This document shows positions 1 to 64,000 of a DNA stretch of 64,000 nucleotides, one piece after another; position 1 is the first letter of the stretch; each line of letters starts with the position of its first letter. The position numbers were made by a program, and so were the translations under genes. The notes below the pieces were generated by a model. The model had not been told where the DNA came from. It made no database searches and worked only from the letters and a program-made list of their open reading frames with translations. This stretch comes from Styela clava. Its lineage: Eukaryota; Chordata; Ascidiacea; Stolidobranchia; Styelidae. The stretch covers positions 3,472,001 to 3,536,000 of the forward strand of contig NC_135252.1 of NCBI RefSeq assembly GCF_964204865.1. Reading direction: 5' to 3'.

Positions 1-278
1 TCATATTTAAATGCAAAGTTGTGTTACATAAATCTAGGTCGTACATTCAAAATAAATAATTTGGCAATCAATACCATACTTGTTAAACATCCGATTTAAC
101 GCCGGAGAACAAATCGCCCAATGAAGCAAATTAGCTACGTCTTTTGGTAACGAAGCAGATGCACTGAGTGCCGACGAAGAAGTAACAAAACAACCATAAA
201 TTCATTAAGCAGTCAAGTAGTTGAATGCTCAAAAAATTTGGTTATTGATTGCCACTCCTCTGCCGGATGCACAATTTT

Positions 279-327
279 TCCTTATGGGCCGCATTTGGCC
301 CGCGGACCACAGTTTGCACTCCTTTGG
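279..327. repeat. hAT-type terminal remnant
   Basis: The stretch contains ggccgcatttggcccgcgg followed by a cagtttgcactcc-like end. This resembles the ends of hAT elements of the kind with ggccgcatgcggcccgc subterminal motifs. No partner end is in view. It lies in the intron just before the first visible golgin exon. The rest of positions 1-278 shows nothing I can name. Confidence 0.4.
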
Positions 328-367
328 TTTAAAATATTGAAATTAGATGTCATTTATATCAATCTAG

Positions 368-2330
368 ATAAAAGAGCAAGGTGAAGAATTGTTACGTTGT
401 CATCTTTCCCATCAAAATGAATTGAAATTGGAAAAAGAAAATTATTCTGCAAGAGTACTCGATTTAGAGCAAGAAATGAGGTCACAGAGGGAAAGAACAG
501 TTATGTTATTGGCAGAAAAAGACAAGGAAATTCAAAGTCTACAAGCCTATTCTACTGCTTGCCATAGGTGGGTGCAGATTACATCTAAAGTAACATGGGT
601 TTCTCTCACTTTTGTCACTGTTCATATTTGGATGTTTAGAGAGTATCAGTCGGAATATGGCGGAATTGGTGAACCCAATCAAGAAACATCTACTAGTAGT
701 GACAATACTCACTATGGACATGATAAATTAAAAGAAACACAAGATTCCGTCTTCGAAATAGTGAATCAGGTTAAAAGTATAATGGTACATTAAATTATAA
801 ATGACGTTAATACTCATTTCTGCCATCGTGGTTTGATGTTTACGTTTGGTTGACAAGCCAAAGCTTTTTGTGACACTATACTATGTCATCTAATAAGATT
901 CAATTAAGAATCTTACTATATTCATTTTGTATCATATTTTTCAATATCAATCACCTGGCCAATTTTTTTTTTTATTCGATTAGGAAATAGAGAAAATGGA
1001 CTCAGATTGATATGTAATTGATTAGTGATGATCTTTTGTAGGAAAAATTGATATTGATATGCAACAAGGTTATATATCTTTTTAATAGATTTGGTCCAAT
1101 GGGGGCCCACTTTAGGATCAATAGTTTTTTTAGTGAAAGAATAAATATCCTGAAGAAGATCAGTTATTATTCATTTCATTTTTGTGCAAATATTGTAACA
1201 TTCCCCTTGTTCAACAGAGAAAAAAATGTTTCGACATATATATAACATGATATTATTTCTAGGGCTCCATGCATGACACAACAATGATCCATTATGCTGA
1301 GCAGATGGCAAGAAAGGATGTTTTGATAAATGGTCTTAGACGACATAAAAAACAATTAGAGTTACAAATAAGGCAATTGCAGGATGCCATCATGACTAAG
1401 TATGCAATTAACTTGCCACCTTTGTAAATTGTAATTTCAATCATTCTATGTGTATTTTTCGAATCACATGATTACTCTTGAATAGTGTGTATTTCTTCAT
1501 TAAGTCAGCTTTCTAATAATAGTATTGTTGATAAATTCTCAGGGTGTTAGTATCACACTTACTACCCTATTATATTTACAGTCTATTGGGTTCATGCTTT
1601 ACTCCTTGTATGTACTTTAATGGATGTTAGCATTTTTACCTAATGTTAGGATACTAGCATGTACAAAGTTTTTACATGAGTTAGAATTTTATGAACCTGT
1701 CAACTTCAGTAGTGCAAATGAGAAAAATACAAAGTAGTCTAAATAGTAATGAAGCTAGCCGGTTTCATTTTAATCTATGATTATTAATATTCAGAGATGA
1801 GAAGAACTCAAGAGGAATTGCAGAACTTCAGGAGAAAATTGCGAATTTTGATAGAAGCAAGTATGACAAATATTAACTAAGATTTGAACATTACAGTCCT
1901 ATGAAATAAATAATAAATATGTATGCCGTGCCGGAAATCATTTTTTTTTCATCAGCTAATTGATTGACCAATTTATTTTGTAGTTTTAATGATTTTTTCT
2001 CCCAATGTTTTTTTCTTTCGTACCTTACGCACCACCATGTGGCATTCTATCAGATTGTTTTGGCATATTTTCTAAAAACCAATTCTTATGGACCCAACGC
2101 GACTTGATTTAAAACATTTAGAATAGATTATTGATACCAGCAAATTTTATCTTTTGAGCTAATTTTACAGGTCCAGAGAAAATGCGAATCTGGAGTACCT
2201 TAAGAATGTCATGTACCAATACCTGACAACAAACCGGAACCAGTCAGCAAAATCGCGAATGCTAGGAGCCGTCACTACAATACTGCAATTCAGTCCAGAC
2301 GAAATCAAAAACGTCCGCAAGAAATTTTGA
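368..2330 (+). CDS. GCC1: GRIP and coiled-coil domain protein (GCC1-like golgin), 3' part
   Basis: Five exons read in one continuous frame: 368-567, 640-769, 1263-1399, 1795-1860 and 2171-2330 (TGA at 2328-2330). The 5' part of the gene lies before the window. The first exons are Glu/Lys/Gln-rich and coiled-coil-like. The third contains a block around HYAEQMARKDVLINGLR that resembles the conserved region of GCC1 before its GRIP domain. The last exon encodes the GRIP domain, with NLEYLKNVMYQYL followed by TTILQFSPDEIKNVR, the conserved C-terminal Golgi-targeting fold that binds Arl1-GTP at the trans-Golgi. The last residues are RKKF. All introns are GT-AG; the first visible one is only 72 nt and in frame, so a simple ORF reads through it (568-639). 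GCC1 is preferred over other GRIP golgins because of the pre-GRIP block; GCC2 or golgin-245 are less likely. Confidence 0.85.
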
Positions 2331-2489
2331 AAAAAAAAACTTTTATGGCAGTTTTCTCATTTCTACAAAATTTTGTGTTTCAACATGTTCGGGAATCTTT
2401 CAATCATGTCTGATGATCATATATATCGATGTTCAAAGTCTGCATATCAAATATAAGGACTGAAATTATTATGGAAACTTATCTTGTGC

Positions 2490-2495
2490 AATAAA
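2490..2495 (+). terminator. AATAAA polyadenylation signal of the golgin gene
   Basis: Canonical AATAAA 160 bases after the golgin stop codon, followed by T-rich sequence. It is the first canonical signal after the stop. Confidence 0.6.
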
Positions 2496-3539
2496 TATCC
2501 TATATTTTATCTGTGTGTTGTCTATCTGTCGCGATTAAATTTTGTTTTCATATTTGGCAGTGAAGGTGACAAACTGGAAAAATACACGCAATTTGCTTCA
2601 AGGGTAGATAGTTTCAATAGATTGTTTGTTGCCCAATCTTTTTTCTAGGAATATTGTTGAATTAGGTTATTGACAAGGCAGAAAAATACTGAAATTGGTA
2701 GAAAAGAGCTGAAATTGTTTTTGAACAAAGTTTTAAACGTGTTTGCCTGAAATGGGTGCAAATCATAGTGCTTTTTGTGTTATAACCTGGCTTTTTTGAT
2801 CACTGGGATCTGGCAAACATGGATTTCGTAGTGAGACTGTAGTTTCATTTGGATATCTATTATTATTACAGTAAGACTTTATTTAACAACTTCATGATGC
2901 CTGAACAAATGTTATTCAGTAACTTTTCCTGGGACTTCAATATCAGTCTAGCCTTTTCCAGGAAAAAGAATTGTAAATCTGACGTGTTTAAATATACCTG
3001 TGGGCATATGTTAATAAGGGCATTGGAAAATTATAAATTGATATATTTTAAAGTGAATAATGATAAAATCCTTCAATATTGTGATAATGTATGTGCAGTT
3101 ACATGTGAAATACTGCTGATATTTTCAATAATTATGTTTACAGAGACTCTCAATACCTTATTTAGTCAATTCTAATGGATTAAGGTTTTTTGTCTAATTT
3201 TCAGCAAAATGATAAACAACCATCAATATAGATAAAATTGTTACCCGAGAAGTTCAATCTTGAATTTGGGAAGGTCACAAATTCGGGACTACTTCGAAGA
3301 CATTATCGCTTCGAGCTACCTGTACCATGTTTCTGTGATCAACAACTCACCAGATTCAAATTGATTCTATTTATAGAACTACCGTTTTCTGTTGATACTA
3401 ATTTTGCTTTTTTCTCATTGTGTACTCGAAAACGTTATATTAAATGTTACTCTGGATAATAACTTTTCAGTTATGATCATGCATGAAATAGCCAATCATT
3501 TTCCACCGATCATTCTATGAGAGACACATTTTTAACCCA
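2496..3539. other. Intergenic, no gene seen
   Basis: AT-rich sequence between the golgin and a tandem-repeat block. Short open frames here (for example 2849-3175) have low-complexity composition and no recognisable domain. Confidence 0.5.
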
Positions 3540-4225
3540 AAATGAAAGCGAGAGAAATATAGGCGATCGCGATTTTAGAAGGGACATAGCCATTTCATTG
3601 GGGACAGCGGTTATAGCCATTTTAGTAGGAACCTGGAACATGTCGGGATCTCGATTTTGGAGAGGACATATCCATTTTAGTAGGAACATATCGGGGATCG
3701 CGATTTTAGAAGAGACATACCGGTAGCCATTCCATTAGGGACATTCGGTACGGTACCCGTACCGGAAATCGTTATTATAGTGGGGGCTTAGAACCTGGAA
3801 CATGTCGGGATCTCGATTTTGGAGAGGACATATCCATTTTAGTAGGAACATATCGGGGATCGCGATTTTAGAAGAGACATACCGGTAGCCATTCCATTAG
3901 GGACATACGGTACCGGTAGCCTACCCGTACCGGAAATCGTTATTATAGTGGGGACTTAGCCATTTTAGTAGAAAAATATCGGGATCATGGAAGTCGAAAC
4001 ATAGTCTAGCTATTTTAGTAGGGAAATATCGGGATTTTAGAAAGGACATAGACTACAGACATACCGTAGCTGCATAGCGGACATCGTCATTTTAGTGAGG
4101 ACATAGCCATTTTAGTATGGGCATAACCATTTTAGTAGGAACACATCGTGATTTTAGACGGGACATTGCCTTTTTAGTATGGACATATCGAGATTTTAGA
4201 AAGGACACAGTCTACCGTAATCATT
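3540..4225. repeat. Tandem repeats with a 162-bp duplicated block
   Basis: A short motif of the type ggacatagccattttagta recurs many times. A 160-bp block beginning acctggaacatgtcggg at 3631 is repeated almost exactly from 3793. The area is rich in ggtaccggta-like runs, which continue to about 4460. The open frames inside are by-products of the repeat. It lies directly upstream of MCCC1. Confidence 0.8.
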
Positions 4226-4564
4226 GTAGTGAGGACATATCGGTACCGGTACGTGCATGGACTTCGCTGGCTTCATGAAAGTTCAGAAGTTTCTGTGTTA
4301 GGAAGAAGGCATTGTTTATTTAGCATCGCAGCAATGAATTTTCTGCAAACAACGGGATTTCACTTACGCACTTTGGTTGCACTTAGCCAGTCGGTACCGT
4401 GCATACCGGTACAGACATACGGTAATACTGTACGATACTAGAGTAAATTAAATACCGGTATTTCCTGATTTCTAGGTGTTATTTTCTATTACAGTATTAT
4501 AATGTGTTTTTACACAAATATCTGAATACAATCTGCAGTACTGTGGGATGAAAGACACCTGACC

Positions 4565-7500
4565 ATGCATCGATTTCGTGTTCGTCTAAAAAACTTTACT
4601 ACCAACATCCATCGTGGTGCTTATCAGAATAAACATGGGTCTTTATGGTACTCGAGCAGTTCGAAAAATGTGCAACTGGAGAATGAAATGTCGACTCGAA
4701 ATATAAGAAAACTAGTAATAGCTAATAGGGGTGAAATAGCATGTAGAGTTATGAAGACCGCAAAAAGGTAAGATAAATCAGAATGCATGGTGTCATCTTC
4801 TATATGTCTTATTATTAATGGTTAGTACAATTTACATCTACACCTGAGTACTAACAGGACTGCTAGCATTATTATCAAAGATGAAAGGTAATCTGTGTCT
4901 CAATTACGAAATTTGCCAAAGATTTGATACATTTGTTTGTTTCCTTGCTTTGATTCTATTTGAATGCAATATCACATCGTCATACCTAAAATTTACTTAT
5001 TTGTTCATTATATGGACTGAGTGCAATACACCTTCAGCATAACATTTATATTATATTTTTTACAATATTGTATCAGGAATTGTTTGGAGATTTTGATTTG
5101 ATGAAGCTTAGTTTCTATTTATTTTAGAATGGGAATTTCAACTGTAGCAGTTTACAGTGAGCCTGACAAACATCAACTACATGTTGAAGTGGCAGATGAA
5201 GCATATTGTATTGGACCTGCAGCCTCGCAGCTTAGCTATCTAAATACGGAAAATATATTTAATGTAAATTATTTTATTATTTGATATGTTTAATTCAATT
5301 CTATTGAAAGTGTATGGTATAGAATATATTAAATTCCTTATGATTTTACCTTTTCTGCACCACACAAGAACAGATGAATTTCTCTATAAAAAATTAATTC
5401 ATATGAATTGTTTTTAGTTGTGCAACATATCTCAATTTTCACATACATCAATGGCAATGACTCTTTAATTTTGTAGATTAGAATAAAGTGTGAAATGGGG
5501 TTTGTATCATTTATATATACCGGACTTTTAGTACAATGCAATTTTGAGGATATGGATAAATGTGATTATCAAGCCAATGCAAACCCCTATTGTTGAGGTT
5601 ATTTATTATTGGTAGTCTTTTAATATTAATATCTTTTCAGGTGATTCGCACAAGTGGCGCTGAGGCTGTTCATCCTGGTTATGGGTTTCTTTCAGAAAAT
5701 GCTGAATTTGCTGATGCTTGTGAAAGTAAAGGTGTAATATTTGTTGGACCACCTTCATCTGCAATTAGGGACATGGGTATAAAAAGCACATCTAAGAAGA
5801 TTATGTCATCTGCAGGAGTACCCATTATTGAAGGTATTTTTATTGCAATGAAATATGGAAATAATGTTCACTGATATACGTTTGTACAGGATGGACCTAG
5901 TCTTCATAACATTTCAGTCTCCTACATATCTTGTTTGTAAACGACCTAGCTAGAAGAATCTGAAAACTTATTGTATAAAGCAAATGAACTATATTTTTAA
6001 TCAAGATATTTATTTTGAAAAATGAATACCCTAATTTTTTTTTTTAAATGGTAATCTGAGTCTGACATGTTTACAAGATCTTTCCGTTCTTTCATCAATT
6101 ACTTCTTCCCAATATACGATTGATTATTCAACTAAATTAAACACAAAATCTCATTCAGGTATTGTAGAGTGTTCAGCTTTGTAACTAATTTCTATGCTAA
6201 CATTTTTACCTTGATAACTTCCTCAGATGCAAATTTTTATTGGTATTTCATTTATTATGTATTAAGGTTATCATGGAGAAAACCAAGATGATTCTTTTTT
6301 ACTGAAAAAAGCACAAGAAATTGGATTTCCTGTCATGATCAAGGCAGTTAGAGGCGGAGGTGGTAAGGGAATGAGAATTGCAGAAACAGAAAGTGAATTT
6401 CAGGAACAACTTGAGTCAGCAAGACGTGAATCCAAAAAATCTTTCAATGATGATATAGTTTTGATTGAAAAATTTGTAGAAAGACCAAGACATGTTGAAG
6501 TTCAGGTATTGCATTGTCAATGTTAACACAGTACCAAGTTCAATACTATCAAATCTATAGTAGATTACCAAAACCACAATATTGCTAGAATGTTTGTGCT
6601 GCGAATGATCTTCATGATCATGGTTTTGTTATATATTGTGTTATATATTATCAACAGGTATTCGGGGATAGTCATGGAAATGCTGTTTATTTGTTTGAAA
6701 GAGACTGCAGTGTTCAAAGGCGGCATCAAAAAATTATAGAAGAGGCTCCTGCTCCTAATATATTAGAAAAGACTCAAAAACGAATGGGTGAGGCAGCAGT
6801 GCGTGCTGCTCTGGCTGTTGGATATGTTGGAGCAGGAACGGTGGAATTTGTTATGGACCCTAATGAAAATTTTTTTTTTATGGAGATGAATACCAGATTA
6901 CAGGTTGGTATAGTTTCAATGTTTAGTATTGCAAACTTCCTTTTAATGGGAATAGCATGGAAATCATTTCATTTTTGTGTAATTGGAATCGTTTTGGGAT
7001 ACACAATGACTTGAGAGAAAACTGGGCAGGACCAATTTGACTTATTGTTTTTTTTTAAGTATCTTATCCAGGTGTTCTCACTAATTTTATGAACATCGCA
7101 AATTTTAACAAATCCATTTACATGACATGTTTAATGAGCCAATTGAGAAAGCAATTGGACAGAATGTAACATACATTTTCAGAGTAGTAATTTTTTATTA
7201 GTTTGCCTGAGTGTTTTTCTTCCTATTCAGGTTGAACATCCTGTGACGGAAATGATATCTTCAACTGACTTAGTAGAATGGCAACTTCGAGTTGCTCAAG
7301 GTGAAAAAATCCCGATGAATCAGGTATAATAGTCGTTTAAACTTAGAATAATCCACAATTAGTTTTTTTTTCCTTCCAGTGGAAAACCCAAGAGATCATT
7401 TTAATATGCATTAGTAGCACGTTTCTCAACCAGAAAAATTTGCTTTGTAGAAGGAATTTTTGTATTTTCCATGGTATTGATTATATTCTTTAGTTATTTA

Positions 7501-8809
7501 TTATTACTATAATGCCTATTTATGTACACAATATAAACTACTTGAGCTGTGCAAAAGTGGGAATGCAACTTCGCACTAGCTAAGGATCCATTAAAGATTG
7601 AATAAATAAAGTAGCTCTTATGCATAATGAATGAGGAATGGAGAGTTGCAATATAGGCGCAGGGGGGATTTAACGAAAAGGTCCAACCAAAGCAGTAATT
7701 TATCTGTCATGCATGCTATAGATACTTCATGCTATTTTTAGGAGCAACTCACATGCAGAGGACATTCATTTGAAGCAAGAATTTATGCCGAAGATCCTGA
7801 TAACAATTTCATGCCTGGTGCTGGAAATTTGCAACATTTATCCAGTTTGACAGATATTTACTCTGATCCTGCTGTTCGACTAGAGACTGGAGTTAGACAA
7901 GGTGATGATATTTCACCTTATTACGATCCATTGATGGCTAAATTGGTCGTTTGGGGTCCTGATAGAACCAGTGCTCTTCAGAAGTTGATACAAAATCTGG
8001 ATGAATATAGTGCTGTGGGTGTGCCTACTAACATAAGATTTTTGAAAAAACTTGCTACGCATCCGGAATTTGTGAAAGGCAATGTACACACCGGATTTAT
8101 TGAAGAACATGATGCTGAACTATTCCCAAAAGCACTTTCAGTCGATCCAACAACGTTATGTAAAGCTGCACTAGCGGTTGTTTTGAACGAACAAAATCAA
8201 AATTTCATTTCTCCATTCGATCTGTCTACTGGATTCAAAGTCAATTTGCCATCACATCAAGTTATTCCAATTAAGGTTGATGAGGTTGAGTTGAAAGTTG
8301 ATGTTGTAAAAAGAAATGGGCGTAATACGGAGTATACAATGAACGTTGACGGAAAGTGCTTTGAAGTATCTGGAAGTTTGGAGACAATTTCGGGAACGAC
8401 CTGGGTGAGATCAGTCATCAATGGAGTTTCAAATAAAACAAAGTTGTTTTTTGACCAGACTGGGTCGAAAAAAAAGATAAGAGAGTCTGATACTCTCACA
8501 CTGTTTTTGCGGGATGGAATCTGTCAAATACTTTTTCCTTTGGCCAAATTTTATGAATCTTTTTCACAAACAACAGGCAGTGGTGGCTCTGGAGCTATTG
8601 CACCAATGACTGGAACAGTAGAAAAAATACTAGTTTCTCATGGTGATGAGGTTTCAGCTGGGCAACCTCTCGCTGTGATGATTGCGATGAAAATGGAACA
8701 TACAATACGAGCACCACATGCAGGTGTTATCCAGACTGTTCTTTTTAGTGAGGGTGACACAGTAGAACGTAATTCACCATTATTCACATTTAAAATAGGA
8801 GATGAGTGA
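4565..8809 (+). CDS. MCCC1: Methylcrotonoyl-CoA carboxylase subunit alpha, mitochondrial (biotin-containing)
   Basis: Seven exons with GT-AG introns and consistent phases: 4565-4767, 5128-5263, 5641-5833, 6267-6505, 6658-6903, 7231-7323 and 7742-8809. Spliced length is 2178 nt, 725 aa, matching the usual length of animal MCCC1. The first ~40 residues are Arg/Ser-rich and nearly free of acidic residues, as in a mitochondrial presequence; the mature start is [14 protein letters not shown]. Biotin carboxylase domain: [10 protein letters not shown], the ATP-grasp Gly loop [22 protein letters not shown] and [15 protein letters not shown] (the last split by the 6903/7231 junction). The C-terminal biotinyl domain carries AMKMEH, with the biotin-accepting Lys at about residue 687 (codon 8690-8692). 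The enzyme carboxylates 3-methylcrotonyl-CoA in leucine catabolism with the MCCC2 subunit. PCCA and PC are less likely because sequence and length follow MCCC1 throughout. No lesion is seen. Confidence 0.97.
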
Positions 8810-9568
8810 TATTATTTGTCCTTTTAGTACATTCATTTTACTTGGATATGCGTGAAATCTATTTTAGAGGTAGAATATAATATTGATCATGGAGCTAATT
8901 TGTCCTGTGAAGTTTTTTTTATGAGCTTAGCACAAACGAGGGGTCTCGCTCAATCATCCCAACCTTATCTTGTGGAGGAAAGCAATCGTTGTTCGGTCTC
9001 CCTGAGGTACAGTCAATTTATTTTCGATTCCTGCCATCAGATGCTAACTCAACTTAAAGATCATCGGCAATCTAATTCATAAGCGGGATCTGGATTGTTA
9101 TAATTATTTGGTGGTATACCTTTTACAATTTTTCAATAATTTGTATACCTTACAAATACCAACATTTATTTAGGGCTTAAGTAAACATTAAATTTTAAGC
9201 ACTTATTGCACTGCAATATCATCATGCAATCTAATAGGCTAGTGTCCACAAGTTATTTACTTGACTGACGGCCTTAGCGTCAACGGGAATAATGTTCAAC
9301 GTAAATCAAACGAAATGCATGGCAGCCGAAATCACCAACCCAGGCACGTGACCGCACTATCTATATAATTTGTGGTGTGACAATGTGCTCACGTCGATTC
9401 TTTGCGTATACGATATTGATTACATTGAACTATTACGTATATAGTAGAATAAAACTCATCTCATGCTTGCATGTTTAAAATTCTGTACGCCGTATCGTTT
9501 CGAACGTTCTTATATCATGCCATGAAAAGTTTTGCAATACGAATTCAGTATGTCACATTTCCTTAGCT
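8810..9568. other. 3' flank of MCCC1
   Basis: Contains the MCCC1 3' UTR. I see no AATAAA close to the stop; the first clear one is at about 9448, so the polyadenylation site is uncertain. No further gene is recognised. Confidence 0.4.
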
Positions 9569-9640
9569 CAGGGCTTCCCAACCATTTTTCGCTGTGAACT
9601 CCTAAATTGTTATTAAAGGTCGTACGGCCCTCTAACCGCA
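9569..9640 (+). repeat. hAT-like 5' terminal fragment
   Basis: Begins cagggcttcccaacc, a typical hAT terminal motif of the cagnggttcccaac type. No matching opposite end was found before the next element, so it appears truncated. Confidence 0.4.
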
Positions 9641-9724
9641 GCCTCCCGTCCAGTTCCTAATCGATATCGGGTATGGGATTGGTTAGCCAGCGTTTTTGTG
9701 AACCACCCAACGACGGCGAAAAGA

Positions 9725-10545
9725 ATTTTCCCGCACGGTTCCATTATCTTTGCACCCACATACAGATTGCACCCAAGACCATTTGCTCCCACGGATAATT
9801 ACATATATGGACACTGCACTCACGAACTTTTGCACTCGTAAACATTTATTAGTCTTTGAAGTAAAATAGGTTATATTGCCATTTGCGCTCAAATATAGAC
9901 TTCTTAATGTCATGAATAGTAATGAAGACGGACTCACTGCAAACTCGAACTCCATCCATTAACTCAGATCGGGGAAAACAACCCCCATTGGGATAGATAC
10001 CTTATGACGCAATAATACAAAGAGTAGGAAAGTGCTGAGTGTGAACACCTTTTTACATATAAATCCTGCTTTCGCCAAGTCGACGTCATTTCTCGCTCTC
10101 TGTTTTTCTCTTATCTATTCTTTTTTTCTCGAAGCACCCTCCATTGTCTTGGTTTAACATTGACTTGATTAATTTATGTACGACCAATTCTCTTCGCCAT
10201 CGTCTATCAACCACCCCACATTCGACCTCGTTTGCGTTATTTCATCAAAATGACCGACAAAAGTGGGATAGGATTATAACTCGCAATATCAGTAAAAACG
10301 TAGCGACCCTCACCGGGCTAAAATTTGTAATCCGCTTTCTCGAATATATATTTATTTGTCTAATACACGGTTATTCACAAACATGGCGGCGAATGCATAT
10401 ACGTGAAATGTCATGGATACAAATGTCCGTGAATGCAGATGTGCATTAGTGGAAGTGTAGCCTACGTAGGTGCAAGTGTCCATTAGTGAAAATGTACTTA
10501 GGTGCAAATGTACATGGGTGAAAAAGTCTATGGGTGTAAATTAGA
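9725..10545. mobile_element. Foldback-type element with repeat-rich inverted arms
   Basis: The left arm (about 9738-9845) has several degenerate tgcaccca units. The right arm (about 10420-10545) has the reverse-complement units, such as aggtgcaaatgtacatggg. The left end gttccatt followed by a ctttgcaccc unit resembles the left end of the smaller element at 57897. The arms consist of short degenerate tandem repeats, as in foldback transposons. Exact ends and target duplication are not resolved. The sequence between the arms and from 10546 to 11057 shows no gene. Confidence 0.5.
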
Positions 10546-11266
10546 ATTCCAATACGCCAAAATTTTTCCTGACATGTCCGTGATTTTAGTGGTCAAATTA
10601 GCGTCAGGGAGAAGTGTTGAAAAGTTCTTAAATGTTAGGGATTTTCGAATACAGTAAGTCCCTGCCACAAATTCTCGAGTTTTCAGATATTGTGCATCCA
10701 CGAAATTCTATTTTTAAGAGATATGTCACAACATGTCATCATATGACCACAGTTTACTGAATATATTTCGCTCACGGCCGGTTCGCTACGCATGAGTGAT
10801 GCGTTATACGTCATCAGTTTGCTATATTTTGAAGCTTACGGAAGAGGATTTCCGTTTGAATTTATTTGCGTATTTGGAATGGTTTTGTTGGTTGAAATAA
10901 CTGAAAAGATATACTGAGGCATTAGAATGAAGTAGGGAGTCGTGGCATCAGCTCTTCGTCGGTACCATAAGTTATCAAAGTAGAGTAAGGGCAGAGTAAT
11001 TCTACCGTTCTGTGATTGCATTTATTGGATGGTAATTAAAGGTTTACACCAGAATTAGGGCCCGTTCACACTGACGCATGGGTTTGCGTTGCGCTGGGAA
11101 CGTAATCCAACGCAATTGCGTTGGGGGTGTCCATACTTCGAATGCGTTAACGCAGCGTGCTACGGTTCACTTGTTACGTAACAATGGCGTGGAAATTTCG
11201 TGCCATCTACTAAATAAATTTAACTATCGCAAACGTAACTAATTAATAATTACGCAAAACCGAAAA

Positions 11267-12427
11267 ATGGAAGTTGCAAAATTGATAGAGTTGGTGAGGG
11301 ATTGTTTGGGGGCGGTTGGGGCGATAGATTACAGAAACAAGATTTTGAAGGAAAAAGCGTGGAAAGAGGTTGGCAAGGAAAAGGGAATGGGGGGTAAGTG
11401 TATCTCGCATTCCGGAAGACAGTCAATTTAGTTCAAATGTAACCGGAAATAACAGTACCAGTATTCTTGTTTTAACAGCGGAAGAATGCAAGACATGGTG
11501 GAGGTCGTTGAAAGATAGGTTTAGGAGAGAGAAAAGAGAGGAGGCGTTTGAGAGTAGGAGTGGGGCAGGGGTGGATGTAAAAAAAGATGGGAGTTTATGA
11601 GTTGCTTAGAGTTTTTAAACTCGTACTGCGAAAGCAGGACGTGGGAACAACATTTTTACCTGTACGTATGTCATTACTACAAAAGCCTTATTTTAATTTT
11701 TAAAAACACTGAATAAAACTTCATAAAATATTCCATGTCATACACTCCACTAAGAATACTGATATGTCAATAAATTGAAAGGACACTTTCATAGAAACAA
11801 AACTTTTTATTTGAAACGTATAATAAAGTATAATAATACTCTTTATTTGAAACGTATACCAATAACTGAAAACTTGCTTTTCCCAAACTGTAATCATCAT
11901 TGACCTGTAAAAAACAAAGATACCTTACTAAGTGATGAGTATGAGGTAACATATGGCCCCTGCTTAATTTTAGAACATCTAGCAGTGTGCCTGAAGATGT
12001 CACCCTCGTTGTATATAAAAATGAGGGTGACATCCAAGTTCAAAGTCCACAAAGCAAAGTGCAAGAGAAGCTGGAAGAGTCTTATTCCAGCTTGGATATC
12101 GATCAGGCCATTTTATGCCTAATTAATAAAGGTCAGTAGTATTCATATTTATTGGTACTACAAAACTCTGATAGAGACAAAAGTAAAGATATCGATAATT
12201 AGAATTATTTGAAATGAACAGTATAGTTGCAGGAAAAATACACAAAGTAACGAAACAATAGCTACTACTCTAAATGCTTTTTTATGTTATTTCCAGAACA
12301 AGATGATGCTGAAATATTTGCCCAATCGCTTGTGCAGACATTTAGACGACCGCCAAATAAAAAATTTCAACAGGCAAAGATGGAAATTCAAAAAGTTTTG
12401 TTTTATTTAGAATTTAATACAGAATAG
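11267..12427 (+). pseudogene. MADF-BESS (Myb/SANT-like) Harbinger accessory protein
   Basis: Predicted exons: 11267-11393, 11479-11661, one ending at 12131 (start near 11993) and 12297-12427 (TAG). Exon 1 encodes MEVAKLIELVRDCLG and DYRNKILKEKAWKEVG, the first half of a MADF domain. Exon 2 continues with ECKTWWRSLKDRFRRE. The end encodes a BESS motif (DDAEIFAQSLVQTF, then KMEIQKVL). The frame breaks in a run of seven A near 11579-11585: the expected next residues (RWEFMSCLEFLNSYC) are in another frame, so one base seems lost there. In active Harbingers this second protein helps nuclear import and end recognition by the nuclease. The assignment rests on domain pattern and on the adjoining nuclease gene. 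Confidence 0.75.
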
Positions 12428-12589
12428 GCACATGCTCAAATATATACTGGTTTGTGGTACTTTTTATGTGTTACGAATATATTTGAGCGTTAGATGGAGG
12501 GGGGGATGACGCAACAAGATATGCAACTTCAATCTCGATATATAAGTATTGTTTATTGGGTAATGCTGTGTATAATGATGTGATCACCT

Positions 12590-14439
12590 TCAAACTTGGT
12601 CATTTTGCCACCCAACAGCTCCTCGACCACTAAAAAAATCAGTGTATGATTCCCGTGTAGCAATCGCTCTGGAAGTTGCACGAACCCCAATCTGGGGCAA
12701 ACTTCTCAGTGAGGTAATTCTGTCAGCTTCTGAGGAAGTTGCCTGCACTCCTTCTGACTGAGTTTCTCCCTTCCGCAAGAAGTTATGGAGACAACAGGTT
12801 GCCTTCACCACCCCATCTGCATTTGTAGGCTGAAGAGGCATTACCCTATGAAACACTCTCCATTGGTTAGAAAGTATTCCAAACACACTCTCTACCATTC
12901 GGCGAGCCCTTGACAACCCCTGTAGTTGTATATTCTCTGTTTTGAGATTAGGTTGTTCCCACCATATGGTCGCATAATATTCTCTTTTAGGGGGAATGCC
13001 TCGTCAGCTACAAATGTAGTGCAGTCTCCATCACTCGTCCTTCCCAATGGCCTGGCAAAACAAAGCATGTCATGAGATGATTTCAGATAATAATTTTCTA
13101 ATGTTACTATGGATTGTAGTGGATTTACTATGGATTCTCACTTATTTCAATGTATTATACTTAGTCATACCCAATGTGTAAAATAAAACAAACTGTTAGA
13201 GGCAAATCATGCCAAACTTACCTGAATTTCTAAGAATCGCACGATGCAAACATATATCTTAACTACTTGACAAAAAGGTTCCTGCACATATAACAAACAC
13301 AAAAGACTCACACACGTTATACAAGGTGGTAACATATAACATACATACTATTGTGATACCAAACAAAATCTAACATGAAGTAAATTTTGGCCAATGTTAA
13401 AATTAGGCAATTAGCCTACCTAGGATTAGGAAGATTGAGGGTACCATTGGTCAATCTTCTGCCAAAACAGGAGTCTGCAAATATCCCACCATCACTGCTC
13501 CTTCCATACCCTCCGACATCAACTGCCACGAATTTATAACTGTGAAAAGATAAACATTATGAGCATTTGCCAATGATTCAAAAAAATTAATAACAAGTCA
13601 TAATTTGCTTATTCTCACTTTGCATCCACCACAGCCATCAACACAATGCTGTGCGTCTTCTTGTAATTGAAGGACATGGATCCCGGATTGTTTGGGGCTT
13701 GAATGATGACATGTTTGCCATCAATGGCCCCTAAACAATTCGGGCATTGGTTGCAGTGTGTCCCAAATGGCTCTATACTATGTCAATATATATAAAATTA
13801 TGACAAAATCGATAACAATAAAAAAAAACATTTCGAAAATCAAGAGAAACGAAATGCCATAATATCAAAATTGGGATTTATCAAAAATACAAAAGCTCAA
13901 TATTATATTTGAAAATCATACCTGCATGTCTCTGGAACAATGAGGGAAACAGTGGAAATTCCCAAACGATAGCTGTTGTGTTGACGAATAAATGATGATT
14001 GATTGATTGATTGGCAATGGTACGATAGGAGTCCCCAGTTGCCAAGAATCTAGGAGTGACAAAATCATATTAATGAAAAAAGTCACAAAATCTAAGTCCA
14101 CAACATAGAGAAAAAATGGACAAACCCTAATCAAATCATTAACTTGCCTCAATGTCACGGCCAAAAGCTCGGCAGCGGAAATTGGCCTTCTGTAAGTGGT
14201 TGTTAATTTTTGTATTTTCGGACCAACAATCTCAAATAGCTCATCCAACTGCTTTGTCGACATTCTAAAATATTCTTTAAAATAAGTCGGTCGCTGCAAC
14301 CGCAACTCCTGGACCAGCGCATGGAATTCACCTGTTTTAGTTCAGAAAAAATTATAATTTAGGCAAGCAGAATGTGTCAAATATTAACTGAACACAAAGA
14401 AATGGTGAAAATCCTTCTCATACCTGCTTTCTTCCACAT
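12590..14439 (-). pseudogene. PIF/Harbinger DDE nuclease (HARBI1-like), broken
   Basis: Read on the minus strand. A tiny first exon (complement 14424-14439, MWKKA) is followed by complement 14150-14331, with FKEYFRMSTKQLDELFEIVG and RRPISAAELLAVTLR. Later pieces are near 13918-14046, 13621-13760, 13440-13550 and 12590-13050. Catalytic landmarks are seen: [20 protein letters not shown], and DEAFPLKENIMRPY. The C-terminal part contains SRARRMVESVFGIL and CCLHNFLR. Lesions: about 35 extra bases, rich in tcaatcaatc, interrupt the FLATGDSYRTIAN region near 13985-14020; two extra G lie before the SRARRMVE part near 12917. One junction near 14150 fits a GC-AG intron (minus-strand gcaagt donor). Nuclease function is therefore lost. 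Confidence 0.88.
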
Positions 14440-14550
14440 TTAGTTATAATTTCAATTTGTTCAAGATCATCTATGCAAATTGGATAAAATATTATAAAAA
14501 AAACAATAAAGTTCACACAAACCTGTACTTTATTCAGTGCTCGGGTTTAG

Positions 14551-14640
14551 GCCGGGGTCGGCAACCTTTTGTTGTTCGCGGGCTGAAATTGAGGGTTGTG
14601 GGTCTTAGCGGGCCGCACATATTTTTAGAAAGTTCAAAAC
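14551..14640 (+). repeat. hAT-type 5' terminal fragment
   Basis: gccggggtcggcaacctttt followed by a gcgggccgc motif, as in hAT elements with ggggtcggcaaac ends. Its other end is not seen. It lies just outside the 37-kb composite segment. Positions 14641-14905 hold nothing I recognise. Confidence 0.45.
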
Positions 14641-14905
14641 CGAATGGATGGCCGATAAATCACATTTTTTCACACAGATCAGGGGATGAAATTTTTAATT
14701 TTAGGCAGCAAGCGATGACTGCGACAATTCGTGAATTCAACGTAGTCGTCTTACTTGAAGAAAAATTTTTACAAATAGACTAGCATGTAATGTGACACTT
14801 TTTGTCGCATCACCCTTATTATGTTTACGACATCACTAAATGGGAAACATTTTCTGTATGGGACACTGGATGAAAACATTTTATAAATGGGAATTCCTGA
14901 TCCGA

Positions 14906-14913
14906 GTTCTCAG
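14906..14913. other. Left 8-bp target-site duplication (gttctcag) of the composite segment
   Basis: gttctcag lies directly before the TAGGGTTAG terminus of A1 and is repeated exactly after the right terminus of A2 (52103-52110). Eight-base duplications are the rule for hAT transposition. Confidence 0.7.
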
Positions 14914-16184
14914 TAGGGTTAGTTCGGATACCTATAATTTTCACTATCCGGATAACGGATATATCCGGGTATTCCGTATTTTAAATATACGGTTAACCGG
15001 ATAGTTACTGCTGATTTTAGAGAACCGATTTCGCAGGATTTTCGCGGTGAATTGAACGAATGCCAACACACAGTTCTATTGTAAATACTCACATATGTAT
15101 TATTTTTCTTGAATATGAATTATTCTGCATTTTAATATTGCATGTGTCAATAAATAATAATTTAAGCTCAGTAGTCGTACCGATGTACAGCGGAATAATA
15201 AAATGAAACATTTTTTGAAAATATTGTGTCCTAATTTTTTTTCCCCCCAACTGCTAAGTTATTTTCCCTATTCAAATAATATGTAAAGATTTATATTATT
15301 TCTACTTTATTGTAAAGTTTTTTAAAAGTTTCTTTTTGTGTCTAGAGCCTCTTTTCTTTAGATTTTGACTCGTACTAAATTTTAGTGTCGCAGACTCACA
15401 ATGATCATTTCTGATCATCCGCACCTTCCTATCAATTGCAATGAAATTTAATATTGTCATGTATAGTATTTTGTTTTCTATAATATTTGGTGATTTCTTG
15501 CACGACGAAATAAACTTTGTTAATATATACCACAAGAGCATACATATAAATGAAATCATGAACACAAAAAATCGTGCATTTCGAACATTTTATTTCGGTG
15601 AGAGAAGTATCCAAAAAATAGAATATAGGGGGAACAAATTCCGTGAAGTGTATAGGAAAATATAAGTCATTTGAACAAAAATTTTAATAACAAAGCAAAT
15701 TGATGATTATGAAAAAACCGAAGTGGTCAGAAATTTCTTCTAATTTGAAAACTTCACTTATTTAACATGTCACTGCAAATATTCTCACGTTCGTACTAAT
15801 TAGGCCACAACTTTAAATCTATTTCCATTTGAATACCTTTTAAACTAAATTAACAGAGCCAAAACAATGCTGCGCCAGTTTTTGAACAACTTTACTTACC
15901 ACTCTAAATGAGTAAACGAAAAACATGACACGATACAGAGTCTGTCACATCAATGACATTAAACAACATGATAGGCAACTCTGACGTCACTCCGTAAGAC
16001 TAGAAGCAAAAGATTGTATTTCATGATACGCTCCAATGCACATATTTCTCGTCGCCTTTCGCGACCGTTTTCAGCTCGCTTTTGCTACTCGGCGTCTTCT
16101 TTACGTGTAGTACCTGCCCTTTTGCGACTGTAACAAAAGAAAATAATCTCTATATCTAAGAAGTTTTACTCACTTGGAAAGCTG

Positions 16185-16500
16185 GAATGGCAGACAAGCT
16201 GTAAAGAGCAATTCTGGACATCATGGACGTTTTTTACCAGAGAAGATTACAAACGCGATAGCGGAAAGATTTGTGTGGAACATTTTGCAGATAATGACAA
16301 ATTTCAAAGTTAGTAATTTTAATGTTTGCGCTTAAACATTGAAATTTCATTTGAAGAGGGTGTCATACAGGACAGCAAAACTGTTTTTACTTCTCCTAAC
16401 GGTGCTGTGATACAATTCCATAACACAAAGTTTGCACCAATCGAACTTGCTTTTGTAGGTGAATTAATTAGACATATTACATATTCAGTTAATCGTAGGT
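16185..16500 (+). pseudogene. Degenerate THAP-domain transposase fragment
   Basis: One frame reads FTREDYKRDSGKICVEHFAD near 16230-16300, the second half of a THAP zinc finger (Cys-x2-His-Phe). The same frame resumes after stops near 16314 and continues to about 16500 with VIQDSKTVFTSPNGAVIQF before a possible gtaac donor. THAP fingers bind transposon ends in P-element transposases. The upstream Cys pair is not clearly visible and no full-length transposase remains; a cellular THAP gene fragment is less likely because it sits inside defined terminal repeats. Confidence 0.55.
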
Positions 16501-17275
16501 AACATTGCTGGTACATAATGCCTCGTAGATAGGTTTGTTTAAATTTAGGAATTCAGCTCATAGCCCAATAATTAATATTATCTTCTGTGCAAGAGGTTGC
16601 AGAGCTGAATTCAACTTGCAGCCTTACCGATCACCTGACCATGCTCATTTAGTTTGGCTCGAGCAAGTCTTCTTGAAAGACTTGTGTGAATGGAAACTAC
16701 CTATATGTTTTACCTTCCTCCGATTTTAGAAGACAAATTTATTCTGAGGGATTTCGCATATAATTCTCATTGATTATTGGCTGTTTATAATTCCTATTAA
16801 TTGTGAATTCTGATTATAACAAAGAGTTAAAAAAAAAATTACGTAATTTACTGGCACCTCTTTCTTGTCAATACTCCAAGTCCAAGCTGAGGTAATAAAC
16901 AAGACAATACATTTATGTCATCTGGAAGCAAAATATGCACACTAATTAATAGTTTGACACATTGAGATAATACATCATGACAGAAAATACAAGTTAAAGA
17001 TATGTTTGACCGTCACATGGTAATTAAAATTAAAAAAAAAATTATTAGCGGCTATGGAGTATGAAAAGTTCAAGACAAAGAAAAGAACAAGAGTTTATAG
17101 CTCATGAACTCTCAATTTTGCCTCCATTGCTTTGTGAAGGCCAAAATATTTTGAGTGGCTGAATTGGTTTACCTTTATGATGGCAACGATTTTGTATTTA
17201 ATATAGCAAGATTTTTTTCAATTTAATTAAAGTGATATTATTTCCCAGGCAATGCTTGAATCGTATAGAATAGAT

Positions 17276-18452
17276 CAGTGGTGTCAAACTCATGGGTTTT
17301 TGAGAGCCGCATTGCGTTTTGGAAATTGTAAAAAGGGCCGCAAACAGTTTTCGATAATGTATACTTGAAAGATATTTTTAAGATAGTTTTAGTTTGTGAC
17401 ATATGTTGTGATGCAACTAAACAGTTGGATTAAGTTTCATTATTTTCTTTAATTTCAAATGCAATTACATATTAATATTTGCATTCCACTATTATTGCAC
17501 GTTACTGTATTTATTACAAAAAATTATAAAATTCTATGTACAACCATCAAAATCATTTTTGAACAAACTTTGGATAAGGAAAGAATAATACACACTAAAA
17601 ATGACTTAATTTAAATATATGAACCTAAAATTAACAAAAATACAACAGTATAAACTCAATGTTTTTTTAATTACATTTGTCCTGACGTTTGGTATCTTTT
17701 TTGTGTCACCAGCATACTAAGGCCAGGCTGAAATGATTTTATAGTACCAACTCTAACTAACGAGGTCACATGATCATGGGCTAATCTGGATCTTTGCGAC
17801 TGTTTAATAAATTCCAGTAATGCAAAAAAGTTATTTTTATAATTTCATGTATAGATCAGTAAAAAAACAAATGACAGATTTTTTTGACAAGACATTTTGC
17901 ACCACATTGCGTGGCATAGGATTGCTTGAAATATTATTGATATTGATTTTTAGTAACTAAGTCGTTGTATAATTATATTAATATACAAATACATGAAAAT
18001 TTTCTGTTCAAAGTTGCTCTTCGAATTTGTCATATTGACTGCTGAGCTTATTGCGTTTTTTCATTGTATTGATGGAAATATGACAAATTAAACAATGTGC
18101 TTCAGAATTTTGTGAAATGCAGAAATATTGCAACTCTCCATTTTCTTTGAAAATACCACCTTCTTCATGTACTTTGCGTTTAATTTAATCACTCAAGTGT
18201 TTTATTCAAGTATTCTTTTGCTAGCTTGATGTGTATTCTTAATTGGGTGAAAATGTGAACAAAAAAAAATTAATATTTCAAAACTACTTTCAGTAAATTG
18301 TTTTCTGTGTGAATAATCAATTTCACTTTAAAAGGTTTGAAAAATCTATTACATTTAGATAGAAAAAAGCTTCCAAAATGCTATTACAATTATTGCTAAG
18401 CGTTCGAGGGCCGCACTGGAAGTTCTCTGGGGCCGCGAGTTTGACATCCCTG
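17276..18452. mobile_element. hAT element nested in the P-like element
   Basis: Ends cagtggtgtcaaactc and gagtttgacatccctg are inverted repeats, with ggccgc motifs just inside both. Flanks gaatagat (17268-17275) and gtctagat (18453-18460) match at six of eight bases and fit the nTCTAGAn preference of some hATs. No transposase frame is visible in its 1.2 kb, so it is a non-autonomous copy. Confidence 0.85.
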
Positions 18453-20810
18453 GTCTAGATTGAAGTTGTCCAAAATATATATAACAGTATTTTATCATGA
18501 ATCATGATTATACCCTTTCCTGAATTTCTTCTATAGTACTACCAAAAGTTGATGGACCAAATATAACACAGGTGTAGTGAGTTACCCGTAATCCTCATTT
18601 TCCAAAGCTATTTTAAGTATGTCTTGCGTGTTTTGTACCTTTTTACAAATAGGACCGCTTATGCAATCTCACGCTTCAGAATTTTTAGTTATTTTCCTTA
18701 AGCCATGCAGGATGTGGGGGCCATACACAACTCTACCGGAGGGTCAAATGTCTTTGCATGCCTCCATAGGTTGTTCTTCTATTGCAAACATTTATGGAGT
18801 ACTCTAATTATATTTCTTGGAATCACACGGTCACTGGTATGTCGCCAGACTTCTGATATCTTCCCTTCTGCTATAATTGTCCTGTGAATGAATGATAGGA
18901 AATTGAGATTAGACGATTAGTTGAAACTTTTGCTTTATGTCGGCTTAATTTCTTGATTGATATACGTACTATTTTAGCTATTGCCTCTTGTGCTGCAGGA
19001 GTCTCACAATGCTTAGACAGGTTTGTCCACAACATTCACATCTGAAGAAAGAGAGGAGATTTATTAATTTTCGTCAATAATAAATGAAGCAGTCTATATG
19101 ATTTAGAATGGAAAAGCTAATAAATCCAATAAATCATGTTTAATGTAAAAAATGTTTTACTGAATTTGGTATATAAACCAACTAGTAAAGGGGTTTAGTC
19201 AGAAAATTACAAGCATTCGTGGCTCCATATACTTGAGAGATCAGACTATACAATATAGACCGGTATGAGTGAAATGTTAGGTGAACTTGTTAACCCTTTG
19301 ATTCAATCCTCACTGATTAAAAAAAATCTAAATGGAGGTGCATGAACTATTTGAAACCATAAGGGGTAAGTAAATATGCAATTTCGGCAAATGGGCAACT
19401 ACGTACCGTACTGAATTAATAACTTCGTAGTATATGACAAAAGCTGGCTTTCCCACATGTTCTTAACAGTGCGATGCCCGGGTGTGATATACAACAATAG
19501 TATTTACCTTACCTTTTTCCGATTTCTTTTTACCTCAACTTTCCAAAATATCATTAAAATCGACTGTCAAAACTGTCAAAGCAGGCACGAACACCATTTG
19601 TGCCACTGCTATGCCTTGAAAGCAGCACACATCCGCTCGTTTTCGTCTCGTCAAGTATGTGCATTGGAGCGTGCTATCGGATACGATCTTCGGCCAAAAA
19701 TGCCGGAGTTGCGCATCATGTTGTTTAATGTCATTGGTCACATTAAACTTTTCTGAAATATTATAGACCATTTTGCAAACAAATTTGTTTGTGAAAGTTC
19801 CATGAAAACCATAAATGTAATAACAGCCTTTCCTCCTCATTTTGAAATTTTCGAAAACGTCACTAATAAAGGCGGTCGAATTTTACAGGCTAATTGTGTT
19901 ATCATCGCCGATCGTTTTCTTCCGCATCGCGTTATTATTTGGGGAATTAACATCGGCATTATGCCAGTTTTAATTTGAAAAGAAGTTACACCCCGTGAAA
20001 AGTTACCCTTGTTGTAAATTCAGTAAATACGATTATTACGAAATTTTGGCGATTCAACAGCGCCTAAAATAGAGTCTTGTTTTATCTATCACTGGCTCAT
20101 AAATCAAGAGTCGTGGTATTTTCGTTAGCATTCAATTCCTTATTGTCAGTCAAAAATGTGTGTTTCAGATCTACTCTCTTAACGATAGATAGATACGACG
20201 ATAGATAACATACTGCGACCATTTCAGTTCCGGGCGAAATAAAACAATTATCGGCGTTATATACCGACGAAACTGAACCCGACTTTTCTCCCGGAAATGT
20301 TGATATATAACTATAAGCTAATTAATATCTGCATTTATTGTACTAAATAAATTATACTCATTGGAATTGCAATAATAGCTCAAATTTGATGAATTTTCAA
20401 GATAGCAAAAATAGGAAATTGGATTTGTTCGTGCAGCTTACCATTTATTTTCATATCTAGAGTAGAAATGCTTTTATTTTAAGGTAAGTCGGGCTCTTCT
20501 ATACCGCAAATACGCAATAATCACATTTTTCTGCGTGTTTTGTGATGTAATACTATAGTCAAGTTCTCTCCAGCATTACACGAATGACTAAAATATGCAG
20601 AGTGGTGTGGATATAAGTGAATATTATATGCTCTGAGAGATGTCATTGGCCACTCAACAAAAAATATAAAAATCACTAATGCGCATATGCATTATTTATA
20701 CTGCTCTATTATCCGGTTAACCGTTACAATAATATCCGGTTATCAGATAGCAAAATACCTCTTGGTTAATCGATTATCCGGTTAACCGCTATCCGGATAA
20801 TCCAACCCTA

Positions 20811-21143
20811 ATTATCACTCACCATCACCGAAGTGCTGTCCGCAAACAGTGAAACACAATCGAGATGACTTCTGGACTTGACACCAAGCAGTCCTGCCAA
20901 TAGATGATATCTACATTGCGCGACGTTCCGGATCTTTTCAAAACAGAGGAATATAACTGAAGATCCATTTCGTTGTCTATACTATACGTACAGCCAACGG
21001 AACAATACGAAATAGCCATTTTCAACAGCCAAACAAAACGGAAACGTATAATCCGACTTGCAACTGACAGGAGCCAAATGGACGTTTTGGTTTTTTTGCC
21101 GTCCAGTAAACAAAGTCACGTGACCCGTGCAAGTCTTCTATAC
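20811..21143. other. Inner flank of A1, no assigned gene
   Basis: The sequence begins attatcac directly after A1. A 66-codon minus-strand frame (20825-21025) includes Cys residues but no domain I know. It could be an exon remnant; I see no firm splice or homology support. Confidence 0.3.
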
Positions 21144-22681
21144 CAGGGGTTCTCAAACTTTTGGTGTTGCGGAGCCCTTGGAAAGTTGAATATTATTCGC
21201 GGAGCCCCAAAATAAATTTTAAAATTGTTACCTCAGATTAATATACCCGAGCAAGTTAAAAGTACTTTATTTATTTCAAATGCTGAACCTTTTTAATAGG
21301 GTTAACACAAGGCATAAATCTAAATTTTATACTAAAGCTGTAAATTTGACACTTGACGGACATATTAATAAATTAGGGATCGAATCTTTTCTTTTTTGAC
21401 ATTTTTGGAAGACTTAATTAAAATGCCGTTAGTAACGTGCGCTATTTCATTTTGTTACAATCGCCGATTTTTTCCGTCAGCATGGCGTGTTTTAAACATC
21501 TTTACGCCGCTGTTTATTCTCCCCAAATCAAAAATTTCACTCGGCATATACATGTATTGTTACACAATGACGACGTTAATTGCTTTTTTGTTCTCGTGGG
21601 GAATTATGAGTTCAATGTGAAAAACATGTTACCATATTATAGTCATCGGCGACAAAATGCTAAAAATAATAATCAATAAAGAGATAAATCCACAACTCAA
21701 ATTTCTTGATTGAAAAACGGCATTCTAAAATATTAAAACTGAAACTTAAAATGGAAGATCACACTTCGGTTTCAGCAGACTCACCTCAGATTGAAAACGC
21801 TTCTATAGACATTGTAAATCACAAAATTTGGTGTTATGTTAGGTTTTCATCGTAGTAACTGCGAAATCGAAACACAGTCAATTGTGCGCGCGATTTACCT
21901 TTATTTTTCATCAATCAACCAATCAAATCGTTTTTTGTTAGCCATCTCGGAAAAGCATAACAAAATTGAAAACAAGTAAGATCACAAAAATATTTGTACC
22001 GGATGGCAGGATAACCGCGCATTCTGAAACTACCGACGGAGCTGAATGCAATAAAATAATTTGCAATTGTTCGTATTTTGCCCAGACATTGTGATTTTTT
22101 AAACGGCGATATCTTGCTTAAAAATAATCTCAAGTGCGAAAGAACAAATCAAGTTTGACAAATCCCAAGATCGCAAAAATACGACCCCAATTTATTTATA
22201 GTTGGCAGTTTATCACATATTTTATGTTATTTTAGAATAGTATTCTTACACTTTAGTAATCCTAATAGTAATCTCGAATCAAACGTGAGTAACGATGAGC
22301 ACAACTACATTATAACGACGAGACACGTCAAATGCTCCATCGGTCATGGATTGAATATTTTACGCAACAGAAATCTCGTTATCCGTTTTTTTAATCGCGA
22401 AGAATGTTGCGCGGAAATTTCCGATTCCAATTTTGAACCACCTCCCTCTTAAGAATCCTGGCTGCGCTACTGCTCATAAATAATGTCATTTTTTAATTCC
22501 GCCCCTTTACCATATTTCGAGGCTATATTGTTGTCAGATTTTATCAAAGCTGTTATTGGTTCTTTGAACAGTTACAAAATTTTGAGTCAGTATTTTGAAG
22601 AGTAATCGTATAGCTCGCGGAGCCCCTGGGTTTCTCTCGCGGAGCCCTGGGGCTCCGTACGGAGCACTTTGAGAACCTCTG
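21144..22681. mobile_element. hAT element, 1.5 kb
   Basis: Left end caggggttctcaaacttttg; right end cactttgagaacctctg, an inverted repeat. Repeated cggagcccc motifs lie inside both ends. The flanks ttctatac (21136-21143) and ctctatac (22682-22689) are a 7/8 target duplication. Internal frames show no transposase. Confidence 0.9.
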
Positions 22682-22689
22682 CTCTATAC

Positions 22690-22941
22690 CTAGATTGCGC
22701 AACGATGTAAATTGGCGCCATTTTCGATCAACGTCGCCTGCGATCTTACAGCGGTTCTGCGTGATCCTCGCCCTCGGCTAGGCTGTTGCCTTCTGCTAAT
22801 AAATGAAGGGTCGCTCGGCTCGGGAATGGCAAAACAGTGCAACTATTGAAGCTATCAACATACGGTATGCCGGCAGAAGAAACAAATGGGAAAATAATTG
22901 TAGGCGACGTCGAGACTGGAAATATGGATTCCCTGAGCCAG
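22690..22941 (+). other. CpG-rich stretch with a candidate first coding exon
   Basis: This short segment is richer in CG than its surroundings and has ggcgccattttcg, which contains the YY1-type core gccatttt often seen at animal start sites. An ATG at 22867 opens 25 codons (MPAEETNGKIIVGDVE...) ending at a CAG/gttagt donor (22942). No following exon could be matched, so a real gene is only suggested. It lies about 21 kb upstream of the transporter exons; both junctions are phase 0, but nothing else links them. Confidence 0.3.
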
Positions 22942-23022
22942 GTTAGTCAAACGAATGACCTAATATCAAGCTGATACCAGCGAAGACAAGCTAATGGTCT
23001 ACAAATACCTCCAAGATGTACC

Positions 23023-23449
23023 GGGTCTAGTATAGTTTAGTACCACAAGTACTTCCGGTGGGCGTAGCATAACGAATTTTGCATATGCTATTCCTAACCC
23101 CCACCTGACTATGCCATCCAAAAATTACGTCACTACGACGTCACCATCACGTCATAGGGATTGCCAAAGTATAATTACGATCGCCCGAAATGTCATCTGC
23201 GCCGCCGATAACGAACTTGTTAAAGCCGGCGATCTCTCTCCTATCGTGATCGTTGTGACAAGAAAACGGGAGAAATTGCTTGCTCGATTTCGGGTGATCG
23301 TCTGCGTGTTTTGGACGACAATCCGCATACTTCGGTGGGCCTTATTACGCCACGGTGACGTAGTCAGGTGGGGGTTAGGATTGACATATGCAAAAATTGT
23401 TGAGCCAGGTCAACTAGAAGTACATGTGGTACTAAACTATACCAGACCC
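23023..23449. mobile_element. Palindromic MITE, 427 bp, with perfect 8-bp target duplication
   Basis: The two arms are inverted copies over most of their length: gggtctagtatagtttagta at the left, its near-complement ending ccagaccc at the right, and the tcaggtgggggttag arm in between. gatgtacc flanks it on both sides (23015-23022 and 23450-23457) without mismatch. No coding capacity; the long frame crossing it is an artefact. The intact duplication implies recent insertion. An 8-bp duplication suggests hAT mobilisation. Confidence 0.9.
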
Positions 23450-25516
23450 GATGTACCGATACTAGCACTATAGGTAGACTTACCATAATTTCTTGGGCAT
23501 AATCCGGGACAAACTCAAAACTATGAATGAAATAACTGGACGAAAGGCCGGCGGCCTGAGCTTTGCAAATTTTTATTCCATATTTATATCTATAAGCTTT
23601 AATATTGCATTACTCTACAGAATCTCAAGTTCTAGATTACTTTCAGCATAATATGACTCAAACAAAACCAAATGAAAGTTATTATGCCTTCTCCAACTCC
23701 AAGCATAGTAAGGCTTCTGATGCAGCAATTGCTGTAGTTTCATTGGAGTCAATAGAATAATGACGAAATTAACGTCACTCAATATTCCCTAGCCAAAGGA
23801 TTTCTCAAGATATGCGCGATATTTTACTCAACCTAATAAGCCAAAAAATTTAGATATAAGCCTCGAGTTAAAGTTATGCCTTTTGGGACGGAATTATTCA
23901 TAATTTTGCATAAGGTCGGAGTTAATTTTGAAAATTTCACTAAAGTAAAATTCCGGGACATTTTGCTAACCGGGACGGGACACCGGGACAGACGTTTAAA
24001 CCGGGATGTATGGTTGGTCTAACTATAGGCCCTAGTCTAATCTTACTCAAGGACATGAAGACATAAATTGCCCAATTTCTTGTGAGAATTGAATTTGAGC
24101 GGAACTTTTACACAAGCTGAATCTTCTAAAACATCCTCGCGAGACTTTTTGTCAGTTAGGTTATTGGTTTTAATAATAGGCAGAAATTACCTTCTTCTGC
24201 TTATATTTAAGCCAAGAGATTACTTCATTTTAAAACTATTGTGTTGTGCAATCACAAATAGCCTACAAATTTTATCAAATTTAGTTCACTAGATAAAATC
24301 AGGATTTATGTCAAAAGTTTCAAATGCCAAATTTGGCGTAATTTTTAATTTGTTAACTGTGAAACAGAAAGAGAACCATATTTGTTGCAATATTTTCATT
24401 TTGAAATTGTTTTTAAAATCAATGGAATAATTGTTATCCACAACCTGGCTATTTACCAGACATTTTATGTCCGCAGATTGCCCACACATTTTATATGCAT
24501 TTTATATCCGTGGTATTTTGATAAAGTATGCTAGTAGGCCAAATGATTTTATTTTTTTCTATGCAGACTCAGCCATGGGTTACGTTAAACAAAATTAAAT
24601 TAATATGGTAAGGCATTTTGAATGCTGGTATTGTTCTCGGATTTGAATATTTTGCGCAACAGAAAATCATCCTAGTAAAATTCGATACTTTTAACTATCA
24701 TTATCAAAATTATTTGCCACGAAGCAAGAAAAGGTATAAATTATATTTATTTAGTGAAGAATAAATTTGACAGATTGCCATGTTTTGCTATACAACTTTG
24801 GAATTTGTATCTTGGAAATTGGTGTCCTAAAAGTAATAATAATATTTAATATTTGATCTAAACTAATCGCAAATAATATTGTAACATTTACCGCCTGGCT
24901 TTTGGTTTACATCATTTTTTGGGAAAACTCACAGGTCGCAAAACATAATATAATGTAAAATAAAGCAAGGCATTTCTATAAAATATTAATAAAGATTGCT
25001 GCAATCACGTTATCAGAATATCGCCACTAAGTCGCTGCTGTTCTGAATATGCCACTTGAGATTACCATGTTTGCTGATTTCACAGTTTTTTTTTTCGCAA
25101 AGGTATGCAAGTAATATTAAACCAGTGAGATTTCCACGTGGGAGAAAACGCTCATATTTGAATATTAAATTAGAAACCTGAAATAAAAAAATTGACGCGT
25201 GGTGATGAAGAGGCAGAAACCGCAACCTATTGTCAGATCCTGCTAAATTCTAATCCTCCGGATTCGGTATTCTGAATTGCCCATCCCTAACTATGATGGA
25301 CATATTATTAAGCTAACCAATGTTATTAAGTATATTCAATCAATTATTATCATACTTAATTGAATGAAAAACATTTCTTGGGATTCTTCACGGATCTTTG
25401 TAGCTTATTAATAAATAATAACTTCACAGAATGGCAAAAATATGCATGAAAAATTAATTATAATCGGGCAGTTTACCACACATATTATGTCCGTAGATTG
25501 CTATGGTATTTAAAAG
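23450..25516. other. Repeat-derived intergenic sequence
   Basis: No gene recognised. Pieces near 24410-24490 and 24600-24690 recur in inverted orientation at about 31750-31840 and 31540-31640, showing a dispersed repeat family. Confidence 0.45.
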
Positions 25517-26401
25517 CAGTGGTTCTCAAACAGTTGGGTGTGCCCCGCTAGAGGTTAGTTGGAGTGCAGCTACTGTATAGCCTCACTTATGAGCCAATCT
25601 CACGTATAAGCCGACCTTCTAAAAACGACTTTATTAAAATAGTGAATTTATAAAAATTTGCGTATAAGCCGACTCTCCAAATCGTAACATGCTGTAAGCA
25701 ACTATTACAGTCGATGATGTTCAATTCAAATTTAATATTCAAATATTGCTATACGCTATCTTCTAGTATCGTTTTCAGTGTTTATATTAATTGGGCATAT
25801 TGCACACACATTTTGATTGAGAACATTTTTCGATTTTTATGTTTAATCGTATTCGTATTCGAAGACAGCCCCTTACGACACGACTAAATTACTGTCGACA
25901 TGAGAGGATTTAAATGAGCGCCGACTTGAAGTACTTACAACACATCGAGGATGTTTTTGATTGAAAATATTTTACAATTAGTTTTGTATTTTTTACATAG
26001 TCAAGATATCATGGGTGACCACGACAATAAATTTAGAAGCAAATTGTGTCGTAATTCATTGTTTTCATCAATAGTGACCGAGCATACCGGGAAATCTTTG
26101 CATTTTCAGCCTATGAAATAGCTCTTAAATATTATTTAGTATCTATGGCCGATGTTATTTGTTAGCCTGGCGCCATTGATGATAATATCATTCAGTTTAG
26201 GTTTGCGGTATTAGTTTATGAAAAGTAACTCGGCTTATATGCAATTATATACGGTAATTAAAAATGAATATATTTGTTAGATTTCGATATTTACGTTCTA
26301 TCCACATATTTTCAATGTGTTATCTTGTTATTTTTGAGTTTGACACAAGACTTGACGAATTTTATAAATGAGGTGCGATTTTAAAGGTTTGAGAACCAAT
26401 G
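25517..26401. mobile_element. hAT element carrying a nested mariner-like MITE
   Basis: Ends cagtggttctcaaac and gtttgagaaccaatg form an inverted repeat. Flanks tttaaaag and ttttagag match at six of eight bases. Much of its inside is the separate element 25573-26254. Confidence 0.75.
25573..26254. mobile_element. Mariner-like MITE (TA flanks) nested in the hAT
   Basis: The left end ctgtatagcctcacttatga and the complement of the right end ccgtatataattgcatataa are similar, and both lead into ataagccga-type motifs. Each end abuts TA, the Tc1/mariner target. No transposase frame is seen. Confidence 0.55.
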
Positions 26402-27210
<809 letters not shown>

Positions 27211-28349
27211 CAGCGGTTTCCAAACTTTTTGTTCGTGCGGCACCAAATTTTTCAGGAAAAAACTCATGTTTTTTAGCTTACCGCACCCTTTCACAATATA
27301 TGCTGATTTTAAATTAGTATGCCATACAAAAGAGAGGATGTTAAGCTTTATTGTTTTCTGCAAAATAGTTATCCTCAAATCAATTCAAATACTATCATTT
27401 ATTGAATTACCCTGTTATCCCCAAAATAGAAATTGCACTATCAGTACTATTTGATGAGTACAGTATTTTCGGATATTAGGGCAATTTACAAGACCTACCG
27501 GTACCTAATTTATCAAACTGATTTACTGAAAACTGAAAATAACGGGAGTCAAAATTGACCAGAGTGGTAGCTAAAAATACGCTCATGAAAATGCATAACT
27601 CTGTACTTTCTTGTTACTCATTTCATAGAAAGTTTGCCTGACTCGATAGTAGAAGATGAACGAGAGGGCCTTTACAGTTGCGCAATTTCCATGCAACACT
27701 TGAAATTGAAAAAAAAAATGAGGAACATACTCAATTTTTGACGCTGCCATGTCTACAAAATTTTTTTGCCGCGACTGCTAAGTTTCTTGTCGAATAATAC
27801 TCCAACGCACAAGTGGTAAAATGAGACACCTATCGCAATGCTTCCCAATCGGGGAAGAATTCTGCCCAAGGGAGGAAATTTGCTTTTTTATATATATAGT
27901 AAGCACTTCGAATTGTGTAGCACAAATATTCAGTTTATTATGATAAATCACCTAAACTGTACAAAAATGGGACTGGAAAGCGGCTCATTATAGATTCAAT
28001 AAATAATATAGAATTCGTAGAGAGAGAGGACGGGTTCCAAAATAGGTAAATGGGGAAGTCAATGAAAGGGTACTGAACCACAAACTCATAGTCAAAATTA
28101 AAATGCATGCTGTAGTGTCAACAGATAATATATCACATTGGTAAGAGTGTTCTGAAGTGGGAGACCTTAGTTTGGAATTAGTCAACCTAAAGCTTCAAAT
28201 ATTGGTTTCCATTGTTCCTCGTTTATAATTTTTCCGGTTATATACAAATTTATTTTTTTCATCGAGATTTTATAGAAAAAAGTTGCACATTAAATTATGT
28301 TATCCCGCGACCCCCTCAAAAAATGCGACACCCAGGTTGGGAACCACTG
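27211..28349. mobile_element. hAT element, 1.1 kb
   Basis: Begins cagcggtttccaaac and ends gttgggaaccactg, an imperfect inverted terminal pair. The inside is AT-rich without a transposase. Target duplication is not clear, so the exact ends are tentative. Confidence 0.65.
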
Positions 28350-28580
28350 ACAATTATACACCAGTTAAATGTCCAATATCATCAGATATGCAACTCTTTG
28401 CCTGTAGTTCTTAATGTGTACGGATGAATAATAATGCTTTAGGAAACATTGATTTATCGTGACAAATGTTATTATAAACGGGAATCACTTTCGTACAATA
28501 TAAGATTCCGTTTTGGATTTTTAAAACCTATTTAAAACTTCATTTTTTCGTATTTTTAGTGAGAACGTCTTCAGTCAGAC

Positions 28581-28652
28581 ATGATTGTCTATCCAGTAAT
28601 TGCAATATTTCTGTTTGCAATACATTACAGTACAGCATTTATTGAATTACAG
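28581..28652 (+). other. Candidate signal-peptide exon
   Basis: ATG opens 24 codons, a hydrophobic leader (MIVYPVIAIFLFAIHY...) ending CAG/gtaact. A tttttag acceptor lies about 21 bases before it. The exon looks well formed, but no partner exon was matched and AT-rich DNA yields such frames by chance. Confidence 0.25.
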
Positions 28653-31600
28653 GTAACTAAAATAACTTTTCTTTGTTTGATTATTTATGTATTACTCTCT
28701 GTTTGATATCTGTCTAACTGATACTTCTGTGACCAAACTATTCTTCTATCCAAACATTTATAAAGCTGGAAAGTTGTTTAGGATACATTGCATCTCTTGC
28801 TTCAAAAAAGATTCTGTATGAAAAGCCACTTAAACATAGAATTATGTTTGAATTGGTGTGAATTTAATATTGATGATATAGTTTAGTCTCCAAATTTTTT
28901 ACACTGCAGATAATATTTGTCTTGGACCCAAAATTTCTGGACTCTAGTATTCAATAGGGCTGTGTAGTTGACTCGTATTCTCAAAATTTTTAAACAGAGT
29001 CCGGTTTTGAATTCTCTAGAGTTGGGAGTTGGAATTTAAAATTTAAAATTTCTGACACGTGTATAATGCACTTAGTCGATTATTTTAAGCACTACTAATT
29101 AAAGGAGACTTGCATACGCCGAAGTTGATTTTCTCCTAAAATGGAGTGTTTGACTTTCAATAAGAATGTAAAAGAAGTTTTATCTCATAAGGGGCTTGAG
29201 TGATAAAAGAAAATACGTTCCAATCTCATTGGATTACAATCTACAGTTTTCTTGCATAAATGCAGCATTCGCTACTGATAGTTTCCTTCAGTCGAAGAAT
29301 GAATATCAGTCTGATATATCACTATGAGGCATTTTTTCAACGCTACCACAATTGGCAAGTCTTTATTACCAACAACAAATCATGTATTTTAAATATTTCA
29401 TTTTGTCTAGTTCTATTTACATATCTCAATTATACCGAATCTATACAGAAATGAGCATTATTATCAGCACTGACCAACTTCAATCAAGTATCCTAAACAT
29501 GATTGAAAGTATGACTGTGGTAAATTATGTTGGTGGTGATATTAGGGGATAACAAACACAATAATATGGTTTTGACCATAAAAGCATGGCGAACTGTCTG
29601 TAAATTGACGCCTTATTGCCTTATTTCATTAATGCCTTACCAAAACAATTTATATTCGATACATATTGCAGACTCTGGTGCCAGTTACTGATAGTCATCA
29701 GCCTTAAACTTCTGAGTTCACATAACATCACATTACTCATGTATACTGTGCTCACGTTTCGACTATTTTTACAAAATATGTTGTCGGAAATGTACAAGAT
29801 TCAATGTTGATGCCATATTTTCTAGTCATCATATTCATAGTAAAGGTTAGTATAGTATCTTCAGACTCTTTGAAATCAATTCATATACCTGAATAATCTA
29901 CTATTTGCAATACATTCTAAATTATTATTTTCGAATATAAAATATCCAATATATTCTGAAATAAAATTAAGTAATATAATAATTAAGTAATTTGCATAAA
30001 ATAAAAGCCCAAAGTCTGTAAAATCGTATTTCAACGAAAAACACCATAAAATATTTTGTGGATACGCGTATTCATTGCCGTACTCGGTCATATATTTTTG
30101 GACTAATGTGTACCGTCCACATCCACTTGCAGTCAATATACAGGAGTACTTGTAGTCTTAGATGGTATAAAAATTTGGGTCGTGTGAAAAAAGGTCCAGG
30201 AACCATTGCTATATCTGACAAGTGAGCTGTAGTTCGCCTCATATCAGAGCACTAGTGGAAAAAAGCTTCAATCAGCAATGTTTCTATAGACCCGCTCCAC
30301 CAAAAAGGTGAAAAACCACTGCTCTAAACTTTTGTTTTTTCAACTACTCTACTCACTCAACTACTTAATTGAAATTTTACTTTTTTTCATGAGGTTTATC
30401 ATTTTTGCGCTCTTGCTTTCAACCTAATGACAATTTGTTTTTGTCTGTTGTTTGTCTCTGTGATCCGAATCGTATTTTTGAAGAGAGTTTGATCAGTAAA
30501 TCGTATAATTCAGTTCAAATTTGTAATGACTTGATTTATATTTTTTTAGATGGGGCAAACTGGTCTAACCTGGTGATTGTTTTATTATGGCATCAGATTA
30601 TATGAATGCGAAAGGCGGATGAAGGATGTCATATTTCAAAAGTTCTAACTATGAAGAAAACCTTGGATCAACCTACTTTATCTGTAGATCTACTGTTCTA
30701 TTCCAGGAAAGTTTGAATTTTGTGCAGCTGCTGAAAGATAATGAAAGTCATTGATGGAGTTCTATATTGGGTGTTTTATCGTCTGCACCTGTAGGAAAAT
30801 CATTCTAATTGTGCTTGAAATATACAGACAACTCCATGAGTTGTGTATGAATGAACGTTACATGATGAAATTGTTTAACTGTTCAATAATGCCCCATCTG
30901 AACCCTTCGAATTTGCCAGGGATCAATCAGGAAATCTGCTGTTTGGCAGAAACGAAATTTCAATGTAACTGTCAAATCTTTGTTTTTTAATGTGGGGGAT
31001 TTTGTATGGTATTTTTTATCCATGTAAGAATAGGTTGGTCAACTGGTTGGGTGAGACCCTTTAAAGTGTTATATTTTTTTTCACATTTTGTTTATTACCG
31101 GTATATCAAGAATGTTAATAATACTGGTAAACAGGGTTGTCCAAAACGATTCAAGTACCTTTCTGAATAATAGCCGCATTCAGCTGTCAGTGAGGTGTTT
31201 TGCCTCCTAAGTGAAATCTTCGAACAGTTTTCTGCGCTTTGTATTGTACTGACGATGAAATACACCTGGCACTTTGATTGTTTGTTATCTTCGGTGTGAA
31301 CGTGCGCCTCATATTGTTGCACGATTGAGTGATTGACATAGCCGCTATTCCCCTGCAAGGCTTCTAATTTACACATTCATTTCGATGACGTCGAAAAATT
31401 TAAACTTACGGTATGTAATGCCACAAGTGTTACGATACCCAATAAATTGTCGCAAGTCGGAATTATTGGGAAATATAATTCATACTTTTTCTCTCTTTTC
31501 TGCAAATAATTTTGATAATGATAGAAAATAGTATAGACTTTTCACTAGGATGATTTTCTGTTGCGCAAAATGTTTAGATACCAGCATCTAAAATGCCTCG

Positions 31601-33052
31601 CTGTATTATTTTGATTTTGTTCAACTTATCTCATGGTTGCGTAAAATAACGAAAAATGAATGCCACGGCAATCAACATGAAAAGTTTTAAACTGCCTGAT
31701 TATAATTAATTTGTATTTTCGTACCTACTACAATGTGAAAAACAAAACTACTCTAAAATATCACGGCGATGTGCGGACATAAAATGTCTGGTGAATAGCC
31801 AGGTTGTAGATAACAGTTATTCCATTGTTTATTGTATGCAAACTTCTTTATACACTAAAATATGCTTTCTTTTATTTGAATTTATTTTCGAATGTATTCG
31901 AATGAATATTCGAAAATAATAATTCCAAATGTTTTGAAAATGTGAACTATTCGCCATTCGGTATTGGCCATCTCTGGAGTGGAAAATATAGGATTACTTA
32001 TGTTGATCATCTTAGATGGTATTAATTTGCTTGATTTTGGCTTTGAGAATGACAATATTGTTGATAGTAATGACATTATGGATGTAATGATATTCATATT
32101 TTAACCCTGGGGTTCGTACTAAGAGGACCAGAATAACCTGTTAAATATGACCACGGAATAATTCGTTGCTATGGCAGGTGTAGCGTAGTCCTGCCACTTG
32201 ATTTATTTCCATTGTGATTTCATATTGTTTTATTTATAAGCTTATCGTGTAACTGTTTTTTGATTTTAAATATTTTATATATGATTTTTTATATTTGTAC
32301 AATTGATTATAACTCCGATGGGATTTTTGTCATTTACGTGTTATATGTCTTAGCTGGGATTTATACTGTTATAGATTTGTAGTTACCGGTAGGCATTTTT
32401 TTATTTTAGAGTAAATTTTTGGGTATACTTCCTGTGAAAAATCGGGTATTGTGCCGGGACTAAATTTGGTTCTTTTTTATTGTTTCATTTATTGCAATTG
32501 TATTGTATTATGTGCGGGGGTTTGCGGAAGCTGCGGTTTGACCAATGATTTAATTTGGGTATATTTGCTCGACTCCGTCACCTCTGTCTATGTGACATTT
32601 TTTTATAATTTTTTTATTTCACTGCTTATGAGGTTGAGGTGTTTTTGTTTCTCTTTTTTATATCCGTTCAAATTTGTGCATTTCCAATGGGAAATGCACT
32701 TCCTTACCTGCTTATATCTCTGTTCAAATGAGATGAAGTATATATTTTTTTTTTTAGAAAAGTTCTTGATTATTAAAAAACTGCTTTAAAAACACATCCA
32801 TTTATCTCAAATTATACCTATTTCTAGTTTTGTAGAGAAATATGTCCCATTTTATAGTTGCTTTTGTGTCGTGACGAATATTCTACATATTATTTTCAAG
32901 TACTAGTTTATTGTATATTAAGCTGCCTTTCCTTTCTCCTCGTCTATTAATCTATATTGCAGTAGCCACAAGGATACTTGGACGAGAAAGTATCATAATC
33001 TCATTCCACATTTCTTAGATTATAGTTGACCTGTATGAAATATTAACTATAT
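28653..33052. other. Long AT-rich region without recognised genes
   Basis: Contains repeat fragments: a hAT-like end near 30200 (ccaggaaccattgc) and 30300-30325 (gaaaaaccactgctc), and an inverted copy of the 24.4-24.7 kb repeat at 31540-31840. The 112-codon frame at 32451-32789 is a product of T-rich sequence and has no domain I recognise. Confidence 0.45.
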
Positions 33053-36000
33053 ACAGAAATAAGTTTTGGCTTCGACCCTTGGGCTAGAATCAAACAAAAA
33101 TAAGTTTAAGCTTGACCCAACAGCAATAAGTTTTGGCTTAGACCCTTGGGCTAGGATCAAACAAAAATAAGTTTGGGCTTAGACCCTTGGGCTAGAATCA
33201 AACAAAAATAAGTTTAAGCTTGACCCAACAGCAATAAGTTTTGGCTTAGACCCTTGGGCTAGGATCAAACAAAAATAAGTCTGGGCTAGACCCAACAGCA
33301 ATACGTTTTGGCTTAGACCCTTGGGCTAGGATCAAACAAAAGTAAGTTTGGGCTAGACCCAACAGCAATAAGTTTTGGCTTAGACCCTTGGGCTAGGATC
33401 AAACAAAAAAGTTTGGGCTAGACCCAACAGAAATAAGTTTTGGCTTAGACCCTTGGGCTAGGATCAAACAAAAATAAGTTTGGGCTAGACCCAACAGCAA
33501 TAAGTTTTGGCTTAGACCCTTGGGCTAGGATCAAACAAAATAAGTTTGGGCTAGATCCAACAGCAATAAGTTTTGGCTTAGACCCTTGGGCTAGGATCAA
33601 ACAAAAATAAGTTTGGGCTAGATCCAACAGCAATAAGTTTTGGCTTAGACCCTTGGGCTAGGATCAAACAAAAACAAGTCTGGGCTAGACCCAACAGCAA
33701 TAAGTTTTGGCTTAGATCTTTGGGCTAGGATCAAACAAAAATAAGTTTGGGCTAGACCCAACAAAAATAGGGTTTTGGCTTAGACCCTTGGGCTAGGATC
33801 AAACAAAAATAAGTCTGGGCTACCCCAACAGCAATAAGTTTTGACTAAGACCCTTGGGCTAGGATCAACATAAATAAGTTGGGCTAGGATCGAACAAAAG
33901 TAAGTTTGGGCTAGACCCAACAGCAATAAGTTTGGCTTAGACCCTTGGGCTAGGATCAAACAAAAAAGTTTGGGCTAGACCCAACAGAAATAAGTTTTGG
34001 CTTTTGACCCTTGGGCTAGGATCAAACAAAAATAAGTTTGGGCTAGACCCAACAGCAATAAGTTTTGGCTTAGACCCTTGGGCTAGGATCAAACAAAATA
34101 AGTTTGGGCTAGACCCAACAGCAATAAGTTTTGGCTTAGACCCTTGGGCTAGGATCAAACAAAAATAAGTTTGGGCTAGATCCAACAGCAATAAGTTTTG
34201 GCTTAGACCCTTGGGCTAGGATCAAACAAAAATAAGTTTGGGCTAGATCCAACAGCAATAAGTTTTGGCTCAGACCCTTGGGCTAGGATCAAACAAAAAT
34301 AAGTCTGGGCCAGATCCAACAGCAATAAGTTTTGGCTTAAACCCTTGGGCTAGGATCAAACAAAAATAAGTTTGGGCTAGACCCGAAATAAATAAATTTT
34401 GGCTTAGACCCCTGGGCTAGGATCAGACAAAATATGTTTGGGCTAGACCCAACAGCAATAAGTTTTGGCTTAGACCCTTGGGCTAGGATCAAACAAAAAT
34501 AAGTTTGGACTAGACCCAACAGCAAGAAGTTTTGGCTTACACCCTTGGGCTAGGATCAAACAAAAATAAGTTTGGGCTAGACCCAACAGCAATAAGTTTT
34601 GGCTTAGACCCTTGGGCTAGGATCAAACAAAATAAGTTTGGGCTAGAACCAACAGAAATAAGTTTTGGCTTAGACCCTTGGGCTAGGATCAAACAAAAAT
34701 AAGTTTGGGCTAGACCCAACAGCAATAAGTTTTGGCTTAGACCCTTGGGCTAGGATCAAACAAAAATAAGTTTGGGCTAGACCCAACAGCAATAAGTTTT
34801 GGCTTAGACCCTTGGGCTAGGATCAAACAAAAATAAGTTTGGGATAGACCCAACAGAAATAGGTTTTGGCTTAGACCCTTGGGCTAGAATCAAACATAAA
34901 TAAGTTGGGCTAGAATCAAACAAAAGTAAGTTTGGGCTAGACCCAACAGCAATAAGTTTTGGCTTAGACCCTTGGGCTAGGATCAAACAAAAATAAATTT
35001 GGGCTAGACCCAACAGAAATAAGTTTTGGCTTAGACCCTTGGGCTAGGATCAAACAAAAATAAGTTTGGGCTAGACCCAACAGCAATAAGTTTTGGCTTA
35101 GACCCTTGGGCTAGGATCAAACAAAAATAAGTTTGGGCTAGACCCAACAGCAATAAGTTTTGGCTTAGACCCTTGGGCTAGGATCAAACAAAAATAAGTT
35201 TGGGCTAGACCCAACAGCAATAAGTTTTGGCTTAGACCCATGGGCTAGGATCAAACAAAAATAAGTTTGGGCTAGACCCGAAATAAATAAATTTTGGCTT
35301 AGACCCTTGGGCTAGGATCAAACAAAAATAAGTTTGGGCTAGATCCAACAGCAACAGGTTTTGGCTTAGACCCTTGGGCTAGGATCAAACAAAAATAAGT
35401 TTGGGCTAGATCCAACAGCAATAGGTTTTGGCTTAGACCCTTGGGCTAGGATCAAACAAAAATAAGTTTGGGCTAGATTCAACAGCAATAAGTTTTGGCT
35501 TAGACCCTTGGGCTAGGATCAAACAAAAATAAGTTTGGGCTAGATCCAACAGCAGTAAGTTTTGGCTTAGACCCTTGGGCTAGGATCAAACAAAAATAAG
35601 TTTGGGCTAGACCCAACAGCAATAGGTTTTGGCTTAAACCCTTGGGCTAGGATCAAACAAAAATAAGTTTGGGCTATACCCAACAGCAATAAGTTTTGGC
35701 TTAGACCCTTGGGCTAGGATCAAACAAAATAAGTTTGGGCTAGACCCAACAGAAATAAGTTTTGGCTTAGACCCTTGGGCTAGGATCAAACAAAAATAAG
35801 TTTGGGCTAGACCCAACAGCAATAAGTTTTGGCTTAGACCCTTGGGCTAGGATCAAACAAAAATAAGTTTGGGCTAGACCCGAAATAAATAAATTTTGGC
35901 TTAGACCCTTGGGCTAGGATCAAACAAAAATAAGTTTGGGCTAGACCCAACAGAAATAAGTTTTGGCTTAGACCCTTGGGCTAGGATCAAACAAAAATAA

Positions 36001-37080
36001 GTTTGGGCTAGACCCAACAGTAATAAGTTTTGGCTTAGACCCTTGGGCTAGGATCAAACAAAAATAAGTTTGGGCTAGACCCAACAGAAATAAGTTTTGG
36101 CTTAGACCCTTGGGCTAGAATCAAACATAAATAAGTTGGGCTAGAATCAAACAAAAGTAAGTTTGGGCTAGACCCAACAGCAATAAGTTTTGGCTTAGAC
36201 CCTTGGGCTAGGATCAAACAAAAATAAGTTTGGGCTAGACCCAACAGCAATAAGTTTTGGCTTAGACCCTTGGGCTAGGATCAAACAAAAATAAGTTGGG
36301 CTAGAATCAAACAAAAGTAAGTTTGGGCTAGACCCAACAGCAATAAGTTTTGGCTTAGACCCTTGGGCTAGGATCAAACAAAAATAAATTTGGGCTAGAC
36401 CCAACAGAAATAAGTTTTGGCTTAGACCCTTGGGCTAGGATCAAACAAAAATAAGTTTGGGCTAGACCCAACAGCAATAAGTTTTGGCTTAGACCCTTGG
36501 GCTAGGATCAAACAAAAATAAGTTTGGGCTAGATCCAACAGCAATAAGTTTTGGCTTAGACCCTTGGGCTAGGATCAAACAAAAATAAGTTTGGGCTAGA
36601 CCCAACAGCAATAAGTTTTGGCTTAGACCCTTGGGCTAGGATCAAACAAAAATAAGTTTGGGCTAGACCCAACAGAAATAAGTTTTGGCTTAGACCCTTG
36701 GGCTAGGATCAAACAAAAATAGGTTTGGGCTAGACCCAACAGCAATAAGTTTTGGCTTAGACCCTTGGGCTAGGATCAAACAAAAATAAGTTTGGGCTAG
36801 ACCCGAAAGAATAAATTTTGGCTTAGACCCTTGGGCTAGGATCAAACAAAAATATGTTTGGGCTAGACCCAACAGCAATAAGTTTTGGCTTAGACCCTTG
36901 GGCTAGGATCAAACAAAAATAAGTTTGGGCTAGACCCAACAGAAATAAGTTTTGGCTTAGACCCTTGGGCTAGGATCAAACAAAAATAAGTCTGGGCTAG
37001 ACCTAACAGCAATAAGTTTTGGCTTAGACCCTTGGGCTAGGATCAAACAAAAATAAGTTTGGTCTAGACCCAACAGAAAT
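33053..37080. repeat. Minisatellite of 67-bp units, about 60 copies
   Basis: The unit alternates two related half-units, aagttttggcttagaccctt... (about 41 bp) and aagtttgggctagaccc... (about 26 bp). The period is not a multiple of three, so the repeated minus-strand frames are not protein. Variant units recur: a cgaaataaataaatttt type near 34384, 35280, 35881 and (in a shorter form) 36804, and a short aagttgggctagaatcaaac type near 34900, 36130 and 36295. This indicates internal block duplication or conversion. Confidence 0.95.
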
Positions 37081-37089
37081 AGATGCTAT

Positions 37090-37866
37090 CAGGGGGGGGG
37101 GGGGGGGCGCGAGAGGACACAAGATGGCATCGAAAATTTTCATGCAACTTCTTCTGGAACGATCGTGTTTGTTCAAAATGCCGGCTCTTTCTAATAATAA
37201 ATTTTTCTGCCCCCAAATTTTCAATCTATTAATCTCTATTTTACTACATTTGTGTTCAAGGTAACTCGCCTTTGCGGCGACTCATGACAAAATAAACTCA
37301 TTACCGATCTAAAATACCACTCCAATCCGCGGACATAATAATGCGAGATCAACCGCCCAATTATATTAAGTTTTGATATGTATTGCGCTCATGCGAATTC
37401 GTTATCGTCGTTAAAAAGATCTGGTATAAAGTCACGGAAAGAATATTTAATTTAGTACAAAGAAAATAATATAAAGTATATTGGTAAATCAAAAATACAT
37501 ATTCTTCACACGCTCTTGAGTCAGTTGTCGAGATTACGCAACTTGTTAAAAGAGCCGACTTTTTCAACAGATATTATTATTTAATGGTTTTTCTGTCAAT
37601 TCATGATCGATATACATATTTAAAATGGTTTCGTTATTATTTGTGATAAACTAAATCTGCGATTGTGTCGATAAAATATACATACGACTGTGAATGGCGA
37701 AGTCGTACTCTATAAGTTTTATGCCTAAACAATCAGAGCAATAACGCTATGAGACCAACACTCTTACAGCGCCATCTTAATATAAAGCGACATGCTCATC
37801 ACAAAAGCATTTTTTCAATGCAAAAGGGAGGAGAGCGCGAAGTTTGTAAAAATTTTCAAACCACTG
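37090..37866. mobile_element. Possible hAT-like insertion in the minisatellite, with a 16-G tract
   Basis: Minisatellite sequence stops at 37080 and resumes for one unit at 37867. Between them a 777-bp segment begins C-A and 16 G (37092-37107) and ends tttcaaaccactg, a hAT-like terminus. The target duplication is not visible, so this could also be a deletion-insertion scar. Confidence 0.45.
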
Positions 37867-37926
37867 GCTTAGACCCTTGGGCTAACATCAAACAAAAATA
37901 GGTTTGGGTGACCCAACAGCGATAAT
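37867..37926. repeat. Detached minisatellite unit
   Basis: gcttagacccttgggcta followed by a diverged second half-unit. It is the continuation of the array beyond the inserted segment. Confidence 0.85.
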
Positions 37927-39997
37927 ACATCTCAAATTTGTCAAATTTGCAAGAATAGAAAGACTGGGATCCATAATTAGACTATGAGATAACAAGTGAA
38001 CTTGGTATTACGTAGAATGAGATTGTGTTATTATTATTTTTTTATATTATTTTGTTATTGCACTCATATTTAGGATATATGATATTAGGTTGTGCACTGC
38101 ATATAGAATCCGGGTAATAAAAATTTAAGTTAATACGAGCCTACTAAAGATTGTTTAGTCAACTTTTTTCTGTAGAAATTTCCCACTTCAATTTTCAACA
38201 ACCTGAAAAGTCTGGAATTTGAAATGAAAATATGCTGAACCAAAACTCTGATTCGCAAAGTAGAATTTTTATAGTGCAATCGCCAAGTTGAGCTAGAACA
38301 AGTTTGCAAAATGCAATCAATAATATGTTGTATATTATGATATATATATATTAATGGGTGTCTTATGACTTGAAACCTAATACTGACAAAACAATATGAT
38401 CTTTAATGCAGCAAGTTCAATATTAGTGACAGACCCATTAGTTATAATACATACAATAAAATAAACTCTCGGTTTTTAATGGGCACTTGCGGAACCCCAG
38501 ATCACTGCAAACCCCGATTGAAAACCTCTGCGTTTAAAAAGTAGTTGACGATTACTCATCTCCATAATCTTAAAATCAATTCATTTGCCGATTCTATTTT
38601 TTCAATGCGGTAGCTTTTTTATCAATATTCACTTCACTGGTTCTCAAATTTAACACTTGTCGTTTTATTTTTTATACAGACATTCATTTCATGATGAAAA
38701 TATTGTGGGCAATTTATTTGGAGCGTATATCATTCTTAGTTTGCATCTACACTTTGATGTAAGTAGAACTTTTATATTCTACTTTCCCTAAAGTCTAAAA
38801 TATCTCTAGCTGTAGAAAATTAGAAATATAATTCAGGTCATCCAGAAATTATACATATATATGCTAAGGCAGTTTAGTATTCAAGATGTTTATTTGGTTG
38901 GGAAAAAAATACAACTTAATAATGGTAACCATGTGATAGATCTATCGTCACAAAAAAGCTATCCTTGATTTTGAAAATCATAAAAAATTTTTTTGGTGAT
39001 TGCTGATCCTAGCATACTGAGCTTCTTTGTAAGTAAGTTACCTATTGCTAATTAAGACAGCAGTATCCGCATCGTTTTATAATATGACATTCGTGTTCAT
39101 ATATAGTTCGGTGCAAATAAGTAAAAAAAAAACTATATATAAAAGTTCTTAATAAAGGGTAAGCTTCAAGTATTCAAAGGCAATGCCCAAAAATGAATAA
39201 TCTCTTGGAGTGACAGTAGTGAGAAGCATTTTTAAAAATATCGTATAAGTTCGTGAAACTGTATAAAAATAACGTTTCTCCAGGTTGTCAAGGATTCCTT
39301 GAAATAATAGTCTTCTATAACAGCGCTTTTCGAACTTTTTTATACCGTCGACCCCTTACAGTACCTCATACATTATCATTACCCCTCAGAAATACAATGA
39401 ATTGCAAAGTTACAAACAAATTTATCGACAGTCATTTAAACACCGTAGATCTGTGGCTCTTTATCCTCGAAACTCTGGATCTCGTGATTCAAATTGGTTA
39501 CAGGCTGTAACATCAGGGAAGTATTAAGATTTAAAGAAAGGGAGATCATAAAACCAACCCTGTGTATGAATATTTTGTCGAGTTTGTGCTGCAAGCCTGC
39601 GAAGCAAAATAAAAATTTTGTTTTTGAATATTTATACTAAGAATGAGTAGTTCAGGGTCTGTATTTTTCAATGTTATGAAGGCTTTTTTAGCAAATGTAG
39701 ATGCAAAAGCAGGGCTTTTAAATCATCTTTTCAGACTTTTCTGCTCTGTTATAGTTATTTTGTAACCTTAGTTATGTTTATCCAACAATATGCTGCATGG
39801 CATGTCACATCTCTGTCTAAGCAAGTCGTTGGTATAAAAAGTGTTATTGGTAGGGAATAGGGATGGCCAGAACTGAATAATCTAATCTAATAATCTAAAA
39901 TGATTTAGCATTTGATTTTGTGGAAACTTAAAAATATTTACTAGGTTCACCAGGTTTAGTAGACTATGTCGTTATGTCAGTCTGGACAGCGGAATGT
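37927..39997. other. Intergenic with hAT end fragments and one exon-like frame
   Basis: A hAT-type right end stops near 38530 (gattgaaaacctctg); a left-type end starts near 39321 (cagcgcttttcgaac). At 38680-38758 an acceptor (tttatacag) and a donor (gat/gtaagt) bracket a frame reading HSFHDENIVGNLFGAYIIL; I do not recognise it. No other gene is seen. Confidence 0.3.
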
Positions 39998-40140
39998 CCA
40001 TGCATCCGAAAACAAATAACTGACTATTTCCATACCTGACGTGGACTTGTAACCGGACAAGAGGCTGTGTTTTTTTTGCCATATGATTGAGCCATCTTAT
40101 TCCCTTTCCTCTCTCCCGGAAAAAATATGAAAATTACTTT
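39998..40140 (+). repeat. SINE fragment (3' body)
   Basis: Starts near catccgaaaacaaata and aligns through taaccggacaagaggc to a ctctcccggaaaaaata end. It matches the body of the tRNA-like SINE at 49610-49900 but lacks the tRNA-like head. Confidence 0.7.
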
Positions 40141-40413
40141 TATTTCAGTAGCCAAAGAGTGTGTTTGGGTGTCTTGCGGCATTGACCTAGCTCCACTCTG
40201 TTAGATTAGATCATTATACATGTAAGCTGACTGGGTAAGTGGAGCTTTTATGATTTTTATCTTATCAATTGTGTGACTTATATTTATGATTTGGATGCGC
40301 ACACAATAGATAGCCTATCTGTTAGAATAGTCAATATTTATTGGGTCATCGAATCTTTCTTCGGATGACCCAATAGTGCAATTACATGTTTACACGCATT
40401 TCACATATTTACC

Positions 40414-40489
40414 ATGGAAATACCTTTGCTGAATCGGATTCTAGTCAGTCTGGTTTTCATGACAAGTGTGCGATTTGGTAGCGCTGAAG
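40414..40489 (+). other. Candidate signal-peptide exon
   Basis: An ATG in good context (accatgg) opens a leader MEIPLLNRILVSLVFMTSV, then a GSAE end and a g/gtagga donor (phase 1). A possible next exon begins after the ccag near 40710 and stays open for about 25 codons to a TGA near 40785. The product is unknown. It could be a small secreted protein or chance. Confidence 0.3.
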
Positions 40490-42836
40490 GTAGGACAATG
40501 CATGCGAGCGAATGCAGAGAAAAATCACAATAAAAAATATTGAATAATACAGTCACTATAATAATTGAATTAAAGGAGCTAACAAATTCTAACATTACAC
40601 AGTGACCAATCATAGAGAACACGCACCTTTCGAATCCTCATATAAACGCCAAAACTAAGTCTCACTGACAACTAAATGAGCCTCACTTGCAACGCTACTT
40701 TTTCGTGCCAGGATTCCGAAACTTGCATTTGTATGGCACTGCTTACACGGCGAAATTTTCTAATGGGATTCAGGAAATGGAATTCTGATTTGCCGCCCAA
40801 ATTTTGTGAAAAAGGTCATGGAAGCGACTGTGGATTGGATCTGCCGCAATCGTTCAATATAATTTCGAGAGCAAGATAATTATTGAACTTATACTTGAAA
40901 CAGCTAATAACAAATGCAGTAAGACAGACGCAATCCACTGTTGCTTGACGATAATCGGCGATCACACACACAAAGGAAAATAACGAATAATGATATACAG
41001 TAAGAGTTCGACGTAAAAATGTACCAATGTATCGGTATCGGCCATTTTTTCGATATCGGCTTAAAAATGAACCGATATATGCAGCTCTCTGATCTCATCC
41101 AGTATCCTTTGAACTATGAGTTATTATAGTGGGTGGACGTGGAACATGCATGCGTCATTTACTGCCCCATTCAATTCATTACAGTTAGTATAGTGGTTGG
41201 GTGATTGCCCATAGATGTTCATTGCGTGGTGCGCTTGTGCACAACGAAATGTCTGCTATAATTTGCCTAATGGGAGTGCTAATCATCTTTGCATACCTAC
41301 AAAGATAAAATGCATATTACGATGCACTTGGTTCAAGTATTTTAATAAACCAATAGAAGTGAGTCTAGTGACACATTATTGATACATTTGAATAAAAAAA
41401 AGGATTTGAAGTTTTTGGGATAAGCGCTGCTTTAGAAGAAATAATGTTCACTGTAAATACTATTCGCAGACAAATATTTTGTCCCGTTTCGGCCACTCAA
41501 CAAAATTGTATTTACATTGATGTAAATTACGTGTTATTAGAATATCGCTGATGTCGACAATTTCAAATATCGGTATCAGTGCCTTTTCATTGACATCGGT
41601 AGATCTCTAGTTCAAAGTGTAGAGCACTGCAACAGAAATAACTAAATTTAATTTTTGTAACACTATGAGAATCGCTGTATAGACAATAAAGACACAATGC
41701 TATTTCGAAGCCGATTATAAACAAACAACAATCTTCTTATAAGAACGTTGGTCAGATAGCGTGAGAATTAAATATGCAATTATAGTAAATAACGAAATCC
41801 ACTTTATGGTATTACGCATACCTCTTCATATGAGTCCTGAACAAGTTATTGATCATTGAAAACTTTTTATATATACAAATTTTAGTGGTTAGGTGGAGAT
41901 TTATTTTATTGCTGTTGTGTTTGGCCATGCTCACCCCGTTAAATTGCGCAGCCTGTGTTACTCACAAGTAAATTACTTCTTCCTACATCTAAAGGCAAAA
42001 TTTATATTCCATGTAAAATTCAGCTCTTCTCCGTGGTTAACATAACTTGGAATAACAACCGCTTCAAACAAATCAGCAACGTGGAAAAACTGCGGTTTCG
42101 AAGTTCCATGATATCCCGGATCAACTTGGAAACCAAGCTATTTTGGGTTTGAAGTATATCCAGGATTGTAACCATGAAAAGATCTTGCATTGTAAATAGT
42201 TTGCTTTAAATCGGTAATAAGGCTGTAAGCTATTTGCCAATGCGAAGACCATCATAACAACACGCTCTAAAGCAGGTAATACTTGAACAAAACCCCACTT
42301 AAAATCAGTTTGTGGCGGGCTCGACAGTTCGATGAAGCGATGTTGACAAATGTCAATATTGCAATATTTTTTTCCGTGTACTCAAGGTTCGGGATGTATT
42401 TCATCAACCGGGTACCTTCCAATTCCACCCACACCCTTTTCGGCAAGACCAAGCTGTTTATCGGTTATTTACAAATGAATATAAACGATATAATTAATTA
42501 CACTATGATTACACAGGAGTGTGTTCACTTGATGCGTCTTTATCTCTAAGTCCAACCCAACAGTCTGGCATTTGATATATATAGGTTAAGATCTGGAAGC
42601 TTCGCTAGCTTAAAAAATATTTTAAAACTATCGTTGAATTTTAGTTTGTTTTAGACTTAATCGTTAGTAGTTACAATTTGCCCCTGTTGCTTGTGCTGTG
42701 CCAGTGAAATATCACCTATTTGATATATAAAATGACATTGCTATGCATACATACAGAGTCATTTTTCTTTTTCATCAAACTTGAAACCCTGTCTTAATGT
42801 TTTTCCGACCAATACACATATATGAAATTAACTTAC
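40490..42836. other. Intergenic, no confident gene
   Basis: Several short frames occur on both strands (for example 42267-42549), without domains. A hydrophobic plus-strand stretch near 41885-41970 ending at a caag/taaatt junction was considered as an N-terminal transporter exon but is not convincing. Confidence 0.35.
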
Positions 42837-42926
42837 CAAAAATAGAAAACCCAACAACGATAAAATACAATAAGCTCTTTTGTAAACAGATCCAACTACA
42901 TTCAGAATTTTTTCTATACTTCTCAT
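42837..42926 (-). other. Candidate minus-strand first exon
   Basis: On the minus strand an ATG opens 30 codons, MRSIEKILNVVGSVYKRAYC then a hydrophobic end, stopping at a strong ttg/gtaagt donor. The pattern (KILxxVG before a membrane segment) recalls the start of SLC22 transporters, yet it lies opposite to the transporter gene downstream. No second exon was found. Confidence 0.25.
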
Positions 42927-44221
42927 TTTATTTACGACAACCGATCCATATACCTTGCAAGAATTGCTACTTTGGTCGTTCTGAATCGCCGTCGTCTACC
43001 TCCCTACTTTACGTCATTTCAACCGTAGCCTACTATTTAGTGCAATTATGCGTAATTTTCTAGAATACGTGTTGGAGTCGAAGGCAACGATATTTCAGGA
43101 TCGAGTTTCACAACCGGTCAACAGCTTTGCTTCGTGTATTTATTTAATCGTGTAATTATCCGCCTTCTCAACTCGTTCAATCTGTCTGTTCTAATTTTGT
43201 TAGAAATAGCTAAAGCGACCGTGTCAGAAAGTTATTTCTAGATGTGACTTTAAGGCAGCAGATTTAATCAATCGACAAGACCGGAAACTACATGCACAAT
43301 GTCAACAAAAAGTTGCATTGGTTAACAAGCAACGCTCCACTTCTGTGATAATAATAATTCTATGTTCGGCATAATATGCAAACAGCCATACATTAACCGA
43401 ATTATCGACAGATTACGTGCGTATCGCTTCAAAATATATTTAAATTCCCCGTATAGTAATACCACGTACAAAGTTATTGGGTCGTCATATCGCCAGCGGC
43501 TTATTACAGAAAATTAATCAAAAGAATTTGTTGGCGTTATAAGAACCGAATCTAGACGAGATAGCAACTGAGAAATTATGTAAATATTTTAAATCTCCAA
43601 AATATTGAATGTGCTAAAAGGCGACCAACAAAAATCTTAACGTTTCACTGTCATTGTAATGATCAGATAAATTGATAGAGTATTCGTGGAGGTATTAGCA
43701 ACTGAAGTTGAAAAGATTTTTCATACCAGCTAAGATAGCAAAAATATCATTATAGATATGTTGAAATAGTATGCAGTACAAAATTGCACTATACTATAAA
43801 TGTTATCTTCATTTACCTTCAGGTTTAATTTCAAACTCTGGTGCTGAAACCTTGCCATGTATATGCAGACATAAAGGCAGTTAAGAGTGATAAAATTGAT
43901 ACTATAAATACTAATATATATATTTGATGAATAATATTGATGAGACTCTTAATAATGAAGTGGGGTCGGTCTCCAGTCGAGCGTATATTTTCTCTCTTCG
44001 TTGGCTTTCCTTTTTCGGTAAGAAAAATATAGTCATTTGCGAATAGCTGTAAGATTTTCAATTGAGACTTCAATAACTTAAATCTAACAAAGCATTGCAT
44101 AATTAGTAGCAAGTATTGGCAAAAATATAGAATCGTATATATACTAAACAATACAAAATCGCATAGTAATGAATAATTTAAACAAAAATCTGACAAAGTA
44201 TAATTATTTTTTATTATTTAG

Positions 44222-47200
44222 TTGTCGAAACCCCCTGATGTGATTTTATTGGTGTTTTCTGCTGCGCCGTCGACAGTCTTTGATGACAATCCACACGCTC
44301 AGGGCGCAGAAATCATTGTGTCCAAGGTAACGTAGTTTCATTTTATTAAGTGAACAATCTAGGGATTTCCCGTTTTTTTTTTATATACATTGATTTAGTA
44401 ATTCACGTATTTTGGGATCATGTTATGTAAAATTTGATTTTCAACTAATATTCGAAATCACTATAGTTAGTCGTTATGCTTTCTTTATTGCAAAAATACT
44501 TTGGTGGGATTTAACTGAAGATCGCAGTTGGATACCAGGCTTCCTTCAATCAATTTTTTACGTAGGTTTTATGCCTGGGACTATCGTTTTTGGACAATTA
44601 TCCGATCGCTATGGAAGAAAGAAAATTTCGGTTATAGGTGAGAAAATTTATTTGCGACTTCTGCGATTTTAAAGTAATTAAAAAGAGCATTTGAAATATA
44701 TTTTCAGGATACATATTAGTTCTGATATTTCAAGTTATCAGTGGATTTTGTCAAAATTGGCAACAATTTGCAGTATGTAGAGCTATATCAGGCTTCCTTG
44801 TTGGCGGTTTAAGTGTTGTGACAACTATACTTATACAAGAAACTACGGGATCGAAGCTTTGGGTCCTGAACGGTGAGTACAAATGACTCCAATTCCGTTT
44901 ACTGGTACAACAGGAATTGCTTATATGACTTTCATATGATTTTAATCCAAAATGAATAAATAATAATTGCGAAAACCAATAAGCTCGACAACAGCTATAG
45001 GACTGAATGAATCTATTTTCAGGTGCTCTCGGTGCAATAGGATTCACCGCAAATATGTTAGCGTTTCTATGGGTTGCCTATCTTTATCCTAGTTGGAGAC
45101 AAATGTATTTTATTACAACGATACCTGGAATTCTTGGATTTGTTTTTTTATAGTAAGTGAAAAAATACGTTAGTGAATATATTTGAAGATATAAATTGCA
45201 TTTTCTCAATATTGATAAAATATGGCAAAGTCCGAGGGAAAGCGAATGGATCTCAAGCTTTCATATCGAGGATGTTTAATTTTTTGTATTATTTAACGAT
45301 GGTGAATTGGATATAGCATTGTGAAATATTTATATATCCCGTGCTAGTTCTGTCGAAATGCCAATATTTTCAATACTGCTAGTCCATACATTAGTAAAGT
45401 TTAAGTGCATATTACATGAAATTGATGCAGAAATTTAGCTTAACACCTTTCAGCATTGTCCCAGAGTCGCCGCGTTGGCTGTTGTCTCGCGGTAAACCAG
45501 ACAGCGCAGAAGAAGTGATGCAAAAACTATCAAGGTGGAATGGATCGCCTCACACAGGTATTTTATATTATATATATATATATATGTGATTATGAACAAA
45601 TATTTTGGATGCCCGCAAATTTGAATATCACTCAAAGATATTTGCTTACGAAAAACAAAAAGTAAATCACATGTGTAATTGCTGATACGTAAATTCTCCT
45701 ATAATATGATTCTAATATTTCAATAACGCTTGATAATTATTATTAATATATTAAGAATATGCTCTTCTGCCGGGGAACGCGAAAGAACGCCAAGATGAGG
45801 GACATCAAAATGAAAGTACGTATCTATCAAACGCGGATTAAATAATTCTAGATATACGTTTTTTTTAAAACATTCTCACAAATGAAATTCACAAACACAG
45901 AATCTTCTAACCAGCTTCAGAAGATTTTAGAACAGCTATCTTGCCAATGTCGACATCAATAGAGATGAAAACGTCAATGAAGGCACGGGATGAAATTATT
46001 TTAAACTCGTTTTAAATACCGTTCCTGGATGAAGTCAGATCTAGATGAACACTTGAATGAATGTCAAGATATTATATTTTTAACTTCCCAAAAGAAACAT
46101 TTACATCATAGGACAGAATTGCTGAACAGTTGCAAATGTAGGGATTAAACAGAATCCCCAGGATTGACTGACCAGAGTGTCGTTGACCTACTCTGACTCG
46201 TAATCTTAAGCCCACGCTTTACCTCTCAACACCCACGCGAATGAATAGACGTTAAAACCTCTATTTGATTTCATTCGTAGTTTTTCACGATATACAGAAT
46301 ACAATTTTAAAACTCCTTAAAACTAGAATCGGCTCACATTGAAAATCTATTGAACGGTATATATGTACGTTGATCAAATAACGAATTAACATTGAAAACG
46401 TGACCTCGTGATTCACGCCATGAACAGAAACTCTTATTAATTAACTCTATACGGGTAATTATGTACGTCGTGCGGATGGGATGTGTTTAAAATTTCTGAG
46501 AAAATGATATGACACAACGAAGTTGTTCTTGGAAGCTAAAGTTGTGTAACTTGTTCCTACGAAACTTAAAAGTTCCTACTAAACTTTAAAGGTTATATTT
46601 CACTAGATCGTCTAATGCTACAACAAAATTATGAATATGCACAACAAGAGCAAGATGCCTCAAGAGACGAGGAAGGCTCAATTATAAATTTGATAAGAAA
46701 ACCTGTATTGCGATACAGAGCAGCCATTTTAAGTTTACAATGGTATGTATAATTTTGCATAGCTAAAATTGACATAATAACATCCGTAATGTGTATCTAT
46801 ACGATCAATCTAAATGAGAGTTATACCGAAATGAAATAGATTGACCAAATATTGTTCGAGTATTTATATAAAAAAATAGCCATGTGTGAAATCCGTCTTC
46901 ATTGTATATCCGGTTAGGTTTGTCTATCTTGACTCAAATCACGTTGTATTTTCAGGTTCACCGCAAGTTTTGTATTTTACGGCATAACACTTGGTTCTGG
47001 ATCTTTTAGTTCAAATTTTTATGTTGCATATTTAATATCGGGATTGAGTCAGCTTCCATCAATACCCTTTACGATTTATCTTATGGAGAGAAGATGGTAA
47101 GCCAATACCATAACAGGAAAAAATCTCGAACTCACCATTTGTTTTGAACTTTCCTAAAAATCACGTAGTCAAAATCTGGGACTGACAGGCTGATAACTTG

Positions 47201-49138
47201 AATGAGTCCACCAAAAAAAAACATCTATTCGTTCTACTGGTAAAAATTAACCTACAAAATAACCGCAAAATAAAGCGAGAATCGTTGAAAGTGAATGAAC
47301 GAACAGATCATATGACCTTGAAAATGAGTAAAGGCATCGTGGTGAAATTATAAACCGGCCGCGGGATTATATTTATATACTGATATATTTGACTCCATAA
47401 AAAATGGCCACATCCATAGAAAATAAGCAGCAAATGCTATATTATTAGTATATAACGCAAGAAATTGAAGAGGTGTTGCTAAGTATACTCAGTTGATTGT
47501 ATTTGTTCAATTCTTATCCCCATATATATATATAGTTTTAATCGATTTACTCAATACAGGGCTGGTAGAAGACGAACGCTGGTCTGCTTCATGGGTTTAG
47601 ATGCACTGTGTATGTTCGTCATGTACATCGTTTCCTTCGGCCAAGGTAATTTCAAATATTTACCTGAGAATAGCAACCTTACAAATTTGAAAATATGTTT
47701 TTTAATGTAATTACTTGGATGCCTACTGAACAGAACAGTTTTCGTTAAGTCGAAATGATGCTTGCGGACCCACAATAAAGTGCTGTTTACGAAATTCTAT
47801 AACATAAACAGAATTTCAGGCCAAATAGTCTGTCATGAAAATATACATTTAAAGATTCGAACGAAAGTAAAGTACATAATACATAAAGCGGGGCCTGGTT
47901 GGAGCAATTTAATTAACTGCTCTTCCATGGTAAATCCAGTTTTAATTGATCAAATGTATTTTAATTATATAGTGTAAATTTTGTCTCAAATGACTATAAT
48001 ACATACGTATTATAAATTGCTGTAACTGGAAGATAATCTGTTTAACTGGAATTAGCTATAGCCGATTGAATGAATTTTTTTATTTCTCGTTAGACATCGT
48101 AAAAATTTTTTGATCTTTCATAGAGCTTCAGCCTTCATAAACCATCCCGTTTCAGTCGACAACAAACCCGACCAAATTATTTTGGTAAAAACAATAATAT
48201 TACTTTACTAAAATGTAAATCTGGAAATAAATGTAGATAAACAGAAAGATTAAATTACCGTTTTTCATTCAGATCGCTCAAACTACAAATTGACACTTTT
48301 GGTTTTCGGAAAACTGGGAATTTGCGGAGCTTTTGATCTTATTTAGATATATACTGCAGAACTCTTTCCAACAGTTGTGAGAAACGTTGGACTGGGCTCA
48401 ATGTCGTTCTGGGCAAGAGTTGGTGGTGTAATTGCTCCATTTTTAGCAAATCTTGCGGTAAGTTTTTTATGAGAAGTACTATTGTGCAGCATCTGAAAGG
48501 TAACGGAACAAATATATCGTTGTCGTTATTATTGGACACGTTTAGTGGACATAACGATCGTTTTGTTGTTATGTTGTTCTTGTTCTTGTTGTTATTTGAC
48601 ACTTTTTGGACACCTAGTGGAAATATTAAAAAACCGCTTTTCTCTTTGATCACTGGACCAATTGCTTTGAAATTTTTAGTGGTTAAAGATGGAATTTTTC
48701 TCCAGAAGGCTATTACTTTTATTTATTTCAAATATTTCTGTTAGCTCTGTGAGATTTGTTTTTGTTTGCTATGACGTCACCGAATGTTCTGCGGGCATTG
48801 GAAGCCATTTTGTGTCCTACTGTACTGCTTCGCTTGGTGTGAATATATTTGTAGACTGTGATATGACGGAACGGAAACCGTACTGTACTGCGAACAGACG
48901 TGTCCATATATTTGGGCGTAGCTCTCTTGTTATCGTTTTGTGATTTCTTTTTCATTTGAAGGTGTTTTCTGGACCGAATGACCCATTTCTTGCCTTTGGT
49001 ATTGTGGGATTATTGAGCAGTGTTTTTGCTGCTTTCCTCCCTGAAACCCGAGCCAAGTTAATTCCGAACACCTTTGAAGAAGCGGAACTACAAGAAGAAG
49101 ACAACGACGAAAATAGTTGTAATTCGATAACATGCTAA
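44222..49138 (+). CDS. SLC22-family (organic ion/carnitine-type) transporter, 5' end missing, possibly a pseudogene
   Basis: Exons: 44222-44326, about 44505-44637, 44708-44872, 45023-45152, 45454-45557, 45756-45815, 46607-46742, 46956-47096, 47560-47645, 48273-48457 and 48962-49138 (TAA). Family marks: [18 protein letters not shown], the MFS motif [46 protein letters not shown] with [10 protein letters not shown], and [16 protein letters not shown]. It is a 12-helix plasma-membrane transporter; the substrate cannot be told. The exons for helix 1 and most of the first extracellular loop were not found. Two oddities: the WDLTEDR exon has no AG at the frame-correct start (44505), and an in-frame TAG (48344-48346) interrupts helix 10 between AFDLI and IYTAEL where the family has a Tyr. 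Phases of all other junctions agree. It lies inside the 37-kb composite. Confidence 0.85.
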
Positions 49139-49190
49139 CATTGACTATGTCCTCTACACTAATTGAATATAGTTATTGTGTATCCTCTTG

Positions 49191-49196
49191 AATAAA
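49191..49196 (+). terminator. AATAAA polyadenylation signal of the transporter gene
   Basis: Canonical AATAAA 53 bases after the TAA stop. Confidence 0.7.
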
Positions 49197-49609
49197 TTAT
49201 TGTTTATCGTGTCTTTTCTTATTTTTGTTTTTCGGAATTGAAAAAAACGGCACGATGAACTTTGACTTGACTTTTCATGACGCAAATTAGCCGTTAGAGA
49301 CAAAAATCAAGTTTTATTCTTCAAACTGCTAACAAGTGCCAACGGCCAACCAAAACAAACGAATATTTAAGGAAATGGGTCAATAACCAAGAGCAGTTGC
49401 CCAGCCTTCCCACACAAGCAGACCTGTATCATCAAATAAAACGTACAGGCGGACTACGATAGCAATTTTAATAATAACACGAAAGAAACAGAAGAATACG
49501 AAAATTAGATCAAACTGCATTTCAAAGGTCATGTCATGGCTGATTTCGCTATTGCTATGATTTTAAGCAGTACGAGCGCGGCCCCTCAATTTTTCAACTC
49601 AAATATAAT
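49197..49609. other. Downstream flank of the transporter
   Basis: AT-rich sequence; nothing recognised before the SINE. Confidence 0.4.
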
Positions 49610-49900
49610 AATATGGCGCGGCGTTGTGGATCATCATACGCTCGCCACCGCATCTCTGATTACTCTGCGGGATTCGCAGGTTCGAATCCCATGCGGGGAT
49701 AATTGTGTGCAAGAAGATTGCTGGACTCATCGCGACTTCCTCTACCATCAAATCCATGCTACCGAAAACAAATACCGTAACTAACTAATCCCATACCCGA
49801 CATGGAATGGTAACCGGACGAGAGGCCGTGGTTCGCCATATGGTTAAGCCGTCTTGTCGACTTTCCTCTCCCCAGGGATAAATATGTAAATCCTATAACA
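49610..49900 (+). repeat. tRNA-derived SINE
   Basis: The head has a tRNA-like organisation ending in the B-box ggttcgaatcc (about 49679-49689), preceded by a tggcgcggcgttgtgg stretch that may be a decayed A-box. A body follows with accgaaaacaaata and taaccggacgagaggc, shared with 39998-40140. A functional tRNA is unlikely because no clean cloverleaf with a 3' acceptor stem is present. Confidence 0.65.
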
Positions 49901-49943
49901 GACCTTCGGAGATCAGATTGGCGAACATTTTATTCCTCATAGA

Positions 49944-50052
49944 CAAGCGGTCGGCAACCTGCGGTTCCTGAGCCGCATGTGGTGTGTTGTTCTTTGGCTC
50001 CCGTGAATCAAAGTGGCGGCTACAGCAGATTTTTCTTAGAAGCAGTGGGGAT
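49944..50052 (+). repeat. hAT-type 5' fragment cut by A2
   Basis: Begins caagcggtcggcaacctgcg, with a gagccgcatgtgg motif, like hATs with ggtcggcaac ends. It is interrupted after 109 bases by the TAGGGTTAG end of A2, so A2 inserted into an older hAT. Confidence 0.55.
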
Positions 50053-52102
50053 TAGGGTTAGTTCGGATACCTATAATTTTCACTATCCGGATAACGGATA
50101 TATCCGGGTATTCCGTATTTCAAATATACGGTTAACCGGATAGTTACTGCTGATTTTAGAGAACCGATTTCGCAGGATTTTCGCGGTGAATTGAACGAAT
50201 ACCACCACACAGTTCTGTTGTAAATACTCAATTATACAATTTAAGCTCAGTAGTCGTACCGATGTACAGCGGAATAATAAAATGAAACATTTTTTGAAAA
50301 TATTGTGTCCTAATTTTTTTTTCCCCAACTGCTAAGTTATTTTCCCTATTCAAATAATATGTAAAGATTTATATTATTTCTACTTTATTGTAAAGTTTTT
50401 TAAAAGTTTCTTTTTGTGTCTAGAGCCTCTTTTCTTTAAATTTTGACTCGTACTAAATTTTAGTGTCGCAGACTCACAATGATCATTTCTGATCATCCGC
50501 ACCTTCCTATCAATTGCAATGAAATTTAATATTGTCATGTATAGTATTTTGTTTTCTATAATATTTGGTGATTTCTTGCACGCCATATTAAACTTTGTTA
50601 ATATATACCACAAGAGCATACATATAAATGAAATCATGAACACAAAAAATCGTGCATTTCGAACATTTTATTTCGGTGAGAGAAGTATCCAAAAAATAGA
50701 ATATAGGGGGAACAAATTCCGTGAAGTGTATAGGAAAATATAAGTCATTTGAACAAAAATTTTAATAACAAAGCAAATTGATGATTATGAAAAAACCGAA
50801 GTGGTCAGAAATTTCTTCTAATTTGAAAACTTCACTTATTTAACATGTCGCTGTAAATATTCTCACGTTTGTACTAATTAGGCAACAACTTTAAATCTAT
50901 TTCCATTCGAATACCTTTTAAACTAAATTAACAGAGCCAAAACAATGCTGCGCCAGTTTTTGAACAACTTTACTTACCACCCTAAATGAGTAAACGAAAA
51001 ACATGACACGATACAGAGTCTGTCACATTAATCTTTTCCGAAATATTATAGACCATTTTGCAAACAAATTTGTTTGTGAAAGTTCCATGAAAACCATAAA
51101 TGTAATAACAGCCTTTCCTCCTCATTTTGAAATTTTCGAAAACGTCACTAATAAAGGCGGTCGAATTTTACAGGCTAATTGTGTTATCATCGCCGATCGT
51201 TTTCTTCCGCATCGCGTTATTGTTTGGGGAATTAACATCGGCATTATGCCAGTTTTAATTTGAAAAGAAGTTACATCCCGTGAAAAGTTACCCTTGTTGT
51301 AAATTCAGTAAATACGATTATTACGAAATTTTGGCCATTCAACAGCGCCTAAAATAGAGTCTTGTTTTATCTATCACTGGCTCATAAATCAAGAGTCGTG
51401 GTATTTTCGTTAGCATTCAATTCCTTATTGTCAGTCAAAAATGTGTGTTTCAGATCTACTCTCTTAAGTCTTAACGATAGATAGATACGACGATAGATAA
51501 CATACTGCGGCCATTTCAGTTCCGGGCGAAACAAAACAATTATCGGCGTTATATACCGACGAAACTGAACCCGACTTTTCTCCCGAAAATGTTGATATAT
51601 AACTATAAGCTAATTAATATCTGCATTCATTGTACTAAATAAATTATACTCATTGGAATTGCAATAATAGCTCAAATTTGATGAATTTTCAAGATAGCAA
51701 AAATAGGAAATTGGATTTGTTCGTGCAGCTTACCATTTATTTTCATATCTAGAGTAGAAATGCTTTTATTTTAAGGTAAGTCGGGCTCTTCTATACCGCA
51801 AATACGCAATAATCACATTTTTCTGCGTGTTTTGTGATGTAATACTATAGTCAAGTTCACTCCAGCATTACACGGATGACTAAAATATGCAGAGTGATGT
51901 GGATATAAGTGAATATTATATGCTCTGAGAGATGTCATTGGCCACTAAACAAAAAATATAAAAATCACTAATGCGCATATGCATTATTTATACTGCTCTA
52001 TTATCCGGTTAACCGTTACAATAATATCCGGTTATCACATAACAAAATACCTCTTGGTTAATCGGTTATCCGGTTAACCGCTATCCGGATAATCCAACCC
52101 TA
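50053..52102. mobile_element. hAT-like element A, copy 2 (A2), uninterrupted
   Basis: A 2.05-kb copy with the same TAGGGTTAG and CAACCCTA ends and subterminal ggttaaccggata motifs as A1, same orientation. It lacks the P-like insertion and so shows its empty site. Small frames (50519-50743, 51003-51263) are shared with A1 but not recognisable as transposase. Confidence 0.85.
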
Positions 52103-52110
52103 GTTCTCAG
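52103..52110. other. Right 8-bp target-site duplication (gttctcag) of the composite segment
   Basis: Exact copy of 14906-14913, directly after the CCCTA end of A2. Confidence 0.7.
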
Positions 52111-52164
52111 CTTGTTCTTTGTAATGTTCCAAACATTGATGGGAATTTTTCACATTTCCAGATA

Positions 52165-52280
52165 TGGTAACCCTAGTGTAAATGTCCATGGGTGCAAATA
52201 TGCAGATGTCCGTGGGTGCAAATGTATACGGGTGCAAATTTCCTGTGTGCAGTTTACGGGTGCAAAATGCAAATGTGCTG
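52165..52280 (+). repeat. Degenerate gtgggtgcaaatgt tandem repeats
   Basis: At least five units of the type atgggtgcaaatgtac occur in a row. They match the right arm of the element at 9725-10545, so this is probably one arm of the same foldback family. From 52281 to 53057 only short frames and a ggtaccggtacc run (about 52680) are seen. Confidence 0.6.
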
Positions 52281-53057
52281 TCACTCTCTCGCACATAATT
52301 ATCCCCGCATACAGGCATAGGATTCCAACCACACCTCAATGATTCCAACCTGCGAACACAGACGCAAGGTAATCACAGGTTCGCGGCAAGCGATGCGCCA
52401 CATCACGGAGTCTTCACAGGGAAACCAGTCCAGGCTTAATTTCGTTTGAACTTATCTTCATGCTTTCCGTGCAATGATTCGCTTGAAAATCTTCCATTTT
52501 TTGCACCCCAGTTGTACATTTCTAGTCTCGTAGTCAAAATAAATTTTTGTTATCTTGTTTAAAAGTTTCAACAACAATTGTTTCTTGATACCGGCAATTC
52601 TGATTCTCGAACACACTCAATTGGCTCGAAGAGCCACGTCCGCATCGAAGGCGGTCGGAATCGGAACCAAAGCGACTACCGTACCGGTACCGTACTGTTT
52701 TTTTTTTGTAACGTGGCCACAACGAACCGCTGTATGTATTTATTTGCTTGTCCACATACAGACATATCGTGTTAGGAATTTATATTTATCAACGTATTTT
52801 CACATGACCATAAATAAATAATATTTCTACGAAAATTACGGTACAATTTTGTGAGTAAAAGATATCCTGATATCAGGAGTTTGCAAAAATACTGCAATAA
52901 TCGTCTGCAGATCTGTGAATGAACCTGATGTATGCATGCGGACCGTGCCCACCGCAACCGTCATATTTATGATATTCAATATCATGAAATTAGTCTTGTA
53001 ACTAGTATTATATATGTTTGTAAGTCTAAATCCTATCCTATCCTAAGTTCAGAAATT

Positions 53058-56000
53058 ATGCAGGAACAAACCCTCAGTTCGTGGAATGTTGTGGCAGCCA
53101 TAGCCCTTGTCTTTGTTTCTGCCTTTTTAATATGGTTTAAGCAGAGCAGGACTGAAGATAAGAAAGATAATTCAGGTATGAATTTATCAAAGGCTGTAAA
53201 GGCCTTTTGGTTGGGCCTACTCAGATTTAAGCCTATTTGAACGTCTGAATGTGTTTCGAGATTCATTCTGTCTTTTATGTTCATATTTATCCCTGAGGCA
53301 GAAAAGCCTATTCCTGATGTCTGCCGAAGCACTTCAGTTATACGATCCTGTTGGGGTAAGACAGTAAGAGCCTTGACCATCCAGGGCTGGTCAACCAACC
53401 ACTTGTGTTATTATTATACATGTATTGTTTTACCAGAAAAAGAATGGGTTCATTGCCCAGAAATGCCCCTTAAACTGTTAAATAAGAAATACTATATAAA
53501 CAATTCTGGAGATATTTTATACATAACCCCCTTGGCTTGCTTAAAACAAAGACTGAAAGACAAAATTGAAGAATCTGTTCACTATTTTACTAAGTTTCTG
53601 TAAATTATTGCATTGTGTATAATTTTATTCTATTTTAAAAAGGGGACTCTGTGCATATTTCTACCTTAGATAAGAGGATGAATAGCTTGATATTTATGTG
53701 CTTTTGGTGTTGCTTGTGGCATATTACTGTACTACTTTGTTATGAATGTATTATCTAGTCCTTGACATATTGCATATTCCTGGTTTAGAAGATGATTCGA
53801 GACAAGATGTGGGAACAAATAAGTCATCAAAACGTTCTCAGAAATCTTCAACTTCTAAGCAGTTGAAAAAAGCGTTTAACTTTACTCATGATCTTCTTCA
53901 CACAAGTCTGAAGGTGACTGTTATGTTTTGACTAGTTCTGAAAGGTGACTGTTCAGATTTATTTAGTCTCAAATTTTAGTAGCATAAATATAATGTCCAA
54001 ATAATAAAAAAAATATCAAATTAAAGAATATAAATAATGAATCACTTAATTTTTAAAAATGAAAGTAATACAAAAAAATATTCTTTTGGGAAATACTATA
54101 GGGTCATGCTGGAAATGTACTTGGAGTTCACTTCAGTATCAATGGAAAATATTTTGCTACTGCTGCTGCTGATAGAACTGTTAGGCTATGGAGTGTCAAA
54201 GATTTCGGTTTGGGCAACAAATGTGTTCATGTCAATGTTGAACTTGATCATGCCAAGTGTATCCAATTTAGCCCGGATTCCAGGTGGGACAAGTATTATA
54301 GCGCTTCATAGTTGAGGATATAGTATCGACGGTCTGGTAGCATTGATGTTCGGCACAGGTTTTTCGGTTTCTTGATAGTCAAAGTGCTCAAAAGTGTACT
54401 GACATTTTTACTTTCAGTAATATGGGTAACCAATGTTGTAAACTGTAATGTAATAGATCCGAATTCTCTGTCAAGCTCTGTGCATTGAAAAAAACTTGTA
54501 GGAATAAGTTCATCAAAGCTTGTGTAAATTTTGTAACAATATTTGTAAAATAATTCGTTTTATATGTGTTATTCTTGGACATTTTTCTATGGCCTGAGAA
54601 GTGTGTTCAGCCCTATTCAAAGCTGTCACTTGGACTGAATATTGCAAGGCTAACGTTTTGTGTGCTGGATGTGTTTGCTTGCATTTTGAATATTTTCAAA
54701 TTAAGTTGAACGTACTATAATTTCAGGGCATTTGTTGTTGGCTTGGCCAGAGGCAACAATGTCAGAATATTCAGACTTGGTAAGAAGGACGACAGGACAA
54801 CAATGTGCAATCCTTTGGAAAATGATTTCAAGGATGATTTCAAGTAATCTTAAAGTTCACAAAATTTTCATTTTGTCTTCCGTTGATTGTTTATCAATGT
54901 GTAAATGGCACTATAGATGAAAAAGATATATTAAATTACTCGGCGCTCCAGAAGGGTGTGTACCAATATGGAGGTAACTAGTTTTGTTCGCCTACTTTAC
55001 ATTAAGTTGTATAAAGGGACTTAAACCTATGGGCAGGGGGTTCATTCACTTGGCTAACACAGACAGTCCCCGAACTCATAATAGAACTAAAATAAGGAAA
55101 TTACTACGGAAGTAGCCCACCAATCACTCACTATGCTACTGAATGCAAACAGTATGGAAAAGTCAACTAATACAGAAAGATGATGTAAATTGCAGAATTT
55201 GAGGGGATTTGGTGCCGTGTCAGCATTTGGCACTCAGAAATATTATTGTTTTAAAGAAATCATTTATTCTTCAGACAGGAATTGCTCAATATTGGTGTTG
55301 GTGCCACATCCAGTGGTGGAAGTTTTGTTATGACTGCATACAAAGACACAACAATCATTGTTCGTGATATTAAAGGAGAAGTTTTAAACACAATCAACAC
55401 CAACTTGGGAACCAATAATTATGCATGTGTGTCTCCATGTGGCAGGTATATTTTGATTCTCCATATTATATAGAAAACCAAAATAGTATTTAATGCATTT
55501 TTAAACATTTACAATTTGATTACCATTTACCACCTAAATTAATGGAAAACCCAAGTAAGGCTATGAATAAATAATCAACACCGCCTCCTAACTTGATGCT
55601 ATGTGTACTGTCCTCTCTAATTGTTACCAGATAATATTTTTTATTGTATAAATTAACTACTAGGTATGTTGGTGCTTGTGGATGGACTCCAGATGTCAAA
55701 GTGTGGGAGGTCAGGTTTACTAAGACTGGGACATATAAGGATGTTGTTCGGGCATTCGAGTTGAAGGGACACAAATCATCAGTATGGTCCTTTGCTTTCA
55801 ACAATGATTCAACAAGGTATATCGTTATTATTATATGACTTATCGATGTAAATATAAGTTCACATTAGAGCTGCTAAGGCACTTGTCATTCTAGAAAAAT
55901 TCTTTTATTTTCGTAGACTTCAAGTTGAATCTGCAATCCATATCTAATTAGGACTGGTAGAGACCCATAGTGCTGATTTATACGAATACAAAATACATTT

Positions 56001-57128
56001 TTAAAATAAAAGCTCATGGATTTACCCTTTTTTCTCATATTTTTAGGATGATCACTGTTTCCAAAAAAGGAATGTGGAGGTTCTATGACACTGATATAGA
56101 ATATGAAAAAGGACAAGAGCCATGTTTGTTAAAGGAAGGCTTGTTCAATGTTGGCGACATTTCACCAGCCGATAATTTCTGTTTTACTTCTCTCTCATAT
56201 GATGGTAATGTTGCTGCAATTGCATCATTAAATAGTTTTTGCGTTTTGTCAACTAGAACAGGTGAGTTATACATGTTTTCAAATTTTCCAAGTATGAATC
56301 TCTGGTATATATTTAATCAGTTTAATATTTTAGCAAGTCTGCCTTGATGTAGTCAAAATTTTTTATCCAATATAATTTGGCACTCATTTCATCATGTGAA
56401 ATGGAAGCCTTATCATTTTAGTATGGGTTTCGCACTGTAGTCATTCCTTATCTGTGAAGTATCTAATCTCAACATCTTGAGTATACCATGTCAATATGTG
56501 CGTTATTTTAAACTAGGTGATATTGATCAGCAGTTTAAGGAAGTTCATTCTGAGTTGATAACCGCACTGGCATTCGATATTGGAGGAAAGTTTGTTATTT
56601 CTGCTGGGGACAGGTACATAATTTTCTTCCTATACATGTTCAATACTAACCAGCTGAGAGATGTAAAAAAGTAGTGAAAAAACTGGGGGTTTTATTTTTA
56701 CAGCATGTTTTACAATTACTCCTTATGTCACTGGAGCTGAGCAGTCACCTGGAAAGGCTGTTACTGCTTTTCAGAAGGACTAGGAATAGATTAACCAATT
56801 CAGTGAGATGGTGGGCATGTAGATGGACTAAAAATATTTCAATTTTTCACCCAGGATGGCAACATAGGTCCAATGCTTTACCCATCACATTGCATTTTTG
56901 TTTTCCACACATAAAATGTACATTCTGTTTTTATTTATTTGTGCCAGACATGTCCGGGTATTCCATAACATCCTCGGATATAAAGAAAGTATTGAAGTGC
57001 TGAGAGAAACTCTTCGAAAACACCCGCCAAGTTCTGCAACTCGAGAGAGATTGGAGACTCAAATCAAACTTAAGCAATCTGAACTAGATAAAATTTTATT
57101 GACGACACAAGAAAAATCTGATTCTTAA
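53058..57128 (+). CDS. TBL2: Transducin beta-like protein 2 (WD-repeat, ER-anchored)
   Basis: Nine exons: 53058-53175, 53789-53913, 54102-54283, 54727-54843, 55275-55445, 55664-55816, 56047-56261, 56517-56613 and 56948-57128. All are GT-AG with matching phases, giving 1359 nt and 452 aa, close to vertebrate TBL2. The N-terminus is a membrane anchor (VVAAIALVFVSAFLIWF) followed by a Lys/Ser-rich linker. WD repeats follow: GHAGNVLGVHFSINGKYFAT, RTVRLW, INTNLGTNNYACVSPCGR, GWTPDVKVWEVRF and RAFELKGHKSSVWSFAFNND. The helical C-terminus (LRETLRK...RERLETQIKLKQ) matches TBL2. In vertebrates TBL2 sits in the ER membrane and associates with PERK in stress signalling. No lesion seen. Confidence 0.96.
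53437..53603 (+). other. Possible alternative last exon of TBL2
   Basis: After a tgtattgttttaccag acceptor a frame compatible with exon 1 (phase 1, restoring a Glu codon as the regular exon 2 does) stays open for 55 codons (KEWVHCPEMPLKLLNKKYY...) to a TAA. Splicing exon 1 to it would give a ~95-residue anchor-only protein. The segment has no known domain. It may be chance. Confidence 0.25.
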
Positions 57129-57886
57129 TGATGTGCAAGTGGATGAAGGGCGCAACCCAGGCATATAATTTTTGTTCTGATTGTTATATGAGGAAGATCA
57201 TAAAATTTGATTCAGTTTTTGGTGTTGCTAGAAAGATGTATTGTCAGATTTTATGTAACTAGGTAGTTGTATTACATTAGTTCATTTCTCTTTGATTTAA
57301 TACCGAAACACCACAAGCAAGGTCAATATTGACTATACTCCTGACTTTGGGTTAGTTTTATTATCAATGTGAACATTAAGCTGAACTTCTTTTGACACCG
57401 ATGTGCGTCTGCCCTGAATTTATAGCTCTTAAACATTTTATTGGGCATTAGTCTGATATGGAAACTTAAAAGTTGAATACTCTGTAACTCCAATAGTATG
57501 ATCAATCAATTCCTAATTACCTTATTCCTCATTAGGTTGTTTTGGTGCATTATGAACAATTGCTAGTTGCTTTCTAGAGTTAGTCTATGTGATGTTGTAT
57601 TTATGTCAATCCAGTTGAAACAAAATACCTTATTAACTTTGCAAATGTTGAAGATGAAAAAGTGCAATGAAGCAACACGTGTTATTTTCAAGTATTGGTA
57701 CCGGTACCGGTACCGTCTTTAAATCATTAACTTTTGCCTTTAGCTCAAAAGGTTATTGGGTAGCTTTTTGGTCATTGCTAGATGTCACTAGAGTGTTACA
57801 ACTGGTCGCTAGTAATGTTACAACTGAACGGTAGAAGAGTTATCTTTGCACAATTTCTTGACCGAAGGGTAGAGGCGGTGCAGTTT
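57129..57886. other. 3' flank of TBL2, no gene
   Basis: 3' UTR and intergenic sequence, including a taccggtaccggtacc run near 57699. No other gene recognised. Confidence 0.45.
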
Positions 57887-57896
57887 AGTAACTACG

Positions 57897-58098
57897 GTTC
57901 CATTACATTTGAACCCACGTACATTTGAACCCATGACAATTGCACCTGTATGCTATTGCACCTATGGAATTTTTTTTGTTTCACGGATAGTTAAACCCAT
58001 ACTAACCCTAACCCATGGGTTTTAGCACCCGCATATAGATTGAACCCGTGGATATACGCATGGGTTCAAATGTACATGGGTTCAAATGTACGGTCACC
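57897..58098. mobile_element. Foldback-type MITE, 202 bp, with 10-bp target duplication
   Basis: Left arm: tacatttgaaccc repeated with variants. Right arm: the reverse complement gggttcaaatgtac, repeated. The arms thus consist of short tandem units. agtaactacg lies on both sides (57887-57896 and 58099-58108) without mismatch. Target duplications of 9-10 bp fit foldback or Mutator-like mobilisation. Non-coding. Confidence 0.8.
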
Positions 58099-58799
58099 AG
58101 TAACTACGACTTGGTAGGTAGAGCTTAGCCTTAGACAGTAAGTGTATGGTCTTCGCAGCTAGTTCAAACGAAATCTACCGTAGTTTGTTTGCTCCGGTCT
58201 CATCGCACACCAAACATTTACCGCGACTACGCCACTCGTTAAAAAAGCTGACCGTCCGTCGGATAATGTTTTTCTGTGGTTCAGAATACGATGCGATTCT
58301 ATATAAATTTAATTGGGTCAATAGTTCCAACGATTTTTGCCAATATAAGATCACTGCTACTGTAAAGTATGCCAAGGCAATCTGCTAACTTGAAAATGCG
58401 TTGTAAACTGACCGATTATATTAAGTTTTGATTCGTATTCAAGAGCTGCCATAGAATAAAAAATTGATTGAATACATTTACATTAGTTATTGGGAAGGTA
58501 AACTCTGTGACTGTGGTCCAGCTTCCAACTTGGCATGATACATGGCATTGGCGCACAAAATTTCGCCGATTTAGAGTTTCTAACATAGCGTGTTTCATCT
58601 TTCCAGGGCTCCCTTAAAATGTATGGTGTTTTTTTGTTTTACCTTCAGCTTTTACTAGCACTGTTTTCACCCTGGAGTTAGAGTAGCGCAGTTTCTCCTT
58701 TAACTTTTCAGATAATCGCGTCGGTATGGAAATCCGCGTGTGAAGTAAGGGAAGTGAACAAGCGATGACTTAGTATTTTTAGCATGGTATGCAAGATAT

Positions 58800-59830
58800 C
58801 CGTATCGGCAAACGTAGGGTATATATATATGGATCCCACTTCATTGTCCAAACTTGTATATAACTTAGCTTATCTTCTTCTCAATTTTGTCATGTAAATT
58901 GTAAGGCAACATTTCAACATAGTGCGCCAACCCATCTTTTCTACAAACCGTTAGTGTACAACCAAAATCAATCTTTGCGCACTTGTTTCGTATGCCATAC
59001 TATTTCGACCATTTGTCGAATGTACATCTTCATACATCAGCAGCCTTTACTTACTTGTGATCGCATGATTTTATTTGGATTCACAAACTGCGCAACTAAA
59101 TTTCCTTTTTGGATCGTTCTGTGTACAATCGTTGGCCCAATGGTAAATCGAGCGCCAGACATCACAACAACCCACTGAACCATCTTTTGTAAATGAATTC
59201 ATTTTTCAGGAGACAATGTTTTCATGTAGCGAAATATTTCTTTTTCGGTACTTGGAGTATTTCATTTTCACTTAAACATGAAACTTGTCCAAAAAATTCT
59301 TTCATGATAGGATTACCTACCGCAGTTTCTGGTTGCTGTCCAAACTAATCTTTTATTATGTCGACTCATTTAGCACCGTCGAAAAGTTTATATGCCGAGA
59401 TATAATCTGTCAAAGGCATCTCAATTTTTTTTCGACTTTGTATACAACCTCTTAAATCACGAAAAATAATCTCGGTCATTCTCGCTACGTTCTCTTTTGT
59501 TTGAAATGTATGGCACGCATCATATGCATGATCAACTTTGTATTCTCAAAAATGTCGCCCAATTTCTCCAGCAGAGTCGACTTCTTGTTATTTTTTTGTT
59601 TTCTGTTGTGCATCAATCTCCATATCACTTTCGTCTTTCCAACCAATCATATAAAAAAATAGCGATTGCCGTTTATGATTCGGGAGATGCCTTACCGGTG
59701 TCCACAAGGACACTTCATTTTTCCAATGTAAGGATTGCTATGTTTGAAACTAGGAGCATTTTTGTGTCTTTTTTCATAACTTGTTTTCCTCTTCTACAAT
59801 TCGCCACAAAAAGTTAGAATTAGGTATTGA
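58800..59830 (-). pseudogene. Retroelement gag-protease remnant
   Basis: Read on the minus strand with frame changes and stops. A capsid-like stretch (HAYDACHTFQ, LTDYISAYKLFDGAK) lies about 59370-59540. A zinc-knuckle remnant (complement 59125-59166) has the C-x2-[W]-x4-H-x4-C pattern, with Trp (codon at 59155-59157) where the second Cys is expected. An aspartic-protease-like GCTLTVC segment lies near 58940-58976. No reverse transcriptase, integrase or LTR was recognised nearby. I judge it an old, non-functional retrotransposon fragment from motif order; the exact family is not certain. Confidence 0.5.
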
Positions 59831-60080
59831 TTTTGATCGTATGTGCTCATCCGTGGACGAAAAGGTTGAAAGAATTGACAACGAGAACGAAATGTTATTA
59901 GTTGCGAGAATTTGTGGCACCAACTGCATAGTCTACACTCTACATTACTGGCATCGGAGAGTTTTAACCATTTACGTAACTTATGATATCATAATTATCA
60001 CAAACGTTGAAAATATAACTCGTGATCTCTAGGAATGAATGGACATTTTACGTGATCGACTTGTACCAATCTACGATACT

Positions 60081-62522
60081 AGCAGTTTACGTAAAAAACA
60101 GTGAACGAACATCCAATTTTGAATGCGTATACGGCTGCTCGGAAACATAACCACTTGTTTTCCTGTTTATTCTTGTCTTGACCCATGTTGCTATCCAACC
60201 GAGAAGGAGGAGTATCTTTAGGAGGAATATCTGCGGTAAAGTTCGACAACCGGTCCAAGATTTTTCTCATTCGTCACTGTAAATAAACTCATGTGGCTAG
60301 TTCAAATGGATTATTGTTTATGCCTTAGCATCCGCACAATACTTTGCTGAATAATCGCACAATTTTATTTGATAATTTTTCATCAAATAAAAAGAATCGT
60401 TTGATCAAGTTTTGCATAGGGCGACGATAATTATGCTGGGCAACACAATTTTTGTTCCTGGCTTCTATCTATTGTTATTTTCTAATTGGTTACACCTAGA
60501 AACTGAATAAAGATGAAATTATTTTTTTTGTTTAAATGCGTTTAATTTCCCTAAAACCGTGGGAAAATGTGACATAAAATAGCTTATTATAAAATTTCCA
60601 TGACCAGATAGTCTGGTCTGGTGCTAATTCTTCAATGTTTTCAAAATTCTAGAGATGTATATATTCCTTAAAATAAAGACACATGTTGCATATTTTTGGC
60701 AACAAAAAAGTCCTAAAATTAATCAGAGTAAATAATTTTCTACATTTTATATGGTCGAAGTCAACATCACGAATTAAAACCCGTCGCTCGCTCGTTTTAC
60801 TGCAATTCTTGACGAACATTCAAAATCCAACTAAACCATCCAACCATCTCGTATCATCGTCAATCAAGAGCTTATTTCGATATTTTGTTCAAGTGGATAC
60901 CCCGCGGAAAATACACCACACCGCACATACTCCTCTATGGGAATTTCTCTGATTTTAGCTGCAATTTCAGCCTCGAGTTACTGATTGTTTGAGGATTGTT
61001 CTGATATAAGTGTGGAGGGTTCAATTCCGATGAATGAATGATATGCCCACTCGACGTCACTGCTGACTGTTGCCCAGCCTTTCCTGCTATCACTCTCTCG
61101 ACCAGTCAATGGTGTGATTTGATGTGTGGGGGGTCGCCTCGTCATGCTGTAGCCTGTCACTGGTCATCTTTTTTCAATCCCCCTTTATCGTCCAAGTGAT
61201 ATCCCGAACTTCCTCGGCACCATCGCGTGACGTTCCGTATTCACCATTTGAGCTCTTTATCGTCTTCAAACCAATAATTAACCGATTATGCCACGGTTGG
61301 AAATCATTACCCATGCCGTGCATCATTTTTTTTTTGCATTTTCGTAGAAGTAATAAAGAAATTTATGCGTTCCGTTTTTGTTTTATGTCACCCTGTACCC
61401 ACCACTTGAATTGATGATACTTGAAGCAGTCAGATAGATACGTGATACCCTCATCCGCTCGCGCTTAATAAAAAGCAATTCGGATTGCATTGTTAGCATA
61501 TAATACAAAATAAAAAGTTGTCAATCAAATGTGCGGCTAAAATTATATAAAATCACCGAGTCAATGGGTTTCTTTATGTAAAATTTCGACGGTCATTTGG
61601 CTTCAGATAGTTAGATAACTACGACGGTTGGGCATTTTCAACCCTTCTGTTGTTATTCTTCATTAGTGTACTCAGCAAAGTAACTGTTCTGTTGTTCGTA
61701 TGTGTTTCCCACTAGAATTAATACACAATTGACTTTATTTAATAAGTAAAATCGCTTCGGACAAAATCAGTACCAACGAAGCATGATTCTTGTCTAAAAT
61801 GTGACGCAAAATCAGTTTCACATACGGAAGTTATCGTCTTCTCCGCTCTCCCGAAATCGAAGCTTTCAAGCTTGTAATAAAGAAAGATCACTAAAAACGT
61901 GTAAAATGAATGGCAGACGCCCTGTCTACCATTTTTATAGATTTTTCTTCTATGTGCGGGCAAATTTTTATACGGATTCTATAAAACGTCCGAAAATAAT
62001 TTACGCTTTCATCTTTTGTAAAACAAAATGTAAAGAGAAAATAGACAGCAGGTCATTCATGATAATCGGAAAATTATACGAATCAAGTATAAATAAGCAA
62101 GCATAAACTTAATGTAATCGTGTCGCAGCCACAGAATCGCTGTTGTTGTACGCTATGAAAGTGAAACATAAATAAATAGTTTTAAATTTCAAACCGGTCA
62201 ATGGAGGTAAATTGACTGGAAATCACGCTCTATAGATCGAATTCAATCTTGCTAAATTGCAATTTAAAAGTGGAATCAAAGTTTTGCGATAGGCATTACA
62301 CATTTTATTTTGGGAATCAACTCAATTATCATTTTCATTAGAGCTTTTAACATCAATTGGATATACATGAAGTTATCATTATTGGAAAGCACAAATTCGT
62401 TGATATTTATTAGTTTCGAAGGCTTTTAAATCATAGATTATAAACATCCTGCATGTAGCGTTCGGTGTTAGCATTTGATACAAATGCATATAAATAGCGC
62501 GATGCTGTATTATTCCTGAGAG
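60081..62522. other. Intergenic, no recognised gene
   Basis: Short frames on both strands (for example 60683-60952, 61124-61414, 61801-62106) lack recognisable domains. Part of 60081-60270 on the minus strand may be the leading end of the retroelement remnant. Confidence 0.4.
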
Positions 62523-62741
62523 TTGGGTTGGATTCTTCAACATCTCAATACAAATGTTGGATTGATAGCCATATCGGACACACCGTCTCGAGTGTCGTCG
62601 AGCGATAACCAGTTTGGTTTATCGTTGTCACAACATATTCAAAACATTCCATCGTTTATGATGTTTTCGTCAGACGACAAACTAGGGAACGGATTGCTGA
62701 GAATTATTGACGATACGTTAGCCTTTGCTGCTGTTGATTAG
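62523..62741 (+). other. Unassigned open frame, possible terminal exon
   Basis: The frame includes a Ser/Asp-rich stretch (SDTPSRVSSSDNQFGLSLSQ) and ends at TAG. Composition is less AT-driven than the surrounding frames. AATAAA occurs near 62967. No family or upstream exon identified; the coding call is weak. Confidence 0.25.
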
Positions 62742-64000
62742 GTGATGTCTCCGGATGTTCTTGTGTTATCAAAGAATGATTACCTAAGTTACAAAAAATA
62801 GGTATTAGACATATATATGTAAAATTACACGATGTTTCGTTCAGGGTATTTTTCCTTTACTGATGTAAATGGAATATATAATGCATACTTTGATAGGATT
62901 TGACACAAAGAATAGCTGTCTCTTTTGTGCGTGATGTTATAGAGAAATTGTGCCCCTTTTAGAGATATAAATAAATTGACATTGACGTGCATAATCGCAT
63001 TCAATGGGAGAAAATATAAGTTAGAAACATAAAAATAATATTAGGATAAGTCATTCATAGGGAAGGAGATCGTTTAAGCACAAACATTTTGTGAGATGAA
63101 TATGGAATAGGCAAATAGATAGATGGGTAGATATGACTCCATTAGTTATTAATTAAGTTATTCAACGTATAAATGTAAGGGTGAACACATCATCAATAAT
63201 AATCAATGGACTTACCACCAGATATCAAATTTTCTTGCCGATTATTTTCTGTTGGAATTCTCATCGAATTTACTTGGTTTTCAGTTTGAGATGCAAGAAT
63301 AAACTGTTGTATTCCACCCTTTGAAAATTTAACATTACTTTAAATATAGAATAAATGTGTGAATCAGCCGGGAAGAATACATTGAATACGTCGCAAGGGA
63401 AGATAATGTGCCTATTATCATTACATGATTATGATTGAATCCGTTCCACTTCAAAAAAAAAACTGTATCAGGCAAGCGTTGATAAGCAATTTTAGTAAAA
63501 GCATGTACTCGTTCCTATTCATAAATACGTATCCGGTTGTTCATTTGTCAAGATAAACAATATAACAACGGTAAGACGGTAGTGGTATAATTATCTAAAA
63601 ACAAAGGTTTTTAAAAACCTGTTACTGTATTAAATATGATAATTAAATATTAACTGAAAATTGTTGTCTTATCTGGATTTACAGGCAATAGACAACTAAC
63701 TGTAAATATATTGTTATGTACTATTACGGCTCTCTTTTTATTTGTTTCTTTTATTCACTTTTTTGTGAATCAAAGGGTGTTGTGGACCCGATGACGATGC
63801 AATCCATTCTTCACAACACCTGTCATTTCGGTAATAATTGTGGAAATAATATTTTTTGTTGAATTGACATATAAAATGACTCTGACTCTAATAATACGTA
63901 ACTCTCAATAAATTTGTTAATTATTTAGTTATCCATTATGTATATACGCCATTACTTTTTTTTTGAGTTTTATTCGGACCGCATAAATTCGTCCGCATGG
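62742..64000. other. AT-rich end of window, nothing recognised
   Basis: No conserved coding frame, RNA gene or defined transposon end seen. Confidence 0.5.

Follow-up and report, generated by a model that had tools for sequence, protein, structure and literature searches.

Four targets of a probable macrotransposon built from paired hAT-like elements in Styela clava

Can two ordinary non-autonomous transposons carry a gene, and everything else that lies between them, as one piece in an animal? This question is raised by a 64,000-nt stretch of Styela clava DNA (contig NC_135252.1 of assembly GCF_964204865.1; hereafter the window), which we analysed together with its own genome (376.6 Mb) in that one assembly. 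Macrotransposition by hAT pairs has been worked out in maize, where Huang and Dooner, in 2008, reportedly worked on Ac/Ds macrotransposons; here the same composite is found at four targets in an animal. The octamer duplications, and the empty paralogs that can be read for three of those targets, open to test the idea that ordinary non-autonomous transposons in animals move whole genes and tens of kilobases of DNA.

Two direct A copies in the window

The window contains two copies, A1 and A2, of a hAT-like element (A). Their common orientation, and the places of all four octamers that flank them, are borne out by the window sequence as originally predicted, and the octamer GTTCTCAG, said to be shared by the left side of A1 and the right side of A2, is exact on both sides (8/8). 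The features are listed below, unstranded unless a strand is given.

14699..14913: left part of the target, a dispersed repeat copy ending in the first GTTCTCAG (the longest match across the joint starts at 14699)
14906..14913: left outer 8-bp target duplication, GTTCTCAG (octamer comparison, joined-flank search)
14914..20810, + strand: A1, a hAT-like non-autonomous element, interrupted (ends TAGGGTTAG ... CCAACCCTA)
15951..19736: 3.8-kb DNA transposon within A1 (terminal repeats CAATGACATTAAACAACATGAT, 7-bp duplication GTCACAT)
20811..20818: inner flank ATTATCAC, right of A1
50045..50052: inner flank GTGGGGAT, end of the cargo, left of A2
50053..52102, + strand: A2, second direct hAT-like copy (alignment to A1)
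52103..52110: right outer 8-bp target duplication, GTTCTCAG (octamer comparison, joined-flank search)
52103..52129: right end of the repeat that forms the target (all five alignments that span the joint end at 52129)

Once the 3.8-kb insert of A1 is set aside, the alignment of A1 with A2 covers 2042 bases and shows 35 differences. In the copy on C13 described below, an inverted and diverged copy of the 3.8-kb transposon sits at the same A site; the two inserts differ at 213/3672 positions (5.8 %), against 1.5 % between the host A1 copies, so that they look independent, and the idea that a common insert proves common descent of the window and C13 was dropped. A single A insertion followed by tandem duplication was likewise rejected, because within the window the DNA to the right of A1 is unrelated to that to the right of A2.

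Transposases of the hAT superfamily make 8-bp target duplications and prefer targets of the form nTnnnnAn, and the short terminal inverted repeats of hAT elements start C/TAGGG-like, as in Ac. In its 8-bp duplications, its target preference and its terminal inverted repeats, A is hAT-like. Thirty A loci of the genome were read: identical octamers flank 12 of these, octamers differing at 1-2 bases flank five more outside the composite group, and the remaining 13 are the composite group or its target. Of the 12 perfect duplications, 11 have T as the second base and nine have A as the seventh. The ends of A read TAGGGTTAG / TAGGGTTGG and form short terminal inverted repeats of hAT type; ATCCGG and GGTTAACC motifs lie close to each end. 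No transposase was found for A, the 89-aa open reading frame of A2 being without a Pfam match and no stop-to-stop frame inside A2 exceeding 95 aa. The copies lie 0.4-1.1 % from their consensus, except for five more diverged loci (1.6-3.5 %), a pattern as after one burst. The inner flanks ATTATCAC and GTGGGGAT, which had been said to match nothing, do so within the window; genome-wide, however, both recur beside other A copies, and both octamers fit the target preference of A.

Composites and empty sites elsewhere in the genome

The A1-cargo-A2 block is found at four targets in the window's own genome, each with a distinct octamer, and the composites are about 27 to 45 kb long. On C13 the octamer CTGTAGAC stands on both outer sides (8/8). 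A third target, with the octamer ATTATCGC, is a repeat that holds three complete pairs on C4 (L002/L012, L023/L004 and L062/L017), their outer octamers matching 8/8. The fourth composite, on C17, adjoins a T-box exon; its left octamer is GTTCAGAT, and the outer match is only 7/8 because A2 is missing there with a footprint-like joint, the right side reading GTGGGGA-c-TTCAGAT. The cargo ends that were read at C14 and C17:19.2 have neither A nor matching octamers. Our first idea, that junctions of the form GTGGGGAT-A-ATTATCGC reflect a tandem array, was dropped, since ATTATCGC flanks the composites on the outside, at a repeat target of which empty copies exist as well.

Empty paralogs, in which the outer flanks meet over a single octamer, were found for three of the four targets. 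An empty site with a single GTTCTCAG, as sought by the original prediction, is present in paralogous form: the joined window flanks gave 102 matches with at most 3 mismatches (one being the window's own A2 junction), and 10 of these places carry just one mismatch, which falls each time on the first base and leaves GTTCTCAG intact. All five of the one-mismatch places that were fetched align across the joint. For ATTATCGC there are 13 empty places with at most 2 mismatches, nine of them exact, against none with a reversed-pattern control, and both of the two fetched align at about 93 %. The C17 target has its empty paralog in a neighbouring duplicate (406 bp at 93.6 % across the joint), and for the C13 target a joined-flank search of the genome gave 0 matches.

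These sites bear on the simplest alternative, namely that A copies inserted independently, with no joint movement, and that the outer octamers agree by chance. In its favour, no matching duplication surrounds either A1 or A2 of the window taken singly. The octamer GTTCTCAG occurs in the window three times on the + strand and 0 times on the - strand. Agreement of two random window octamers has p = 3e-5 (from base composition) to 8e-5 (empirical), rising to 3.4e-4 when the target preference of the family, taken from 12 solo copies, is allowed for; yet this largest estimate is for one match, and there are four targets. Chance agreement is contradicted by the C13 copy and by the empty paralogs, in which the outer flanks are contiguous, and we regard it as hardly credible.

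Large-scale segmental duplication, or an error of assembly, might instead have put the cargo between A copies. The ATTATCGC composites do sit in a repeat that is itself multi-copy, and assemblies often break at repeats. However, beside the A ends the outer flanks of the window, C13 and C17 match neither one another nor those at ATTATCGC, and the breaks fall exactly at A ends with octamer duplications, a pattern that an error could produce only by repeating itself, each time with octamers that match; this explanation is in our judgement very improbable.

Recombination deserves more weight. A circle of one A copy plus cargo, arising from recombination between donor A copies, could have entered a resident solo A at each target, the cargo not being moved by transposase, and this would yield the same anatomy of A-cargo-A inside an old duplication. 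For Galileo in Drosophila, DNA transposons are documented to have recombined ectopically and exchanged their duplications (PMC2775673). A solo A, as recombination needs, is present at the ATTATCGC target (L014), although a solo copy is also what remains when A1 recombines with A2. A1-type and A2-type copies are too similar for chimerism to tell the routes apart: no variable site separates all of one type from all of the other, which leaves the chimerism test powerless. Against this, recombination needs two rare events for every one of the four targets, a prior A and a hit by a circle. The ATTATCGC loci read include one solo A against three complete composites, with the 13 empty places matching, and among the 30 A loci read no solo A stands at the GTTCTCAG, CTGTAGAC or GTTCAGAT octamers, in a single assembly that cannot show alleles. 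Recombination into resident copies is less likely than macrotransposition, and we consider it unlikely.

Proposed movement of the unit and known systems

The prediction that 14914-52102 moved as one unit is supported by the empty paralogs and by the presence of the composite at three further targets, each marked by an octamer of its own. Two direct copies of the same family surround a cargo, and a single target duplication lies at the outer ends only, as in a macrotransposon. Directly observed are the four targets with distinct octamers, the empty paralogs for three of them and the colinear pieces of cargo. We conclude that 14914-52102 is very probably a macrotransposon, which has moved four times or more with A1's left end and A2's right end serving as the two ends of a single transposon. 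Points that count against this reading are the solo A at ATTATCGC, the C13 target with its 0 matches to an empty site, the lack of an intact donor pair among the 30 A loci read, the C14 and C17:19.2 cargo ends and the failure to find a transposase for A.

From this anatomy we infer that a transposase acted, which ends it used, in what order the moves took place and that the missing A copies were excised. Two direct A copies would once have inserted either side of a segment with an SLC22 gene, their old target octamers probably being ATTATCAC and GTGGGGAT. A hAT transposase acting in trans might then have brought A1's left end together with A2's right end, and all that lies between would have moved as one piece into a dispersed-repeat copy that has MCCC1 on one side and a TBL2-like gene on the other, with duplication of GTTCTCAG. 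At least three more moves of this unit would account for CTGTAGAC, ATTATCGC and GTTCAGAT, and single A copies could later have been lost from some composites.

Maize Ac/Ds macrotransposons (PMC9910405) consist of two hATs whose outer ends are jointly used, with 10.3 and 28 kb of cargo moved or excised, 8-bp outer duplications, and footprints after excision. The Styela composite resembles them in its paired hAT-like elements, the probable joint use of its outer ends, its 8-bp outer duplications and a footprint-like joint, but differs from those plant genetic stocks in lying in an animal genome, with non-coding 2-kb elements and four targets that hold composites of ~27 to 45 kb. White Cap in maize, as summarised in PMC6553525 (citing Tan et al. 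2017), is likewise a macrotransposon that inserted naturally, is linked with the host gene ccd1 and was later amplified; that case concerns tandem amplification after insertion at one crop locus, whereas the Styela composite is dispersed to several contigs. Galileo in Drosophila buzzatii (PMC2775673) also shows paired copies of a DNA transposon whose target duplications have been reshuffled, but there exchanged duplications flank an inversion and the copies were shown to be chimeric, while the Styela copies are direct and have one common outer duplication. For AgaP2-P12MITE of Anopheles gambiae, the authors of PMC1562414 invoke macrotransposition in an animal, as the proposed origin of a small MITE, unlike the gene-bearing Styela composite with duplications at several targets. 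In the passages and listings on macrotransposition and macrotransposons that were searched, no natural gene-bearing case in an animal is described.

We are inclined to go further, and to see in the paired hAT copies an established animal family of composite transposons, whose unit of ~27 to 45 kb would have carried a host SLC22 gene, together with a minisatellite, to about 15 places spread over at least six contigs, one beside a T-box gene, largely by transposition of the whole unit; natural macrotransposition would then be a working route of gene dispersal in animals. An outer octamer, a paralogous empty site and recurring inner flanks together offer a practical test for any long-read genome.

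The cargo and its possible parent

The transporter gene and the 4-kb minisatellite that had been placed inside the cargo are both present there, genes being read from open frames only:

20811..50052: cargo between the A copies, ~29,000 bases (colinear pieces elsewhere in the genome)
21145..22681: repeat in the window cargo, absent from five other cargo copies read (L002, L005, L019, L023, L024)
33053..37081: minisatellite of 4 kb, unit of about 67 bp
44490..49135, + strand: exon pieces of an SLC22-type transporter gene (sequence match)

A donor locus with ATTATCAC left and GTGGGGAT right of the same cargo had also been proposed as a check; an intact one failed to appear, none of the 30 A loci read having ATTATCAC on the left or GTGGGGAT on the right, nor was an intact donor pair with its own duplications found among them. 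The C2 locus, a more diverged relative, continues past GTGGGGAT without A and matches pieces of the window from 37.9-50.05 kb at 92-98 %. It may be the parent, as a candidate for the 3' part of the cargo only; C2:29.4 is absent among the matches listed for window 24.0-25.8 kb (40 of 1891 candidates scored). We do not claim C2 as the certain donor, given that absence and the alternative that it is a product of A2 excision.

The sequence after the inner flank ATTATCAC is part of a repeat with 635 candidate places. The best match of the cargo gene among solved proteins is solute carrier family 22 member 12 (E 4e-22), and the copies of this SLC22-type gene look unconstrained. The cargo copies read are about 98 % identical, with pieces on C13 and C4 at about 98.4 %, and a probe from the 5' cargo hits 16 places on 6 contigs of the window's own genome.

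Element A and the window composite

In the window, two copies of a non-autonomous hAT-like element, here called A, enclose a cargo (20811-50052), the whole block being termed the composite.

14914-20810, A1, direct copy of one hAT-like element with A2
50053-52102, A2, direct copy of one hAT-like element with A1
15951-19736, DNA transposon interrupting A1, with 7-bp duplications GTCACAT

Element A starts with TAGGGTTAG and finishes with CCAACCCTA, carries the motifs ATCCGG and GGTTAACC close to each end, and differs between A1 and A2 at 35 of 2042 aligned bases (the transposon inside A1 left out). As the original prediction had it, one octamer, GTTCTCAG, lies outside both the left end of A1 and the right end of A2; the inner flanks are ATTATCAC (right of A1) and GTGGGGAT (left of A2). 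Left of the block is MCCC1 (among solved structures its top match is methylcrotonoyl-CoA carboxylase alpha, E 4e-80), and to the right of the block are WD40-repeat exons, presumably of a putative TBL2-like gene. Within the cargo are a 4-kb minisatellite and an SLC22-type transporter gene in exon pieces, whose top match is solute carrier family 22 member 12 (E 4e-22). Immediately left of the composite there is also a transposase remnant (12593-13003, minus strand, Pfam DDE_Tnp_4 match), which we take to be Harbinger-type, and upstream of MCCC1 an imperfect tandem repeat (3557-4215) of two 162-bp units plus relatives.

With A2 as query, at least 76 matching pieces were found in the window's own genome (best 40 of 368 candidates), and 30 A loci were read together with their flanks. 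Identical 8-bp flanks were present at 12 of the 30 (L003, L008, L010, L011, L015, L016, L018, L021, L022, L025, L027, L028) and octamers 1-2 bases different at five (L013, L020, L026, L029, L030), the remaining 13 being the composite group or its ATTATCGC target. The perfect duplications favour T at position 2 (11/12) and A at position 7 (9/12); under a profile from these 12 octamers, two random targets match in full with probability 3.4e-4. Most copies are 0.4-1.1 % from the A consensus, and L026-L030 1.6-3.5 %.

That the inner flanks match nothing is true within the window alone; elsewhere in the genome both recur beside other A copies: GTGGGGAT is left of A at seven of the 30 loci (L004, L006, L007, L009, L012, L017 and the window's own A2, L001), and ATTATCAC is right of A at L002, L005, L019, L023 and L024, likewise at A1. 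Exact whole-genome searches gave seven occurrences of the junction GCAGTGGGGATTAGGGTTAG and eight of AACCCTAATTATCACTCACC. A search for a donor locus had also been suggested; among the 30 A loci no intact donor insertion was seen, as ATTATCAC never lies to the left of A, nor GTGGGGAT to its right.

Target sites and composite copies

The predicted empty site, with the outer flanks meeting at a single GTTCTCAG, is present in the form of paralogs. With up to three mismatches allowed, this 26-base joined sequence has 102 matches (control 0). At the ten one-mismatch places the mismatch is always at the first base, so that GTTCTCAG is kept in 10/10; the octamer is altered in some of the two- and three-mismatch places, and one listed three-mismatch match is the window's own A2 junction. 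All five one-mismatch places fetched align through the joint, extending 19 to 207 bases leftward and ending in every case 19 bases right of GTTCTCAG; the composite thus lies near the end of a dispersed-repeat copy.

On contig C4, ATTATCGC is on both outer sides of three complete pairs (L002/L012, L062/L017, L023/L004), which we count as one target because they may be duplicates of a single insertion. This target is itself a repeat: 13 places (up to two mismatches), nine of them exact, have the outer flanks meeting at a single ATTATCGC (reversed control 0), and both of the two places fetched align through the joint at ~93 %. L014 is a solo A at this target, flanked by ATTATCGC and ATTTTCGC. At C13:0.87-1.03 Mb the target is repeated every ~36-44 kb, one unit holding a solo A and four others being empty.

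On C13, L007 reads cargo end, GTGGGGAT, A, CTGTAGAC, and a partner A copy starts right after CTGTAGAC ~42 kb away, followed by the cargo start. This partner is interrupted after base 11 by a short insert; it also contains a presumed LTR element, whose 229-bp repeats are 99 % identical, and a copy of A1's inserted transposon. Where the cargo was read, its identity to the window is ~98.4 %; a search for an empty-site paralog (up to three mismatches) gave 0 matches. On C17, A1 (L024) has the left flank GTTCAGAT, and the other end, without A2, reads GTGGGGA-c-TTCAGATCTTAT, which we take to fit a hAT excision footprint. In a neighbouring duplicate the flanks are joined over one GTTCAGAT (406 bp aligned, 93.6 %). 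Adjoining this composite, within a duplicated stretch (L070, L080, C17:13.7368-13.7399 Mb), is an exon with a Pfam T-box match (E 3e-17).

Cargo copies and the mode of movement

Cargo sequence at 24.0-25.8 kb recurs in at least 16 places, some partial, at 95 % identity or more, on C3, C4, C13, C14, C17 and C19 (best 40 of 1891 candidates); that at 43.0-49.35 kb has long matches in at least 15 places, one on C2 (best 40 of 4458), and matches to 37.93-39.9 kb fall within or close to the same regions (best 40 of 72). Composites, measured between A ends from the coordinates of matches, span ~37 kb in the window, 27, 31 and 38 kb on C4, 45 kb on C13 and 36 kb on C17 (without A2). The cargo at L004 is without ~42.3-49.8 kb, and a C14 copy has no A at either end. 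A1 is absent from cargo copies L045 (C19 1.93 Mb), L050 and L051 (C13 0.34-0.40 Mb), all at the ATTATCGC target, and their joints, ATTATCGGCATCACTCACC and ATTATCTAATTTATCACTCACC, look like hAT excision footprints.

We propose that the whole composite transposed as a unit, duplicating one octamer at its outer ends only. The single outer-end duplication, with four different octamers, the constant inner junctions and the contiguity of the outer flanks in empty paralogs are together as this proposal predicts. Circles recombining into resident A copies would produce the same anatomy, and this alternative is still viable, since A1-type copies cannot be told from A2-type copies at any variable site; we rate it lower because it requires a resident A at every target.

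Whole-unit transposition has precedents in maize: Ac macrotransposons, 10.3 and 28 kb long, are described there as excising or reinserting with 8-bp duplications (PMC9910405), and the White Cap locus as created by macrotransposon insertion, ccd1 being amplified later (PMC6553525). For animals, in such portions of the literature as were available, we found only a proposal of macrotransposition for an Anopheles MITE (PMC1562414) and Drosophila duplications exchanged through ectopic recombination (PMC2775673). The present host is judged to be an animal from its genes (T-box, SLC22, MCCC1).

The SLC22-type gene and interruptions of A

Codon changes from the window copy, rough counts in that the exon pieces may include intron edges, were 1 synonymous and 6 other for C13 (six pieces), 1 and 6 for C4 (one indel-bearing piece left out), 1 and 8 for C17 (six pieces) and 12 and 10 for C2 (six pieces). 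On the C13, C4 and C17 counts the mobile copies look unconstrained, and the window-C2 comparison appears, roughly, to show more silent change than is seen among them. At C2 the cargo end continues beyond GTGGGGAT into different sequence without A, which fits an uninterrupted parental site or, alternatively, the product of A2 excision.

Within A, one 7-bp site was struck in the window (15951-19736) and on C13 (L039/L040, C13:6.8645-6.8795 Mb) by copies of one DNA transposon, which lie in opposite orientation and are 5.8 % diverged; on C4, a further A copy has its break within ~20 bases of the same site, which is perhaps an insertion hot spot. Nested in the transposon within A1 is a further hAT-like element (17280-18455), its ends read by eye as CAGTGGTGTCAAACTC and GAGTTTGACATCCCTG.
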